Shown one piece after another: positions 1 through 64,000 of a stretch of DNA of 64,000 nt. The position numbers were made by a program, and so were the translations under genes. Under the pieces are notes generated by a model that had not been told where the DNA came from, ran no database searches, and was given only the letters and a program-made list of their open reading frames with translations. Every line of letters begins with the position of its first letter. Position 1 is the stretch's first letter. The stretch spans positions 186,001 through 250,000 of the forward strand of contig JAMKCF010000001.1 in assembly GCA_023634235.1 (NCBI GenBank), read 5' to 3'. The stretch is from Pisaster brevispinus (taxonomy: Eukaryota > Echinodermata > Asteroidea > Forcipulatida > Asteriidae).

Positions 1-117
1 GACAACAGGCACAAATCTAAATTGTTCTAATAACATCCCAGTCAAAAAATTGTGACACCGAGGCGCATAATCAGTATGCAAATTAGGCACGTAATGCTCA
101 ATGTTATTCTAATTAAG

Positions 118-1014
118 TCAGTTCTGGCTACCAAAAAGTTCAATGTTTTCGAGGACTTTCTTCAGGAGATCTTGCGAGATGTGTGGGAAATAATGAGCAT
201 AAGCTTTGAGCCACTCCTCTCGGTCTGACAGCTTGGTCTTTGAAACTTTACCAGTTGAATCTTCAAGTAAAAGGGATGTGTCCTTAATCGCCACCAGTCT
301 GTCGTGTCTAAAGTCCATGGCTCTCGGACTGCTGGAAAACGGGAACGACTCTCGCGGTGCAGTCTTCGGCCCAGTGTACACCAGGGTAACATTTTTAGAG
401 AGGCGTTCAATACCTACATGCTTGGTTGTAAACTCCTCAAACGCTAGCCACCCACCTACGAGCTGGTCTGCTGTACATTTACTTAACTCGTGTGGACTCA
501 CCATCAACAATATAGTCCCTTTATCTGACCTGACCAATTTATACGTCAGAAAGCTAGATTTATAAACAGGTGATTCTTGCACAAAATCGAGCGGTACCGG
601 GAACAAAATTGGGATTCCTAATCCGACATCTACAAGATGAATACTGGTATCCGCGGTGAGGTTTTTCACTATAGTACCAACGTGGTTTCCAGGGTAGTTG
701 ATGTCACCAGAGATACTGTATGCTTCATAACCAAGCGCTACAAGACAAACCTTCATGAAGTAGTTCATCTCGAAACAAAGTCCCCCACGACGGGCGAACA
801 TGTTATCCTTAATCTCATCAAAGGTCGGCACGTGTTTTTGTTCGTCTGGTGTTGCAACTAGAGTCAGACTTTGAAATGGCATTGTGTGTAGGAAAGCGCG
901 AATCAAGTCACCGAGAAAAGCAACTCTGTCTGCTTCGAGTCTGTCCAGCGGGGACTCTATGTGAAGTATGGACTCCAAGAACTGAAGTGCCTCGGTTGTA
1001 GTTAGCTCTGCCAT
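118..1014 (-). CDS. Arylamine N-acetyltransferase-like protein, single exon, 298 aa
   Basis: The uninterrupted 298-residue reading frame has the arylamine N-acetyltransferase (NAT) signature. RRGGLCFE carries the catalytic Cys at about residue 80, NHVG the His at about 111 and HLVDVG the Asp at about 129. In this cytosolic family the Cys is acetylated by acetyl-CoA and passes the acetyl group to arylamines or hydrazines. The length matches the usual 280-300 residues and the ATG at 1012-1014 opens directly into the conserved N-terminal helical part. There is no signal peptide and no intron. No AATAAA lies in the 117 bases after the stop, so the 3' end is undefined. The natural substrate cannot be inferred. 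Family call is firm; which paralogue it is stays open. Confidence 0.88.
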   Translation of the reverse strand: MAELTTTEALQFLESILHIESPLDRLEADRVAFLGDLIRAFLHTMPFQSLTLVATPDEQKHVPTFDEIKDNMFARRGGLCFEMNYFMKVCLVALGYEAYSISGDINYPGNHVGTIVKNLTADTSIHLVDVGLGIPILFPVPLDFVQESPVYKSSFLTYKLVRSDKGTILLMVSPHELSKCTADQLVGGWLAFEEFTTKHVGIERLSKNVTLVYTGPKTAPRESFPFSSSPRAMDFRHDRLVAIKDTSLLLEDSTGKVSKTKLSDREEWLKAYAHYFPHISQDLLKKVLENIELFGSQN

Positions 1015-2319
1015 CTTGACTTAACTTGTATACTTCCTCTTTGAATGAACACAAGCAAGTGACACCATTATGCTACTCTGCATCTGTTGTTAACCGTGTT
1101 ATGAACACGTACAACAGGCCTATCTTAGTGTAAAAAAGTCACAAAATACACGTTTGCCCCAGACAAATAATGTATGCTATACGTAAACCATTTCCGTTTG
1201 TTTTGGTCGTATGTTTGTGCACTGTGCTTGAACTTCCGTCCAGTGACCTTGGTACTCACACAGAATTTACCTTTTGCTCCGGGTAAACTTTGTACATGTA
1301 ATGTTTACTATTCCGTCAATTGCTGTAGGCGTTTTCCTGTCTTATATTTTATGCTTTTATTCACTTGAATTTGAAATAAGTATTCAATTCAATTCAATTC
1401 AGATTGTCATATATTTCTATACTCTTTGAGAACAACAATTAAATGTAAATACAAGGAATACAAAACAAATTGGATTGAATAATTACAGCATGGGGCTCTG
1501 TCATAAAACAGCCAAACCCAGACACACAACAAAGGACAAACACAAATCGTGGCTATTCATGGCTTCACGAGGCAGATTACACAATAAAGACTAGAGATAT
1601 CATAGTAGCAATACTCATCAATTAATAAAACTCACTTTAGGTTTTGGATTGCAGCCAATTACTAACTAGTCATCTTTAATATAGGATCAAATGAAGAAAA
1701 AACCCCATAAACACAACATATGTGAAATAAGGTGAGAAAAAAACCCCGACAGTTAGGTTAATATTAAATTATGTTAAGTTTGCATCTGGACACAATAATC
1801 GCAAGAGTACTGAGTATACAATGCGTAACACACATCGGTGTATGGGTAAACAAGATCATTTAGGTCAATAATCTTACATGCAGCTTCAACATTTTCATCT
1901 CTATAAAGACATTTTCTTGGATTTGAATTTTTTTTCTTCAAAAACTGTCATCAACAATGCCCTCTATAGGTTTTTAAAAGCAACATCCATTTCAGTTGCC
2001 TTGCCTCGTGATTTGGGATAGTATTGTTTAACCTCTCTGACGTGAGTTTTCCCTTTTGTTCTTAGTGTAACTATTATTTTGTGTTTTTGTTCGTTCGTCT
2101 TATGTTTTTTTTTGGTGAATACTTTACTGTGATTTGAACTGGCCATTCTGAAGCAAACTAATCATTGTATTAATTACTTCATCCTAAATGTTATTTAGAA
2201 ATTCTGGAAAATCATTAAAAATTGCCTTACGAAGATAATAAGGATTCTTTCGCAAAATGACGAGCGCTTATCTACCGCAGACACATACAAAGTCACCATG
2301 GTGTCATACATTCCGAAAA
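1015..2319. other. Gene-free A+T-rich stretch left of the satellite
   Basis: This should contain the 5' flank of the NAT-like gene. I see no exon with plausible splice sites. A short run of the pentamer attca stands at about 1381-1400 and several homopolymer A/T runs follow. Nothing else is recognisable. Confidence 0.6.
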
Positions 2320-5300
2320 AATGTGCAACTAAATACAGCTTAGGTAAAGCTCCATAGACACTAAATACAGCTTAGGTAAAGCTCCATAGACACTAAATAC
2401 AGCTTAGGTAAAGCTCCATAGACACTAAATACAGCTTAGGTAAAGCTCCATAGACACTAAATACAGCTTAGGTAAAGCTCCATAGACAGTAAGTACGGAG
2501 CTCCACGAGTACCACACAATGTGCAACTAAATACAGCTTAGGTAAAGCTCCATAGACACTAAATACAGCTTAGGTAAAGCTCCATAGACACTAAATACAG
2601 CTTAGGTAAAGCTCCATAGACACTAAATACAGCTTAGGTAAAGCTCCATAGACACTAAATACAGCTTAGGTAAAGCTCCATAGACACTAAATACAGCTTA
2701 GGTAAAGCTCCATAGACAGTAAATACGGAGCTCCACGAGTACCACACAATGTGCAACTAAATACAGCTTAGGTAAAGCTCCATAGACACTAAATACAGCT
2801 TAGGTAAAGCTCCATAGACACTCAATACGGAGCTCCACGAGTACCACACAATGTGCAACTAAATACAGCTTAGGTAAAGCTCCATAGACACTAAATACAG
2901 CTTAGGTAAAGCTCCATAGACACTAAATACAGCTTAGGTAAAGCTCCATAGACACTAAATACAGCTTAGGTAAAGCTCCATAGACACTAAATACAGCTTA
3001 GGTAAAGCTCCATAGACACTAAATACAGCTTAGGTAAAGCTCCATAGACAGTAAATACGGAGCTCCACGAGTACCACACAATGTGCAACTAAATACAGCT
3101 GAGGTAAAGCTCCATAGACACTAAATACAGCTTAGGTAAAGCTCCATAGACACTCAATACGGAGCTCCACGAGTACCACACAATGTGCAACTAAATACAG
3201 CTTAGGTAAAGCTCCATAGACACTAAATACAGCTTAGGTAAAGCTCCATAGACACTAAATACAGCTTAGGTAAAGCTCCATAGACAGTAAATACAGCTTA
3301 GGTAAAGCTCCATAGACACTAACTACAGCTTAGGTAAAGCTCCATAGACACTAAATACAGCTTAGGTAAAGCTCCATAGACACTAAATACAGCTTAGGTA
3401 AAGCTCCATAGACAGTAAATACGGAGCTCCACGAGTACCACACAATGTGCAACTAAATACAGCTTAGGTAAAGCTCCATAGACAGTAAATACGGAGCTCA
3501 ACGAGTACCACACAATGTGCAACTACATACAGCTTAGGTAAAGGTCCATAGACAGTAAATACGGAGCTCCACGAGTACCACACAATGTGCAAATATATAC
3601 AGCTTAGGTAAAGCTCCATAGACACTAAATACGGAGCTCCACGAGTACCACACAATGTGCAACTAAATACAGCTCAGGTAAAGCTCCATAGACACTAAAT
3701 ACGGAGCTCCACGAGTACCACACAATGTGCAACTAAATACAGCTTAGGTAAAGCTCCATAGACACTAAATACAGCTTAGGTAAAGCTCCATAGACACTAA
3801 ATACGGAGCTCCACGAGTACCACACAATGTGCAACTAAATACAGCTTAGGTAAAGCTCCATAGACACTAAATACAGCTTAGGTAAAGCTCCATAGACAGT
3901 TAATACGGAGCTCCACGAGTACCACACAATGTGCAACTAAATACAGCTTAGGTAAAGGTCCATAGACAGTAAATACGGAGCTCCACGAGTACCACACAAT
4001 GTGCAACTAAATACAGCTTATGTAAAGCTCCATAGACACTAAATACAGCTTAGGTAAAGCTCCATAGACAGTAAATACGGAGCTCCACGAGTACCACACA
4101 ATGTGCAACTAAATACAGTTTAGGTAAAGCTCCATAGACACTAAATACAGCTTAGGTAAAGCTCCATAGACACTAAATACAGCTTAGGTAAAGCTCCATA
4201 GACACTAAATACAGCTTAGGTAAAGCTCCATAGACAGTAAATACGGAGCTCCACGAGTACCACACAATGTGCAACTAAATACAGCTTAGGTAAAGCTCCA
4301 TAGACACTAAATACAGCTTAGGTAAAGCTCCATAGACACTCAATACGGAGCTCCACGAGTACCACACAATGTGCAACTAAATACAGCTTAGGAAAAGCTC
4401 CATAGACACTAAATACAGCTTAGGTAAAGCTCCATAGACAGTAAATACGGAGCTCCACGAGTACCACACAATGTGCAACTAAATACAGCTTAGGTAAAGC
4501 TCCATAGACACTCAATACAGCTTAGGTAAAGCTCCATAGACACTAAATACGGAGCTCCACGAGTACCACACAATGTGCAACTAAATACAGCTTAGGTAAA
4601 GCTCCATAGACAGTAAATACGGAGCTCCACGAGTACCACACAATGTGCAACTAAATACAGCTTAGGTAAAGCTCCATAGACACTCAATACAGCTTAGGTA
4701 AAGCTCCATAGACACTAAATACGGAGCTCCACGAGTACCACACAATGTGCAACTAAATACAGCTTAGGTAAAGCTCCATAGACACTAAATACGGAGCTCC
4801 ACGAGTTCCACACAATGTGCAACTAAATACAGCTTAGGTAAAGCTCCATAGACACTCAGTACAGCTTAGGTAAAGCTCCATAGACACTAAATACGGAGCT
4901 CCACGAGTACCACACAATGTGCAACTAAATACAGCTTAGGTAAAGCTCCATAGACAGTAAATACGGAGCTCCACGAGTACCACACAATGTGCAACTAAAT
5001 ACAGCTTAGGTAAAGCTCCATAGACACTCAATACAGCTTAGGTAAAGCTCCATAGACACTAAATACGGAGCTCCACGAGTACCACACAATGTGCAACTAA
5101 ATACAGCTTAGGTAAAGCTCCATAGACACTAAATACGGAGCTCCACGAGTTCCACACAATGTGCAACTAAATACAGCTTAGGTAAAGCTCCATAGACACT
5201 CAATACAGCTTAGGTAAAGCTCCATAGACACTAAATACAGCTTAGGTAAAGCTCCATAGACAGTAAATACGGAGCTCCACGAGTACCACACAATGTGCAA

Positions 5301-8300
5301 CTAAATACAGTTTAGGTAAAGCTCCATAGACACTAAATACAGCTTAGGTAAAGCTCCATAGACACTAAATACAGCTTAGGTAAAGCTCCATAGACACTAA
5401 ATACAGCTTAGGTAAAGCTCCATAGACAGTAAATACGGAGCTCCACGAGTACCACACAATGTGCAACTAAATACAGCTTAGGTAAAGCTCCATAGACACT
5501 AAATACAGCTTAGGTAAAGCTCCATAGACAGTAAATACGGAGCTCCACGAGTACCACACAATGTGCAACTAAATACAGCTTAGGTAAAGCTTCATAGACA
5601 CTAACTACAGCTTAGGTAAAGCTCCATAGACACTAAATACAGCTTAGGTAAAGCTCCATAGACACTAAATACAGCTTAGGTAAAGCTCCATAGACAGTAA
5701 ATACGGAGCTCCACGAGTTCCACACAATGTGCAACTAAATACAGCTTAGGTAAAGCTCCATAGACACTCAATACAGCTTAGGTAAAGGTCCATAGACACT
5801 AAATACGGAGCTCCACGAGTACCACACAATGTGCAACTAAATACAGCTTAGGTAAAGCTCCATAGACACTAAATACGGAGCTCCACGAGTTCCACACAAT
5901 GTGCAACTAAATACAGCTTAGGTAAAGCTCCATAGACACTCAATACAGCTTAGGTAAAGCTCCATAGACACTAAATACAGCTTAGGTAAAGCTCCATAGA
6001 CAGTAAATACAGCTTAGGTAAAGCTCCATAGACAGTAAATACGGAGCTCCACGAGTACCACACAATGTGCAACTAAATACAGCTTAGGTAAAGCTCCATA
6101 GACACTAAATACAGCTTAGGTAAAGCTCCATAGACACTCAATACGGAGCTCCACGAGTACCACACAATGTGCAACTAAATACAGCTTAGGTAAAGCTCCA
6201 TAGACACTAAATACAGCTTAGGTAAAGCTCCATAGACAGTAAATACGGAGCTCCACGAGTACCACACAATGTGCAACTAAATACAGCTTAGGTAAAGCTC
6301 CATAGACACTAAATACAGCTTAGGTAAAGCTCCATAGACACTCAATACGGAGCTCCACGAGTACCACACAATGTGCAACTAAATACAGCTTAGGAAAAGC
6401 TCCATAGACACTAAATACAGCTTAGGTAAAGCTCCATAGACAGTAAATACGGAGCTCCACGAGTACCACACAATGTGCAACTAAATACAGCTTAGGTAAA
6501 GCTCCATAGACACTCAATACAGCTTAGGTAAAGCTCCATAGACAGTAAATACGGAGCTCCACGAGTACCACACAATGTGCAACTAAATACAGCTTAGGTA
6601 AAGCTCCATAGACACTAAATACGGAGCTCCACGAGTTCCACACAATGTGCAACTAAATACAGCTTAGGTAAAGCTCCATAGACACTCAATACAGCTTAGG
6701 TAAAGCTCCATAGACACTAAATACAGCTTAGGTAAAGCTCCATAGACAGTAAATACGGAGCTCCACGGGTACCACACAATGTGCAACTAAATACAGTTTA
6801 GGTAAAGCTCCATAGACACTAAATACAGCTTAGGTAAAGCTCCATAGACACTAAATACAGCTTAGGTAAAGCTCCATAGACACTAAATACAGCTTAGGTA
6901 AAGCTCCATAGACAGTAAATACGGAGCTCCACGAGTACCACACAATGTGCAACTAAATACAGCTTAGGTAAAGCTCCATAGACACTAAATACAGCTTAGG
7001 TAAAGCTCCATAGACACTCAATACGGAGCTCCACGAGTACCACACAATGTGCAACTAAATACAGCTTAGGTAAAGCTCCATAGACACTAAATACAGCTTA
7101 GGTAAAGCTCCATAGACAGTAAATACGGAGCTCCACGAGTACCACACAATGTGCAACTAAATACAGCTTAGGTAAAGCTTCATAGACACTAACTACAGCT
7201 TAGGTAAAGCTCCATAGACACTAAATACAGCTTAGGTAAAGCTCCATAGACACTAAATACAGCTTAGGTAAAGCTCCATAGACAGTAAATACGGAGCTCC
7301 ACGAGTTCCACACAATGTGCAACTAAATACAGCTTAGGTAAAGCGTCATAGACACTCAATACAGCTTAGGTAAAGGTCCATAGACACTAAATACGGAGCT
7401 CCACGAGTACCACACAATGTGCAACTAAATACAGCTTAGGTAAAGCTCCATAGACACTAAATACGGAGCTCCACGAGTTCCACACAATGTGCAACTAAAT
7501 ACAGCTTAGGTAAAGCTCCATAGACACTCAATACAGCTTAGGTAAAGCTCCATAGACACTAAATACAGCTTAGGTAAAGCTCCATAGACAGTAAATACGG
7601 AGCTCCACGAGTACCACACAATGTGCAACTAAATACAGCTTAGGTAAAGCTCCATAGACACTCAATACAGCTTAGGTAAAGCTCCATAGACAGTAAATAC
7701 GGAGCTCCACGAGTACCACACAATGTGCAACTAAATACAGCTTAGGTAAAGGTCCATAGACAGTAAATACGGAGCTCCACGAGTACCACACAATGTGCAA
7801 CTAAATACAGCTTAGGTAAAGCTCCATAGACACTAAATACAGCTTAGGTAAAGCTCCATAGACAGTATATACGGAGCTCCACGAGTACCACACAATGTGC
7901 AACTAAATACAGCTTAGGTAAAGCTCCATAGACAGTAAATATGGAGCTCCACGAGTACCACACAATGTGCAACTAAATACAGACAGGTAAAGCTCCATAG
8001 ACACTTTATACAGCTTAGGTAAAGCTCCATAGACAGTTAATACGGAGCTCCACGAGTACCACACAATGTGCAACTAAATACAGCTTAGGTAAAGCTCCAT
8101 AGACACTAAATACAGCTTAGGTAAAGCTCCATAGACACTAAATACAGCTTAGGTAAAGCTCCATAGACACTCAATACGGAGCTCCACGAGTACCACACAA
8201 TGTGCAACTAAATACAGCTTAGGTAAAGCTCCATAGACACTAAATACGGAGCTCCACGAGTACCACATAATGTGCAACTAAATACAGCTTAGGTAAAGCT

Positions 8301-8617
8301 CCATAGAAACTAAATACAGCTAAGGTAAAGCTCCATAGACACTAAATACGGAGCTCCACGAGTACCACACAATGTGCAACTAAATACAGCTTAGGTAAAG
8401 CTCCATAGACACTAAATACGGAGCTCCACGAGTACCACACAATGTGCAACTAAATACAGCTTAGGTAAAGCTCCATAGACACTCAATACAGCTTAGGTAA
8501 AGCTCCATAGACACTTAATACGGAGCTCCACGAGTACCACACAATGTGCAACTAAATACAGCTTAGGTAAAGCTCCATAGACACTCAATACGGAGCTCCA
8601 CGAGTACCACACAATGT
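2320..8617. repeat. 6.3-kb two-module satellite (32-bp and 38-bp units)
   Basis: The whole stretch is a head-to-tail array of a 32-bp unit (starts actaaatacagcttagg, ends ccatagac), with a 38-bp unit (starts gtaaatacggagctcc, ends acaatgtgca) inserted after every one to six copies. By eye there are about 57 of the 38-bp units and roughly 130 of the 32-bp units. Rare variants such as cagtttagg (about 4116, 5307, 6793) and aagcttcatag (about 5587, 7177) recur at spacings of 1.2 to 1.6 kb, which points to duplication of larger blocks. Short minus-strand ORFs in it are repeat artefacts. Confidence 0.97.
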
Positions 8618-8781
8618 CCAAAATTTGAAATAATTTATCCAGCCAAGTCAATCTAAACATAACATGCCGACTCACCTCACCGACTCGACTCAATTAACTC
8701 GTACGTCTTTATGATAATATTTTAATTCGACAACATTGGAATGTGTGTGGTCACTTTATTTCAAATTTCTGACATCAACAT

Positions 8782-9452
8782 ACAATTCGTCGCTCGTACC
8801 ACGAAGTGACCTAACTCGTTCACAGTAAAAAAAAAAAAAAAAAGTGTTCGGAGAAAATCACGATTGAAGTTGCATTACTTTTCAAACTGCTGTTTCGGAG
8901 TCTGCTTACTATTTCTATTTTATTTTTTTATGACGAAAATAATACTGAATACTTTATTCTTACAGAACTATCAATGTGTTTTCATCCCTAAAACAATTTT
9001 AATAAGTAATTAATTCCTAAACAGATAGGTCACTTTGTGAAAATGAAAATTCGAGTTTTGCCCCCAGAGCGCTGTGTACAAACCAATGCATAATAGAGAC
9101 CTATCGAGATAGGTCACTTTGTGAAAATACTACGCTTCGCCAGTTAGGTCACTTCGTGGTATATACAAATTCTCACGCGCGCCCGAACTGCGCGCACTGT
9201 AGCGCATAGTCTACCATTGGTAAAGTGGCGTATCTAGTAGGTCACTTTGTGGAAAGACAAAATGGCAAGTCTAGTGATACGTCGTTTTTACTAATTAGTG
9301 TAATTACGAAACTATTATGTATTACGCACTGAAACTTGCTGAAAATGTTAACAGAAATGAGTTTGTTAATAATTTGGTAAACATTTTTTGCAAAAATAAA
9401 ATGTGTTATTTAAGTCAGTTAGGTCAGTTCGTGGTACGAGCTACGAATTGTT
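8782..9452. mobile_element. 0.67-kb element with about 34-bp terminal inverted repeats
   Basis: The left end (acaattcgtcgctcgtacc and onward, 8782-8815) is the inverse of the right end (9418-9451), with two mismatches over about 34 bases. Inside, the end motif ggtcacttygtgg recurs at about 9025, 9110, 9143 and 9240, like subterminal repeats. There is no coding capacity, so this looks like a non-autonomous DNA transposon. I could not identify a convincing target-site duplication. Confidence 0.7.
8823..8842. repeat. Poly(A) run
   Basis: A run of about 19 adenines just inside the left end of the inverted-repeat element. Confidence 0.9.
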
Positions 9453-9938
9453 TACCGTGGTAATAAACACTACAATTAGTCTACATTTAGAAAGTTACAT
9501 ACTGTATATCTAGTTACATAAAATGTAAATCATTAAAGTTTATATCACTGTCTAACTGCTGTACCCTAACGATTTGACAGGCTGTACCGACTGTACGCTG
9601 ACCACATGCCTGGTACTACACTTACAAGCAACGTGGCAATTGCCTCCATGCCCCTGGTTATTGCATTGGTGCCCCTTGAAATGTGTTTTTCCCCATAAAG
9701 GTGCCCTTTTCAAAAGTGAAACTGCTTTGGTCTAACAAAAACGGTGTTTCACGTCTGAGTGACAGCAGGTGACAGTTTTATCTCTTCTTGGAAAGTGTTA
9801 TTTGTGAAAGGAACTGGAGGGTGAGATACGTCTCGACGTTTCCAGTAGCTTGCTCTGTCTGTCTTCATGACAATGAACTTTATTTGGGGCATATTACAAC
9901 TTTAGAGTATCAAACATTGGGCACGTGTTTCTATTTCA
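9453..9938. other. 3' flank of the PAN-SRCR gene
   Basis: No exon is seen here. It contains the poly(A) signal of the minus-strand gene that ends at 9939; the rest is unrecognised. Confidence 0.6.
9879..9884 (-). terminator. Poly(A) signal AATAAA of the PAN-SRCR gene
   Basis: A canonical AATAAA on the minus strand lies 55 bases after the stop codon of the last exon. Confidence 0.7.
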
Positions 9939-10213
9939 TTAACAGAATGATTTAAATTTCCAAAGCGCTTGCTGCGTGGAATCAAACCCCACGTACAACT
10001 CGCCAAAATAGGCGTCACCGGTCAACTCCAAAAATGGGTCGCCCTCTTCCATTGTTCTAACTGAGACGGTCCTGTTATTCCCGATGATACATATGTCTTG
10101 GTATTTATTCTCCTCCAAGATGGCTCCAGATGACGTCTGTTCTTTGGTCTGCAGTGTAGTGCTACTTGGGTCATGGAACGTTATTGTTGTCTCTGATGGA
10201 TTTCCAGACAACG
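9939..10213 (-). CDS. PAN-SRCR gene exon 9: FAMeT-like domain, second half and stop
   Basis: The last exon begins after ctttctttcag in phase 1, continuing YTI into TLSGNPSETTI, and holds GDPFLEL and YVGFDSTQQALWKF, the closing motif of FAMeT-like domains. The stop TAA is at 9939-9941 and the last residue is Cys. Confidence 0.82.
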
Positions 10214-13200
10214 CTGAAAGAAAGGAGAACAGAGAAGAAGAAAAAAAGAAGAACGCAATTAATCAAAAATGTGTAGAGCTACGGAGCGCCATTTAGAGCC
10301 AGCCATCCAGAAAACGATACACAAATCGACATGGAGCCGTTTTATAACGCAGAGCAAAAGTCCAGAAAATACTTAAGCCCTGGTAACTTCCCGGGGAAGT
10401 TTAACCCATGTTTGTTTTTACTCTTGATGCAATTGTGCTTGGAAAATTAACTGCACATTATGCTAATTTCAGGATTATCCCAGCAACCTCTACTGCGAAG
10501 CTGGGAGTTTGCCCAAGGGTTGTGAAAGCCAACTTGTCGAGTCTAGCATGAGAGGGGCTCAAGTAAGTCAGCGAGAAGAAGACAGGTTGACTTCTTAAAC
10601 TCTTTAAAATCTCCCGGGTCAGAATTGACCTTGATTCAGGGTCCTCAATGTTCGGGTTAGTTTGAGCCAGAGTTTGTGTCAACATGACTCACAAATGGGA
10701 CAATCTGACGGAGCATCCGACAACCTCTTTTCAACAGTTTCAACCTTTTTGTACTTGATTACATGAAAAGCTAATGTAGGATTGGAAACTTTAATGTTGG
10801 ACATACAATCATATTAAGGTATGCAGCAACACCATGAGTAGGTTTTGAAACTTGCATTAAGGGAGTAGTACAATCAAGTAAGGTTTGCATTGCAGTAATT
10901 AATACCAAGTATATGTGTAGGATTTTAAACGTTGCATGGTGGAGATAGTTATACAATCTAGTTATTAGGTTTGCCAGTAACTCCGTGTACATGAGTAGGA
11001 ATTGAAACTTTGCATGGTGGAGATACAATCGCTAGTATTAGGTTTGCGGTAACATCATGTGCAGGAGTAGGATTTGAAACTTTGCATGGTGGAGAAACAA
11101 TGTAGTGAGGTTTCAGAACACCACGTACATGAATAGGACTTGAAACTTTGCATGGCGGAGATACAATCTAGTAAGTTATTTTGTTGTAGTTGTACATACA
11201 AAATCTCTGTCTATGAGTTGTGGTGGCTCTATTCAGGTTATGAAAAGGACAACTCGACGTTTCGATCACTATGCTCTGATTGTCTGGAGTACTGAAATAG
11301 AATGATCATTATCAGAGATAGACATTTCAATGCTGAAAATCCAAGAAATAGCCTTTACAAACAACTGTATAAGCGGATCATTGACGACCATTTTCGTAAA
11401 CAAACAAAAGATTGATGATCGGTGCAACGCAGGTTTTTCCAAATGTACAGCTAATTGTATTCTATAAAGTAACAGTAAACATTTTATAATGATTTGTTAT
11501 TGGTTTATTACAGAATCACTCAGCAGTGTATTTCGAACGTTACACTCACTTATTGTGTACACGGGGTCTGGTAGATTTTCACTCCGGGAAAGTAAGATCC
11601 GAACTGTTCCGGCTGATTGTATAGAGATATCCACACGGAATGACACTGCGTCTACTGGCCGGAACGGGAATCGTGTGTTGAAGAAGCCATCCGTCCGGTA
11701 CGTTGGGCAGGCAACTGGGGAAAAAGATAATTATGGAGTAAGTACACCTGTTTGTTGTTGCTGTTGTTTTATGTGTTTTGCAGTTACTGCTTCTTGAGCA
11801 AAGCAACGGTTTTATTGCTGTAATTTTATTGTGCTCTAGTAAATGGTGTATTCGATCCTATAAATAATTAGAGATTCAAGCACAAGAATACATGTTTTGT
11901 TTTGTTTTGTTGGCTATTTAAAATCGGTATGTTTTTACAAAATGCTTCTCTTTTGATCTGTACTTACCAACACAAGTCAAACCAACATCTTGTCCGTGAT
12001 CACATGTTCCGTTGTCGTGCCAGTTACTATGGCTACACTGACTCAAATGGTTCTCACATCCACGACACTGCATATTTTTCACGTGAATAGCGCCCTCTCC
12101 TGGGCCAAATCTCAGGCTGAAATCTGAATTGGAAAAAAAGACAAAACAATGTAAAGGGTCTGTATACGTTTGGTAATGACTCTGAAAATTAAAGGCAATG
12201 GAAACTTACTTTGTAAGAAATACAGCAGCTTTGGATAGTATAATGCAGTTTGAGAAACATTTCATTTTGAAGTACTGCAGTTATGGAAAAAGATATCACT
12301 TTTTGTCCCAAAAACTTTGTATCTGAGAAACGTTACTGTCAGTAACGCTTCTCATGTTGTGTATTCCTGTTAGGAATTATTCCTCCTGTGTAGACATTTT
12401 TGCTCCGGATTTTCAGCGATATCTAAAAAATGCGACCAACTTTTGAAATTAAATGTTTACAGGTTATTTGTATTGTAGCCTACATATCTAATTTAGATTA
12501 AACCAATCAAACGGTTGCAGAAACTAAAGATATACTTTGCCTTTAATTGTAGATGGAATTAAGTGATGTTGGAAGTTTGTGCATGGTGTAGAAAATTAAG
12601 AAGTAACAATAGCAGTAAATTTGTGGGCACAACCATGTGTAAACTTCTTTTGGGAGTAGTGTTGGCTTTGGAAAGAACCGTAGTTGAATCTGGTGACAAG
12701 CATTCCAAACCGATAACCCCCTTCCAACTTGGCTGTTAGAATTGTGATTTACCACGAATTTTCCTGACTTCAGGTTTTTGTTCCACAAAATCTACATTTA
12801 TTTCAAAAGTGTTATAAAAGCCACGAGTGGTCCATCGAGTAGGATCACAGTGTGTTTATCCCAATCTCAAGTTTTGCAATGTGGTCTTAGTCCACCAATT
12901 AAAGTTCAGTTATCGTTATTATGTAAGTTGGTTCAAAGAAGAACATCATATTTCATCCACAGAGATACAAATTATGAGGTGAATTTTAGTTTGCAGTTAC
13001 GCCACGTCCTGTTAATCCCTGTCTTATTAACTGCAACTGAGTAGATTTGCGGACTGGGGACTTCTTAATTATCGTTACAATAATTACGAGGAAACTTGTT
13101 CTCCTGAGTGTAACAAGTTTGACCAATATTGCAACCTAACATCCAGACTACTCACATTGGGTCTTTATTGCAACCTAATATCCAGAGTGCTCACTTAGGG

Positions 13201-16200
13201 TCTGTATTGCAACCTAACATCCAGACTATACTCACATTGGGTCTTTATTGCAACCTAACATCCAGACTGCACACTTAGGGTCTTTATTGCAACCTAACAT
13301 CCAGACTACTCACATTGGGCCATTATTGCAACCTTACATCCCGACTACTCACATTTTGGTCTTTATTGCAACCTAACATCCAGAGTGCTCACTTAGGGTC
13401 TTTATTGCAACCTAATATCCAGAGTGCTCAATTAGGGTCTTTATTGCAACCTAACATTCAGACTACTCACATTGGGCCTTTTTACAGAGAGTAGCTCTCT
13501 TCTTCTCATCACATTTGTTTACATGCCAGCGGGTATCTCTGCGAATATGTAAACACTGTTGTTCATTGCTGTTGTCATCCCAGTCTTCTGCGCCGTCGGG
13601 TTGTGTTTCTGTAAAATAGGTCATACGATTCCCATCGAGCCAACGCTGGGGGCGCTTATACCTCCCTCCTGTAGAGACAATGAATCATTTAACATATCTA
13701 TTGATAAACTTAATACAGTATTATTCATTATCGAAGAGAAAGAAAACAAACAATAAATCTCAGAGGCCGATCTGGTTATCAAGATCACTCAGTACCAACA
13801 TTAAGAGATAAAGCATATATCCCTCTGAAATACTGCCAAAGTTGACCAAATAGCATTTAAAATACAAAACTACCGTTGCTTTTTTTCGATTGCCTAATAA
13901 GAGCGTCAACAAAGTTGCTGAAGAAACATGATTTGGTGTTTTACCCCTAAAACGCTTTTACTGTAAAAGAAAAAGAAAAAATGAAAGGACATAAAAAAAT
14001 AAATAATAATAACTAACTTGGTAAATAAATAAATAGGTAAATAAACCAATAAATTAATAAATAATTAAACAAATAAAAAACTATAAATATAAAAACAAAT
14101 ATAAATAAATAAATAAACAAAAATATAGATAAATAGAAAGTAAAAATAAGTAAATTGTATAATATTAAATGAGTAATGTATGATCCTTTAAAAATGACCA
14201 GTCTGACTCGGGAGCTGTAGGATCGATAACTTATTTGTAATTGCTCATAAACTCAAAATCTTCTCTGCAATAACTAAATTAACTAGGTTCACCTTGGGAG
14301 ACACTTTGAGCGCCGAGCCATGTGCCTTTATCATCGATGATTGTTAAATCCAGAACGAATTCCTCCTCACCCTTTGATAGAATACTGACCTGCAGTTAGA
14401 GTACAATGATTGCATACTCATTAGAACGAACTTTTGACCTGTGCCGATTTCATTATAAATCATACAGGCTCAGCCAGTACCAAAGAACTGAAACGAGTCT
14501 GGAGTCTGGTACCTTGGTACCCTGACTCTGCGTGACTTTGCAGTCCACTACGGTAACCGTTCACTACCGTGTCCTGTGTCTGTGACATTGGGGTATCTCA
14601 TACGTAGCTCTGGAAGCTTTTAATTATTTGTGTGAGTATTATTTTGAAAAGTGGCAATGATAAATTTGTTGATGATATTTATAGTATGGTGCATCCATAA
14701 GTTTTGGATGAATAATGAATGTTGTTGTTAATAGGCCGTCGTACTTTTTTCTTCCATTTTAGCAATAATCATGAATCCCAATCCAAAGTATACATTTTTC
14801 CTTTGATCACCTGCATACGACTTACCATATTAGATGATTGCTGCAAACAATCCTCTTGCGCCTCGTCGAAAGTTTTTCTTTCAAATCCAGTGAACAAGTA
14901 ACAAAAACCATCAAAGTATAGCCAGCCAGGATCGCAAACATAATCTAATTTATGAACAAAAGAATGATTTCATGTATGCACACCCGATAAACTCCCGGGT
15001 CATAACTAACTCGGATTCTGCTTCAGTTTGGCCAATTTCTTGGTAATTCTGACACAAATGTACCTTTAAAAATTCACTACTTAAAACAGAGGAATAATAG
15101 ACAAACGCGTAGGCCCTACACGTTTTGTTTATTATTTTTTTTACAAGTTTGAGAATTCTGTCAAAAGTGTTTAAATTTCGATCTATTCTGCCAACAGTGC
15201 ACAAATCACTTTACAGGGGCAACACTGACCTCCTTTTTACAAATATTTGTATTTTAATAAAGTTAAATAAAACACCCCAACGCTAAGGATACTTAATTAG
15301 GGTCCTGTAGCATATTATATTTATTAATGGTAGTCACCCAAAATGGTGTGAAAATGCACCTCAAGTAAAATGGATGTCTGAACAAAAGTTCACTGGGGAC
15401 ATGTTGACGATGAACTTACTATTCAAGTCAACTTACCGGTCCCAGGTTCTGGGGGAGGTAGAAGCCCCAGGGTTCTGCAGGCAACGACGGTGTCTTCCCA
15501 GTCCCAGTTGCTGGAACAAACTGTACCCCATTCTCCTAGAATATTGCTGTAAACCTCCAGACGGCCATGGCCTGGGGAGTACCCATCAACAAGCCTCCAC
15601 GGTACTGAGAAGACAAGAGCAACATTTATTTTGTTTCTTATAGTGGGTGTGGGGTTGGTACGGGGTTGGTACGGAGGATCAGAAATGCCACACAAGTTAT
15701 TAACAGCCGCTACAGCTGACCTGACATCATATAAAGACAAAACACGGCATTAACTGCAGTTTAAAATCTGATAGCTTGCTGATCACCAAGTATTAATACT
15801 AATGCACGAAGTAAGTGGTTATTTTTTGCAATACTGTCAAACTCTTGGAAATTATTTTAAAACTCCAAAATCACTGTTTTTAATATCGATTGCCGTCATC
15901 GAAATAAACCCAAAATGTATGTACACCAAAAGTTTACTATTTTGTAGTTGTTTAATCGTAACCTTTTGATTCGATGACAATGTTTAAGAGAATGGGAATG
16001 AGTTTAATCTTCCGGAAATCTCGACGCTTACCGTCACATGAGACGCTTCGACACCTGTCAATCTCGGTGGTTTCACCCACGCAGCCTTCCCCGGAACACA
16101 CCCTCGTGCGGTTCACTGTGCCATAACCACATTTCGATGCTGACGAACATTCTCCACTATTCACCCACGACGCCCACTCTAGCAATTTCAAATTGCACAA

Positions 16201-19200
16201 ACAAGTTTTATTGGAGAAAATTGCTATAGCAATGCATTTTTCAATTACATTAAAAATCAACACAGGGGCCGTTAATGTTTTTTATTTTTATTTTTTTTTA
16301 TTATTAATGTATTTATGTCGGTGTATAACGCATAACATGCTCTGTATTATTATACGGAAATACTAAAAAGAAATGTTTCAAATATTAGCAATAAAAATTA
16401 TTAGAAGGAGAAGAAAAATCTGGACGAGCCATATGTTAAAATATCTCAATATTGATGCGATGAAATTGTAGGTAAAACAAAACAGAGTTATTGCGAAAAA
16501 TACACAACTCATTTTATGAAGTTGTTGGCAGTTGTTGGTTGATATGAATGTCAATTTTTCTCTGATGTCGTCGCATGATTTTTTTAGTTTTTTATGAGAT
16601 ATCGCCCAACTCACAAGGCCGGACGGCCACTTCAAAGTGAGGGCTACACTTAACTGATTTGGGCTGTCGACCCAAATCAACTGTCACCAGGGGCACATTG
16701 CCACCTACTCCTGGGGCACATTGCCACCTACTCCTGGGGCTGAAACAGGGTTATCCCATTCACAGTCCCCCAGCTAACACAATACGTTGCTACATCAATG
16801 CACAACGTTGTGATAAGGTTGCAATTTGGTCGATGGGATGACAACGTTTTGACTACGTTGAATAAACGTCAGATCTTAACTTGATTTTCAACCAATGCTG
16901 TACATTGGTTGCATATTGGTAATTGCAACGTTACCGAAAAGTTGTATACGCAACGTTTTCTCAACATTGTATTTTGGTATTATTACAAAGTAGTATTAAG
17001 TTGTGGTAGTCACGTTGTGTACATGTTGTATTTTGGTAACATTAAAACGTAATAGTTAAATTGTGGCGGGCACGTTGTCAATTGTCTTTGTATTTTGGTA
17101 TTATTAAAGCGTATTATTTGCGTTGTGGCAGTCACGTTGTCTACACGTTGTATTTTGGTAACATTAAAACGTAATATTTAAGTTTCGGCTTTACGTTGTC
17201 TTGTAGTATTTTGGATTGTCAAAACGTAATGGCTTAGTTTTGATGATCACGTTGTCATCACTTTGTATTGTGGTTTTGTAAAAAAATGTAGTACATGTAT
17301 TAGAGTTGTGACAGCCACGTTGTCTCAACCTTTAACCACACACGTACAATTGTGAACATCACGTTGTAGGCCTTTAAATGTTATCATAACGTAGTGGCTT
17401 TGTTTTTGCCTTTACGTTGTGAAATTGTATGTTAGTTTAACTACAACGTACACACTATACACCTTAGTTGTTAATAAACACATAGCTGTTCAGTTTTGTT
17501 TTGTTTTGACTAAACGCTCCATACCTTTAAAGTGAACCTAACCTTGAATCTGACCTTATTTAATTTGACATTTTAACTGAACCATGTGCTTTAGGACCCT
17601 AATTCGTACCCTATGAAATAAAGGAGATATATCTCGCGGTTTTCGTTGATTGTTAATGCTGTTCAGGTAAGAGTTTACATAATTCCTGCGTCACTGCTTG
17701 AGCCAATTTGGTTTATTCCTTTCGGACTTCATAGACTGAAGTAGTAGACATGAGGCTATGTGTTGATCAGTTGTTAACTAACAAGGACAAAAAGACATTG
17801 ACCTTTACTTGTGTCAGCTATCAATTGTACAAAAATGTATTTATTGGTTAAATGTACACAATAGTGTCTAGGACACCCTGAAGTTTAGCGTAGTGCATAC
17901 AATGTATCAGAAGAAACCAGTGCAAGCATGAATGCGACAATTCATGGCTGTTAACTTTCAATACATATTTTGTCAAAATACATTTTCAAGTGTACACATT
18001 TATGAACTGTTTAAATGTCTGGTGTATGGCACTTTTTAGTTTTGTACACACATACAAAATGCGCAATGAATGATGTCATGGGGACGTCATTCAGCGTTTT
18101 AGGTCAACAAGTTATCCCACAAGTATATAATCGAGTAATAAACAACAAGGGATACTGACTGGGTATTTTTGTTTTTGAATATTTGGGTTTGAACAAAAAC
18201 AAATTGACTGGAGCGGGACTTGAACCAACGACCTCCGGATTAACGTACCGGCACTCTACCAACTGAGCTATCCAGCCCTATGTTGGCGGTCTCCCTATTA
18301 GTCAATATTGTAACGGACAGTGCAGGACATGTGTTTTAATATATTTAGTTGTGGGCATGCGCGGGGAGATCAGTATGGTCCCGTACTGATCTGTGCATGA
18401 GGGTGCCGCATGCCATGCGGTTTTAGACTGCTCGGTCAGTGATCGTCAGTCAGCGACTGGATCTTCACGAGTAGACAGGTACGTGGATTTGCTCTGAATA
18501 TTACCCATGGTTTATGAGACTGTATTTTGCGTTGTATGTGGTTGCACGTGAGCTGGTTTTTTTGGGGTACTCACAGGGTTGACATTAGCGGAGGCTAGTC
18601 AACCGTGAGCTTGTTCATTGTCCGTGGTCTGGAGCGGCGATAGCTGTGTGCTTCGTCGTTGGGGGAACAGTTGTCACTAGGACAATCGCGCCTGAAAAGA
18701 CGCGTGGTTGACCGGTAAGGCGAAGCTGTTTTCAGGTGACTAGCTTGTCGCTAGGACGATCACGCCCGTAAGGACGCGTGGTCGATCGGCAAGGCGAAGC
18801 TATACTCAGATTAGTCAGGGGGGCTCGCGCGTGGGATAGACAGAGGAAGATAGCCAATAAATCTTCTCTGTATAGCACGTGGTTGCTGCGTGACTCACCA
18901 GCTGTGGCTGGTTTATGGGAATTCTGTTAGATGCTCCGTGCATGGTTAACTATCAGATGAATAAACTATTCCGCTAGGTGCTCAGTGCATGGTTAACTAG
19001 TGGTTGAGTCAGGGTTTATTAGGAAGCTATAGGGTAATCCAGAGTGAATCACGCTAGGTTTATTAGTGTTGATTTATAGATTGTGTGCATTCAATTACAT
19101 TGTTTATTGTGGTTGACAGAGGTTGTGAATAAATCACATGGTTGATGCGTTTGTTCATGAATTAATTGTCACTGTGAATCATTTATCTGTGTACATTAAC

Positions 19201-22200
19201 AGAGGTTTAACAGTCAGTTATAATCGGCGGTATACTTCCTCCAAAACGAATCTCGTCTCTTAGCCTTTAGGTCGCTTAGTGACTTTTAGCTTGAGAACAA
19301 ATTGACTCGGGACCAAGTTAATAATTAACGAGTCGGGGAGCGATCAGTCAGGGCGATACGCACCCCGAGCACCCCTCGTTTCCCGCCACAAATGGTGTCA
19401 GAAGTGGGATGATTATAGCTGATTACGTTAATCTCTGTTAAAATTAATTACTCCCCTTTTAAGGAGAAGGGAGTGGTACACAAGTGAAACAGTGTGGCCA
19501 TGAAGGATTGGCTTGTTGTATATTTATTCTTGATATTTTTGGTTATTGTTGTATTGATTCTGAGTGGGTTGCTGATTAGAACTCGTTTGGAGTTGAATCG
19601 GTTGCGGAGAGTCGCAAAAGAGCAGAGTACAACACTGCTGCGAATTCGCTGTTTGGCGAGTCGTACGCAAAGCGTTGGGTCGCTGAGAAGTCAGTCACTG
19701 ACTACTTCGCTTGACGTGACAGGGTCACCAGGCAGAAGGTGGTTGAGTGTGGCAACAGTGTAGGATAACCATTTCTACGAGAAATTGGTTTGTCGTTGCA
19801 ATCTTGGTGTTTGTTTTATTTGGTCGTCGTCAGGTTGACGCTAGTTGTGGGGGTTGTTGTTGGCTTTCACACCACACTCTAGAGGCAGTAGTATGAGTGT
19901 AGGTGGGAAGGGTACGACGGACACTCTAAGTGTCGATGCGGAGATCGAGAGGCTCCGCATGGAACTGCAATGGTCACACATGAAGAAGGACCTTATTGCA
20001 AAGAGGTTAGAGGCTTCCCTGGGGCATTCCGCCCATGGAAACATGCCACCTGCACACGGGCGTGTGAGGCAGGGTGATTTTAGAGATGGGTTTGGAGCAA
20101 TGGGAGAGACTACAGAGGCGTTTCGTTCACCAAGGGAGTTGGTAAATTCCGACCTACTGGCCCCGGAGGTGGTGCCTAAGTCACAGAATATCAGTTTTGG
20201 GGAGAGTACGCCTCTGAGGGTGGGAAGTCCGAGGACATTTCCAAGAACTGAGATAAGCCCCATGGCTGAAGAGCTATCTGCTCAAGTCGATGAGGACTTC
20301 ATCACCTTCTTTTCGGGACAAGGGTCTAGGGGACCCAGATCTCGTAAAACCAACCCATTCATTGAGGAGGTTCAGGATGTGAACCCTAGAGGCACGAATC
20401 CATTTTTGGAAGAGAGTGAAGTTATGACCCCTAAGAAGGAACACCAAATGGTTGATGGGGAAAATCAGCGGACAGCTGTGGGGCGGCCGAATCGCCGCCC
20501 AAACATAGTTCCCGACCGGTACGATGGTAAGGTGCTCTGGAGGGAGTACCACCGCCACTTTGAGTCTTGCCGGGATGTCAATGGGTGGAGTGACGAGCAA
20601 GCAGCAAGGTTTTTAACTGCAAGCTTGCATGGGAACGCCCTTCGGTTGTTGGGTGACACAGGTCAAAGGTACACTTACAGAGCATTAGTCAAACTTCTTG
20701 AGAGGCGGTTTGGCCCTGGCAGGCAGAGTGAGAACTTTCTGGTAGAGTTAAGACATCGGCGTCAGGGACCGAGAGAAACCCTGCAGGAACTAGGACAAGT
20801 GGTCCTTGAGCTGACCGCCCGTGCGTACCCTGAACTTCAGGAAGATGCACGGGAACGGTTGGCCAAGAATCACTTTATTGATGCGGTGGATAGTCATACC
20901 ATAAGAGAGGGCATCAATAGGGCCCGTCCCCGGAATTTGGATGAGGCTGTCCAGGCAGCCCTGGAAACCGAGAGCTTCGAGAAGGTTGAGCAACAGAGGT
21001 TGTGTGACCGTAAGCCCCCGAAGCTGGTAAGGGCCACAGATTCTGATTTTGAACAAAGGCTGGGTTCAATGGAAACTAATCTTGGTGAGCAGACTCGGAG
21101 TTTGCAGACTCTGGCTGAGCTGTTGAGGTCGTTGGTAGGTCAGGTCCGTGGGTCTAGTAGTGACAAGGGCGTGCCATCGGGGGATGCGCACAAGCCCCAG
21201 CAGAGACAAACTGGTGGCAGGAAGTGCTTCAACTGCGGACAGGGTGGTCATTTGGCACGTGAGTGCAAGAGGCCCCGGAAGACTGAAGCCAAGGCGTCGG
21301 GAAACGCTATACAGCCCCCCATAGGGTCCGTGGGCAGGCTGGACATAGCCGAGGACCCAAAAGATCTAACTGTGACATAAATGATGGTGACGGAAGAAGC
21401 AAGAAACGGAAACCGGAGGTAGGGCAAAGGGTGATAACCCTGCCTGTGTCGGACACTGGTCCACAGTTTGGTTTGTTTGTTGATGGAGTGGTACGGGCCA
21501 CGAAATGTCGATTTCTGATCGACACAGGGTCAACTGATACTTTGATTAGTAGTTCGGTTTACTATGACATCCCCGAACAACAGAGGCCTGTCTTGGAGAC
21601 CCAGGGGGTAATTGTCAAGCAGGTGGATGGTAGCCCACTTCCGGTGTTGGGCAAGGCAGATGTGGAGGTGCAGGTTGGTAAAACTACACGCTTGGTGAAA
21701 GCAATTTTCACAGGGATGAAATATCCAGGCATCCTGGGTATGGATTTTCTGGTGCCCACTGGTGGAGTGTTGGACTTTCAGTCCAAAGAGTGGAGGCTCA
21801 ACGGCGAGAAAATTAAGTGTACTAGCATGGCTGGTGACCCATTCATTGGGCGTGTTGTAGTTTCAAGGACAATTGAGATTCCTTCAGGCCATGAGGCAAT
21901 CGTCCCCGGTGTGATATCCCGAGGGAAGACTGGCGCAGCTGGACCGGGTATTGTTGAACCCATGGAGGGTGGTGGTGGTTTGGCGCAGAAGGGTCTGGTG
22001 TTGGGCCGGTCTCTAGTAAATGTTGCGTCGGAAGTTATTCCGCTGAGAGTATTCAACCCAGGGAAAGAGACGAGAGTCGCCCGGGAGGGCATGACTGTCG
22101 GTGTCCTCTCCCAGGTGGAGACAGAGTCAATCAATGGTGGTGGGGGATTGACAACCGAGGCAGAGCCTGGTTTCCCAGTGCATCTGCAGGACTTATTTGA

Positions 22201-25200
22201 TAGAGGTACTACTAATGTGGAAGGCAAGCACCATGGGGAAATCCGGAAGTGCTTGGTTGACTTCCAGGATGTCTTTTCGAAGGGGGACCATGACATTGGT
22301 AGAACCAACATTGTCGAACATCAAATTAAGACAGGGGATGCCCAGCCTATTAAAGAGAGGCCGCGGCGACATCCCCACTGCAACCAGCAAGAAATTCAGA
22401 GGCAGGTGGGCGAGTTGATGGAAAGAGGAGTGATTGAGCCTTCAGACAGTCCTTGGGCTGCAAATGTGGTATTGGTGAGCAAAAAGGATGGAACCAAGCG
22501 CTTCTGTGTGGATTACAGGAGATTGAACGCGGTTACCATCAAGGACGCTTACCCGGTCCCGAGAATAGATGAGACTTTTGATGCATTGCATGGAGCTCAG
22601 TGGTTCACTACCCTCGACTTGGCATCAGGGTATTGGCAGGTGGCCTTGGACGATGATGCTAGTGAGAAATCGACATTTGTTGTCAGGAATGGGCTTTACC
22701 GATGGAAATGCATGCCTTTCGGGCTTTGCAACGCCCCGGCAACCTTTGAAAGGTTAATGGAAAAGATTATGGCTGGTCTGCAGTGGGAAATTCTGCTAGT
22801 CTATTTGGACGACATTATTGTTTTTGGGAAGACGGTAACGGAGACGGTGAATCGGCTCAGGATTGTGTTGGATAGGTTGCGACAAGCTGGGCTCAAGTTG
22901 AAACCCGGCAAGTGTCATCTGTTCCAGAAGTCGGTGGCCTATCTTGGGCACATTGTCTCCGCAGAGGGGGTGGCAACAGACCCCAAGAAGGTGCAGGCGG
23001 TGGCTGAGTGGCCTGTGCCCAAGTGCGTAAGGGATGTGAGAAGCTTTTTGGGCCTCGCCTCTTATTACCGCAAATTTATTAAAGGGTTTGCGGGGATTGC
23101 AAGTCCACTCCATGCACTGACTGAGAAGGCTAGGGAGTTTGTATGGACGACAGCCTGTCAGGAGGCATTCGACCAGTTGAAGGGCAGGCTCCAATCTGCC
23201 CCAATTCTGTCATACCCCGTCCCAGAAGGCAACTTCATCCTGGACACTGATGCCAGTGGGGAGGGCATTGGAGCCGTTTTGTCACAAATCCAAGGTGGCG
23301 AGGAGAAGGTCTTGGCCTACGCGAGTCGCAAGCTCAGCAGGCCTGAACGTAATTACTGTGTGACTCGTCGGGAGTTGCTAGCGGTGGTCGTCTATTTGAA
23401 GAACTTCAAGCAGTATTTGTATGGTCGCCCAGTCACAGTCAGGACTGATCATGCCGCGTTGCGGTGGCTCCTTAATTTTAGGAACCCAGAGGGTCAGTTG
23501 GCTAGGTGGCTTGAAGTAATCTCGCAGTATGATGTGACCATCGAGCATCGGCCCGGCAAGAAGCATGGTAATGCAGACGGGTTAAGCAGGCAGCAATGTA
23601 AGCAGTGTGGCCGAGATGAGGATATGAACAATGAGATAAGGGGTCTTACATCTGAGGTAAAATCTCAAGAGGGAGAATTGCGGGTGAGGGGCCTGGTGGC
23701 ACAGCCCATGATTCCCCAAGAGGAGATGCGGGACACACAGTTACAAGATGAGACCATGAACTGGGTCTTGAAGTACAAGGAGGAAGGTAGGAGCCGTGGT
23801 GTGTGGAAGACAATGTCCCACTTATCTGCAGCCTCCAAGACCTATTGGGCCCTCTGGGACCAACTAGAGGTCAAGGAAGGGCTGCTGTATAAGCGTTGGG
23901 AGTCGGACGATGGAAGGTCCGTGAGGTGGCTCCTGGTTGTGCCAAAGAAGTTCAGGAGGACTGTGGTGGATGAGCTGCATGGTGGGCAGCTCAGTGGACA
24001 CTTGGGGGTCAGTAAGACGCTTGCCAAGGTTAAACACAGGTATTTTTGGGTCGGCATGTCTGCGGGCATCCGATCGAGTTTGAGAGCTTGTGACCTCTGT
24101 GCTAGGAGGAAGTCTGCGGCGAGGAAGAGGAGGGCGCCTCTGCAGCAGTATAGAGTTGGTGTACCCATGGAGAGGGTAGCCATAGACTTGCTCGGGCCAC
24201 TGCCCAGGACGGACAGTGGCAACCTGTGGATTTTGGTGGTCGGCGACTACTGTACCAAGTGGATGGAGGCATACCCGCTTCCAGATTCCACGGCAAGGAC
24301 AGTCGCACTCAAGCTGGTGAATGAGTTTGTCTGTCGGTTTGGTGTGCCCCAGGAACTTCACTCTGACCAGGGCAGGAATTTCGAGTCTGATGTGTTCCGG
24401 GAGATGTGCCAGATTCTAGGCATCACAAAGACCAGAACGACCGCCTATAACCCGAAATCGGATGGCATGGTCGAGCGATTCAATAAGACCTTAGTTAATA
24501 TGGTGGCGGTGTTGATCGATCCGAAGAGGCGACAGAAGGATTGGGATGAGTCCCTCCCCTATGCAACATTCGCCTATCGATGCACACCACAGGAATCAAC
24601 GGGAGAGTCCCCAAACATGATGATGTTGGGTCGTGAGGTCTACCTTCCGGTTGACTTGGTGACAGGGTGTCCCGAAGTGCAGGAAGGTACCGATACAGAT
24701 TTTGCTGAGAAGTTGCGCCACAACATGCAGTGTGCGCATGAGAGAGCAAAAGTGTGTCTCGGCAAGAGTGCCAAGAGGCAAAAGCAGAATTATGACAGGC
24801 ATGCTTCAGAGCATGGTTTGAAGGCGGGGCAGTTTGTGTGGCTATTTAATCCCGCAAAGAAAAAGCATGTGTCCCCCAAGTTGCAGTTACGGTGGGAAGG
24901 ACCATGGCTGATAGTCAAGAAATTGTCTGATGTGGTGGTTCGCATCCAACAGAAGCGTGGAGGCAAATTCAAGGTTGTCCATGTGGACCGTTTGAAACCT
25001 TATGTTGGGGAAGAGAGGGAACCTTGGGATGGTCCGTACAGTGAGGAGGTGACAGAAAGCCCCCTTGCTGAAGAGGTGACTGCCCTTCATGAGGAGGTGA
25101 CAGAAAGACCCCTCATCGAAGAGGTTACTACCCCGCAGGAGGAGTTTCAGGCGGTTGAGAGTCTCTCAGAGGAGGCTATTGTAAGTGAGGGTGAGCTGGT

Positions 25201-28200
25201 CCCTGCGATGGGAAACAAGGGTGCAGAAGGACCAGATGTAGAAGTTGGTAGTGGTCCACCCGAGGTGGTGGACAGGACGCCACCAAGGCGAAACCCTAGG
25301 CGTAACCGTAGACTACCCAAAAGATTTCTTGATAGGACAGTTGATAGATAGGGGAGGATCAAAATCCCCAAGACTGGTTGTGGTTAACTGTTTTGGTTCT
25401 GTGTTTTTTGTTTGTTAACAGAATATACGATAGAGATGACTGGAAAGCGAGAGAACACGTTGGTGGAGCGTCGGCCGAAGAAACCCCGACGATTTAGGTG
25501 CGAGCAGTGCCAGAATAGTTTTTCGCACCGACAAGGTCTGTGGAGACATGTAAGGGAGACCCACGGCCCAGTCATGCTACTGTACTGCAAGAGGTGCCCG
25601 TACAAAGCGGCTAGGAGAGCCACCTTCAATCACCATTACTCTTTGTGCCACCAGAGCTTCATGTGGGAGGGCCGATTGATTCAGGCAGAGGTGGAGCGGA
25701 AGCAGTCCGGCCCCAGTGTTGCTAGGCTGGTTGCTGCAGGTTGGAGGAAGGCAGCGGAGACTGTCTCGGTAGCCCCTCCTTCTCCGACCGAGAACCCGAC
25801 TCCGGAGGATCAGCCCATGGCCACGCCCAATGAGTTAAGTTTTGAGCAAGAGGAGTCCAGTGACGAGGTGGTCATCTCCTTGTCACCCACTCCGATATCC
25901 CCTCTACAGCGGCCTGTTTCCCCTGAGCCACTCTCAGCACCCTTGCCAGTTGTGCTCCCACCTAGAGGCAAGCCACGAGGCATGATGGCATTAGCTGCCA
26001 GTACATCTCCGCCCGGCTCCCCATCATCAGACACATCCATGCCAGCTCTGGAGAGAGTACTCCCCCGAAGAAAGGCGACCACAGAGACTGCATCTCAGAC
26101 ACCACCTGGACGAGTGAGGGTCAAGGCATTGGTGAAGGATCAGCGCACCAGACTCTTTTTCCACGCCGGCAGGGAGGTGAAACGGGAGGAGTTCTGTGTC
26201 ACCTATGAGGAATGGGTGGACATCACCAACTAGCGTGAGAGAACGTAAGGGAGCGACCAGGGTCTTGTGATTTCTTATATTCTATTGTTTCTCTTGCCAC
26301 AGTATTTAAAGGTTAACATTTATTCTGTGATTTGCTAACATTTTCTTTGATTAATGTCTTAATTGTTACCCATTTCAAATCATTGTATACTGTGATTGTT
26401 AACTTTTGCTTAAATCAGGTATGGTGCTACGAGACGGGTATTGCCTATGATCTTTCCGATGTATAAAAAAAAAATATATTTTTGATTGTTTAATCTTGCC
26501 ATTTGTCTTCTTTCCAATGGATAAATCAAGAGCCCTTTGATTCTTTGTATAAGGAAATTCCCAAGTATCTCATTTGAATCAGTGTGTGAATAAGGTGTAA
26601 TTTTAGAGAAAACCTTGATTTTGTACTTAAATGAATCTATGCATATGTAATTACCAAAGATCACTTTTATTTTGTATAAGCCAAAGAAGTACTATTTTTA
26701 TACCAAGTAAGTCCTAGTAAACCATGTTAGGATTTTGTTTTTGTTTTTGTGCATTTTCTAAGTGAGGCTTGGAGAGAAGGAAGAGTCCCTCTCCAAGTCA
26801 ACCTCATTGCAGGGTTACCGTGTGGTTGACTTTATGGTTTATTGAAATGTTGAAAGTAGATGCACTGCCGTTTTGTTTTTTATTATTGTTTGTTAAGCTG
26901 TTTGGACTGGGACAGTCCAAGCTTAGCTCGGGCCTGTGTAACGGACAGTGCAGGACATGTGTTTTAATATATTTAGTTGTGGGCATGCGCGGGGAGATCA
27001 GTATGGTCCCGTACTGATCTGTGCATGAGGGTGCCGCATGCCATGCGGTTTTAGACTGCTCGGTCAGTGATCGTCAGTCAGCGACTGGATCTTCACGAGT
27101 AGACAGGTACGTGGATTTGCTCTGAATATTACCCATGGTTTATGAGACTGTATTTTGCGTTGTATGTGGTTGCACGTGAGCTGGTTTTTTTGGGGTACTC
27201 ACAGGGTTGACATTAGCGGAGGCTAGTCAACCGTGAGCTTGTTCATTGTCCGTGGTCTGGAGCGGCGATAGCTGTGTGCTTCGTCGTTGGGGGAACAGTT
27301 GTCACTAGGACAATCGCGCCTGAAAAGACGCGTGGTTGACCGGTAAGGCGAAGCTGTTTTCAGGTGACTAGCTTGTCGCTAGGACGATCACGCCCGTAAG
27401 GACGCGTGGTCGATCGGCAAGGCGAAGCTATACTCAGATTAGTCAGGGGGGCTCGCGCGTGGGATAGACAGAGGAAGATAGCCAATAAATCTTCTCTGTA
27501 TAGCACGTGGTTGCTGCGTGACTCACCAGCTGTGGCTGGTTTATGGGAATTCTGTTAGATGCTCCGTGCATGGTTAACTATCAGATGAATAAACTATTCC
27601 GCTAGGTGCTCAGTGCATGGTTAACTAGTGGTTGAGTCAGGGTTTATTAGGAAGCTATAGGGTAATCCAGAGTGAATCACGCTAGGTTTATTAGTGTTGA
27701 TTTATAGATTGTGTGCATTCAATTACATTGTTTATTGTGGTTGACAGAGGTTGTGAATAAATCACATGGTTGATGCGTTTGTTCATGAATTAATTGTCAC
27801 TGTGAATCATTTATCTGTGTACATTAACAGAGGTTTAACAGTCAGTTATAATCGGCGGTATACTTCCTCCAAAACGAATCTCGTCTCTTAGCCTTTAGGT
27901 CGCTTAGTGACTTTTAGCTTGAGAACAAATTGACTCGGGACCAAGTTAATAATTAACGAGTCGGGGAGCGATCAGTCAGGGCGATACGCACCCCGAGCAC
28001 CCCTCGTTTCCCGCCACAATATCTTTGTTCGGGGTGCCAGTCAGAAGCCATTCAACCGTTAGATGCCGTGTAGCCAGGAATCTCACAAGTTTACGACACA
28101 ACTTGGGAAGCGGCAGCCACAGTAAGACCGTAATGTTGAATAGTTCAAGCAGCTCGCTGGGATGTTTTGGATGATATTTCTGTTTCTGGCCCGATTAGCG

Positions 28201-31200
28201 TAAAAGTTTGTTGTGGCTTTTTTTGATATCACGCTTAACAAAATTTCTAAATTTACGCCAACATTGATCACTGTTAGCAAAAGCTGATTGACGTTGCAAA
28301 ATCAATTTTTAATGTAAGGAGTGAGCCAAGGTTTATCACTGTTGTGGATGCTAATTTTTTTACCTTGACAAAACAAATTCAAGGCGAAGTCAAGCATGTT
28401 GTAAAAGGCATCAGCCTTTTCCTGAAGTACTAAACAATCAAAAACTGATTTCCAGTCTTGATTTTGAATCCATGTTCCAAAAGAGCGGACACAAGAATCT
28501 CGCATGGTACAAACATGTTTGGTAGTTATAGTATATTTTTTTTAAAGTGCAGTGTTTTGGTTTCCAGGTAATACAAACATGGTCACTCAAACCAACCGGA
28601 GCAAGAGCTTGGGGTTTGTTATACAAAGAAACCAATTTAGAATTAGCCAAAATCTACGGAGCTCTGGAAGTGCCATCCGACATGTTGAGATCCTGACATA
28701 ATTATCTCTGGATGACGACATCCTCAACGCAAACTAGTCGACATATCGAGATAATTATGTTGGGATCTTGACATCCTAAAGGTAGGATGTCATCTTGCTG
28801 TGATAATTTATCTCGGGATGTCGACATCCTTAAAGTAGGATGTCGTCTTCCAGTGATAATTTATCTCGGGATGTCGACATCCTAAAAGTAGGATGTCGTC
28901 TTCCAGTGATAATTTATCTCGGGATGTCGACATCCTAAAAGTAGGATGTCGTCTTCCTGTGATAATTTATCTTGGGATGACGTAGGCACGGGTGTCACTC
29001 GTAGGCCTATACTAAAAGATAAATCGCGAAGGCCGCGTGTACGACATGCTACCTTTAAAGATGTCGACATCCCGAGATAAATTATCACAGGAAGACGACA
29101 TCCTACCTTTAGGATGTCGACATCCCGAGATAAATTATCACAGCAAGACGACATCCTACTTTTAGGATGTCGACATCCCGAGATAAACTATCACAGCAAG
29201 ATGGCATCCTACCTTTAGGATGTCAACATCCCGACATAATTATCTCGGTATGACGACTAATTTGCGTTGAGGATGTCGTCATCCAGAGATAATTATGTCA
29301 GGATCTCAACATGTCGGATGGCACTTCCAGAGCTCCGTAAAAATCAGATCGAGGGTGGCTTCTTCGCGTGTGTAGAAGTCAACAATTTGGAATAATCGTT
29401 TCCCGTTGTAAGGGATTTAATCTTCATACGGTTAAAATCACCTAATATAATAATTCCAATTTCAGGATAATTGGTTCTCAAGTTATCAAATGTCCAATAA
29501 GATGTGTTTATTTAATAGGGGTTTGTTATACAAAGAAACCATTTTAGAATTAACCAGAATCAGGTGTGGCTTCTCCGCGTGGTCACTTGCAACAAAAACA
29601 CTGCCATCTCGGTTTGCGCACAAGCAAACCGCAAAGCAGTACATTATAAGTACAATATTATAATGTAGGCGTACTGTTTGCGGTTTTCACTGCCAGTGCC
29701 CTATGTTTGAACTACACAAGGTTGGTTAGCGCTACGTAAAGTTTTCTGTCGGTGTCTAGCCTCAATTATTGCCACTTTGTGTAAGTTGGAAAAAGCCTAA
29801 TCATGGCTTAATTGACCAAGGTTATTTAAGATTTTCCTCATTACTGTAGAAAACATCGGGAATTACGCAGGACAAGGCGAAACATTTCCAGCGGCAGCAC
29901 AGTATTTCGTCAAGAGCAATTTAGAAACACATACTGTTACAGGTAAATAATTTTGTACCGCATAAAAAGCATGGCCGCTCACTACTATAGTAGAACCGGC
30001 CATGTTAACGTCTGCATGATCGCCGGCTGCTGCCATGCCGAGTCAAAGCTCAGATGACCACGGTCGCCAGAAATGTCACGCACACGGTCTCCCCACAGTT
30101 ATATCATAGAGCAATGGTAATAATAACAGTACAGTGCATGCAGAGTACAGCTGCATTGAACTTGTTCTGCAGGCTTCCTGTGCACCACATTGATTAATTA
30201 TTCATGAACCAAGTAAAACGAGACCTCCAAATTATTGGCTTCCTCGGAAAGTCAGGGGAAGTTGGCAGAAAAACAAAGACAAAGTTAAGACCTGTCGTTG
30301 CAAAATGTGTAAAAACCTTGGTGGGACCCGGGGAAACAAATTTACAAAGCGCCCTCTATGTTTATTCATTACAAACGTGTACAGTGTGCGGTGTACATAA
30401 ATCTGAACTTGGGTTGTTTGTACGCGCGAACACCATGGTCTAGGAACCAAGACTACACGAGTTGACGTGGGTAAAGTTAACGTGGGTACGAGTTGACTCG
30501 ACTGCAAGCACATTGATTACGTGTATAACCCATGGGGATATAGAGTCTCAATAACCGTACATACACCTAAAGGGAAACTATTGTACGAAGCCTCACATAT
30601 TTTTTAGTGGCTGTATGAAACTATACCAGAATGCAGAAAACAACGATCATCTATTTCCTCAAACTCATCGTTGTAATTCATGTTTCATTTGAAGACATGG
30701 TAAAGTCGGATGGTCTACAAGCCGGGTACATCGGGAGTATTGTCTCCCACAGTGCATCGAGGCTGAGTGACCGCCCATTACCGCGGTATGGAACGTGAAA
30801 AACTCTTCAAAATGTTACGAACAATTCGGCGTGGACTTAAATCTAGATGCGTACAATATTGAAACGAACCGGGGGTCGGAGAAAAGCGTCATTGCATACT
30901 TCAATCACATTGATATAGGTATTTATCCATACATTGTGAATGGAGATAACAAGTTAGTACACGGTTGTTTTAATAAAAAAAAAAAAAAATTCTAGATGAA
31001 GATTTGTGTACAAAGTTCATAAACTCTAATAAATTTCAACAGGTTCATTTTTAACTACAATTTTTCATTTTTCCCTTTTTTTGGTAATATATAGCAACTT
31101 TTCGTGAAGTTGTTTTCAAAATGTTAAAATCATGCTGTTTTTCTTCATAAAATATTGCTGGAGGAACAAAGTAAGAATCGGGTGCACTCTTAAAAATATT

Positions 31201-34200
31201 TTTAACAGTCTTTTTATTTATACCTTTTCGTTAGCAAAAAAATGTGCAACATCTTGTACTCCAAACTATTATTGCATCATAATATCAAAGAAGAGTACGT
31301 AAATTTTTTATTTACAATGTATACTTCATTATTGGGAAAGCTGACCCCAAGAAAGAGTTTATTTGTGGTTCGAGTGGTAATAATTTTAGTAAGGGGATAA
31401 AATTTTCTATCCCTTGTTCCTCACTTCTGGCCGAAAAGAGGAGGGGATAGAATTTTCTATCCCTTGTTCCTCAAACCAAGCCGAAAGGAGTTGGGGATAG
31501 AATTTTCTATCCCTTGTTCCTCAACTCAAGCCGAAAAGAGGAGGAGATAGAATTTTCTATCCCTTATTGCTCAAATCCAGCCGAAAAGGGGAGGGATAGA
31601 ATTTTCTATCCCTTGAATAGAATTTTCTTTCCCTTGTTCCTAAACTTTAGCCGAAAAGTGGAAGGGAAAATTTGTTTTATCCTTTGCTGCTCAAATCAAG
31701 CGAAAAAGAGGAGGGGATAGATTTTTTTATCCCTTGAACCTCAAACCTGACAAAATGTGCAATATATTGATAAGAAATAACTGGAATTTAATTTTTTTTT
31801 ATTTGTTAGCCTAGAAAAATTAGATTGATTCGTAAAATCTGAAGCATGTTTTTCACAATTTGGAGGAGAAAATGGTAAAAGAAAATTTTGTTGCTTTAAA
31901 TTCCTGTTTCGATAGCAATTTTCGGACTATAATGAAAATTTTAAGCTGTAAATTTGAAAAATAACAAAAAATGAAAAAATGCAGTTAAAAATGAACCTGT
32001 TTTTCATAAGTTGTAAAACTGGTTGGTTTTTGGCACATTTTAGGAAGATCTGAACAACACAGTTTTGATGAGTGCGGAGAGAGGTTTGAATGGTGTCATA
32101 ATTTGGGGTGATAACTACGACACAAATAGCCAAGCAGCATGGTTGTCTACAACTTCAGTCTTACATCAAATGTGCTTTAGGCCCACTAGGTCACAAAATC
32201 ACAAAAGCTGCCAAGTGCTGCGGATATATGCAATAACCACGGCAGATGCATTGGGAAAATTCTAGAATGTATCGAGATGAAGGAGACGTGGAAGCCCATT
32301 CGTGACCACGTACAGAACGAGTCTGTTGGTCATTGTCATTGTGAGTGCAATGCTGGTTGGAGTGGTAGGCAGTGCAATGTAGTGGTAGGCAGTGCAATGT
32401 AGCCAATGACGGAATCAACGGTCTTGTCGAAACCAAAGCTCCAGCTTAAACTCATCCGGGTTCAATTTAGTGAGCAAGGAGTCGTTTGAGCTTCAGAAAG
32501 TGGAGGAAGCTTGCGGTGGAACATATTTAATCGTTTTTTTAAAAAGGCTTTTTTTAAAAATTCAAATCCAATGCGGCAACGTTCGGGACACATTCACATA
32601 TTCATAGTACTTGGTTACAAATTATTACCTGCCATGTGTTTCTGCATGGTACAATGGTGGAACACCTAAAATACTGATTTTTTTGAAAATGGGCGGAATT
32701 ATTGAAAAAATAGCAAAAACCTGCCCCAAAAAATAGTGAGGTATAGGCCTACTCTCAAAAGGGTTAATCACATTCAATCTGTGTTCATTGGAGTGGGTTT
32801 TAGCTTTAAAGTTAACTTTTTCACATTTCGCTGCCCCGCACAAATCACACGATAAGTCGCTTTGTAATTCGTTTAGCCTTTGTCTATGCTAACTTGAATG
32901 TTTAACTTCAACCTTGTACCATCTGCTGTAAACGCCCCTCTGACATTAAATTTTCTCAAAATAAATACAAACAAAAAATTGTTGTTTACCATGTTACTTT
33001 TTGCTTTAAAGTAATCATTCGCCCAACATTTTTGTCGCCGTCTTTGTGGCGTAAATATTAACCAGCGTTTGCCTCCACTGCCGCAGTTCACGGGCGGGGT
33101 TAAGCGCTAGATGACACGGGTTAGAAGTCACTCGAACGACAATGTATGACCGGGGGTTGGGGGGGGGAAGTTATTCGAAAGCACCCAAGTCAAACTTTTA
33201 AACCCAAATAGTGCAAAAGATAACTTGAAACTATAACTTGTGTACCGTTAGCCATTTACTAACAATAAGAATGCATGCTGTTTATTTGTAGTATGTACAT
33301 GTATACTTCTAAATATATTGCTTTAGCAGATCGTTCTTCCTGAAGACAAAACTATTTGAAGAAATATTACTTACAATTTGCGTTTAAGTAAAGGTGTTGA
33401 TAACTAATGTTTTGTGTTACTTGTAACGGAAGGAATTGTACAAATCGGGACATTCCTAAACACCAACAAATAATAATAAAGGTTTTATTTATGCCTAATT
33501 TGTAGAATAAAATAAATAAAGAATATTTTACTTCGTAAAATGCAAATTACCTGCGCAGATATCGTTATTCCAGCAGTTCTGATATTCTGAATCAATCCCT
33601 TCACAGCTTCCACTGTTGGCATTGGACCCCTGACACACTCTTGTTCTGCTTTGATGACCTTTTCCACAAGTTTTCGAACATTGGCTCCATGTTGACCACG
33701 AGGACCACCTCACTGTTAATAGAATATAATTAAAGTGAAGGTTTTTCTCATTATGTGGGTTTTCGAAACCACTGCTATCACTGTGTACGTTTTCAAGATT
33801 ACTGGCGTGGCCCAAGCCAAAGCCATAGCCGAAGCCTTAGCCAGAGCCTAAGCCGAAGCCTGGAATTTGGAAAGAGCCTCAAACATCCCTACCACTGACT
33901 GCACAGTCAAACTGACCCAAATAAATAAAATACACTTTTTCATGCCTAGCAAAATACAAGACTTGGATTCAACGATTTCATTACAAGTTCAATAACATGA
34001 CATTGGTTTTGAAAATGAGGTTGAATTTTCACAGAGAACTAAATAGTCGGTAACTGTAATAAATTTGCGTTGAATTCAAGCAATAAGACATGTTATGCCA
34101 AACTTACCACTGAATCGAGACGCACCATTTGAACAAAATAATATTTCGTTCGGTTTTGCTAGCCTACATTCGCTGAAGCATAAAGCTTAATGGCACGACC

Positions 34201-36092
34201 CACATGTACCCATGAAAAGTAAATTTATTTTCAAACTTAATATTGCAGTTCCTTAATCATTCATATGGTTTAAAAAAAATGCTTTTGGTATTCAGCAATG
34301 GTTTTATCTTTCTGGAATATTAGTCCCTTTTTCATTTCCACTCGCTTAACAAACAACCGTAATTTTATTCTTGAAGATTGTTGGAACATATTGATCGAAA
34401 CGTTGATACCTCGCCAAATCTTTTTAAAGCCTTCACAGCTCAATAGATTTCTTTGGGTGGTAAACCGCAAACATTAGTTTCTGTGTTATTGTTGTCATGG
34501 TCTACATTTTAATGTTATATCTAAAGCCACTGTTTTTAAACTTAGCACATGGTCTAACCTTCCATGACCTCACAGTAGTCGCCTCTCCAGCCGTTATCAC
34601 AGACGCATCTGTAGTGACGCGTTGATTCAAGAGAGCGCGTGTCCGGCACGCAGAACGCACCATTCAGACAACTGTGGTTGCAACATGGGCAGCTAGGTGA
34701 TTCGTCTATCTGCAGAAAACCACGCTTTATTTGTGAAGCAATTGCTATAAACTTTCAAGATTTAAGTAATTTTCTTGGATTTAAATGATACAGAAAACGT
34801 GAGTATCAGGAAATGCAACTCCAACTAGCTGTAGTCAGAAAATTTCCGTAAAGTCATTGAATATTACATTGGACGCAAACACGCTTATGATTGTGCGTAA
34901 AAAATGCAGCTGTGTCTAGTAGCTGGCTCATGTTATTCTGATATGGTATTCGTAGATCATTACATGATATGTTTTACTTGGTTAATTAATTAGTAATCAC
35001 ATTTCGTGCTTATTGCATGGCGCCATGCATGTAAAGTCACTGCCGTCATTTGACTGTTAAGTTGACTGTGGTAGCCCTTACCATTAAGATTTGTGAATCT
35101 CGGTCGAGATAAACCGGATTTTCATCACCAGTCCCCTTTACCAAATCTCCGGGGAAATCAAGCCGAGTGACCCCATTGAGCTCGCAGAGCCCACCCAAAG
35201 GGAAGTAGTTGAGAGACTTGCACCCAGCAAGGTTTACACACTGCAGACCGCATTGGATGAAACTTGTTACGTGATGAAGCGTACGAATCGTATGGTTCAG
35301 AAGTTGGTAGTTTCGAAGCTTATCGCCCAGACCTGCGTTTGTGATAAAATATTAAAGAACATTTTTGATATTTGGAAGTGAATAAGCTACAATCTGAGTG
35401 GTATTGATAATGGTAGACGGCAAATATATTCCTTTCCGGCCCTGCCACGAGCTTGGCTGTACTTCCTTACCCAATCACACTGTATAGTCTAAAGGTCTGC
35501 TTGGAAGTTAGTGGCGTTGCCTGGCTGTTAAGAGCACCAGATTCGAGCTCTGGAGATTCTGATCAGCAGAGTGTAGGTTCTAGTCCCTTTCCTGTCACAA
35601 AATACTTTACCATAACTCTTTGCTGTGTCCTTCGGATATGAAATTGAACTGTAGATCCATTGTATTAGGTTCGGTAGTGCACGTAGAATAACCCAGAACA
35701 CTTAATGTGGAAGAGTAGGGGTTTACCTTGGTGTTTCTGGTTCACAACCATTAAGCACCCTTGTTTGCATGTTTTCTCAAGTATTTTTTCCCTTTTTACA
35801 GCTTTACGCTAACATTCACTTCTGAAATACTCTCGAAACATTAAATAGATAGGCCTAATACAGACCATCAATCAAACGTTGTTTATTTCGTTTGCAGCAA
35901 TCGAAATAATAATAATACTTTTATTTTTAAGAACGCATACTATTAACCTTCCTCTGAGACTTCCGTGTATATCCGTATGCCTCCTTTTTACTTACCTGCC
36001 TTTGTGACATCATCAACTACTTCCAAGGTTTGTCCGCACATGATCTCTATCATTAAAACGACAACCATGCATGTAGCAGCTCTCAAAGCCAT
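9939..36092 (-). CDS. Secreted PAN-EGF-TSP1-TSP1-SRCR-FAMeT multidomain protein (9 exons, 523 aa)
   Basis: I joined nine minus-strand exons: 35996-36092, 35082-35332, 34559-34709, 33551-33712, 16032-16178, 15437-15604, 11968-12123, 11550-11714, 9939-10213. Every junction is AG/GT and every phase agrees, giving 1572 nt including the stop. Order: signal peptide (about 1-20), PAN/apple-type domain (33-116), EGF-like (117-166), TSP1 (167-220), TSP1 (221-269), SRCR (270-377), FAMeT-like C-terminus (378-523). These are extracellular adhesion or recognition modules. With no transmembrane segment the product should be secreted, plausibly an immune or matrix protein; no catalytic role can be assigned. 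The FAMeT-like domain (Methyltransf_FA) is widespread in invertebrate extracellular proteins and is not evidence of methyltransferase activity. An LTR retrotransposon sits antisense in intron 4, and three C-type lectin exons sit in intron 6. The exon chain rests on phase and domain continuity, not transcripts. Confidence 0.82.
10610..10710. repeat. Possible degenerate GGGTCA-rich element
   Basis: Phrases such as gggtcagaattgacc and gtgtcaacatgactc resemble the dispersed family seen clearly at 38.4, 48.4 and 55.0 kb. The copy is weak and without clear ends. Confidence 0.35.
10774..11176. repeat. Diverged minisatellite, about 70-bp unit
   Basis: Five to six degenerate copies share gtaggatttgaaactttgcatggtgg, here split as gtaggatttgaaac and tttgcatggtgg, followed by agatacaatc. 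They lie in intron 8 of the PAN-SRCR gene. Confidence 0.75.
11550..11714 (-). CDS. PAN-SRCR gene exon 8: FAMeT-like domain, first half
   Basis: Phase 1-1. It begins VACPTYR and includes FRVDISIQSAGTVRILLS and DPVYTI, which match the first strands of the Methyltransf_FA (FAMeT) fold. Acceptor tttccccag, donor ATAA/gtgagt. Confidence 0.75.
11968..12123 (-). CDS. PAN-SRCR gene exon 7: C-terminal half of the SRCR domain
   Basis: Phase 1-1. It continues the SRCR fold with FGPGEGAIHVKNMQC, LSQCSHSNW and a final GLTC. With exon 6 this gives a full-length SRCR of about 100 residues with conserved cysteines. This exon was found by hand on the minus strand, and its frame is short and has no ATG of its own. 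Confidence 0.9.
13125..13477. repeat. 39-bp minisatellite derived from the lectin stop-codon region
   Basis: About nine copies of a 39-bp unit (tattgcaacctaacatcc, then agactactcacattgg). On the minus strand each unit starts with the last codons and stop of the lectin exon and goes on to an AATAAA. Six of the eight downstream units keep AATAAA exactly; one has AATACA and one AATAAT. Confidence 0.9.
13440..13445 (-). terminator. First of several poly(A) signals behind the lectin stop
   Basis: AATAAA on the minus strand, 17 bases after the lectin stop codon, repeated in most 39-bp units downstream. Confidence 0.65.
13463..13668 (-). CDS. Lectin exon C: ligand-loop half of the CTLD and stop
   Basis: Phase 1 in. 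It holds RWLDGNRMTYF, the QPD triplet, and the last three canonical cysteines (CLHI, NKC, TLC). The stop TAG at 13463-13465 lies at the edge of the 39-bp minisatellite. The acceptor is tgtctctacag. Confidence 0.88.
13463..14944 (-). CDS. C-type lectin domain in three exons: alternative C-terminus or nested gene
   Basis: Three minus-strand exons (14826-14944, 14293-14389, 13463-13668) join in matching phases (1-0, 0-1, 1-stop) into one complete C-type lectin domain of about 140 residues. Motifs in order: CDPGWLYFDGFCYLF, FDEAQEDC, VSILSKGEEEFVL, TWLGAQS, WLDG, TQPD, CLHI, VNKC, TLC. QPD is the galactose-type form of the calcium and sugar-binding triplet; the usual WND is replaced by WHV-N, so binding is uncertain. 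No signal peptide or start ATG was found between exon 6 and these exons, and the first begins in phase 1. It can therefore follow exon 5 (TSP1) or exon 6 of the surrounding gene in frame. A nested gene with an unseen first exon is the alternative. Confidence 0.82.
13960..14170. repeat. Low-complexity A-rich tract (AAATA-type)
   Basis: A 200-bp stretch dominated by aaataaataa-type repeats between lectin exons B and C. Confidence 0.85.
14293..14389 (-). CDS. Lectin exon B: central CTLD strands
   Basis: Phase 0 in, phase 1 out, 32 codons. VSILSKGEEEF and TWLGAQSVS fit the conserved SI-S-E-F and WLG positions of CTLDs. Boundaries: aactgcag and CAAG/gtgaac. Confidence 0.82.
14826..14944 (-). CDS. 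Lectin exon A: N-terminal loop and first helix of the CTLD
   Basis: Phase 1 in, phase 0 out. It contains DYVCDPGWLYFDGFC and FDEAQEDCLQQ. The acceptor ataaattag is weak in pyrimidines; the donor ATG/gtaagt is strong. Confidence 0.82.
15437..15604 (-). CDS. PAN-SRCR gene exon 6: N-terminal half of the SRCR domain
   Basis: Phase 1-1. WRLVDGYSPGHGRLEVY, then GEWGTVC and VACRTLGL, are the start of a scavenger-receptor cysteine-rich domain. The exon stops at PEPGT/gtaagt and is completed by exon 7, 3.3 kb downstream. Three lectin exons lie in between. Confidence 0.9.
16032..16178 (-). CDS. PAN-SRCR gene exon 5: thrombospondin type-1 repeat (second)
   Basis: Symmetrical phase 1-1 exon with WASWVNSGEC, KCGYGTVNRTRVC and a closing CRSVSC. 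It is a more divergent TSP1 repeat than exon 4. It ends at GACG/gtaagc. Because it ends in phase 1 it could splice either to the SRCR exon or to the first lectin exon. Confidence 0.88.
16686..16740. repeat. Direct duplication of about 27 bp
   Basis: The phrase ggggcacattgccacctact followed by cct occurs twice in tandem. Confidence 0.85.
16800..17460. repeat. Degenerate tandem repeat with acgttgt/acaacgt motifs, about 65-bp period
   Basis: Units share cacgttgt, a stretch like gtattttggta, and attaaaacgtaat. They become more diverged towards 17460. No coding sequence is seen. The rest of 16.2-18.2 kb is unremarkable intron. Confidence 0.7.
18206..18277 (-). pseudogene. tRNA-like sequence (tRNA pseudogene or SINE head)
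   Basis: The minus strand folds as a 72-nt cloverleaf: acceptor GGCTGGA with TCCAGTC (one G-T), D-arm TAGCTCAGTTGGTAGAGT, T-arm with GGTTCAAGTC. The anticodon would be GTT, but position 33 is C instead of T, the anticodon stem ends in a T-T mismatch and the T-stem has one mismatch. These faults argue against a working tRNA. The LTR element inserted 31 bp beyond it. Confidence 0.5.
18309..19390 (+). repeat. 5' LTR
   Basis: 1082 bp starting TG and ending CA. A possible TATA-like tttaatatattt stands near 18335. AATAAA-type hexamers occur near 18855, 18958 and 19127. It includes two similar segments around gacgcgtggt (about 18700 and 18770). Confidence 0.95.
19393..19410 (+). other. Primer-binding site, tRNA-Leu(CAA)
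   Basis: tggtgtcagaagtgggat, two bases after the 5' LTR, is complementary to the 3' end of animal tRNA-Leu(CAA) including CCA. The tRNA match is from my knowledge of that tRNA. Confidence 0.8.
19500..19763 (+). CDS. Short leader ORF with one membrane segment (87 aa)
   Basis: ATG at 19500 opens an 87-residue frame between the primer-binding site and gag. Residues about 4-26 are strongly hydrophobic (VVYLFLIFLVIVVLILSGLL), followed by basic residues (RTRLELNRLRR), the profile of a type I-like or signal-anchor mini-protein. The rest is Ser/Thr/Arg-rich. It is not a known part of gag. Whether it is translated, acts as an upstream ORF that limits gag, or is chance, cannot be told from one copy. 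Confidence 0.45.
   Translation: MKDWLVVYLFLIFLVIVVLILSGLLIRTRLELNRLRRVAKEQSTTLLRIRCLASRTQSVGSLRSQSLTTSLDVTGSPGRRWLSVATV
19893..21380 (+). CDS. gag: Retrotransposon Gag polyprotein (495 aa)
   Basis: The first in-frame ATG is at 19893. Residues in the middle resemble the retrotransposon gag capsid region (YDGKVLWREYHRHF, then LRLLGDTG and LLERRFG). Near the C-terminus is one CCHC zinc knuckle, CFNCGQGGHLARECK, typical of nucleocapsid RNA binding. The frame ends at 21378-21380 and overlaps the upstream-open pol frame from 21287. It would package the element RNA in virus-like particles. Confidence 0.93.
   Translation: MSVGGKGTTDTLSVDAEIERLRMELQWSHMKKDLIAKRLEASLGHSAHGNMPPAHGRVRQGDFRDGFGAMGETTEAFRSPRELVNSDLLAPEVVPKSQNISFGESTPLRVGSPRTFPRTEISPMAEELSAQVDEDFITFFSGQGSRGPRSRKTNPFIEEVQDVNPRGTNPFLEESEVMTPKKEHQMVDGENQRTAVGRPNRRPNIVPDRYDGKVLWREYHRHFESCRDVNGWSDEQAARFLTASLHGNALRLLGDTGQRYTYRALVKLLERRFGPGRQSENFLVELRHRRQGPRETLQELGQVVLELTARAYPELQEDARERLAKNHFIDAVDSHTIREGINRARPRNLDEAVQAALETESFEKVEQQRLCDRKPPKLVRATDSDFEQRLGSMETNLGEQTRSLQTLAELLRSLVGQVRGSSSDKGVPSGDAHKPQQRQTGGRKCFNCGQGGHLARECKRPRKTEAKASGNAIQPPIGSVGRLDIAEDPKDLTVT
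21356..21362 (+). promoter_or_regulatory. Candidate -1 ribosomal frameshift heptamer CCCAAAA
   Basis: Read in the gag frame this is C CCA AAA, the canonical X XXY YYZ form, 16-18 nt before the gag stop. It lies inside the 94-nt region (21287-21380) where gag and pol frames overlap, and pol is in the -1 frame. I did not establish a downstream pseudoknot. Confidence 0.65.
21431..25351 (+). CDS. pol: Pol polyprotein: protease, reverse transcriptase, RNase H, integrase
   Basis: About 1306 residues, counted from 21431 (a GTG; the frame is open back to 21287 and is probably entered by frameshift, so there need be no start codon). Aspartic protease: DTGSTDTLIS at about 31. Reverse transcriptase: YLDDIIVFG at about 458. 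RNase H: DTDASGEGIG at about 603. Integrase: zinc-binding H-H-C-C around 847-895, then the D, D, E positions at AIDLLGP (about 918), SDQGRNF (about 979) and MVERFN (about 1015). GPW...HVDRLKPY near 1155-1190 is a GPY/F module. No chromodomain is seen; the tail is an acidic EEVTE-type repeat. No stop or frameshift breaks the frame. Confidence 0.96.
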   Translation: MITLPVSDTGPQFGLFVDGVVRATKCRFLIDTGSTDTLISSSVYYDIPEQQRPVLETQGVIVKQVDGSPLPVLGKADVEVQVGKTTRLVKAIFTGMKYPGILGMDFLVPTGGVLDFQSKEWRLNGEKIKCTSMAGDPFIGRVVVSRTIEIPSGHEAIVPGVISRGKTGAAGPGIVEPMEGGGGLAQKGLVLGRSLVNVASEVIPLRVFNPGKETRVAREGMTVGVLSQVETESINGGGGLTTEAEPGFPVHLQDLFDRGTTNVEGKHHGEIRKCLVDFQDVFSKGDHDIGRTNIVEHQIKTGDAQPIKERPRRHPHCNQQEIQRQVGELMERGVIEPSDSPWAANVVLVSKKDGTKRFCVDYRRLNAVTIKDAYPVPRIDETFDALHGAQWFTTLDLASGYWQVALDDDASEKSTFVVRNGLYRWKCMPFGLCNAPATFERLMEKIMAGLQWEILLVYLDDIIVFGKTVTETVNRLRIVLDRLRQAGLKLKPGKCHLFQKSVAYLGHIVSAEGVATDPKKVQAVAEWPVPKCVRDVRSFLGLASYYRKFIKGFAGIASPLHALTEKAREFVWTTACQEAFDQLKGRLQSAPILSYPVPEGNFILDTDASGEGIGAVLSQIQGGEEKVLAYASRKLSRPERNYCVTRRELLAVVVYLKNFKQYLYGRPVTVRTDHAALRWLLNFRNPEGQLARWLEVISQYDVTIEHRPGKKHGNADGLSRQQCKQCGRDEDMNNEIRGLTSEVKSQEGELRVRGLVAQPMIPQEEMRDTQLQDETMNWVLKYKEEGRSRGVWKTMSHLSAASKTYWALWDQLEVKEGLLYKRWESDDGRSVRWLLVVPKKFRRTVVDELHGGQLSGHLGVSKTLAKVKHRYFWVGMSAGIRSSLRACDLCARRKSAARKRRAPLQQYRVGVPMERVAIDLLGPLPRTDSGNLWILVVGDYCTKWMEAYPLPDSTARTVALKLVNEFVCRFGVPQELHSDQGRNFESDVFREMCQILGITKTRTTAYNPKSDGMVERFNKTLVNMVAVLIDPKRRQKDWDESLPYATFAYRCTPQESTGESPNMMMLGREVYLPVDLVTGCPEVQEGTDTDFAEKLRHNMQCAHERAKVCLGKSAKRQKQNYDRHASEHGLKAGQFVWLFNPAKKKHVSPKLQLRWEGPWLIVKKLSDVVVRIQQKRGGKFKVVHVDRLKPYVGEEREPWDGPYSEEVTESPLAEEVTALHEEVTERPLIEEVTTPQEEFQAVESLSEEAIVSEGELVPAMGNKGAEGPDVEVGSGPPEVVDRTPPRRNPRRNRRLPKRFLDRTVDR
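25396..25421 (+). promoter_or_regulatory. Splice-acceptor-like tract before the third ORF
   Basis: A pyrimidine-rich run (ctgtgttttttgtttg) ends in ttaacag at 25421, 15 bases before the ATG of the third ORF. This is where a spliced subgenomic mRNA would join. The matching donor in the leader was not identified. Confidence 0.5.
25436..26233 (+). CDS. Third ORF: C2H2 zinc-finger protein (265 aa)
   Basis: The frame starts at ATG 25436, after pol and before the 3' LTR, where env-like genes lie in some gypsy elements. It has no signal peptide or membrane segment. Residues about 20-43 form one C2H2 finger (CEQCQNSFSHRQ...HVRETH) and about 51-73 a second, less regular one (CKRCPYK...HHYSLCH). A Pro/Ser-rich linker of about 130 residues and a basic C-terminal segment follow. 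A nucleic-acid-binding accessory role is the natural guess; it is not an envelope protein. Confidence 0.85.
   Translation: MTGKRENTLVERRPKKPRRFRCEQCQNSFSHRQGLWRHVRETHGPVMLLYCKRCPYKAARRATFNHHYSLCHQSFMWEGRLIQAEVERKQSGPSVARLVAAGWRKAAETVSVAPPSPTENPTPEDQPMATPNELSFEQEESSDEVVISLSPTPISPLQRPVSPEPLSAPLPVVLPPRGKPRGMMALAASTSPPGSPSSDTSMPALERVLPRRKATTETASQTPPGRVRVKALVKDQRTRLFFHAGREVKREEFCVTYEEWVDITN
26234..26936 (+). other. Untranslated region between the third ORF and the 3' LTR
   Basis: A+T-rich and without a credible ORF. The expected purine tract is not adjacent to the LTR; the nearest is ggagagaaggaagag at about 26771-26785, some 150 bp upstream. Confidence 0.7.
26937..28018 (+). repeat. 3' LTR
   Basis: Same 1082-bp length as the 5' LTR, and it reads as identical to it throughout. 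It is followed by atat, the right copy of the target duplication. Confidence 0.95.
28080..29600 (-). pseudogene. CR1/L2-like LINE fragment (endonuclease end and linker)
   Basis: Read from 29500 downwards, the minus strand gives YPEIGIIILGDFN, then SDHVCITWKPK, which are the conserved end of an AP-type endonuclease domain, and then DKPWLTPYIKN, the motif between endonuclease and RT in CR1/L2-type LINEs. Frameshifts occur, and a foldback element interrupts the endonuclease at 28655-29339. No RT domain is seen in the window, so this is a 5'- and 3'-truncated relic. A second, diverged short copy of the insertion-site segment is at about 29520-29590. Confidence 0.75.
28655..29339. mobile_element. 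Foldback element with long inverted repeats
   Basis: The outer arms (tacggagctctggaagtgcc...) are inverted copies, and each arm continues inward as tandem units of about 58 bp, built on gataatttatctcggg and gatgtcgacatcc, almost to a short unique centre near 28980-29040. The 6-bp sequence aaaatc flanks both ends (28649-28654 and 29340-29345), a target-site duplication. There is no coding capacity. Removing the element and one aaaatc restores an open LINE endonuclease frame. Confidence 0.9.
29850..29942 (+). other. Orphan exon-like segment (93 nt)
   Basis: A good acceptor (cctcattactgtag) and a good donor (TTACAG/gtaaat) bound 93 nt that is open in phase 1 (NIGNYAGQGETFPAAAQYF...). I recognise no domain and found no partner exon. 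It could belong to the hyaluronidase relic downstream or be chance. Confidence 0.25.
30631..32400 (+). pseudogene. Hyaluronidase (GH56) pseudogene
   Basis: The ATG at 30631 opens a signal-peptide-like start. A one-base frameshift near 30780 then shifts to the frame giving AVWNVKNSSKCYEQFGVDL and IGIYPYI, which is the N-terminal part of glycosyl hydrolase family 56. After a 1-kb gap an acceptor at 32041 leads to EDLNNTVLMSAERG and GVIIWGDNYDTNS, then in other frames LGPLGHKITKAAK and the EGF-like CNNHGRC...CECNAGWSG, which form the usual C-terminus. At least two further frame breaks lie near 32170 and 32230. The catalytic middle (the Asp-x-Glu segment) is missing. An intron-like acceptor is retained, so it is not a processed copy. 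It lies inside intron 4 of the PAN-SRCR gene on the opposite strand. Confidence 0.8.
31394..31740. repeat. Tandem repeat of about 50 bp with a hairpin in each unit
   Basis: About six to seven copies of ggggatagaattttctatcc plus cttgttcctcaa and agccgaaaagagga. The segment gggatag...ctatccc is a perfect inverted repeat in most units. Confidence 0.85.
33551..33712 (-). CDS. PAN-SRCR gene exon 4: thrombospondin type-1 repeat (first)
   Basis: Symmetrical phase 1-1 exon. It has the TSP1 pattern WSSWSTWSQCSKTCGKG followed by SRTRVC and later paired cysteines. Its donor, GCAG/gtaatt, opens the 17-kb intron that contains the LTR element. Confidence 0.92.
33811..33860. repeat. Imperfect hexanucleotide repeat (GCCGAA/GCCAAA type)
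   Basis: Eight variants of the hexamer agccra/gccaaa in a row, in intron 3 of the PAN-SRCR gene. Confidence 0.85.
34559..34709 (-). CDS. PAN-SRCR gene exon 3: EGF-like domain
   Basis: Phase 0 in, phase 1 out. The pattern C-x-CC-x3-C-x4-G-x2-C, then CVCDNGWRGDYCE, is a standard EGF-like module. The acceptor is ttctgcag and the donor GGAAG/gttaga. Confidence 0.85.
35082..35332 (-). CDS. PAN-SRCR gene exon 2: PAN/apple-type domain
   Basis: The exon reads in phase 1 and out phase 0. Cysteine spacing in CGLQCVNLAGCKSLNYF, followed by GGLCELN, is typical of PAN/apple domains, which bind carbohydrate or protein ligands. Splice sites: acgcag before the exon and ATG/gtaag after it. Confidence 0.82.
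35490..35770 (+). mobile_element. tRNA-derived SINE
   Basis: The head (gtggcgttgcctggctgtta, then ctggagattctgatcag and the B-box-like ggttctagtcc) is tRNA-derived. The body (gtgcacgtagaataacccag, then aggggtttaccttggtgttt) is a type common in marine deuterostome genomes. It lies in intron 1 of the PAN-SRCR gene. Confidence 0.65.
35996..36092 (-). CDS. PAN-SRCR gene exon 1: signal peptide
   Basis: The ATG at 36090-36092 begins a signal peptide: a short basic start, a hydrophobic core with MVVVLMI, and a small-residue end near MCG. An in-frame ATG at 36200 would put a hydrophilic stretch before the signal, so I prefer the inner start. The exon ends at GCAG/gtaag in phase 1. Confidence 0.8.
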
Positions 36093-36559
36093 AGTAATGA
36101 ATGGTAGATTCAATCTGCTACGAATATTCCACGAGATAAGGTTCCGAGACCATTTTCCGAACCTCCCGGAGATAATGTAGGAATGATCGTCTGTATGCAA
36201 CTATATACCACGCAGACAGCCACTCCAACAATCAATATTACTACACCTTTTTACGGTGACAATTTCACGGAGCTCCTTGAGTGCAAACCACTTTGGACTG
36301 TGAGGGCCATAAGGTGTAGACCACCGAACTCAAGTTCAGCACCCACCAATTGCATGGAGCTGTTATACGCACCAAATAGCTTGAATGAGGTTACCAGCCA
36401 AAAATACACATGAACAGTTTTGCATTGTTTCCTGCTTAGTTTTTACTTAGCATAACTTTTAAGGCAACAATATCTGCTCAAGCAGCTCTATAAAATTGAG
36501 CTCTTTTTTAGAATGTAATCGTATTTGGTTCGTATTTTGGATGGTTCGTATAGCGTAAT

Positions 36560-36780
36560 GCGTAAAACGTAAATTGTAGGTCCCATGTGCTGTGTATAGC
36601 ACGAAAAAGAATCCAGTACACTTACAGTGGAGAAGTGGTCTGCTCTTCTCTTTTCTTGTATTGGTTGGCTGCAGAGTGTGTTGCAAATCTTGCAGACCCC
36701 ATACAAGGTGCTATATATACAAACGTGTATCAATAACATAAGTGTTGGACCCCGGTGGCTTGGGGCAGCCAGTTGCCTCA
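36560..36780 (+). mobile_element. Truncated SINE body
   Basis: gtaggtcccatgtgctgtg and cacgaaaaagaatccagtac correspond to the body of the SINE at 35.6 kb (cacgtagaataacccagaac). The tRNA head is missing. Confidence 0.5.
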
Positions 36781-38374
36781 CAAATTCTTGCAAAACAGTG
36801 GGGAAAATTCAGGCTCAGCTAGAAGAACACAAAAATTGACAGAGAAAGCAAACCATACATTTAACCAGATATTAACAATGAGTACTTGTGGGTTTTTTTT
36901 TTGTGAGTGATATTTTGGGCAAGAATTACTAGAACGGCGATGTCGTGTGAGCCTGTTTTATTGAATAATAACCCCATTCTTGCCCCGAGTCTCTCGTCTA
37001 AATCCACCTGTGTTAACTATTGATTAAAAGGTGTAAAAACGATACTGAGTAACAATTATTCGATTCTCCATTTAATTTTACGTGGCTGGGATCGATACCA
37101 CCGGGTATCTTATTTAATGTCCGTTGAGGGTTAACATAAATGAAAATAACGTTTGAAGTTTTTAATTGCCCGTTAGAAAATGCTTCTAACAAATTAATTG
37201 TTTAAAATCTATATAGTTTGTTATGATTGCATTTCTGGTGTTATTGCCTGCGTCCTTGCTGAATGCTGTGCATTAATAATATAAAATAAGAAAATTCCCA
37301 TTCTCCAGATTTTAACAGACCTTAATGCATTGGGTGTGACGTCAGATGTTCGGCCTACCTTCTTTTGACCTCTAACAGAGGGCAGTAACCAACCTGTGAA
37401 AACTCTACCATATTATATTGGTTGGACGCGTTATAGATTGTGTTTATGTTCATCGTTCTTAATAGCAAGAATGGTTCAGAGAGTCTTTAAACGCTATGTC
37501 CTGGACGTTGCCAGTATTTCGGTCGTTAATTTGGCTGGGTCATAATTTCTCTGGAGAGAGGATTGGTTATAGGCCGACATGTATGAACTGAGCTTCCAGA
37601 TCTAAGGAAGTCAGTTTCCAGATGACTGCCAATCCCATAATTAAAGATGGAAGTGACGTATTTTAGACAATGACGTAACAAAAGACACCGTTCAAAGTTC
37701 ACCTGACTATTTTTTAATGAAGAGATTGCACGGAAGTACACCTTTAATAATACTAGTAGTAATGCACTACATGATTGAATATACAAGCCAACTATTTCAA
37801 TTAGTTTCTTTAGCCATAAGATTACGAAATTAAACTGTGGCAGGGCAAGTCAATATAAGAGATTAAAATCCTCTATGGGAAACCTACGATATCTAGGCCC
37901 AATTTCATGTCCTATCTTCCGAAGAATTCCGAACATACAGGCCTTAGAATTTCATGGGTCGTACGATCAAAATTCTGCAGTAAGAGTGCCATGAAATTTG
38001 GCCGGGCCAAGCAGAAAAAGGTAACCAGTCAAAATTCAATGAAGTTTATACTAATACGTTTGGTGCCAAACTCATTCTTTGCTTTGCTAAGGAGTTTGCT
38101 AAGTAATGTTTATGTAATTGGGCCAAGGTAGGACTAAAAACCCAATCCACGCTGCATGGGTCGGTCCAGTCTTGGCGGGATTTGAACTGGGGTCAATAGA
38201 GGTGAAAGCTTGGGGATAGAAAACAATGATTTTAATTACAAATTTGGCTGGATCATAGTTTAGGATTTTGAGTGCCTATCATCACTAGTACGGCCAGTGC
38301 TAAGGGTCCACTACCAAGGGTTCGGTCAAGGCTGGTGCCTAGGACGGGCCAAAGAGGAAACCATGTTACCCATT

Positions 38375-38560
38375 TCTGAGTCAGTAAGACGTGGACTCTT
38401 TGTCCACTCCAAATGACACAGAAATGAGTCAAACTGACGCAGAATCCGAGTTACAATCCCATTTTTGATCAGTGTTCCGGTCATTTCGACTCAAATATGG
38501 GTCCGACCCATAGGGAAACGGAATCCGGATCCATTCTGACCCGGAGTGCACAGTAACAGT
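38375..38560. mobile_element. GGGTCA-rich dispersed element, copy 1
   Basis: Shares gagtcaaactgacgcagaat and nearby phrases with copies at 48.3 and 55.0 kb. No coding capacity. Confidence 0.6.
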
Positions 38561-39073
38561 CCAATAATGATTTCCTCATACAGCTCTCCCACATTCACAG
38601 ATATATTTCTTTCTGAGAATGACTTATTACAATGCTATGCTACAGGAGTGATACAACTATTGCACAGTGCAGTATTTCAAATCAAACTATTGCAAATAAA
38701 TACCAGAATCTGCCACCTCAAAATAACAATAAATCTCATAAAATTAAACAATTAGTGCACAAAACTGATGCAAAAGATTTTCATAGCTGCTTCAAATTAA
38801 CAACAATTATGTAAATATGCTGTAAATATTATTTAATTACAGACACACAGAGGTCCAGAGAAGACCAGAAGTATAACATCCTCGAAAAATCCTTCTTTGT
38901 AAACTTAATGTTGAAGTTTTGTTTGTAATGATTGTTTTTATTTTAGGCAAAAACTACCCAAGTTTAAACACATGCCGCACTGCAGCTATAGCAAATATCG
39001 GAGGTATTATAAGTTAAACAAGCCCAATTTTTCAACTCGAATTTCACAAATGAACTTTCATTGATGTTTTCTA

Positions 39074-39206
39074 AAGCCGTATCCGAGTTGGTGGCTACGT
39101 CTACGGCTACGACTACGACTGTTGCTAAGGACGTCCTTTACTTCACTGCATGATGACGCGTCGATCCAGTCATAGCTGTAGCCGTAGCCACTAATTGGGA
39201 CACATA
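39074..39206. mobile_element. Small inverted-repeat element (MITE-like), copy 1
   Basis: gtatccgagttggtggctac at the left is inverted as gtagccactaattgggacac at the right, with ggctacg-type repeats inside each arm. A second copy is at 40.8 kb. Confidence 0.6.
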
Positions 39207-39749
39207 TTTATTAAATTTTGTGAACTTTTGTAGAAGAAATTTAGAAGTTTGAAAATTATAACCGTTTTAAACTTGGCGCCAGAGGGCACTGCCAAATATG
39301 ATGACATAATTATTTGTTTTAAGAGTCCAATGGAATATATTCTCATTTGTTTTTACATATACATTGACTTATCCCGATTTAAAAAGATGTTTCCCAAATA
39401 AAATAAACGTTTTCTAAACGAAAAAGACACGTGATTAAATTAGGAAGGGAAGACAACGAATAAGGCACAATGAATACCAAAAACGATTTAACTTTCTACA
39501 AACCTTACCGTAAAAATAAGTTGCTTTAAAATAAATGAAAAGTTAGTCTTTGGAAATGTGATGCTTTGAAGTTAAAATAAATAAAACGCATAAGCGTACG
39601 ACCCACTGCCCAGTGGGAGAACTGCCCTCCCAAAATAGGGCAAGCAATTGGGAAATTTCGGGCACCAATAAGAAAGAAGACCACCCGGTATTAGAAATTG
39701 GTTCTAATGTTTTTATCCGTGTAAAATTTCAGGCAAATCAACTGGCGAC

Positions 39750-39804
39750 ATGGCGACACTTTGTTTAAGGGGGCACAGAGCCCCCTTAAACAAAGTGTCG
39801 CCAT
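39750..39804. repeat. Perfect 25-bp hairpin with 5-nt loop
   Basis: atggcgacactttgtttaag plus ggggc is followed by the loop acaga and then its exact reverse complement. No mismatch in 25 base pairs. Confidence 0.95.
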
Positions 39805-40832
39805 ACGCCCATGATAAAACAAAACAAGTAAGTCTATTTAAAAACAAAAACATTTGTAAATATTATCAGGAAAAATAATGATCTTATTCACCCATGTTAG
39901 GAAGTAATTAATACTAGTAAACATGCAGGTACCACGTTGTAAACACTTCTAATTGGAGGAGTGTGTTGTGGAGCTGTTGGTTTGATCTCAGAGCCAAACT
40001 TTACCCTTAAGATATTTACCATAAAGTTGTACCCTCGGATTTGTTGGTGATAGTTACTTCCTTTCATCTACACCATGCAAAGCTTCAAACATCACTATCC
40101 CATGTTAAAACACCGAACGAAAAAAATATGATATATCTTATAAACAGTGAAAAATAGAAGTTATAGTTCTTGATATATTACAGCAACAAGTCCTTTCCGG
40201 CGGCATTTTAGTAACGGGTCCGAATCGTCTATATTTACAACTGTACAATACAATTATTTAAAATACTCCTCTAATTTTACTTTCATAACAAAAATATTAA
40301 TCTTATTCGGTGAATATTCATAAGATGTTCTTAAGGCTCTGAGACAGATTATTGTTTACACATTTACACAATATTTATCATATTTATATATTTATACATC
40401 TGTTTAAATTGTTGCGAGTCAACTGACGTGATTCTTCAAAAGATTTGAGAAAAAGAAATCCACGATTTGAATTGGACTCGAACATGGATCGTTCAGGACT
40501 TGACAATCGAAACTACCTGATAAACGTGGCCAGCACGTTTCACCCATCCAGAAATCATTGATAAATGGACCCAGTGTCGTAGAGTTGCATTAAGAGCAAA
40601 AAGTAGCTAGGCACGACAAAATTGTGCTTACCAGAGTAAGGTTACCAGCCGAAATAACATGGCTCGTAAGCATTGTTGAATGCTTAAACAGCTCTATGAA
40701 CTTAGCCCTGAGGTCGCAGGTTTGATTTCCGAAAGAACCATTACCGGAAGATTTTAATTTGTTATTTATTTATTTTTATTTTGTTGCCTGTATTTTCAGA
40801 TTTTCTCTTAGTATGAGGATATTTTGAAATTT

Positions 40833-40963
40833 AGGTCGTGTCCGAATTAGCGGCTGCGGCAGTGGCTGTTGCCAGGGGCGTCGCTAAGGACATACTGTAT
40901 GCTTTAACACATGTTAACATAGTGTTCCAGCCGCAGCCGTAGCCGTCAATTCGGAAATGGCTT
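40833..40963. mobile_element. Small inverted-repeat element (MITE-like), copy 2
   Basis: tgtccgaattagcggctgcg at the left is inverted as cagccgtagccgtcaattcgga, shown here as cagccgtagccg and tcaattcgga. The middle matches copy 1 (gctaaggac). Confidence 0.6.
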
Positions 40964-41544
40964 TATTTTAGATCTTCTGAACTTTAGGAAATGAATTTGA
41001 AAGCTGACTGCAGGTAAATCAGACAACCTCGAAGACGGAAAGCTGTTTCATTTCATTATTCGTACTTATAACATAAACTTTAAAGACTTTTTTATACAAA
41101 AGATAAATAAATAATAAAACAATTATATAAATAAAAGGAATCCAAACATTAACATTAAACGTAATGGGTAAATGGCTACATGAGAGAACCCTTCTCCCTT
41201 CAGCCAACGCGGCTACTCTCTCCCCACGTTCGCCATTTTAGGAGTCAAACTTGCACGTAGATATTATTGTAAGCGTGTTAACGCCGCGTTGCCCAATATG
41301 TGCACAGCACGTATTAACGCACGAGAACGTGATGATTGTGATGATGACGTCAGGTGAATTGAGTCAAATCCCTTTTACAAACGGAAGATTAATAAACGAC
41401 TTTTGGTGTTGTTTCGTACTCATAAAAAGTGACAGGTCAGATTGGAACCAGAGAAGAACCCCAATCGACCATCATTATAAGTTTGGTTTATTACGAAGCA
41501 GCCAATAGGCCAAGAACATATTCAAATATAAAAGGCAACATTCA

Positions 41545-41725
41545 TGTGTGGGTCAACATGGTCCATGTTCAGTGTCCTTACAGACCTGGGTCCGGGGCAG
41601 TTGATCCGGAATCGACTGGACCTGATTTTAGGTTGACCCGTGAAACGAGCAATGTTGACCTGAAAATAACCTGGGGAAAACGCGGGTCAAATCTGACCCA
41701 TGATCTTTTACAGTGTGTCGGCCAT
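41545..41725. mobile_element. Possible GGGTCA-rich element
   Basis: Several gggtcaa/ttgaccc phrases and an end cttttacagtgtg resemble the dispersed family, but the core phrase gtcaaactgacgca is absent. Confidence 0.35.
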
Positions 41726-41936
41726 TTTGTTACGCTTAACCCCTGATCCCAGATCCTGTCTTAGTTTGGTCCTGTTGATGTGTAGGAGTTTAAAAAATAT
41801 AGCTGCAATGGCTTAAAGGTGCACTAGTAACGTAGATAAAGCTAGAAATAAATCAAACGAGTGGTGTCGCACCTGGATGTGACGCCATTGTTAACACCTG
41901 GCTGTCACTCCCGATGTAAGAAAGACTAATGAATGG

Positions 41937-42033
41937 TTAAATACAGCATTTAAAGTCATTCTTCTTTTCGTCGTTGCTGGTGAGGCTCAAGCCACTCTCT
42001 GACACTTCCTTGTCTTCCCTGAGGTGTAATTTC
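41937..42033 (-). CDS. RASEF: RASEF last exon: hypervariable tail and CCI
   Basis: After acceptor aaaattgcag the phase-2 frame gives a polar tail ending NDFKCCI and TAA at 41937-41939. The double cysteine fits geranylgeranylation by Rab GGTase. This exon lies 3.2 kb from the preceding one, past the 57-bp array. Confidence 0.85.
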
Positions 42034-45000
42034 CTGCAATTTTAATGTTAAGAATATTAAGATTAGAGAGGTATCTGAACTCATGTAAAACACAACACAA
42101 AAGACCATGCAAGCCTGGCGTGCATTTGAAAATTTTAGGAACATTGAATTCCCGCGTATTCAACACGTAAAAGAAAGAAAAATCCACGCACTATACCAGA
42201 CCCTTAGCGTGAGACTTGCATGGTAAAATCATGGGGAACTTTTGGATTGATGTAGATATACAGACAGTGGAAATCATGGGGAACTGTTGGATCTGTTGTA
42301 GTTATAAGTTATACAGATAGTGGAAATCATGGGGAACTGTTGGATCTGTTGTAGTTATAAGTTATACAGATAGTGGAAATATTTGAGGGAATTGTGGCTA
42401 TGATGGTGGTATAAGTATTAAATTTGTTACGCAGTCAGAGTATGTCAAATGGGCCACAGTCCTTCGAAGTATAACACAGGAGTAACAACCAACGGTCACC
42501 ATTTTGAAAACAAAAAGTTTTCAAATCTGCGAAGGTCAAATCTGCGATGTCCCTATAGCCAAATATCTTTCTCATGACGTACTCTGACCGTGTGCCTAAG
42601 TATATGCTTGTTTCATCAAAGGCACAATCCAGTCACCTATCTGCCGTACTATTTTACATTCAAGAGATTTGTCAGGAATAGTTCAATATGCAAGAACATC
42701 CCGTAAATCTGGGTTCGTATTTTCGTTATGCCGGATCCAAATAAGAACATTCCAAACGTGCACAAATGCATCTTAAGCAAACTGTTATTTGTAGGTTTCA
42801 GAGATTAAGGAATAATTCGCCCAAGCTTACGATGTGTAGTGGTACATTCTACACTGAATCTAAATGTTTCCCTCCACCGATAATTGAAATGGTGGTCTGA
42901 AGTAATACTCTGATTGAACCGCTCTCCTTTGTTATAATGACCTCCATGACTATATGGGGCAATTATAGCTCCCGTCTGGAGCTCTTTTTGTGTTCTGTAA
43001 ATCTCAGGAATTCTTTAGAGGATTTTAGGGGGTAGGCCCCACTTCTATACGAGAGGAAAGGGCGTGATGTATTACGTAATACGCACTGCCGGGTTAAGGT
43101 ATAAGAACATTGGGGGCAAGGTATTGGGCAACGTATTGATTCATAAGGCATGGTTCTGTCAATACCAGCTCTCAACACCATCTTTGTTGACTACCCAACT
43201 TCTCGTTTTGCTCTTGAACGGAACGAAATTGCACTTTGTGGTTTGAGTTCCAATTCTGCCACTTTGTTTCGATCATAAACTTGTCGTAAGTAAATTAATA
43301 TTCTTCAAATATATGACTACAAATCAAATCCAAACACACAAGAACAACTTTCTGAGTATCCCCAAGGTCATTTCTTGCAAGGGCTTCAGAAATATGGCTT
43401 GCAATTAGACCAAATGGCATTGGGCTATGATTATGTTACTTTATAAGTTGTGTTACTGCTTGGTCTATATAACAATTTTTTAATGCATTTTCTATTGTGT
43501 TTTCTTCGAACTCCATTGTTTGGTTGATGCTTCCCTCCCATAATATTTGGTAATTTTCGAGAGATCGTTATCATTCTTAAAGCTCACTGGTTACAAAGTT
43601 CATGGCACCAATTTCCCAGTGAAACATTCCTATCTGAAATATTCATAGTTAGTTAATGAAAAATCATGTAATCTACGAATCAACATTACTTGTTCATTTC
43701 GATCGTAGCAATCGAAATGAGCCCAGTGTACTCCAATGTCTGACACTTGTTCATTTCGATCGTAGCAATCGAAATGAGCCCAGTGTACTCCAATGTCTGA
43801 CACTTGTTCATTTCGATCGTAGCAATCGAAATGAGCCCAGTGTACTCCAATGTCTGACACTTGTTCATTTCGATCGTAGCAATCGAAATGAGCCCAGTGT
43901 ACTCCAATGTCTGACACTTGTTCATTTCGATCGTAGCAATCGAAATGAGCCCAGTGTACTCCAATGTCTGACACTTGTTCATTTCGATCGTAGCAATCGA
44001 AATGAGCCCAGTGTACTCCAATGTCTGACACTTGTTCATTTCGATCGTAGCAATCGAAATGAGCCCAGTGTACTCCAATGTCTGACACTTGTTCATTTCG
44101 ATCGTAGCAATCGAAATGAGCCCAGTGTACTCCAATGTCTGACACTTGTTCATTTCGATCGTAGCAATCGAAATGAGCCCAGTGTACTCCAATGTCTGAC
44201 ACTTGTTCATTTCGATCGTAGCAATCGAAATGAGCCCAGTGTACTCCAATGTCTGACACTTGTTCATTTCGATCGTAGCAATCGAAATGAGCCCAGTGTA
44301 CTCCAATGTCTGACACTTGTTCATTTCGATCGTAGCAATCGAAATGAGCCCAGTGTACTCCAATGTCTGACACTTGTTCATTTCGATCGTAGCAATCGAA
44401 ATGAGCCCAGTGTACTCCAATGTCTGACACTTGTTCATTTCGATCGTAGCAATCGAAATGAGCCCAGTGTACTCCAATGTCTGACACTTGTTCATTTCGA
44501 TCGTAGCAATCGAAATGAGCCCAGTGTACTCCAATGTCTGACACTTGTTCATTTCGATCGTAGCAATCGAAATGAGCCCAGTGTACTCCAATGTCTGACA
44601 CTTGTTCATTTCGATCGTAGCAATCGAAATGAGCCCAGTGTACTCCAATGTCTGACACTTGTTCATTTCGATCGTAGCAATCGAAATGAGCCCAGTGTAC
44701 TCCAATGTCTGACACTTGTTCATTTCGATCGTAGCAATCGAAATGAGCCCAGTGTACTCCAATGTCTGACACTTGTTCATTTCGATCGTAGCAATCGAAA
44801 TGAGCCCAGTGTACTCCAATGTCTGACAAACCCATTTTAAAGCCGTTTTTCACTCAAAGTGTGACACATTTGATGATTTTCCCACACACTGTGATTGTGC
44901 ATGGTTAGTTACTAATACTATCTTGTAAGGTTTGCGATAACAAAATGTACATTTGAGTTCTGGTGGTACTGAAAAGACTGTGTGGTTTAACAACTCGACG

Positions 45001-48000
45001 TTTCGATCATATACGCTCTGAATGTTTTCAGTACAAAGTTGGGGTCGACTTCATTTAGAGCTTAATATTTAAGGTGTGTAGCAATCTTGTGATGTGCCAG
45101 AACAAAACACTATGGAGATATTGATAACTCAGAATGAATCTTGATGCGTTGTGAAACTTTTGTGCTTTGTTACTCCTAACTAATATCAGAGATGTTAAAA
45201 TTATAAAATAAAGGCTGTTTTCTATTAGTTTCAGATGTGAATAAGGATGTAAAACGACACCATACCTCGTAAGGTCCGCAACAGCTTCTTCAACGTTACT
45301 CCCATCCTTTGCACTACACTCTATAAACAACGCGTTGAAGGACTGTAGGTAAGAACATCAACATTCAATTACTCACTTATTTTAAACCTTTCAATTGTTT
45401 CAAATATGCATTAAATTTGGTGCTCGATAGTATGGTGTACCCGTGTCCCATTGTGTCTTCAATGTGCTCGGGAAGACTTCTGTACAAGAAGGGGAGTGTG
45501 CTCGATTATAAGAGCGTATGGAGGGGGACTCTCTCTGCCACATGTCTGGCTTGGTATAAAGTATTTCCTCAGTCTGCCAAAGAAGCTCGTTATTGACCCA
45601 TTGCATTGGCTGCGAGTGCTGAGATGAGTTCAAACAATGGAAACGCGCAGTGCGTACGCTCCGCGCACAACTCTCAGCCAATGATAGGTCTTCAGTGACC
45701 GCATTGAAGATGCTGTTTGTGTCTTTTGATGTCATATGCAAATGGCTTTTTGCTTACAAGCAGTAGTTTGTTAGGTACACTCGAACTACAACGTATATGG
45801 ACACGTGACTGAATTGCCGGGGGTCGATGTTAGTTTTGTAATTTTGTACAATTACAGTCGACAGTATTGGTTTAATTAAAATAATTAATAATCAAAACAT
45901 TTAAAATAACAGCTTGTTCAAAGTGCGGCTTTGTTTCAATCAATACACCTTGAGAAAAGACTATCAATGAAATAATTAAAAATACACTGAGAGTGAATTC
46001 TTGCTGAGCAATATTTCTAGTGAGCGGTGAAAGTAACGGCCCACCATAGTTTGTGTGTATGTACAGTATGTAGTCGTATTTCTATGAAGATCTGATTTTC
46101 GTAGCTATCTGCTGTACCTGGTTGTCTCATTCGGACATAACCCTCCCCCCCCCCCGATTTACAAAAAAAGGAAAACATATTTCACATCAAATATGTTAGT
46201 TCTGCCCAATTTGACTGGAACGAACCAAAGAAAAATTAAGTTCTTAAAACTTATATATGCTGTATCCTCAGTATACAATGGTAATCGTTACTGTAAAATG
46301 CAGGTCAGCGAAGAGTGAAATGCTCATAATCGATACTTGAATCGAAATCACGAAAACTGATCTTTATAGTACACCATAACCTTATACTGAGAACACATAC
46401 TAATCGATATTAAAAACGAATCGACACACAGTTTTTGCACATATCGTATAGTGCCGTGCAATCTAAATCTACCTTGTAAAACCGAACAAAATAATAATCG
46501 ATTCAGGAAGAACATAATAATCTTTAACAAATCTAATTCTTAAAGACCGTAGATTTATGTTATTTGGATAAAATTCAAAACAAAATCGATAGTTAAGAAT
46601 CGATAAAATAAAAATCTTACCCGAGCAAGTCTCTCGCCATCCTCTTGGCGCACGCATCGTATTCCCTCTGCCTGTGCAGATGCGCGCGCATCCACCTTAT
46701 TAGCACAGATCATCACAGGAATCGGCTTGGTGGCGCCCTCCTGTGAAAATAATTCAAAACTTTATTTTATACTTCAAAACTTTAAAATACTTATCATTCA
46801 CTGTAAATTTCTAGTTGATTTTGTTTGGACCTTTGCTGGGGTGTTATAATACCATAATTCGTGCGTTTTTTATTTTAAGTCTGAACAACTTTATACACTG
46901 CTGAATTTATATCACCAAAACATTTTGCTAGTATATATGTTGCATAAGTTTTACAAGCCCTCATCATTGGTTTGCTTGCTGTTCGTATAAGCTCACACTG
47001 GGGTGAAGCAATGACGTTGTCTTTGGCAGCCAATATGCCGATGGGAATTGCATTGTAATGGGTGTAGGTAAAGAAGCACTATGCCGACGTGCAGTGCATT
47101 GTCATTGTAATGGTGTATAGAAGCCAATTTGCCGACTTGTACCAATATGCTCCACTCTATCAAGAAATAGTGTAGTACTTTATAGCCCCACTGTATTCAA
47201 TAATGTCAATATTTTAAGCTAAGTACTTCGTGTTGCAATGTGTGCTTAGATGATACATACAGATTGGGATTAGCAAAAATAATTTACAATACTTAGCCTT
47301 GATTGATGTATTTTATTTGATTTTAGGGTTTCATTTGCCAACTGAGGCTAAAAATGCCGAAATATTATCGGGGTGTCACCCATACACCCCTCGGTCTCTA
47401 CTTTCCTGACGTCACGACATTTTTGCCTTAGCATTAGACACCCTTGATAGAGCATTTCAAGGGGCACCAAGGCAATGACCATAGGAACGTGTCGTCAGTT
47501 GCCCTTTTGTCGCTGTGAAGTACCAAGTATGTTCCAATAATAAACGCTGTTGTTTATGTTTGGTTTGTTTGTTTTGTTTTTATTTTGTGCTTACCTCAAT
47601 TGCTTCAATCCAATCACGTACATTAATGAAGGATCTCTCGTATGTACAATCATACAATAGTAAAACACCATCTGCACGTCGGAAATACGATTTGGCGATG
47701 CTACGGAATCGCTCCTGCCCAGCTGTATCCCACAGCTGTAGTGACGTCACTTTATCGTCTATCTCGATGGTTTTCATTTGGAAGTCGACGCCTGTTTGAT
47801 GAATGAATAAGAGTCAGTGATGTTGGCATATTCACACATTGATTAGGTTCATCTTTATAAGTCAGTTTGTCTTGCCTTAGGTCGGTGTAATAACTTCGGT
47901 AAATTCTTTTCAGATAACCAATCTGTCTTTTCTCTTTTGAGCATTTTAAAAATATTATTTGTTGGTAAATTCCATTGTCAATGAGTTGTGATCATAAACC

Positions 48001-49809
48001 ACTTTTGTCATAAGCGTGTCTATCTTCAGTTAATTATCGTCTTTGTGGTCTACATACAATCAATATCTACCATGTAATATGTAATGTAATAACAATCAAT
48101 TAAACAAGGTGCATGACGTACATTCTGCTGGGCTACATGAAGCTTGTGAGACTATTAAATCAATACATTATTTCCCTTCAACAATTCGTTGTTCGCATCC
48201 AACAATACGATAAGCCTTTAACGCTATTCTGACTACTCTGTGGTTAGTTTCAATATACGGTGCAAGTCTAGCAGCTACAAGTCCACTCTCAAACCTCCGT
48301 ATGGGTCAAAGTTGACACGGATTCTGGGTTGCAGGGAACCTGACTCATTTCTAAATCAGTACAAGCCGGAATATGTATCAAACTGACTCAAAAATGTGTC
48401 AAACTGACGCAAAGCTCGAGTCAAAATTCAATTTTAAACCAGTCTCAAAATTTGGGGCAGGCCCCTGAGACTTGGTAATTTTGATGAGTGCTAGGGTGGC
48501 TACACAGTCGAGTCATTTCGACATTAATGGTCAAAATGATTCCTACAAACTGTATTTTAACCTCAACATAAAATTAATATCGCATTTCTATTTTAAGTGC
48601 AGACACTTATGCGCGTGACACTAACGCAACCTCTACAACATACTAGATCTACTTGGCAGATTTGCCCTCTACGTCCTGTGCGTGTTAGGTTTTTTTCCTC
48701 ACCTGCTGTTATACATAGCTTGATTTGCCCTGGTTTTTCTAGAATCATCTCTGGAATGTCCAGCATGGTTTGCGTGTTGTAGTTAGTGGTGTCATTTACA
48801 TAATTATTGATTTACATATATGATATCGATCAATGAATTAAACTACCATTCGAATACAACATGTACGGCAAAACAATTAACAAAATATGTATTTGAAATT
48901 GGTCTCAGTGTGGCTCTTTCCGACGAATGCTTTGACTAAACATGTGACATGACAGCCTCATTGCATTCGATCCCATAATTTGACACTTGAAACAAACTCA
49001 ATGATGCAGTCGAAACAAGCAATGATGTTTTAAAACTTTTTTTTAAAGTTTCCAAAACATTCTATTCTATTCATACTGGTAAGTCAGTAAATGTCTTACC
49101 TAATGTGGAGTTGAGGTTACTTTGGAAAATTCCTTTGCAAAGGCGCAGAATGAAGCTAGACTTGCCAACAGCTGCGTCTCCAGCTAACACAATTTTGTAC
49201 ATGCGTTCCGGTGGACTCTGAGGTCGTTTTGGTTGTGTCTGGAGAGGAAAAGAGATCGATGTTAGAGAGGACTATGTTGAAGTCTAATTGAGAAACACTG
49301 TTTTGGGATATAGTCATCGTTCTACGTCTAAACATAGCTGTTTGAGCATCTTTAGACGGCTGTTTGCATACTTAGTGTCTTTACGGGACTGTTAATCTAT
49401 TTGAAAACAACATTAAAAAAAAAAAAAAAAAATAAGAAGTCCAAACAAAGTTAACATGTTATGACCTGCAGTATGTACATGTATACATTAAAAAAAAACA
49501 GCAACAACAATATATATATATAAAAATAAAAAAATATATCACCCGACCCCGCTGATTGAAGTAATTTCTGAAAAGTAATCTACTTTAATGGTCAAATCGA
49601 AAGTTAGTTAATTTTACCCAGAAATGTGTATGTCTGCCATAAAAAAACGATTTAAATTTGTAAAAGTATTAATAAATTACAAAACTGCAAAAACCATCAC
49701 ACAGCAAATAAAACAAAAACGGCGTTAGTCACTCATTTACATTATTCTTATACTTTTTGCTGATTTAACACACAATCTATGTAATATTTATAGTGCACTA
49801 CACATTTGT

Positions 49810-49842
<33 letters not shown>

Positions 49843-52800
49843 CAAACGTTTCACCATTGTTAAAATCTGAAATTTATAAGACAATTAGTTCTTGGAAAAT
49901 GAAATAACATTATAGTTATGTGTTTTTTAGGTTGTGCTTTACTTCATTTCTTCAATATTGTACGCTGTTATTCAACAATTGTCTTTAAAAGAAATTTAAG
50001 AACAGCAAAACGAAACACAGCAATCAGGTTATCAAAGCAGTTAAATCATGAGATTAGTCAGTGTATACCTCTTTGGGGGAACTAAAGCTGCCAATAAGAT
50101 CGTCAAAAAATCCCGTAAACTAATTAGTAATGAAAAGAAACACCAATGTAATCTGAGTAATATATAATAAGTCACTTTTTGAGCTCATGGCGCACGACCA
50201 TTAACACCCGTGTAATTTTGGGCCATGTGTTTCATCCTTTAAACCATCCCAGCTCCATTTAGGAACATACTGCCCGTGCTGCCAAATATGTAGCGCATCA
50301 AACTTAACCAATCACAAGAAACATATCTGCCCATTAATTACTCCAGGGTGAAGAGAAGCAATTACCCAACGACACAAGTTTCATGACCGGGATTTAAACC
50401 CACAACCTCGTGATTTTGCCCATAGAAATTCGTGTACGTTACACTATCAATTTGGCCACCATCATTTTGATTCTAGCCCTGTATGATTGTTTAGTGTACA
50501 AAACGCTATAGCTCACCTTCGTTGGTACCTGCGGAAGCGCCCTCTTGCGACCAGAGTTTCGAGGTGAGAGGTTACGCTGCAGTCGTTCATTCTTCAAAGA
50601 GGCTACTGGTTCTTGAACCGGTGACTTGTTAGTAACCGTGACGTCAGACTTGTGTAAGGCGATTACGTCATCCGTTATAGACTCCACTCTTTGAATTTGG
50701 GCCTTTGTCTAAGGGAATAAATATTGTTTTATATCATATCACTATGCGTCATCGTTCACGTATTAAAAGCAGGAAGAATAGCGGTCCCAAAACTGACCCT
50801 TGTGGTACAATACTTATGCTGCTACAAAAAGGCACACACCTCGAAAAATGACTTTAGGTAATATATTCTTGTACATTGTGTACATTCAATACTCACATCG
50901 CTCGTTCAAAGAGCATTTTTGTTAATCTGTGCTATATTCACCTGTTGATCCTCGCAGACAACAATGGCTTCCCTGATTGCATTCTCCTCGATAGGGGTCG
51001 CCCTTCGGAGTTCATCTTCCACGCAATTGGATTCCAGCTCTGAATCTAGTTCGTGTGGATCCCGTAGCGTTGAGTTGCCGGAGTCTGGTGTAAATAGTCA
51101 TCAGAAATATTTGTTTGGTCACAAACTCGTTTCACACACACACAAAAAGTTTAAGCACAAACACGTTTCACACACACATTTTTTACAATGTGTTTAGAAA
51201 TAGATGGTGCAAGTGAAGAACCAATTGTATCAAAACGTTGTTAGTCGGTAATGTAAGATTCCTTTACGCATAGCAACGGACATAGAATGCTGAATTTGGA
51301 TCAAACAGGTCCCCTATACACAGTTTTGTGTTAGAATGCACGATTTGCAAAACTAGCAACCACACTTTCATTTAAAATCATTAAAACAAACAATAACATC
51401 AGAGAAACAAATCTACAATATTGGTCTTCTTCTGTTAATATACGAGCTTATTTAGATCAATTAATCGACATGAATGTCAACAACGTTCAGATTCTTATTT
51501 TTCTTAAACTTTATCATCTGTAGAGAGATTTTTTCATCGGTATACTATACTACTATTGCAAAGTTTTTACTCAATTCAAATAATAGTTGTTGCAAAACGT
51601 TGAGCCCTGAAAAATGATATAAAAATTGTAGCAACTTTACGCTGGTAGCTAACGCAATAAAATGCACCCGTTTTTGCATTAAAAAAACCCAATTAAAAAC
51701 CCAAATGGCGGTCGCAGTCTCACATACAGTTCCAGTAATGTTTTTAGTTGAGCCTCAACTTTAAATTTAACACAATGTAACCGCTTGTGTGAGATGCCAG
51801 TACAAACATAAAGTGTTTTCGTTAATGCATTAACATGTTTGGTGTAGACCGCTTTTCACTGACGTCGCATACGTGGCAACTGACACTGCCATTTCGGGAG
51901 TGGCGTTGCTTGTACAGATATAAGGTCAATGCGCAATGCGCAATGCGCAATATTAGACCCGGTTCAACTTCATGTGATGTGATGCAATGCGAAGCGAATT
52001 TGACGTCACAACTTTTTAATGCGCAGCGAACAGTTCGTTGCGAAGTTTTCACATTAAATTTGCTTCTGATTTAAAGTATAAATCGAGCACACTTAAAATC
52101 TGACTCCCAAATTGGAGCAAGCAGGATGTATCGTTGGTGATGATTTCACTGAAGTAGGCTAATATTCATGTAGGTGCAACAAACATATTAACACAGCAAA
52201 CGTGTGAAAAAATATCTGGACAAAACTTCGGCCATTCTATTTCATGAACTCACCCTCGTAGTCATATTTATATAACTGTTTGTACGAAGCTTTAAAAGAA
52301 GAATATTATATAAAATAAATATATATTTCGCAACGCTATCAGAAAGAGACTTTGAAAAGGTGGATGGACCCTAAGCCGAAGCCCACGCTTAAAAGAGTGG
52401 TTTCGAAAACACCTAAAAATATCACCAGTCTATAAAGTTTTATTTGTGACAAAAACATGCATTCTATGATATATAGATACCAGCAGAAGGTTGTTGGAAT
52501 TTTGCCCAAGATACCAGTATAAAAACTCCCAGCTAGTGTCCCGTGATGCTCGGTCATGTGCATAGTGCAGGGTTGCTTGTAGACTAGCTAGAGGCATGTT
52601 AAATGTCAACTGAGCGTTGTTTTGTTAATATATATCGTTGACAGAGATAGATTGGTAGGTTCCTACAATAACCAGGCAAATGTCCTTGATGGGGTTTGTC
52701 CACTGAATTGATACAACTTTACTTTGTGCGTCACTTTTAACATGGCCGCCGTGTTCCTTTCAACTTTGTTTAACAAACAGGTTTCTGCAATCGCTTAAAA

Positions 52801-55800
52801 CTAAATTTGAGGACATCACAGTATAAAAAAGAAAAACAAAATGTTGTTGACAGTGATGGACTAATTCGGTGAGCTTGAAACTGTGTCTATTATTTAAAAC
52901 AAATATGTATATGTATTTATATATATTATCTACATATCTTTGTATATATCAACTAACAATTGCGAAAAAAGAAAGCTGTAATTTCGTTACCTCAAAAAGA
53001 ATTGATTCCAAATACATCGATTATCGATCATTCTGATAATTGTGTTGTATTAACGCTATGACGATTCCGAGTACCCGAAATGAAACTTACCGACTTCATC
53101 CGGATAGCTTTCACCATCTGCTGTTTGGTGATATACAAAACGCCGTTTGGTTGATCCGGGCAGGCAAATCATTGGAGAGTCACTCTCTACTGAGTCTTGC
53201 GAGAGTAAACTCCGCCTCCTTCTATTAAATCTGCATACAATGAATAATGCATAAACTTATTTATTATAACTTTTTGCGTTAACGGTAGCTTGTTATTTGT
53301 ACTTAAGTTGTTGCGAGATTGCCTGCAAACATACTGGTTACCATGACAAGTGTTGAATGCTTACAAAACTTGTGAATAATTACGAGAAATAAGACCTAAG
53401 ATAGCAAACACATGAACAATGCCAATTTTGATTTTGAGGGTATTCATGTTATTTTCAAACAAAACAGCGACACTTACGAATCAGCAGCGGCCATGTTTAG
53501 GGTCAAAGGTGAATCTTCATTATAGTGCACCATGCTGAACGCATTTCTCTTTTGATTGGTTGGTGTAACAGAGCGTGACCGTTGGTGCTAATAAAGGGGA
53601 AACAAGAACATTGCATTAAAAAAATAATTAAATTGTTCTACTGACCCTAAACCCGACGCCATAATTAAAAATAGTTGCAATAGGTCGTGCAAACTTTACG
53701 TAAAAACTGTTTGGTAAAATGCTGCTTTAAAAGTAACTCTAGTAGTTTTTAAAGTTCAAAAGTACGAAGGGAAATAAACGTAAAAATGATATCAAGCCAT
53801 TTGGATGAGCTGAAATTTGACTGATTCTGTTTTACGATTAGTAATAAATTCAACATTTGCACCTTTTATTTGCAACCTGAGCTTTTGTAGAGCTGTGTGA
53901 TGTACAACAGTTGACTGTTTAATTTATATCGCACGTCGTAATTATGACTACTGCTACTGTTAGACCTCCAGAACTTGTTTTTTGCCATAACCGGTAATCA
54001 TCAACAACTGTAGTGTCATTAGACTTTGCTCAAAGTTCCTTAAATACTGGCATTGAAACTGCCATTTAAAATGTGTTTTTAATCATTTTCAAACAATTCG
54101 ACAAAAATAATAGAATGTAAAAATAATACTGAAAAGGTAACATGGAAACAAATTCACTATTTGGGAAATATGTATAGAAAAGACTACATATTAAAATAAC
54201 GTACCCGCTTCATACTATCAACGGTGGCTCGAAGATCGTCATTTGTATCTTGTAATCTTCTGTTTGCCTCCCTGAAAAATGAAATAGTCACTCATATTAT
54301 AAATGGTAGCTTAAAGCAGCCGTCGTCTGCATTATTTAATTAGCAATAATTTGACATGCATACTGCGCATGTGCGTGAGAGAAGATATGGTGTCTTTTGT
54401 TCACAATATATCTTCATTTTTGAATACAAACATGGCATTATGAATAAATGTAAAGTCTCGCGAGATTTCAAATGTCGGAACCCGTATAACGTGCGGGATT
54501 TAGATTCATTCAATGGTTGAGGCAATAATATGAATAGGAAACCAAAGTTCTCACAAAATTTACAAAAACACGCGTGGATTCGGTTATTCTAGTTGTCTTA
54601 CAAATAATTCGCTGATAAGATAACTATTAAATACAATCCAACCCAATCTTACAGACCAATATTGTAAGAAAAGTTATTGAAGTGACCTGAAAAACCCACA
54701 GATTAAAGAGTATTGTATACTTACTGTAACAACTGAACTTGTCTTGCAAGACTGTCATGATCGTACATGTACTCGTGCAGTAAACTTTTATCACTGAATG
54801 AACAGAAAACAAAAATTAAAGAATAGTGAGTGGGTGATCGTAAATCTAATATATATATATTTTTTCTCAAGAATGGTGCTCATGATTACAGGGTAAGTCT
54901 TTCCAATATGCGTACTTTATCTCAACCCCTGTTCTTCCCACAGTCTAAAAACTCCGCACTAAGAAATTGACCCAGATTCCTTGTCGCAGAGGGCGCAATT
55001 TTTTTCTGGGTCAGTATGACACGGAATGTGTGTCAAACTGACGCACAATAATTATGAGTCAAAGTCTCAATCTTCAATCAGTTTCGGGTAAGCCTGACCA
55101 AGAAATGGGACGGACAGGTCCCGTAGGACCCGGATTCCGGATTAATTCTGACACATGAATTTTTTAGAGTGTATGTTTGTTTGTTGGGCTTTGGACACAA
55201 ACAATCTCCATTTGCATTTACGTTACGTTTGGCTGATCATGTGGAATGAAAAAATACTCGTGGAATTAATGTTATATACATTTTCCCCGCAACAATTGAC
55301 ATAAACACATAGTTACATGGAGTAGGCTGGGGTGGACGTTTTGGGTTTCTTTCAGTTTCGTTCTGCCACAGTAATTTAGTGCATATTATTGTTTATCAAT
55401 GCATTTGTTACTATTGGCAATGTTTATTTTATGTCTTTTTCAATAGGACTTTTGTTTGGTTGCACGAAAAAGTGGTAGGGCCGTGGGAACAATTTTGGCA
55501 GGAATATAACATACAAGCAAAACCGGTTTACTACATACGTTTGAGTTGCATACATTAAACTGGTTAAACTTTTAAACCATTCAACATTTGGCCGTCCAAA
55601 ATTACGATACATCAAAAGAAGCTAGAATAACAAACAAGCAAAAACGGTTGAAGTTTAGCAAGTTATACACTTATACTTGAGTTACAAGTAAAAATCTATA
55701 TAAACTCTTAACTCATCCTACATCTTGAATTCAAAGATGTTGGATATATCAAATAAGTTTGATTTATGTTGAACCAGTTTAGCACTCACTCAAGTTACTC

Positions 55801-58325
55801 ATACCTTTTTAAACTCTCAACGCAAAATTCCAAGTTGCTAAACAGCAAAGCAAGCCTATTTGGTTTAAAAACAAATGTATTTTTTACTTAACCAGTTTAC
55901 TTTGTTGAGTTATATATAAACCCATTTAAACTCTTACCTATCCATACACTCATCATACTCTGACTTGAACGCTGCTAGCTCACTACGAGTTATTGCTAGG
56001 TTAGTTTGTGCTTCCGTCAAGCTGCTCTTTAGTTGCCTGTTCTCATGCTGTAGCTCATCCAACTTTTTCTTGAGCGCTTCGTCTTTGGGTTTCTCTCGAC
56101 TGTGCCATCGCTTTTCAAACTACAAGTATAATTGAAGCACAAAATAGATGAATGCCCTTTTCGAAAGCACGGCTTGGTCCAGTTAAGCTCCGTCATCAAC
56201 GTTGTTTTGAAAACATGCGCTTTCTATATACGGGGCTAAAGTAGGAGCTGAAGCTTAATCCGTTGTTTCGAAAATGGCAATCTTTCGGAAAAGTACATGT
56301 ACTGAAGCCCTCTAGTTTTATTTTAGTTCTACACACCGTTTACCAATTTGGACTTACTGACTGTACACATTTACTACAATCTCAAGTAGAACTTGTGCTG
56401 TCAAAGTCAATAAATTTACATAGAATTTAAATAGAACTTGATTCACGGATGCTCTGCACGATCACATTTCGGTTGTGGCAATTTATATAATCAAATGTGA
56501 TTTGGGAGCCTTTAAATGCTATTTCTTGACTTTGACTGTACTGTTCGAGAAAAAATATTCTACATAAGACAGGTATTGTTGATAATTTTTACAGTCAGTG
56601 AGTCCTGATTCACTTCGTTCGCTCTCAGTCGAGTTAGATTCGAGTTTGTAACATGTTTTGTGTTTGACACAATAACGTTGTCTTTATTACACCCTGGCAG
56701 TTAAATGAAACTAAAATGGTTGAGCTTACGGAGTGAAATCTGCTGAGGTTTGCCTGCAGCTCAGCAATCTCAGCTTCCAATCTTTTCTTGAGTTCTTCTT
56801 TCTCCATGATTGCTGATTCTTTCTCTTCTTCCCGGACCCTCGCCTCTAACTTTGACATTTGTGTCTCCATCTCGAGTTCTATGTGTTGAAGATGCTCCGT
56901 ATGGGATTCATTGGCTCTGCAAAGAAAAACCAAATCAACAAACATCGGATACTAGTTTTAGAAAAACAGAAATACTGACTTCAATTAAACTACAATTCCA
57001 AAATCAAATATTTTGGATGCATACACATTTTTAGTAACTACATTTTTGTAAGTGCTATACTTTGTTGTTGTTCTTTATTATTGTTGTTGTTGTTAATCAA
57101 CTCAAAAAGCATACCATTGAAAAACATTGTTTTTACACACGCTCGGGCGCTGATTTAGTTATTGGACCACGACTAACACGTTTCAAGTTCGCAATAGAAA
57201 ACTTTGGCAGGCAAAGCTTCAAAACATCTTGCCACTAGAGTTGAAAACAAATTGTCAAATGCCCACATGCACGTGCGCCTTAACCCAGATCTATTTGCGA
57301 GGGTGTTGTTTGAAGTTGACTAGGAACTAATGGTTTGATTCTTTGACTTTATTTTGGGAAAAGGTTTTTCCTCCAATCGTAATGTTACTTTACGGGATAA
57401 ACCTATTTTTATTTTTTTAAATGTATTTTTTTGTTTTATTCCTTCTTTTTTATTGGTTATTCTACCAAAGACGTAATAGTTTGTATTAATAATAAAATGT
57501 AAAATCACTTTAGTTAAACAACACTTCCAAATCCCACCCCCCCCCGAAATCCGATCATCACATGTTAATGAAGTAAATGGCAATTGTCTCTATGTTTTTT
57601 TTTTTTTAATGGATAATTGTTTTGGAAAAATTCAAGTCAGTCATTTCATCGAGTGATTGTAGTTAATCAATCTCAACATTATACAATTTCAACATCTGTT
57701 TCATATTTTAACTACAGGCATGTTGAAATAGAGCTCCCCTGACTTGGCAAGATGCCAGATCTTACTAATAATGACGTCAGATTATATTTTCTTTCGCAAC
57801 GCTCTACATCGCATGATTGCAAAAGCTAGTCTACTGGACCACTTTGACAGGTGATTTACGCTCAGTCAATGTTGGAAGTATTGTTTACGTAAGAAATAAA
57901 TTAGGTCACCTACCAGCATTGGGCCTTAGTTTAAAAAATGACTTACTACATGGGAATACATTGAATATACAAAATGTATTTTGACTATGTTTTTTAAGTA
58001 AAAAGCGCGGGCAACATGTTCCAAGTAAAACTATTGATTGTACACATAGAAGACAAATCATTAATAGTTAAAAGAATTGCATCCATAATAGGTTTAACAA
58101 AAGCTGATGAGTTTTGTCTCAAAGCTACTTAGACATGAAACAGTTATTCAGTTGAAATAACAAAGAAACACTAACCGCTTCAGTGAGTGTTCCAATCGAG
58201 CTGTTTCTGCCTGCTGCTGTTTGATGTCCTTAATTGTCTCGAATATGATGGTTTCAAACTGGCTCAAGCACTGGGGCAGCTCTGCCGTATGCAGCTGTTG
58301 GTATAACTCACATACTTGCTCCTGA
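41937..58325 (-). CDS. RASEF: RASEF (Rab45-type) large Rab GTPase, 3' 16 exons, 648 aa in window
   Basis: Sixteen minus-strand exons join with consistent phases into 648 codons plus stop; the 5' part is missing. Residues about 1-185 are coiled coil ([10 protein letters not shown]..., [38 protein letters not shown]), aligning with the self-association region of vertebrate RASEF. A low-complexity linker follows, with the conserved [12 protein letters not shown]. From about 440 there is a Rab GTPase: GDAAVGKSS (P-loop), [15 protein letters not shown] in place of NKAD, and ECSAKDGSN. The chain ends KCCI, a double-cysteine prenylation site. Known RASEF proteins carry EF-hands before the coiled coil and act in calcium-linked membrane traffic; those exons must lie upstream, beyond 58325. 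The active-site Gln is present. The identification rests on my recall of the vertebrate protein and is strong. Confidence 0.92.
42210..42385. repeat. Tandem duplication, about 60-bp unit, 2.5 copies
   Basis: tggaaatcatggggaactgt, then tggatctgttgtagttataa, recurs almost exactly, next to the last RASEF exon in its upstream intron. Confidence 0.85.
43688..44827. repeat. 57-bp minisatellite, exactly 20 copies, near-identical
   Basis: The unit begins acttgttcatttcgatcgta and ends aatgtctgac. 1140 bp equals 20 units, and I saw no difference between them. The unit contains the inverted repeat catttcgat...atcgaaatg (9-bp stem). Because 57 is divisible by three and the unit lacks stops in three frames, three ORFs of 377-407 codons appear; they are artefacts. 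The array is in the last RASEF intron. Confidence 0.98.
45266..45342 (-). CDS. RASEF: RASEF exon: SAK box
   Basis: Phase 0 in, 2 out. [20 protein letters not shown] is the G5 box. Acceptor ttacctacag, donor ACGAG/gtatgg. Confidence 0.95.
46621..46740 (-). CDS. RASEF: RASEF exon: NKxD box
   Basis: Phase 0-0. [15 protein letters not shown] supplies the guanine-specificity NKxD motif. Confidence 0.95.
47595..47791 (-). CDS. RASEF: RASEF exon: switch regions
   Basis: Phase 1 in, 0 out. GVDFQMKT, then [20 protein letters not shown], the G3/switch II of the RASEF type. Confidence 0.97.
48290..48480. mobile_element. GGGTCA-rich dispersed element, copy 2
   Basis: Contains gtgtcaaactgacgcaaagc and tatgggtcaaagttgacacg. 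Located between the P-loop and switch exons of RASEF. Confidence 0.6.
48713..48760 (-). other. In-frame exon-like 48-nt segment in the RASEF Rab domain intron
   Basis: attccag and GCAG/gtgagg bound 48 nt, open in phase 1-1 ([16 protein letters not shown]). If used it would add 16 residues in the switch I region. The acceptor has few pyrimidines, so I do not call it an exon. Confidence 0.2.
49100..49238 (-). CDS. RASEF: RASEF exon: start of the Rab domain, P-loop
   Basis: Phase 0 in, 1 out. [20 protein letters not shown] is the G1 box of a Rab GTPase. Acceptor ttttcctctccag. Confidence 0.96.
49413..49433. repeat. Poly(A) run
   Basis: About 19 adenines in a RASEF intron, with further A-rich and (ta)n tracts to 49550. 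Confidence 0.9.
49811..49839. repeat. (ATA)n microsatellite
   Basis: About nine taa/ata triplets in a row. Confidence 0.9.
50069..50119 (-). CDS. RASEF: RASEF small linker exon (51 nt)
   Basis: Phase 0-0. [17 protein letters not shown]. Acceptor actaattag, donor AAAGAG/gtatac. Support is phase and splice sites only. Confidence 0.6.
50205..50455 (-). mobile_element. tRNA-derived SINE
   Basis: On the minus strand a tRNA-like head (ggtggccaaattgatagtgt, then gaggttgtgggtttaaatcc) is followed by a body with gtgtcgttgggtaattgctt and tctcttcaccctggag. It ends near the phrase ggcccaaaattacacgg. Confidence 0.65.
50517..50708 (-). CDS. RASEF: RASEF linker exon
   Basis: Phase 0-0, 64 codons, basic and polar. 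Acceptor ttcccttag, donor ACGAAG/gtgagc. An alternative donor at CCGCAG/gtacca is possible. Confidence 0.8.
50942..51084 (-). CDS. RASEF: RASEF linker exon with DSG-STLRDP motif
   Basis: Phase 1 in, 0 out. [18 protein letters not shown] matches the DSGLSTLRDPNEYDSE segment of the vertebrate protein, which helps fix the orthology. Confidence 0.9.
52254..52289 (-). CDS. RASEF: RASEF microexon (36 nt)
   Basis: Symmetrical phase 1-1 exon of 12 codons ([11 protein letters not shown]) between ttcttttaaag and GAGG/gtgagt. It can be included or skipped without changing frame. Confidence 0.6.
53091..53221 (-). CDS. RASEF: RASEF linker exon
   Basis: Phase 2 in, 1 out. Starts [16 protein letters not shown]. 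Acceptor atttaatag is weak; the donor GTCG/gtaagt is good. Confidence 0.75.
53478..53587 (-). CDS. RASEF: RASEF linker exon
   Basis: Phase 0 in, 2 out. Polar linker beginning [11 protein letters not shown]. Donor GATTC/gtaagt. Confidence 0.78.
54205..54271 (-). CDS. RASEF: RASEF short exon (67 nt)
   Basis: Phase 2 in, 0 out. [19 protein letters not shown] resembles the conserved NRKLHDSNDGLR of vertebrate RASEF. Confidence 0.9.
54725..54793 (-). CDS. RASEF: RASEF short coiled-coil exon (69 nt)
   Basis: Phase 2-2. [20 protein letters not shown]. Acceptor gttcattcag, donor TTACA/gtaagt. Confidence 0.88.
54950..55170. mobile_element. GGGTCA-rich dispersed element, copy 3
   Basis: Contains gtgtcaaactgacgcacaat and ctgggtcagtatgacacgga. 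The right end attttttagagtgt resembles MITE termini. Confidence 0.6.
55938..56119 (-). CDS. RASEF: RASEF exon: coiled coil
   Basis: Phase 0 in, 2 out. [20 protein letters not shown], then [19 protein letters not shown], matches the LLEAQTN-type region of RASEF. Confidence 0.9.
56151..56288. mobile_element. Small inverted-repeat element of about 140 bp
   Basis: gcccttttcgaaagcacgg at the left is inverted as ccgttgtttcgaaaatggc at the right, with aat on both sides. Located in a RASEF intron. Confidence 0.55.
56730..56916 (-). CDS. RASEF: RASEF exon: coiled coil
   Basis: Phase 2 in, 0 out. [20 protein letters not shown] and a Glu/Lys-rich heptad stretch. Acceptor tttctttgcag, donor TCC/gtaagc. 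Confidence 0.9.
58176..58325 (-). CDS. RASEF: RASEF exon (1st in window): start of coiled coil
   Basis: Phase 2 in and out. [20 protein letters not shown] corresponds to the segment just after the EF-hands in RASEF. Acceptor gttttacag, donor AAGCG/gttagt. Confidence 0.88.
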
Positions 58326-59309
58326 CTGTAAAACAAAAACAAAGTACCAATTTATCATTAATCAACAGTAATTAATTTTTTTTCAAAAATCAGGCACAAC
58401 TTTTTTAACCAGCTCTATTACATAGAAAATGTTTTCCTTAGTGTCCAACTTTCCCAGAAATCAACATAGAGTTGATTAAGCACAAAAGCTAAGCACAAAA
58501 CAACTGTGCTTACCAGAAGAGTTTCACTAGACAAAATACCATGTTACATGTACAATCTGTGACTTGTTTCCTGCTTAGTTTTGCTAAGCAAATTGTTCTT
58601 ATTTATAAGCAGCTCTATTCCATTTAGCACAGGAAGGGCGCGTCGTAATCTGCTGCTGCGAATTTTGTTCCTGTAAGGTCCTGCAAAAAAAGCTCTTGAA
58701 TCAAGACAAAGTACGTCATCGTCGGAAACTACACGTACCTCTAGGACAGAGTTTTGTAGTTGTTGTACTGGATTACATGTACTCGTTCTTATACCTGAGT
58801 ACTTTACAGTCACTCATGCTCCAGTACGTTGTAAGTACACTCTTTAAAAGAAGTGTAAAATGTTCCTGTGTAAAATTGCTGGCTACAAATGTTGTGTAAC
58901 TTTTGATCAATTTTGGGTAAAACGACAATTTTTCACTTGTGTAAAATAAAATACACAATGAATAGGTAATACAGTACCCTGGTTGGGTAGGAAATTAAAT
59001 CGCACAACACAGAGGTTCAAATCACTCATGAAGTGGGTAATACAACAGTGTTTTTAACCTCAAGCAGTGTAACTTTTGCACAACAAATTGTAAGAAGTAA
59101 CTGAAAATGGGGGTAAACTGCTCCTCGTGGAAACATTTTACCCATAATGCAACGTGTACCATACACTTGGACAAGGCAAGTCTCAGGCACATATCACAAT
59201 CAAAGAACGATAGGTGGACGTCATTCTAATGTTGCTTGTCGTTGATATCTGATGTTCATGGAACCAAAGTTGCCAAAAGGGAATTTTGGTGGAATTTTGA
59301 AAGTGCGTA

Positions 59310-59640
59310 AATTGTCATGGTTTATAAACCATGTTTTATGATGCCTCAGTTTTCATGGTTTATAAACCATGGTTTGTAAACCATGATGCTAGAATGTTCA
59401 TGGTTTATAAACCATGTTTTGAAGTTGCTTAAATGTTAATGGTTTATAAATCTTGTTTTGAAGGTGCTTAAAATTTCATGGTTTATAAACCATGTTTTGA
59501 AAGTGCTTAAATTGTCATGGTTTATAAACCATGTTTTATTATGAATTCAATTGTCATGGTTTATAAACCATAATTTCTAAGCTTCGATTGTATATTCACG
59601 GTATGTAAACCACAACAAAAATGGCAGTAATTTCTATGGT
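59310..59640. repeat. Minisatellite of a palindrome (catggtttataaaccatg)
   Basis: About eight copies, spaced about 40 bp, of the 18-bp perfect palindrome, separated by ttttgaaagtgcttaaattg-like spacers. Confidence 0.9.
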
Positions 59641-60229
59641 TTACATCTAATTGTTACAAACTATGGTAAAAACATGTCCAAAAAATGCTAAAAAATTAAT
59701 TGACAAACGGCGCCCAATAGTTGAAGGGGGTAAGGCATTATCTACACAGGAAAGCCTTGGATTGCTACCCTCATTGACTTTGCAACACGAGGATCTCGTC
59801 ATGGGGCAGTCTGAACCGTCAACAGGTCTGGCAAAACCAACCAGCTCTTTTCAGAGCCAACACCGCTTCCAAGAAGAGATTGTTCACTTTCTGCTCGCAA
59901 GAATTTTCCCATTTTTGGTCACCTTTAACCCATGTGTATTTGGCTTTATCATAGTTTTATCAGAAATTGTACGGTACAGTTCAATTCTGTTCACACAAAA
60001 GTGTTTTAGTTGAACAAAAATACTCTGAGCGATGTGAATGGGTAACGTTAGTGTGTTTTTGCTGACCTCCCCCTCCCTAGGATATTGCACATGTTGGTAT
60101 AAAAAGTTACACAATAATGGGTACTTTTTAAAACTTTGGATGGTGTGCAAGAATTTTACACAAGTGAACGACCATGTTCCCTTTTTAATACCGAAAGAGT
60201 AAGAATGTTACTCAATGTTGAGCAATTAT

Positions 60230-60720
60230 TTTTTAGAGTGTACCCATGCTCGAGTACTTTGTAGCTACTTATATTCGAGTACTTTGTAGCCATACTCGAG
60301 TACTTTGTAGCTACTTATATTCGAGTACTTTGTAGCCATGCTCGAGTACTTTGTAGAACTCATCCGCGAGTACTTTGTAGACATGACTACTTTGAAAGTA
60401 CTTTTACCCTTAACTCATTATAACACTCAGATACGTGTAACCTCGTACTCGTGCTCGAGTACTTTAGGTACTCTTGCTCGAGTACTTTGTAGGTACTCAT
60501 TCTCGAGTACTTTGAACGTACTCATCCACGAGTACTTTGTAGACATGACTGCTTTGAAAGTACTTTTACCCATGTTTCTATACACAAGAAAAATATACCC
60601 TTAACTCATTATAACACTCAGATACGTGTAACCTCGTACTCGTGATCGAGTACTTTGTAGGCACTCATGCTCGAGTACTTTGTAGGTACTGATTCTCGAG
60701 TACTTTGTAGGTACTAATAC
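60230..60720. repeat. ctcgagtactttgtag tandem repeats
   Basis: Many copies of a 15-25-bp unit around ctcgagtactttgtag. A larger block, with tttgaaagtacttttaccc and ctcattataacactcagata, is itself present twice. Confidence 0.9.
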
Positions 60721-63700
60721 TTAAGTTTCTTTTCATGAAAACATACTTATACTCGTTCCCATGTAAACGGCGTCTTTTTCTTCCCCACGACTCTTCCCTG
60801 AAGGTTGTTTGACTTGACTCGCTCGTACGCTGCTGTTGCATCTCACAATTAAAGATTTACATGTTCATCTCTGTTTCTATAACCATAACTACCACAGCAT
60901 GTACTTACATTCATCGATGCTAACGTCTGACACGCTCAAATTAAAAAACTGTATTCAATGCTTCCTTTTTCCTTGAGAGCTTGAAGGGAAAGTTATTCCT
61001 TACTCACTATCATTTCATATGCTGCTCTATACTTGGCTGTTTTATTACATTACAAACTTTACAGAACCAAACACAGCGTCCACACTAATTCGCATCCTTT
61101 GAAATCTTTGAATCGATATACATAATCAATATTTGATTATATTATGTTGAGCGCTATACACAGCATGCAATAGCGATGTTTAGTTTGTAAGTTTGTGAGG
61201 GGCTGGCCATAATCTCTCAATTTCCACTGTAGTCAAAAGACGAGATAAGAAGTGGATTTGAATATGGATGTTGACGTAAACGGCAGTCGTGATGAGGCAA
61301 GGCATAACAGTGAAAGTAATTAGAAGCGAAGGGGGCATAAATGTATCAAATTTAATTATCCCGAAAACGCTGGTATACATTAATTACATACAGATGATAA
61401 AATTGAGCTTAGTTTTTTGAAGCAAACCGTCTACTAATTATTATTGTTGTTACGAGGGTTTTAGATTCTGTGATTGGTTGCATGACTAGTCCAAACAACA
61501 ACTTACAACACTTATTTTCAAAAGAAACGGACTTTCAAACTACTTACCAACCAACATGACCTATGACCTAGGTTATAAAAGCCATGTTTGTCAATGACCC
61601 GACGTTTTGACACTAGCAGATTTATTTTCAAAGAATAATGTGTTTTTTCTTTTCTTTTGGGGATCTTGTGAATAATGTTTATTTTGATTACGCCAATCGG
61701 AATAAGCATCGGTGCTTTTAAGGTTTCTACTGCTTTATTCACGAGTTTGACATTATTTCAAACGGATATTGTTTTCTTCTAAGAACTGTTACTTTACAAT
61801 AAATAAACCTTCTTTTTACCATTTAAGTTTCCTTTCTGATAAGTTTTCCTGAAATATTCCAAACCCAGTTATAAATTTAAGATCTTTTCATTTTATGTTA
61901 ATTTCCTTATCGTTATTCTTTGACATAGTATTTAAATTAAAGTGATGCAAAACACAATGAGCTGAAAGTATTTTCTATTTTTAATTTATAAGCTGATAAG
62001 GTTATACAATGCTTTTCACTTTGATTATAACGGGAGATTAGCTTTGTTGATAAACTTAATTTAATCGTAATTAAACCGATAGAGATTTTCACACAACATG
62101 TTGTGTAACTTCTCCAATTATTGTATTTTAATTACAACGTCTTGTGTTGTCCCACGGGTGCACACGTTACCAATGGTAGTGTTCAGGTTGGTCAGTGTCT
62201 AACATTAAAGCACACATACCAACAAATACCAGTATGTAGACGTTGTGTTACCCGACGTATACATGAACTAAATAATGTGAAAGTTCAACTCAATCGGTCG
62301 TTGGAGTGACGAGATATTGTTTATAAAATAAAGAGGGCATACCAAGTATGGTTGTAATCCCGAAATAAAGAAATTGTTTTACGCATTTCTATAGCATTTC
62401 AGGGACAAATATTTCAAGATTTCCACCTTGACCAGTTTTCAACCATGTAAGTTGTGTGCAAATCTGTGAAAAATTGTTTCAATCTTATATTTTGGATATA
62501 CGCTTTACGTTTAGGTCAGTGCAGAAGGATTACGTGAGATTGATAGTGTTTTAATGCAGTTGGAGTTATTCACAAAGACAAGTCGATTATGGGACAGTAA
62601 AAAATTGTATAATTATATTTTTAACAGTAGATACATTTTCATGTTAAAGTCTTCAATAAGTACATCATAAAAAATAACGTGAAAATTCCATTAACATGTG
62701 GTGACCATATTGTAGTAAAACAACTTACGGAAAGGTGTTTTTTGTGCTCTCACTAGGGTCAAAATTTACTCGAAGAAGGGTCCGTTGGGGTCAAATCAAT
62801 AACACGTCACTGACCGCAGAAAGCGGCTCACGCTGACCGGGTCTTAATTTCATAGAGCTGCTTAAGTTTAAGAATAAAACATAGAAGTTCAGAGCAAAGT
62901 CCAATCTTGGTACCTACGTAATCTTGTTAGTCAAACATACCGACGTGTTCGAACAACTCACCGTAGACCAGCACATCTCACATGCTGTGTGGGTGAACTA
63001 TAGAAGTTTTACCCAATGAGCACTTCGTATACAAATGCTGGTACTTTAATGAATTCAACATCAGGTCAGGAAATTTCTACACAAACAAAACTATTATATT
63101 TATTCCTTTTGTAATTAAAGGCATGTTTTATACGGGCAAGTATAACAAATAATATTTACGTCATGAGAACTGGCATTCCCTTCGTGAATAAATAAATAAA
63201 ACCAAATAACAACAACACTTTCAGGATTCGTTGTTAAAAATGTAAGTTTACATTAGAGTATCCATGTTTTACAGAATGGACGAAAGTCTGTGGTTCTCCA
63301 ATTTTTTTTACGAATGAAAACGCAATCAACGCATGAATTTGGTGAACATTATTCATTTTTGTTTATAAAACTCATTTGACAGAGTTTAGATTTAGCAGTA
63401 TAGGTTTACGCATTGAAGTCATCAAACCGCCATCTTAGTAGTAAAACGATGAACAAACAATGGATGGAAAACACACAGCGCGCAATGTGCGCGTGGCGTG
63501 CGCGATCAGCCAATGAGCTACCTTCTTCTGACCTCCGAGGGCGCTCTAATTAAATGACGTAATGTGCATAAGGTCTATTTAGGTATTGCCCTCCAATACT
63601 TTTAGAACTGTTTCTTGTTTTTGAAAATTTACAAGTTTTATGGAAATAAGGCGAGATTATCTTAATGTGTTTTCACGGTATCTTGTTTGTGTTTTTATCA

Positions 63701-63760
63701 CCACTGATCTGTGATAAGAACTGTATACTGAGTGAGTCCTGCGTGGAAAACAATTCTAGC

Positions 63761-63808
63761 CTACTCGGTGGGACTCGAACCCACGACCACCGCAGTCTAA
63801 AGCAGATC
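63761..63808 (-). pseudogene. 3' half of a tRNA-like sequence
   Basis: The minus strand reads ggtggtcgtgggttcgagtc then ccaccgag, a T-arm with B box, without a matching 5' half. It is probably a SINE head fragment. Confidence 0.4.
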
Positions 63809-64000
63809 TCATTAATATTTCATTACAACTTCTCTTTAAAAATAGCATGTATTAAAAAAGGTCTAACGACATAAGTGTATTCAAATGCATTGTGGCCAAT
63901 TACTTGAACATTGTTTGACAGACGATATTAGGCATACGCTTAGGTATTAAACGAAGTTCAATTTTAATTACTATTCCAATCACCATTGCCTTTTCAGCTG

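Follow-up and report, generated by a model that had tools for sequence, protein, structure and literature searches.

Exon organization and domain composition of the gene

The minus strand of the window (the whole 64-kb stretch of DNA analysed) carries a gene of mosaic structure between positions 36092 and 9939. When the exons were re-read and spliced, nine of them joined in frame to encode a protein of 523 amino acids with the domain order signal peptide, PAN, EGF-like, TSP1, TSP1-like, SRCR and FAMeT, followed by a stop codon. Exon 1 (35996-36092) holds the start codon and the signal peptide (MALRAATCMVVVLMIEIMCGQ...) and ends with a phase 1 donor. Exon 2 (35082-35332, phase 1 to 0) codes for the PAN domain, exon 3 (34559-34709, phase 0 to 1) for the EGF-like domain, exon 4 (33551-33712, phase 1 to 1) for TSP1 and exon 5 (16032-16178, phase 1 to 1), which has a weak acceptor, for the second, TSP1-like domain. 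The first half of the SRCR is located in exon 6 (15437-15604, phase 1 to 1), of which both acceptor and donor are strong, and the second half in exon 7 (11968-12123, phase 1 to 1). The FAMeT-like domain is divided between exon 8 (11550-11714, phase 1 to 1) and exon 9 (9939-10213), which includes the stop codon and is followed by an AATAAA at 9884. Three further exons of the same strand were found within the phase 1 intron which splits the SRCR between exons 6 and 7. These exons, LA (14826-14944, phase 1 to 0, weak acceptor), LB (14293-14389, phase 0 to 1) and LC (13463-13668, phase 1 to stop), represent the start, middle and end of an intact C-type lectin domain (CTLD). All 12 exons proposed in the first-pass annotation of this DNA possess GT/AG ends and compatible phases. 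The splice-site scores are based on vertebrate consensus frequencies.

Most of the domains were recognised by Pfam profiles in the spliced protein. The SRCR (PF00530) scored 80.8 bits against a cut-off of 26.1 and covered positions 2-99 of 100, Lectin_C scored 47.4 bits (cut-off 22.6) over positions 2-107 of 107, TSP_1 in exon 4 scored 50.2 bits (cut-off 21.6) and PAN_1 in exon 2 scored 26.1 bits (cut-off 21.4). Exon 3 alone gave 18.7 bits with the EGF profile (cut-off 21.5), and exon 5 alone gave 16.0 bits with TSP_1 (positions 4-49 of 49, cut-off 21.6) and shares 38% identity with exon 4 over 47 amino acids. The FAMeT assignment (PF12248, 28.9 bits, cut-off 24.2) comes from the spliced domain, its own exons being absent from the exon-wise family listing of the genome. 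The best match of the spliced domain to any other part of its own genome had an E value of 1.8, suggesting that the FAMeT domain of this gene is very divergent.

Exons 6 and 7 when joined give a full SRCR, which matched 26 sequences of solved structure including SRCRs of CD163. Group A SRCR domains have six conserved cysteines. The conserved cysteine pattern is present here. Two cysteines are located in exon 6 and, as read by eye, exon 7 has five; at the position of the extra one (CRGCE), N, H or T occurs in the printed CD163 repeats. The first-pass annotation had described a stem of five exons with signal peptide, PAN, EGF and two TSP1 domains, which was found as described, the EGF and the second TSP1 remaining below the Pfam cut-offs. 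The four downstream exons which it had assigned to an SRCR and a FAMeT-like domain were likewise found in frame with both domains above the cut-offs, and its three lectin exons with their own stop are present on the same strand in the SRCR-splitting intron, with Lectin_C above the cut-off. Splicing also verified that exons 5 and 6 end in phase 1 and that LA starts in phase 1.

Integrity and age of the lectin exons

The CTLD is open over 138 codons in three exons with matching phases. Long-form CTLDs possess six cysteines, and all six are retained here, at positions 4, 15, 33, 111, 125 and 134. Random stretches of the three exon lengths were free of stop codons in fractions of 0.109, 0.155 and 0.036; the open CTLD exons are more than chance would give, even before the domain match is counted. 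Five of their splice sites are good and one, the LA acceptor, is weak when compared with the vertebrate consensus. CTLDs which bind sugars in a Ca-dependent manner carry an EPN or QPD motif together with a WND motif. The present domain has QPD at position 95 and WHV in place of WND, and sugar binding is not claimed because the WND motif is missing.

An exon-wise search of the genome for CTLDs, in which 150 of 193 candidates were scored, listed 52 matches. Three of these are the exons of this gene, and the other 49 share 25-39% identity with it and lie in open frames of 166 amino acids or more. No close source copy of the CTLD is present among the matches listed with this number of candidates scored. 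As no close copy was found, the CTLD is probably old and retained. A close source would be expected for a dead copy of recent origin; none was found, and the CTLD does not look like such a copy.

Probable assignment of the lectin exons to the gene

No in-frame ATG was read in LA ahead of the CTLD, and no signal exon was found by eye in the intron directly upstream of it. Like the exon anatomy, the phases and the open frames, this absence of a lectin start from LA and the preceding intron is directly observed. A strict scan for signal exons, defined as an ATG with a hydrophobic core and a phase 1 donor, gave 0 matches between exon 4 and LA, and its only match on the entire minus strand of the 64-kb window was exon 1. 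Two relaxed scans between exon 4 and LA gave 3 candidates (0.161 per kb against a background of 0.141 on either strand) and 10 candidates (0.537 per kb against 0.500 on the plus and 0.375 on the minus strand). All but those starting with the ATGs at 30156 and 29644 fall in the LTR element which occupies part of this region, and the best of the weak candidates in intron 4, 30156-30084, has a hydrophobic core and a donor score of 5.0. Neither the strict nor the relaxed scans revealed an own start for the lectin clearly over background. The earlier statement that no start codon or signal peptide for a separate lectin gene could be found was therefore borne out by the missing ATG in LA, the empty strict scan and the near-background relaxed scans.

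The length of intron 4 does not by itself indicate a gene boundary, because 9.7 kb of its 17 kb is a young LTR element. The lectin exons have no usable start, their phases fit those of exons 5 and 6, and they are located within the gene on its own strand, looking intact and not recently copied. The best reading of the sequence is that they belong to the same gene as the stem.

The two possible ends of lectin exon LC

The end of LC reads ...TGT AAA AAG GCC CAA T|GTGAGTAG, in which a donor-like site (AAT|GTGAGT, after base 13471) precedes the TAG stop at 13465-13463. This inner donor is among the top 1.3% of GTs by score against the vertebrate consensus, and its phase 1 fits exons 7, 8 and 9, whose acceptors have the same phase. 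With the minisatellite excluded, 96 of 127,218 positions carry an equally good donor, which is a rate of 0.75 per 1000 nt, and in this sequence a stretch of 30 nt has a probability of about 0.0075 of containing one in the required phase. The first-pass annotation had overlooked this site, through which the lectin can continue into exon 7 or exon 8 without a change of frame.

An AATAAA starts 18 nt past the stop. A 39-bp minisatellite (13127-13481) begins at the end of LC, and on the minus strand six of its nine listed units contain AATAAA, several units repeating the donor-like letters and AATAAA together. The signs of a terminal exon in LC (TAG and AATAAA) are weaker than the evidence for the donor, as the probability of an AATAAA within 30 nt is 0.037 and this one is part of the minisatellite unit. 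When the own stop is used, the CTLD gains a seventh cysteine (...KAQCE), whereas the donor leaves exactly six. The two uses of LC do not exclude each other, and the exon can either splice on or be the last exon.

Possible splice products

Six spliced products were tried. None contained an internal stop, and each named junction keeps the frame. Exons 1-6 joined to 7, 8 and 9 give the 523 amino acid protein, and all 12 exons in order, with the LC donor used, form one open frame of 661 amino acids. Exons 1-5 followed by LA, LB, LC, 8 and 9 give a CTLD-FAMeT protein of 553 amino acids. With the stop in LC the product has 409 amino acids if LA is entered from exon 5 and 465 if it is entered from exon 6. 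The upstream exons are in phase with both tails, the one ending in LC and the one ending in exon 9.

The first-pass annotation had proposed that alternative splicing provides one stem with two C-termini, SRCR-FAMeT or lectin. The single gene and the fit of the phases to both tails agree with this proposal; the two-tail outcome is not established by them, since the LC donor allows other outcomes. If exon 6 were joined to LA (15437/14944) and the LC stop then used, the SRCR would be cut to one half, the two cysteines of which lack partners. The junction of exon 5 with LA is clean but needs exon 6 to be skipped, and the strong splice sites of exon 6 count against such a clean exchange of SRCR for CTLD. 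A lectin with its own stop as the alternative C-terminus thus appears as one branch among several, and from the sequence we consider it rather unlikely. The CTLD may instead be an internal module which retains the FAMeT end.

The position of the CTLD in the SRCR was compared with the printed alignments of CD163 repeats. In five of the six fully printed alignments, small gaps lie no more than about five residues from the exon 6/7 junction, which places the putative insertion point near a stretch of the SRCR which tolerates insertions and deletions. The termini of CTLDs lie close to each other, and a CTLD nested in an SRCR is therefore structurally thinkable. We know of no SRCR with an inserted CTLD. 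That the CTLD is spliced into a surface loop of the SRCR, either always or as an optional cassette, is possible but on balance unlikely.

Exons 6 and 7 alone form a full SRCR, which implies either that the lectin module is skipped at times or that the SRCR tolerates the insert. The weak LA acceptor would fit optional inclusion or frequent skipping of the module. It is no proof of skipping, because the acceptor of exon 5, an exon needed by every isoform, is nearly as weak.

Proposed organization and alternative explanations

The arrangement at this locus is real and unusual, and the best bet from these data is one gene in which the CTLD module is alternatively included. As a specific reading, one gene with an optional LA-LB-LC module and LC as a composite last lectin exon is favored tentatively, at a little under an even chance. 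The symmetrical phase 1-1 module would sit in the phase 1 intron that splits the SRCR of a secreted mosaic gene, would be transcribed from the promoter of exon 1 with use of the exon 1 signal peptide, and would be present in only a part of the transcripts. When the module is skipped, exon 6 would join exon 7 to give the SRCR-FAMeT protein of 523 amino acids. When it is included, LC would act as a composite exon. Its donor after 13471 could join exon 7, giving the 661 amino acid form with the CTLD in a loop of the SRCR, or, with exons 6 and 7 skipped, exon 8, giving the 553 amino acid CTLD-FAMeT form. Alternatively, the transcript might end in the intron past the TAG, giving the 409 amino acid form from exon 5 or the 465 amino acid form from exon 6. 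Each of these forms would be secreted, and the CTLD would add a binding surface to the PAN-EGF-TSP1 stem or replace one. No junction is supported by conservation, because the searches revealed neither an orthologue nor a paralogue of the whole gene. An immune role of this gene, as suggested by the first-pass annotation, is inference only.

The module could also be present in every transcript, so that a gene of 12 exons always produces the protein of 661 amino acids with the CTLD between the SRCR halves and without alternative splicing. The single open frame of the 12 exons, the good phase 1 donor of LC and the strong sites of exon 6, which is hence expected to be normally included, are in favor of such a constitutive gene. 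The gapped CD163 alignments near the exon 6/7 junction point in the same direction, as does the CTLD with exactly its six cysteines and with the close termini that loop insertion requires. The weakness of the LA acceptor and the completeness of the SRCR without an insert argue against it, and we consider it unlikely. The lectin exons could otherwise be left over from a former domain or gene and no longer be spliced into mRNA. The weak LA acceptor, the lost WND motif, the minisatellite which has expanded at the end of LC and the surroundings, which gather debris such as hyaluronidase pieces and the LTR element, are consistent with decay. The 138 open codons with matching phases across three exons, the five good splice sites beside the weak one, the retained six cysteines and the lack of a recent source copy among the genome matches listed are not what a relic would be expected to show, and this explanation is given a still lower chance than the constitutive gene.

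A separate nested lectin gene on the same strand, with its own promoter and signal-peptide exon and no exon in common with the stem, appears the most improbable of the explanations weighed here. A signal-peptide exon could equally well be joined to the phase 1 acceptor just ahead of the CTLD, weak candidates such as 30156-30084 exist in intron 4, and a stop and an AATAAA come at the end of LC. However, the intron immediately upstream of LA contained no signal exon by eye, the strict scan was empty and the relaxed scans stayed near the background rate, and a start in intron 4 would need splicing over exons 5 and 6.

Search for related genes

Three protein searches, with 3983, 536 and 81 candidates, revealed no relative of the whole protein. 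The largest gave six proteins at E values up to 0.001, namely one fish protein with SRCR domains, four spondins and one TSP1/astacin protein. The second gave no protein among its candidates, and the third found two TSP1 proteins at E values up to 10. Tandem copies were sought with 11 exon peptides in the window, in 200 kb of flanking sequence and in eight CTLD loci, and no copy of the gene was found. The non-self matches in this comparison were those of the TSP1 exons to each other, those between LA and five of these CTLD loci, and two weak EGF matches, at 32319-32384 and at the locus L018 (E 0.046).

Inspection by eye of the PAN/TSP1, FAMeT, SRCR and CTLD matches listed exon by exon for the genome revealed no second locus in which these domains are clustered, and hence no paralogue of the whole gene among them. 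The closest pair of PAN and CTLD noticed in these matches was separated by about 45 kb on C1 (27.17 and 27.21 Mb); for FAMeT and CTLD the shortest distance noticed was about 110 kb, on C2 (15.86 and 15.97 Mb). The genome has at least 145 other SRCR matches, and all of those listed continue past the point of the exon 6/7 junction in one piece; the search was exon-wise with 149 of 399 candidates scored, so that split SRCRs could escape it. About 15 of the 145 SRCR matches listed have a stop codon inside the matched stretch. Dense clusters of single-piece SRCR matches, some with internal stops, were observed, for example at C2:13.62-13.65 Mb, C7:9.16-9.17 Mb, C8:2.86-2.91 Mb and C28:2.11-2.14 Mb.

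The mitochondrial genetic code points to an echinoderm. Cytochrome oxidase 1 of this assembly, located on a contig of 16.2 kb, contains 12 TGA codons that are read through, and translation with code 9 yields a normal protein. In the matched stretch all 8 of 8 AAA codons correspond to asparagine of the mammalian protein, and 3 of 6 AGA codons to serine, as in the mitochondrial code of echinoderms and flatworms. Taken with the 550 Mb of the genome, its chromosome-size contigs and its many SRCR and FAMeT exons, this favors an echinoderm, a sea star being a guess.

Another gene of the same genome, L053 (G000:C16:8013340-8014440), also has a signal peptide (by eye) and a PAN domain, 38% identical to that of the present gene, ahead of a recognition domain. 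Its profile scores are 30.1 bits for PAN_1 and 231 bits for Fibrinogen_C. It differs in being a single exon with a fibrinogen-like (ficolin-like) head and in having no TSP1, SRCR, CTLD or FAMeT. Since L053 combines PAN with a fibrinogen-like domain, a PAN domain followed by a recognition head is a design used in this genome. Many of the other PAN matches listed are situated in open frames of about 330-350 amino acids and may belong to the L053 family.

Comparison with known systems

FAMeT domains are known from the sea star footprint proteins Sfp1, 3, 4a, 5, 7 and 8 (PMC9382459). Like these, the present gene codes for a secreted echinoderm mosaic with a FAMeT domain, and some Sfps also have EGF-like domains (PMC9382459). 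In contrast to this gene, SRCR and C-type lectin have 0 mentions in the main text of that paper. Sea urchin SRCR domains are encoded by one exon apiece, and gene duplication is the route described for their diversity (PMC10855680). The present gene resembles the echinoderm SRCR superfamily covered there in its clear SRCR homology and in a genome rich in SRCR exons; it differs from the one-exon domains of sea urchins in that its SRCR is split by an intron which holds another domain (PMC10855680). SRCR and CTLD occur together in one predicted ctenophore protein (PMC11797021). Neither nesting nor a PAN-EGF-TSP1 stem is described for it in the consulted part of that paper, and alternative splicing has 0 occurrences in its main text. 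The domain partners of invertebrate SRCRs are named in PMC7308585, where the part consulted mentions neither FAMeT nor this design. No description of this domain combination was found in the limited literature searched, of which the sources were seen in part, and no priority is claimed.

If the gene makes lectin-bearing and lectin-free proteins from one stem, it would represent diversification by the splicing of whole recognition domains. Alternatively, if the CTLD is nested, it would be a case of one recognition domain inserted within another, and a single splicing choice may then set whether the SRCR is plain or lectin-bearing. The locus is a clean example of a domain module within the intron of another domain, the other SRCR matches listed being in one piece. 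Related species could show whether the intron was gained before or after the module was inserted.

The immunoglobulin heavy chain mu gene has an exon with an inner donor which either splices on or ends the transcript with an intronic poly(A) site. LC could work like this switch between secreted and membrane forms, the likeness being one of mechanism only and not of homology. The mu switch trades a tail for a membrane anchor, whereas LC would choose between recognition domains.

Contents of intron 4 and other features of the window

The LTR element in intron 4 (18309-28019, plus strand) lies antisense to the gene and is Ty3/gypsy-like as judged from its long ORF (21287-25351). The LTRs at its two ends do not differ from each other over 1083 bp and it shows an apparent 4-bp target duplication (ATAT), suggesting that the element was inserted very recently and may be polymorphic. 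For the first 152 bases of the LTR at least 29 matches exist in the genome, of which 16 are identical and full-length, including the two of this element. A second ORF of the element (25388-26230) gave a weak zinc-finger match below the cut-off. At its left LTR the element lies within about 30 bp of a tRNA-Asn gene (18205-18277, minus strand). Targeting of tRNA genes by the element is unlikely, and the about 180 bases upstream of three other copies hold no tRNA gene.

Pieces of a hyaluronidase (PF01630, cut-off 23.2) were found on the plus strand of intron 4 at 30771-30995 (30.5 bits) and 32044-32262 (20.2 bits, below the cut-off), along with an EGF-like stretch at 32190-32399 (EGF_2, 21.4 bits, slightly under the cut-off). 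Taken together, the stretch of 30771-32402 resembles a nested gene that is broken or incomplete.

Outside the gene, the minus strand carries an intronless arylamine N-acetyltransferase-like open frame of 300 amino acids at 118-1020 (PF00797, 56.8 bits). A regular repeat array at 43630-44853 is open in three frames over 387-407 amino acids and is a repeat-made ORF rather than a gene. An exon of a Ras-type GTPase lies at 47580-47813 on the minus strand (PF00071, 81.7 bits), and its likely last piece at 45055-45354 on the same strand scored 16.6 bits, below the cut-off. A coiled-coil-like stretch was also observed at 56634-56951 (minus strand), and our guess is that it and the GTPase exons (45055-47813) perhaps form one RASEF-like gene.
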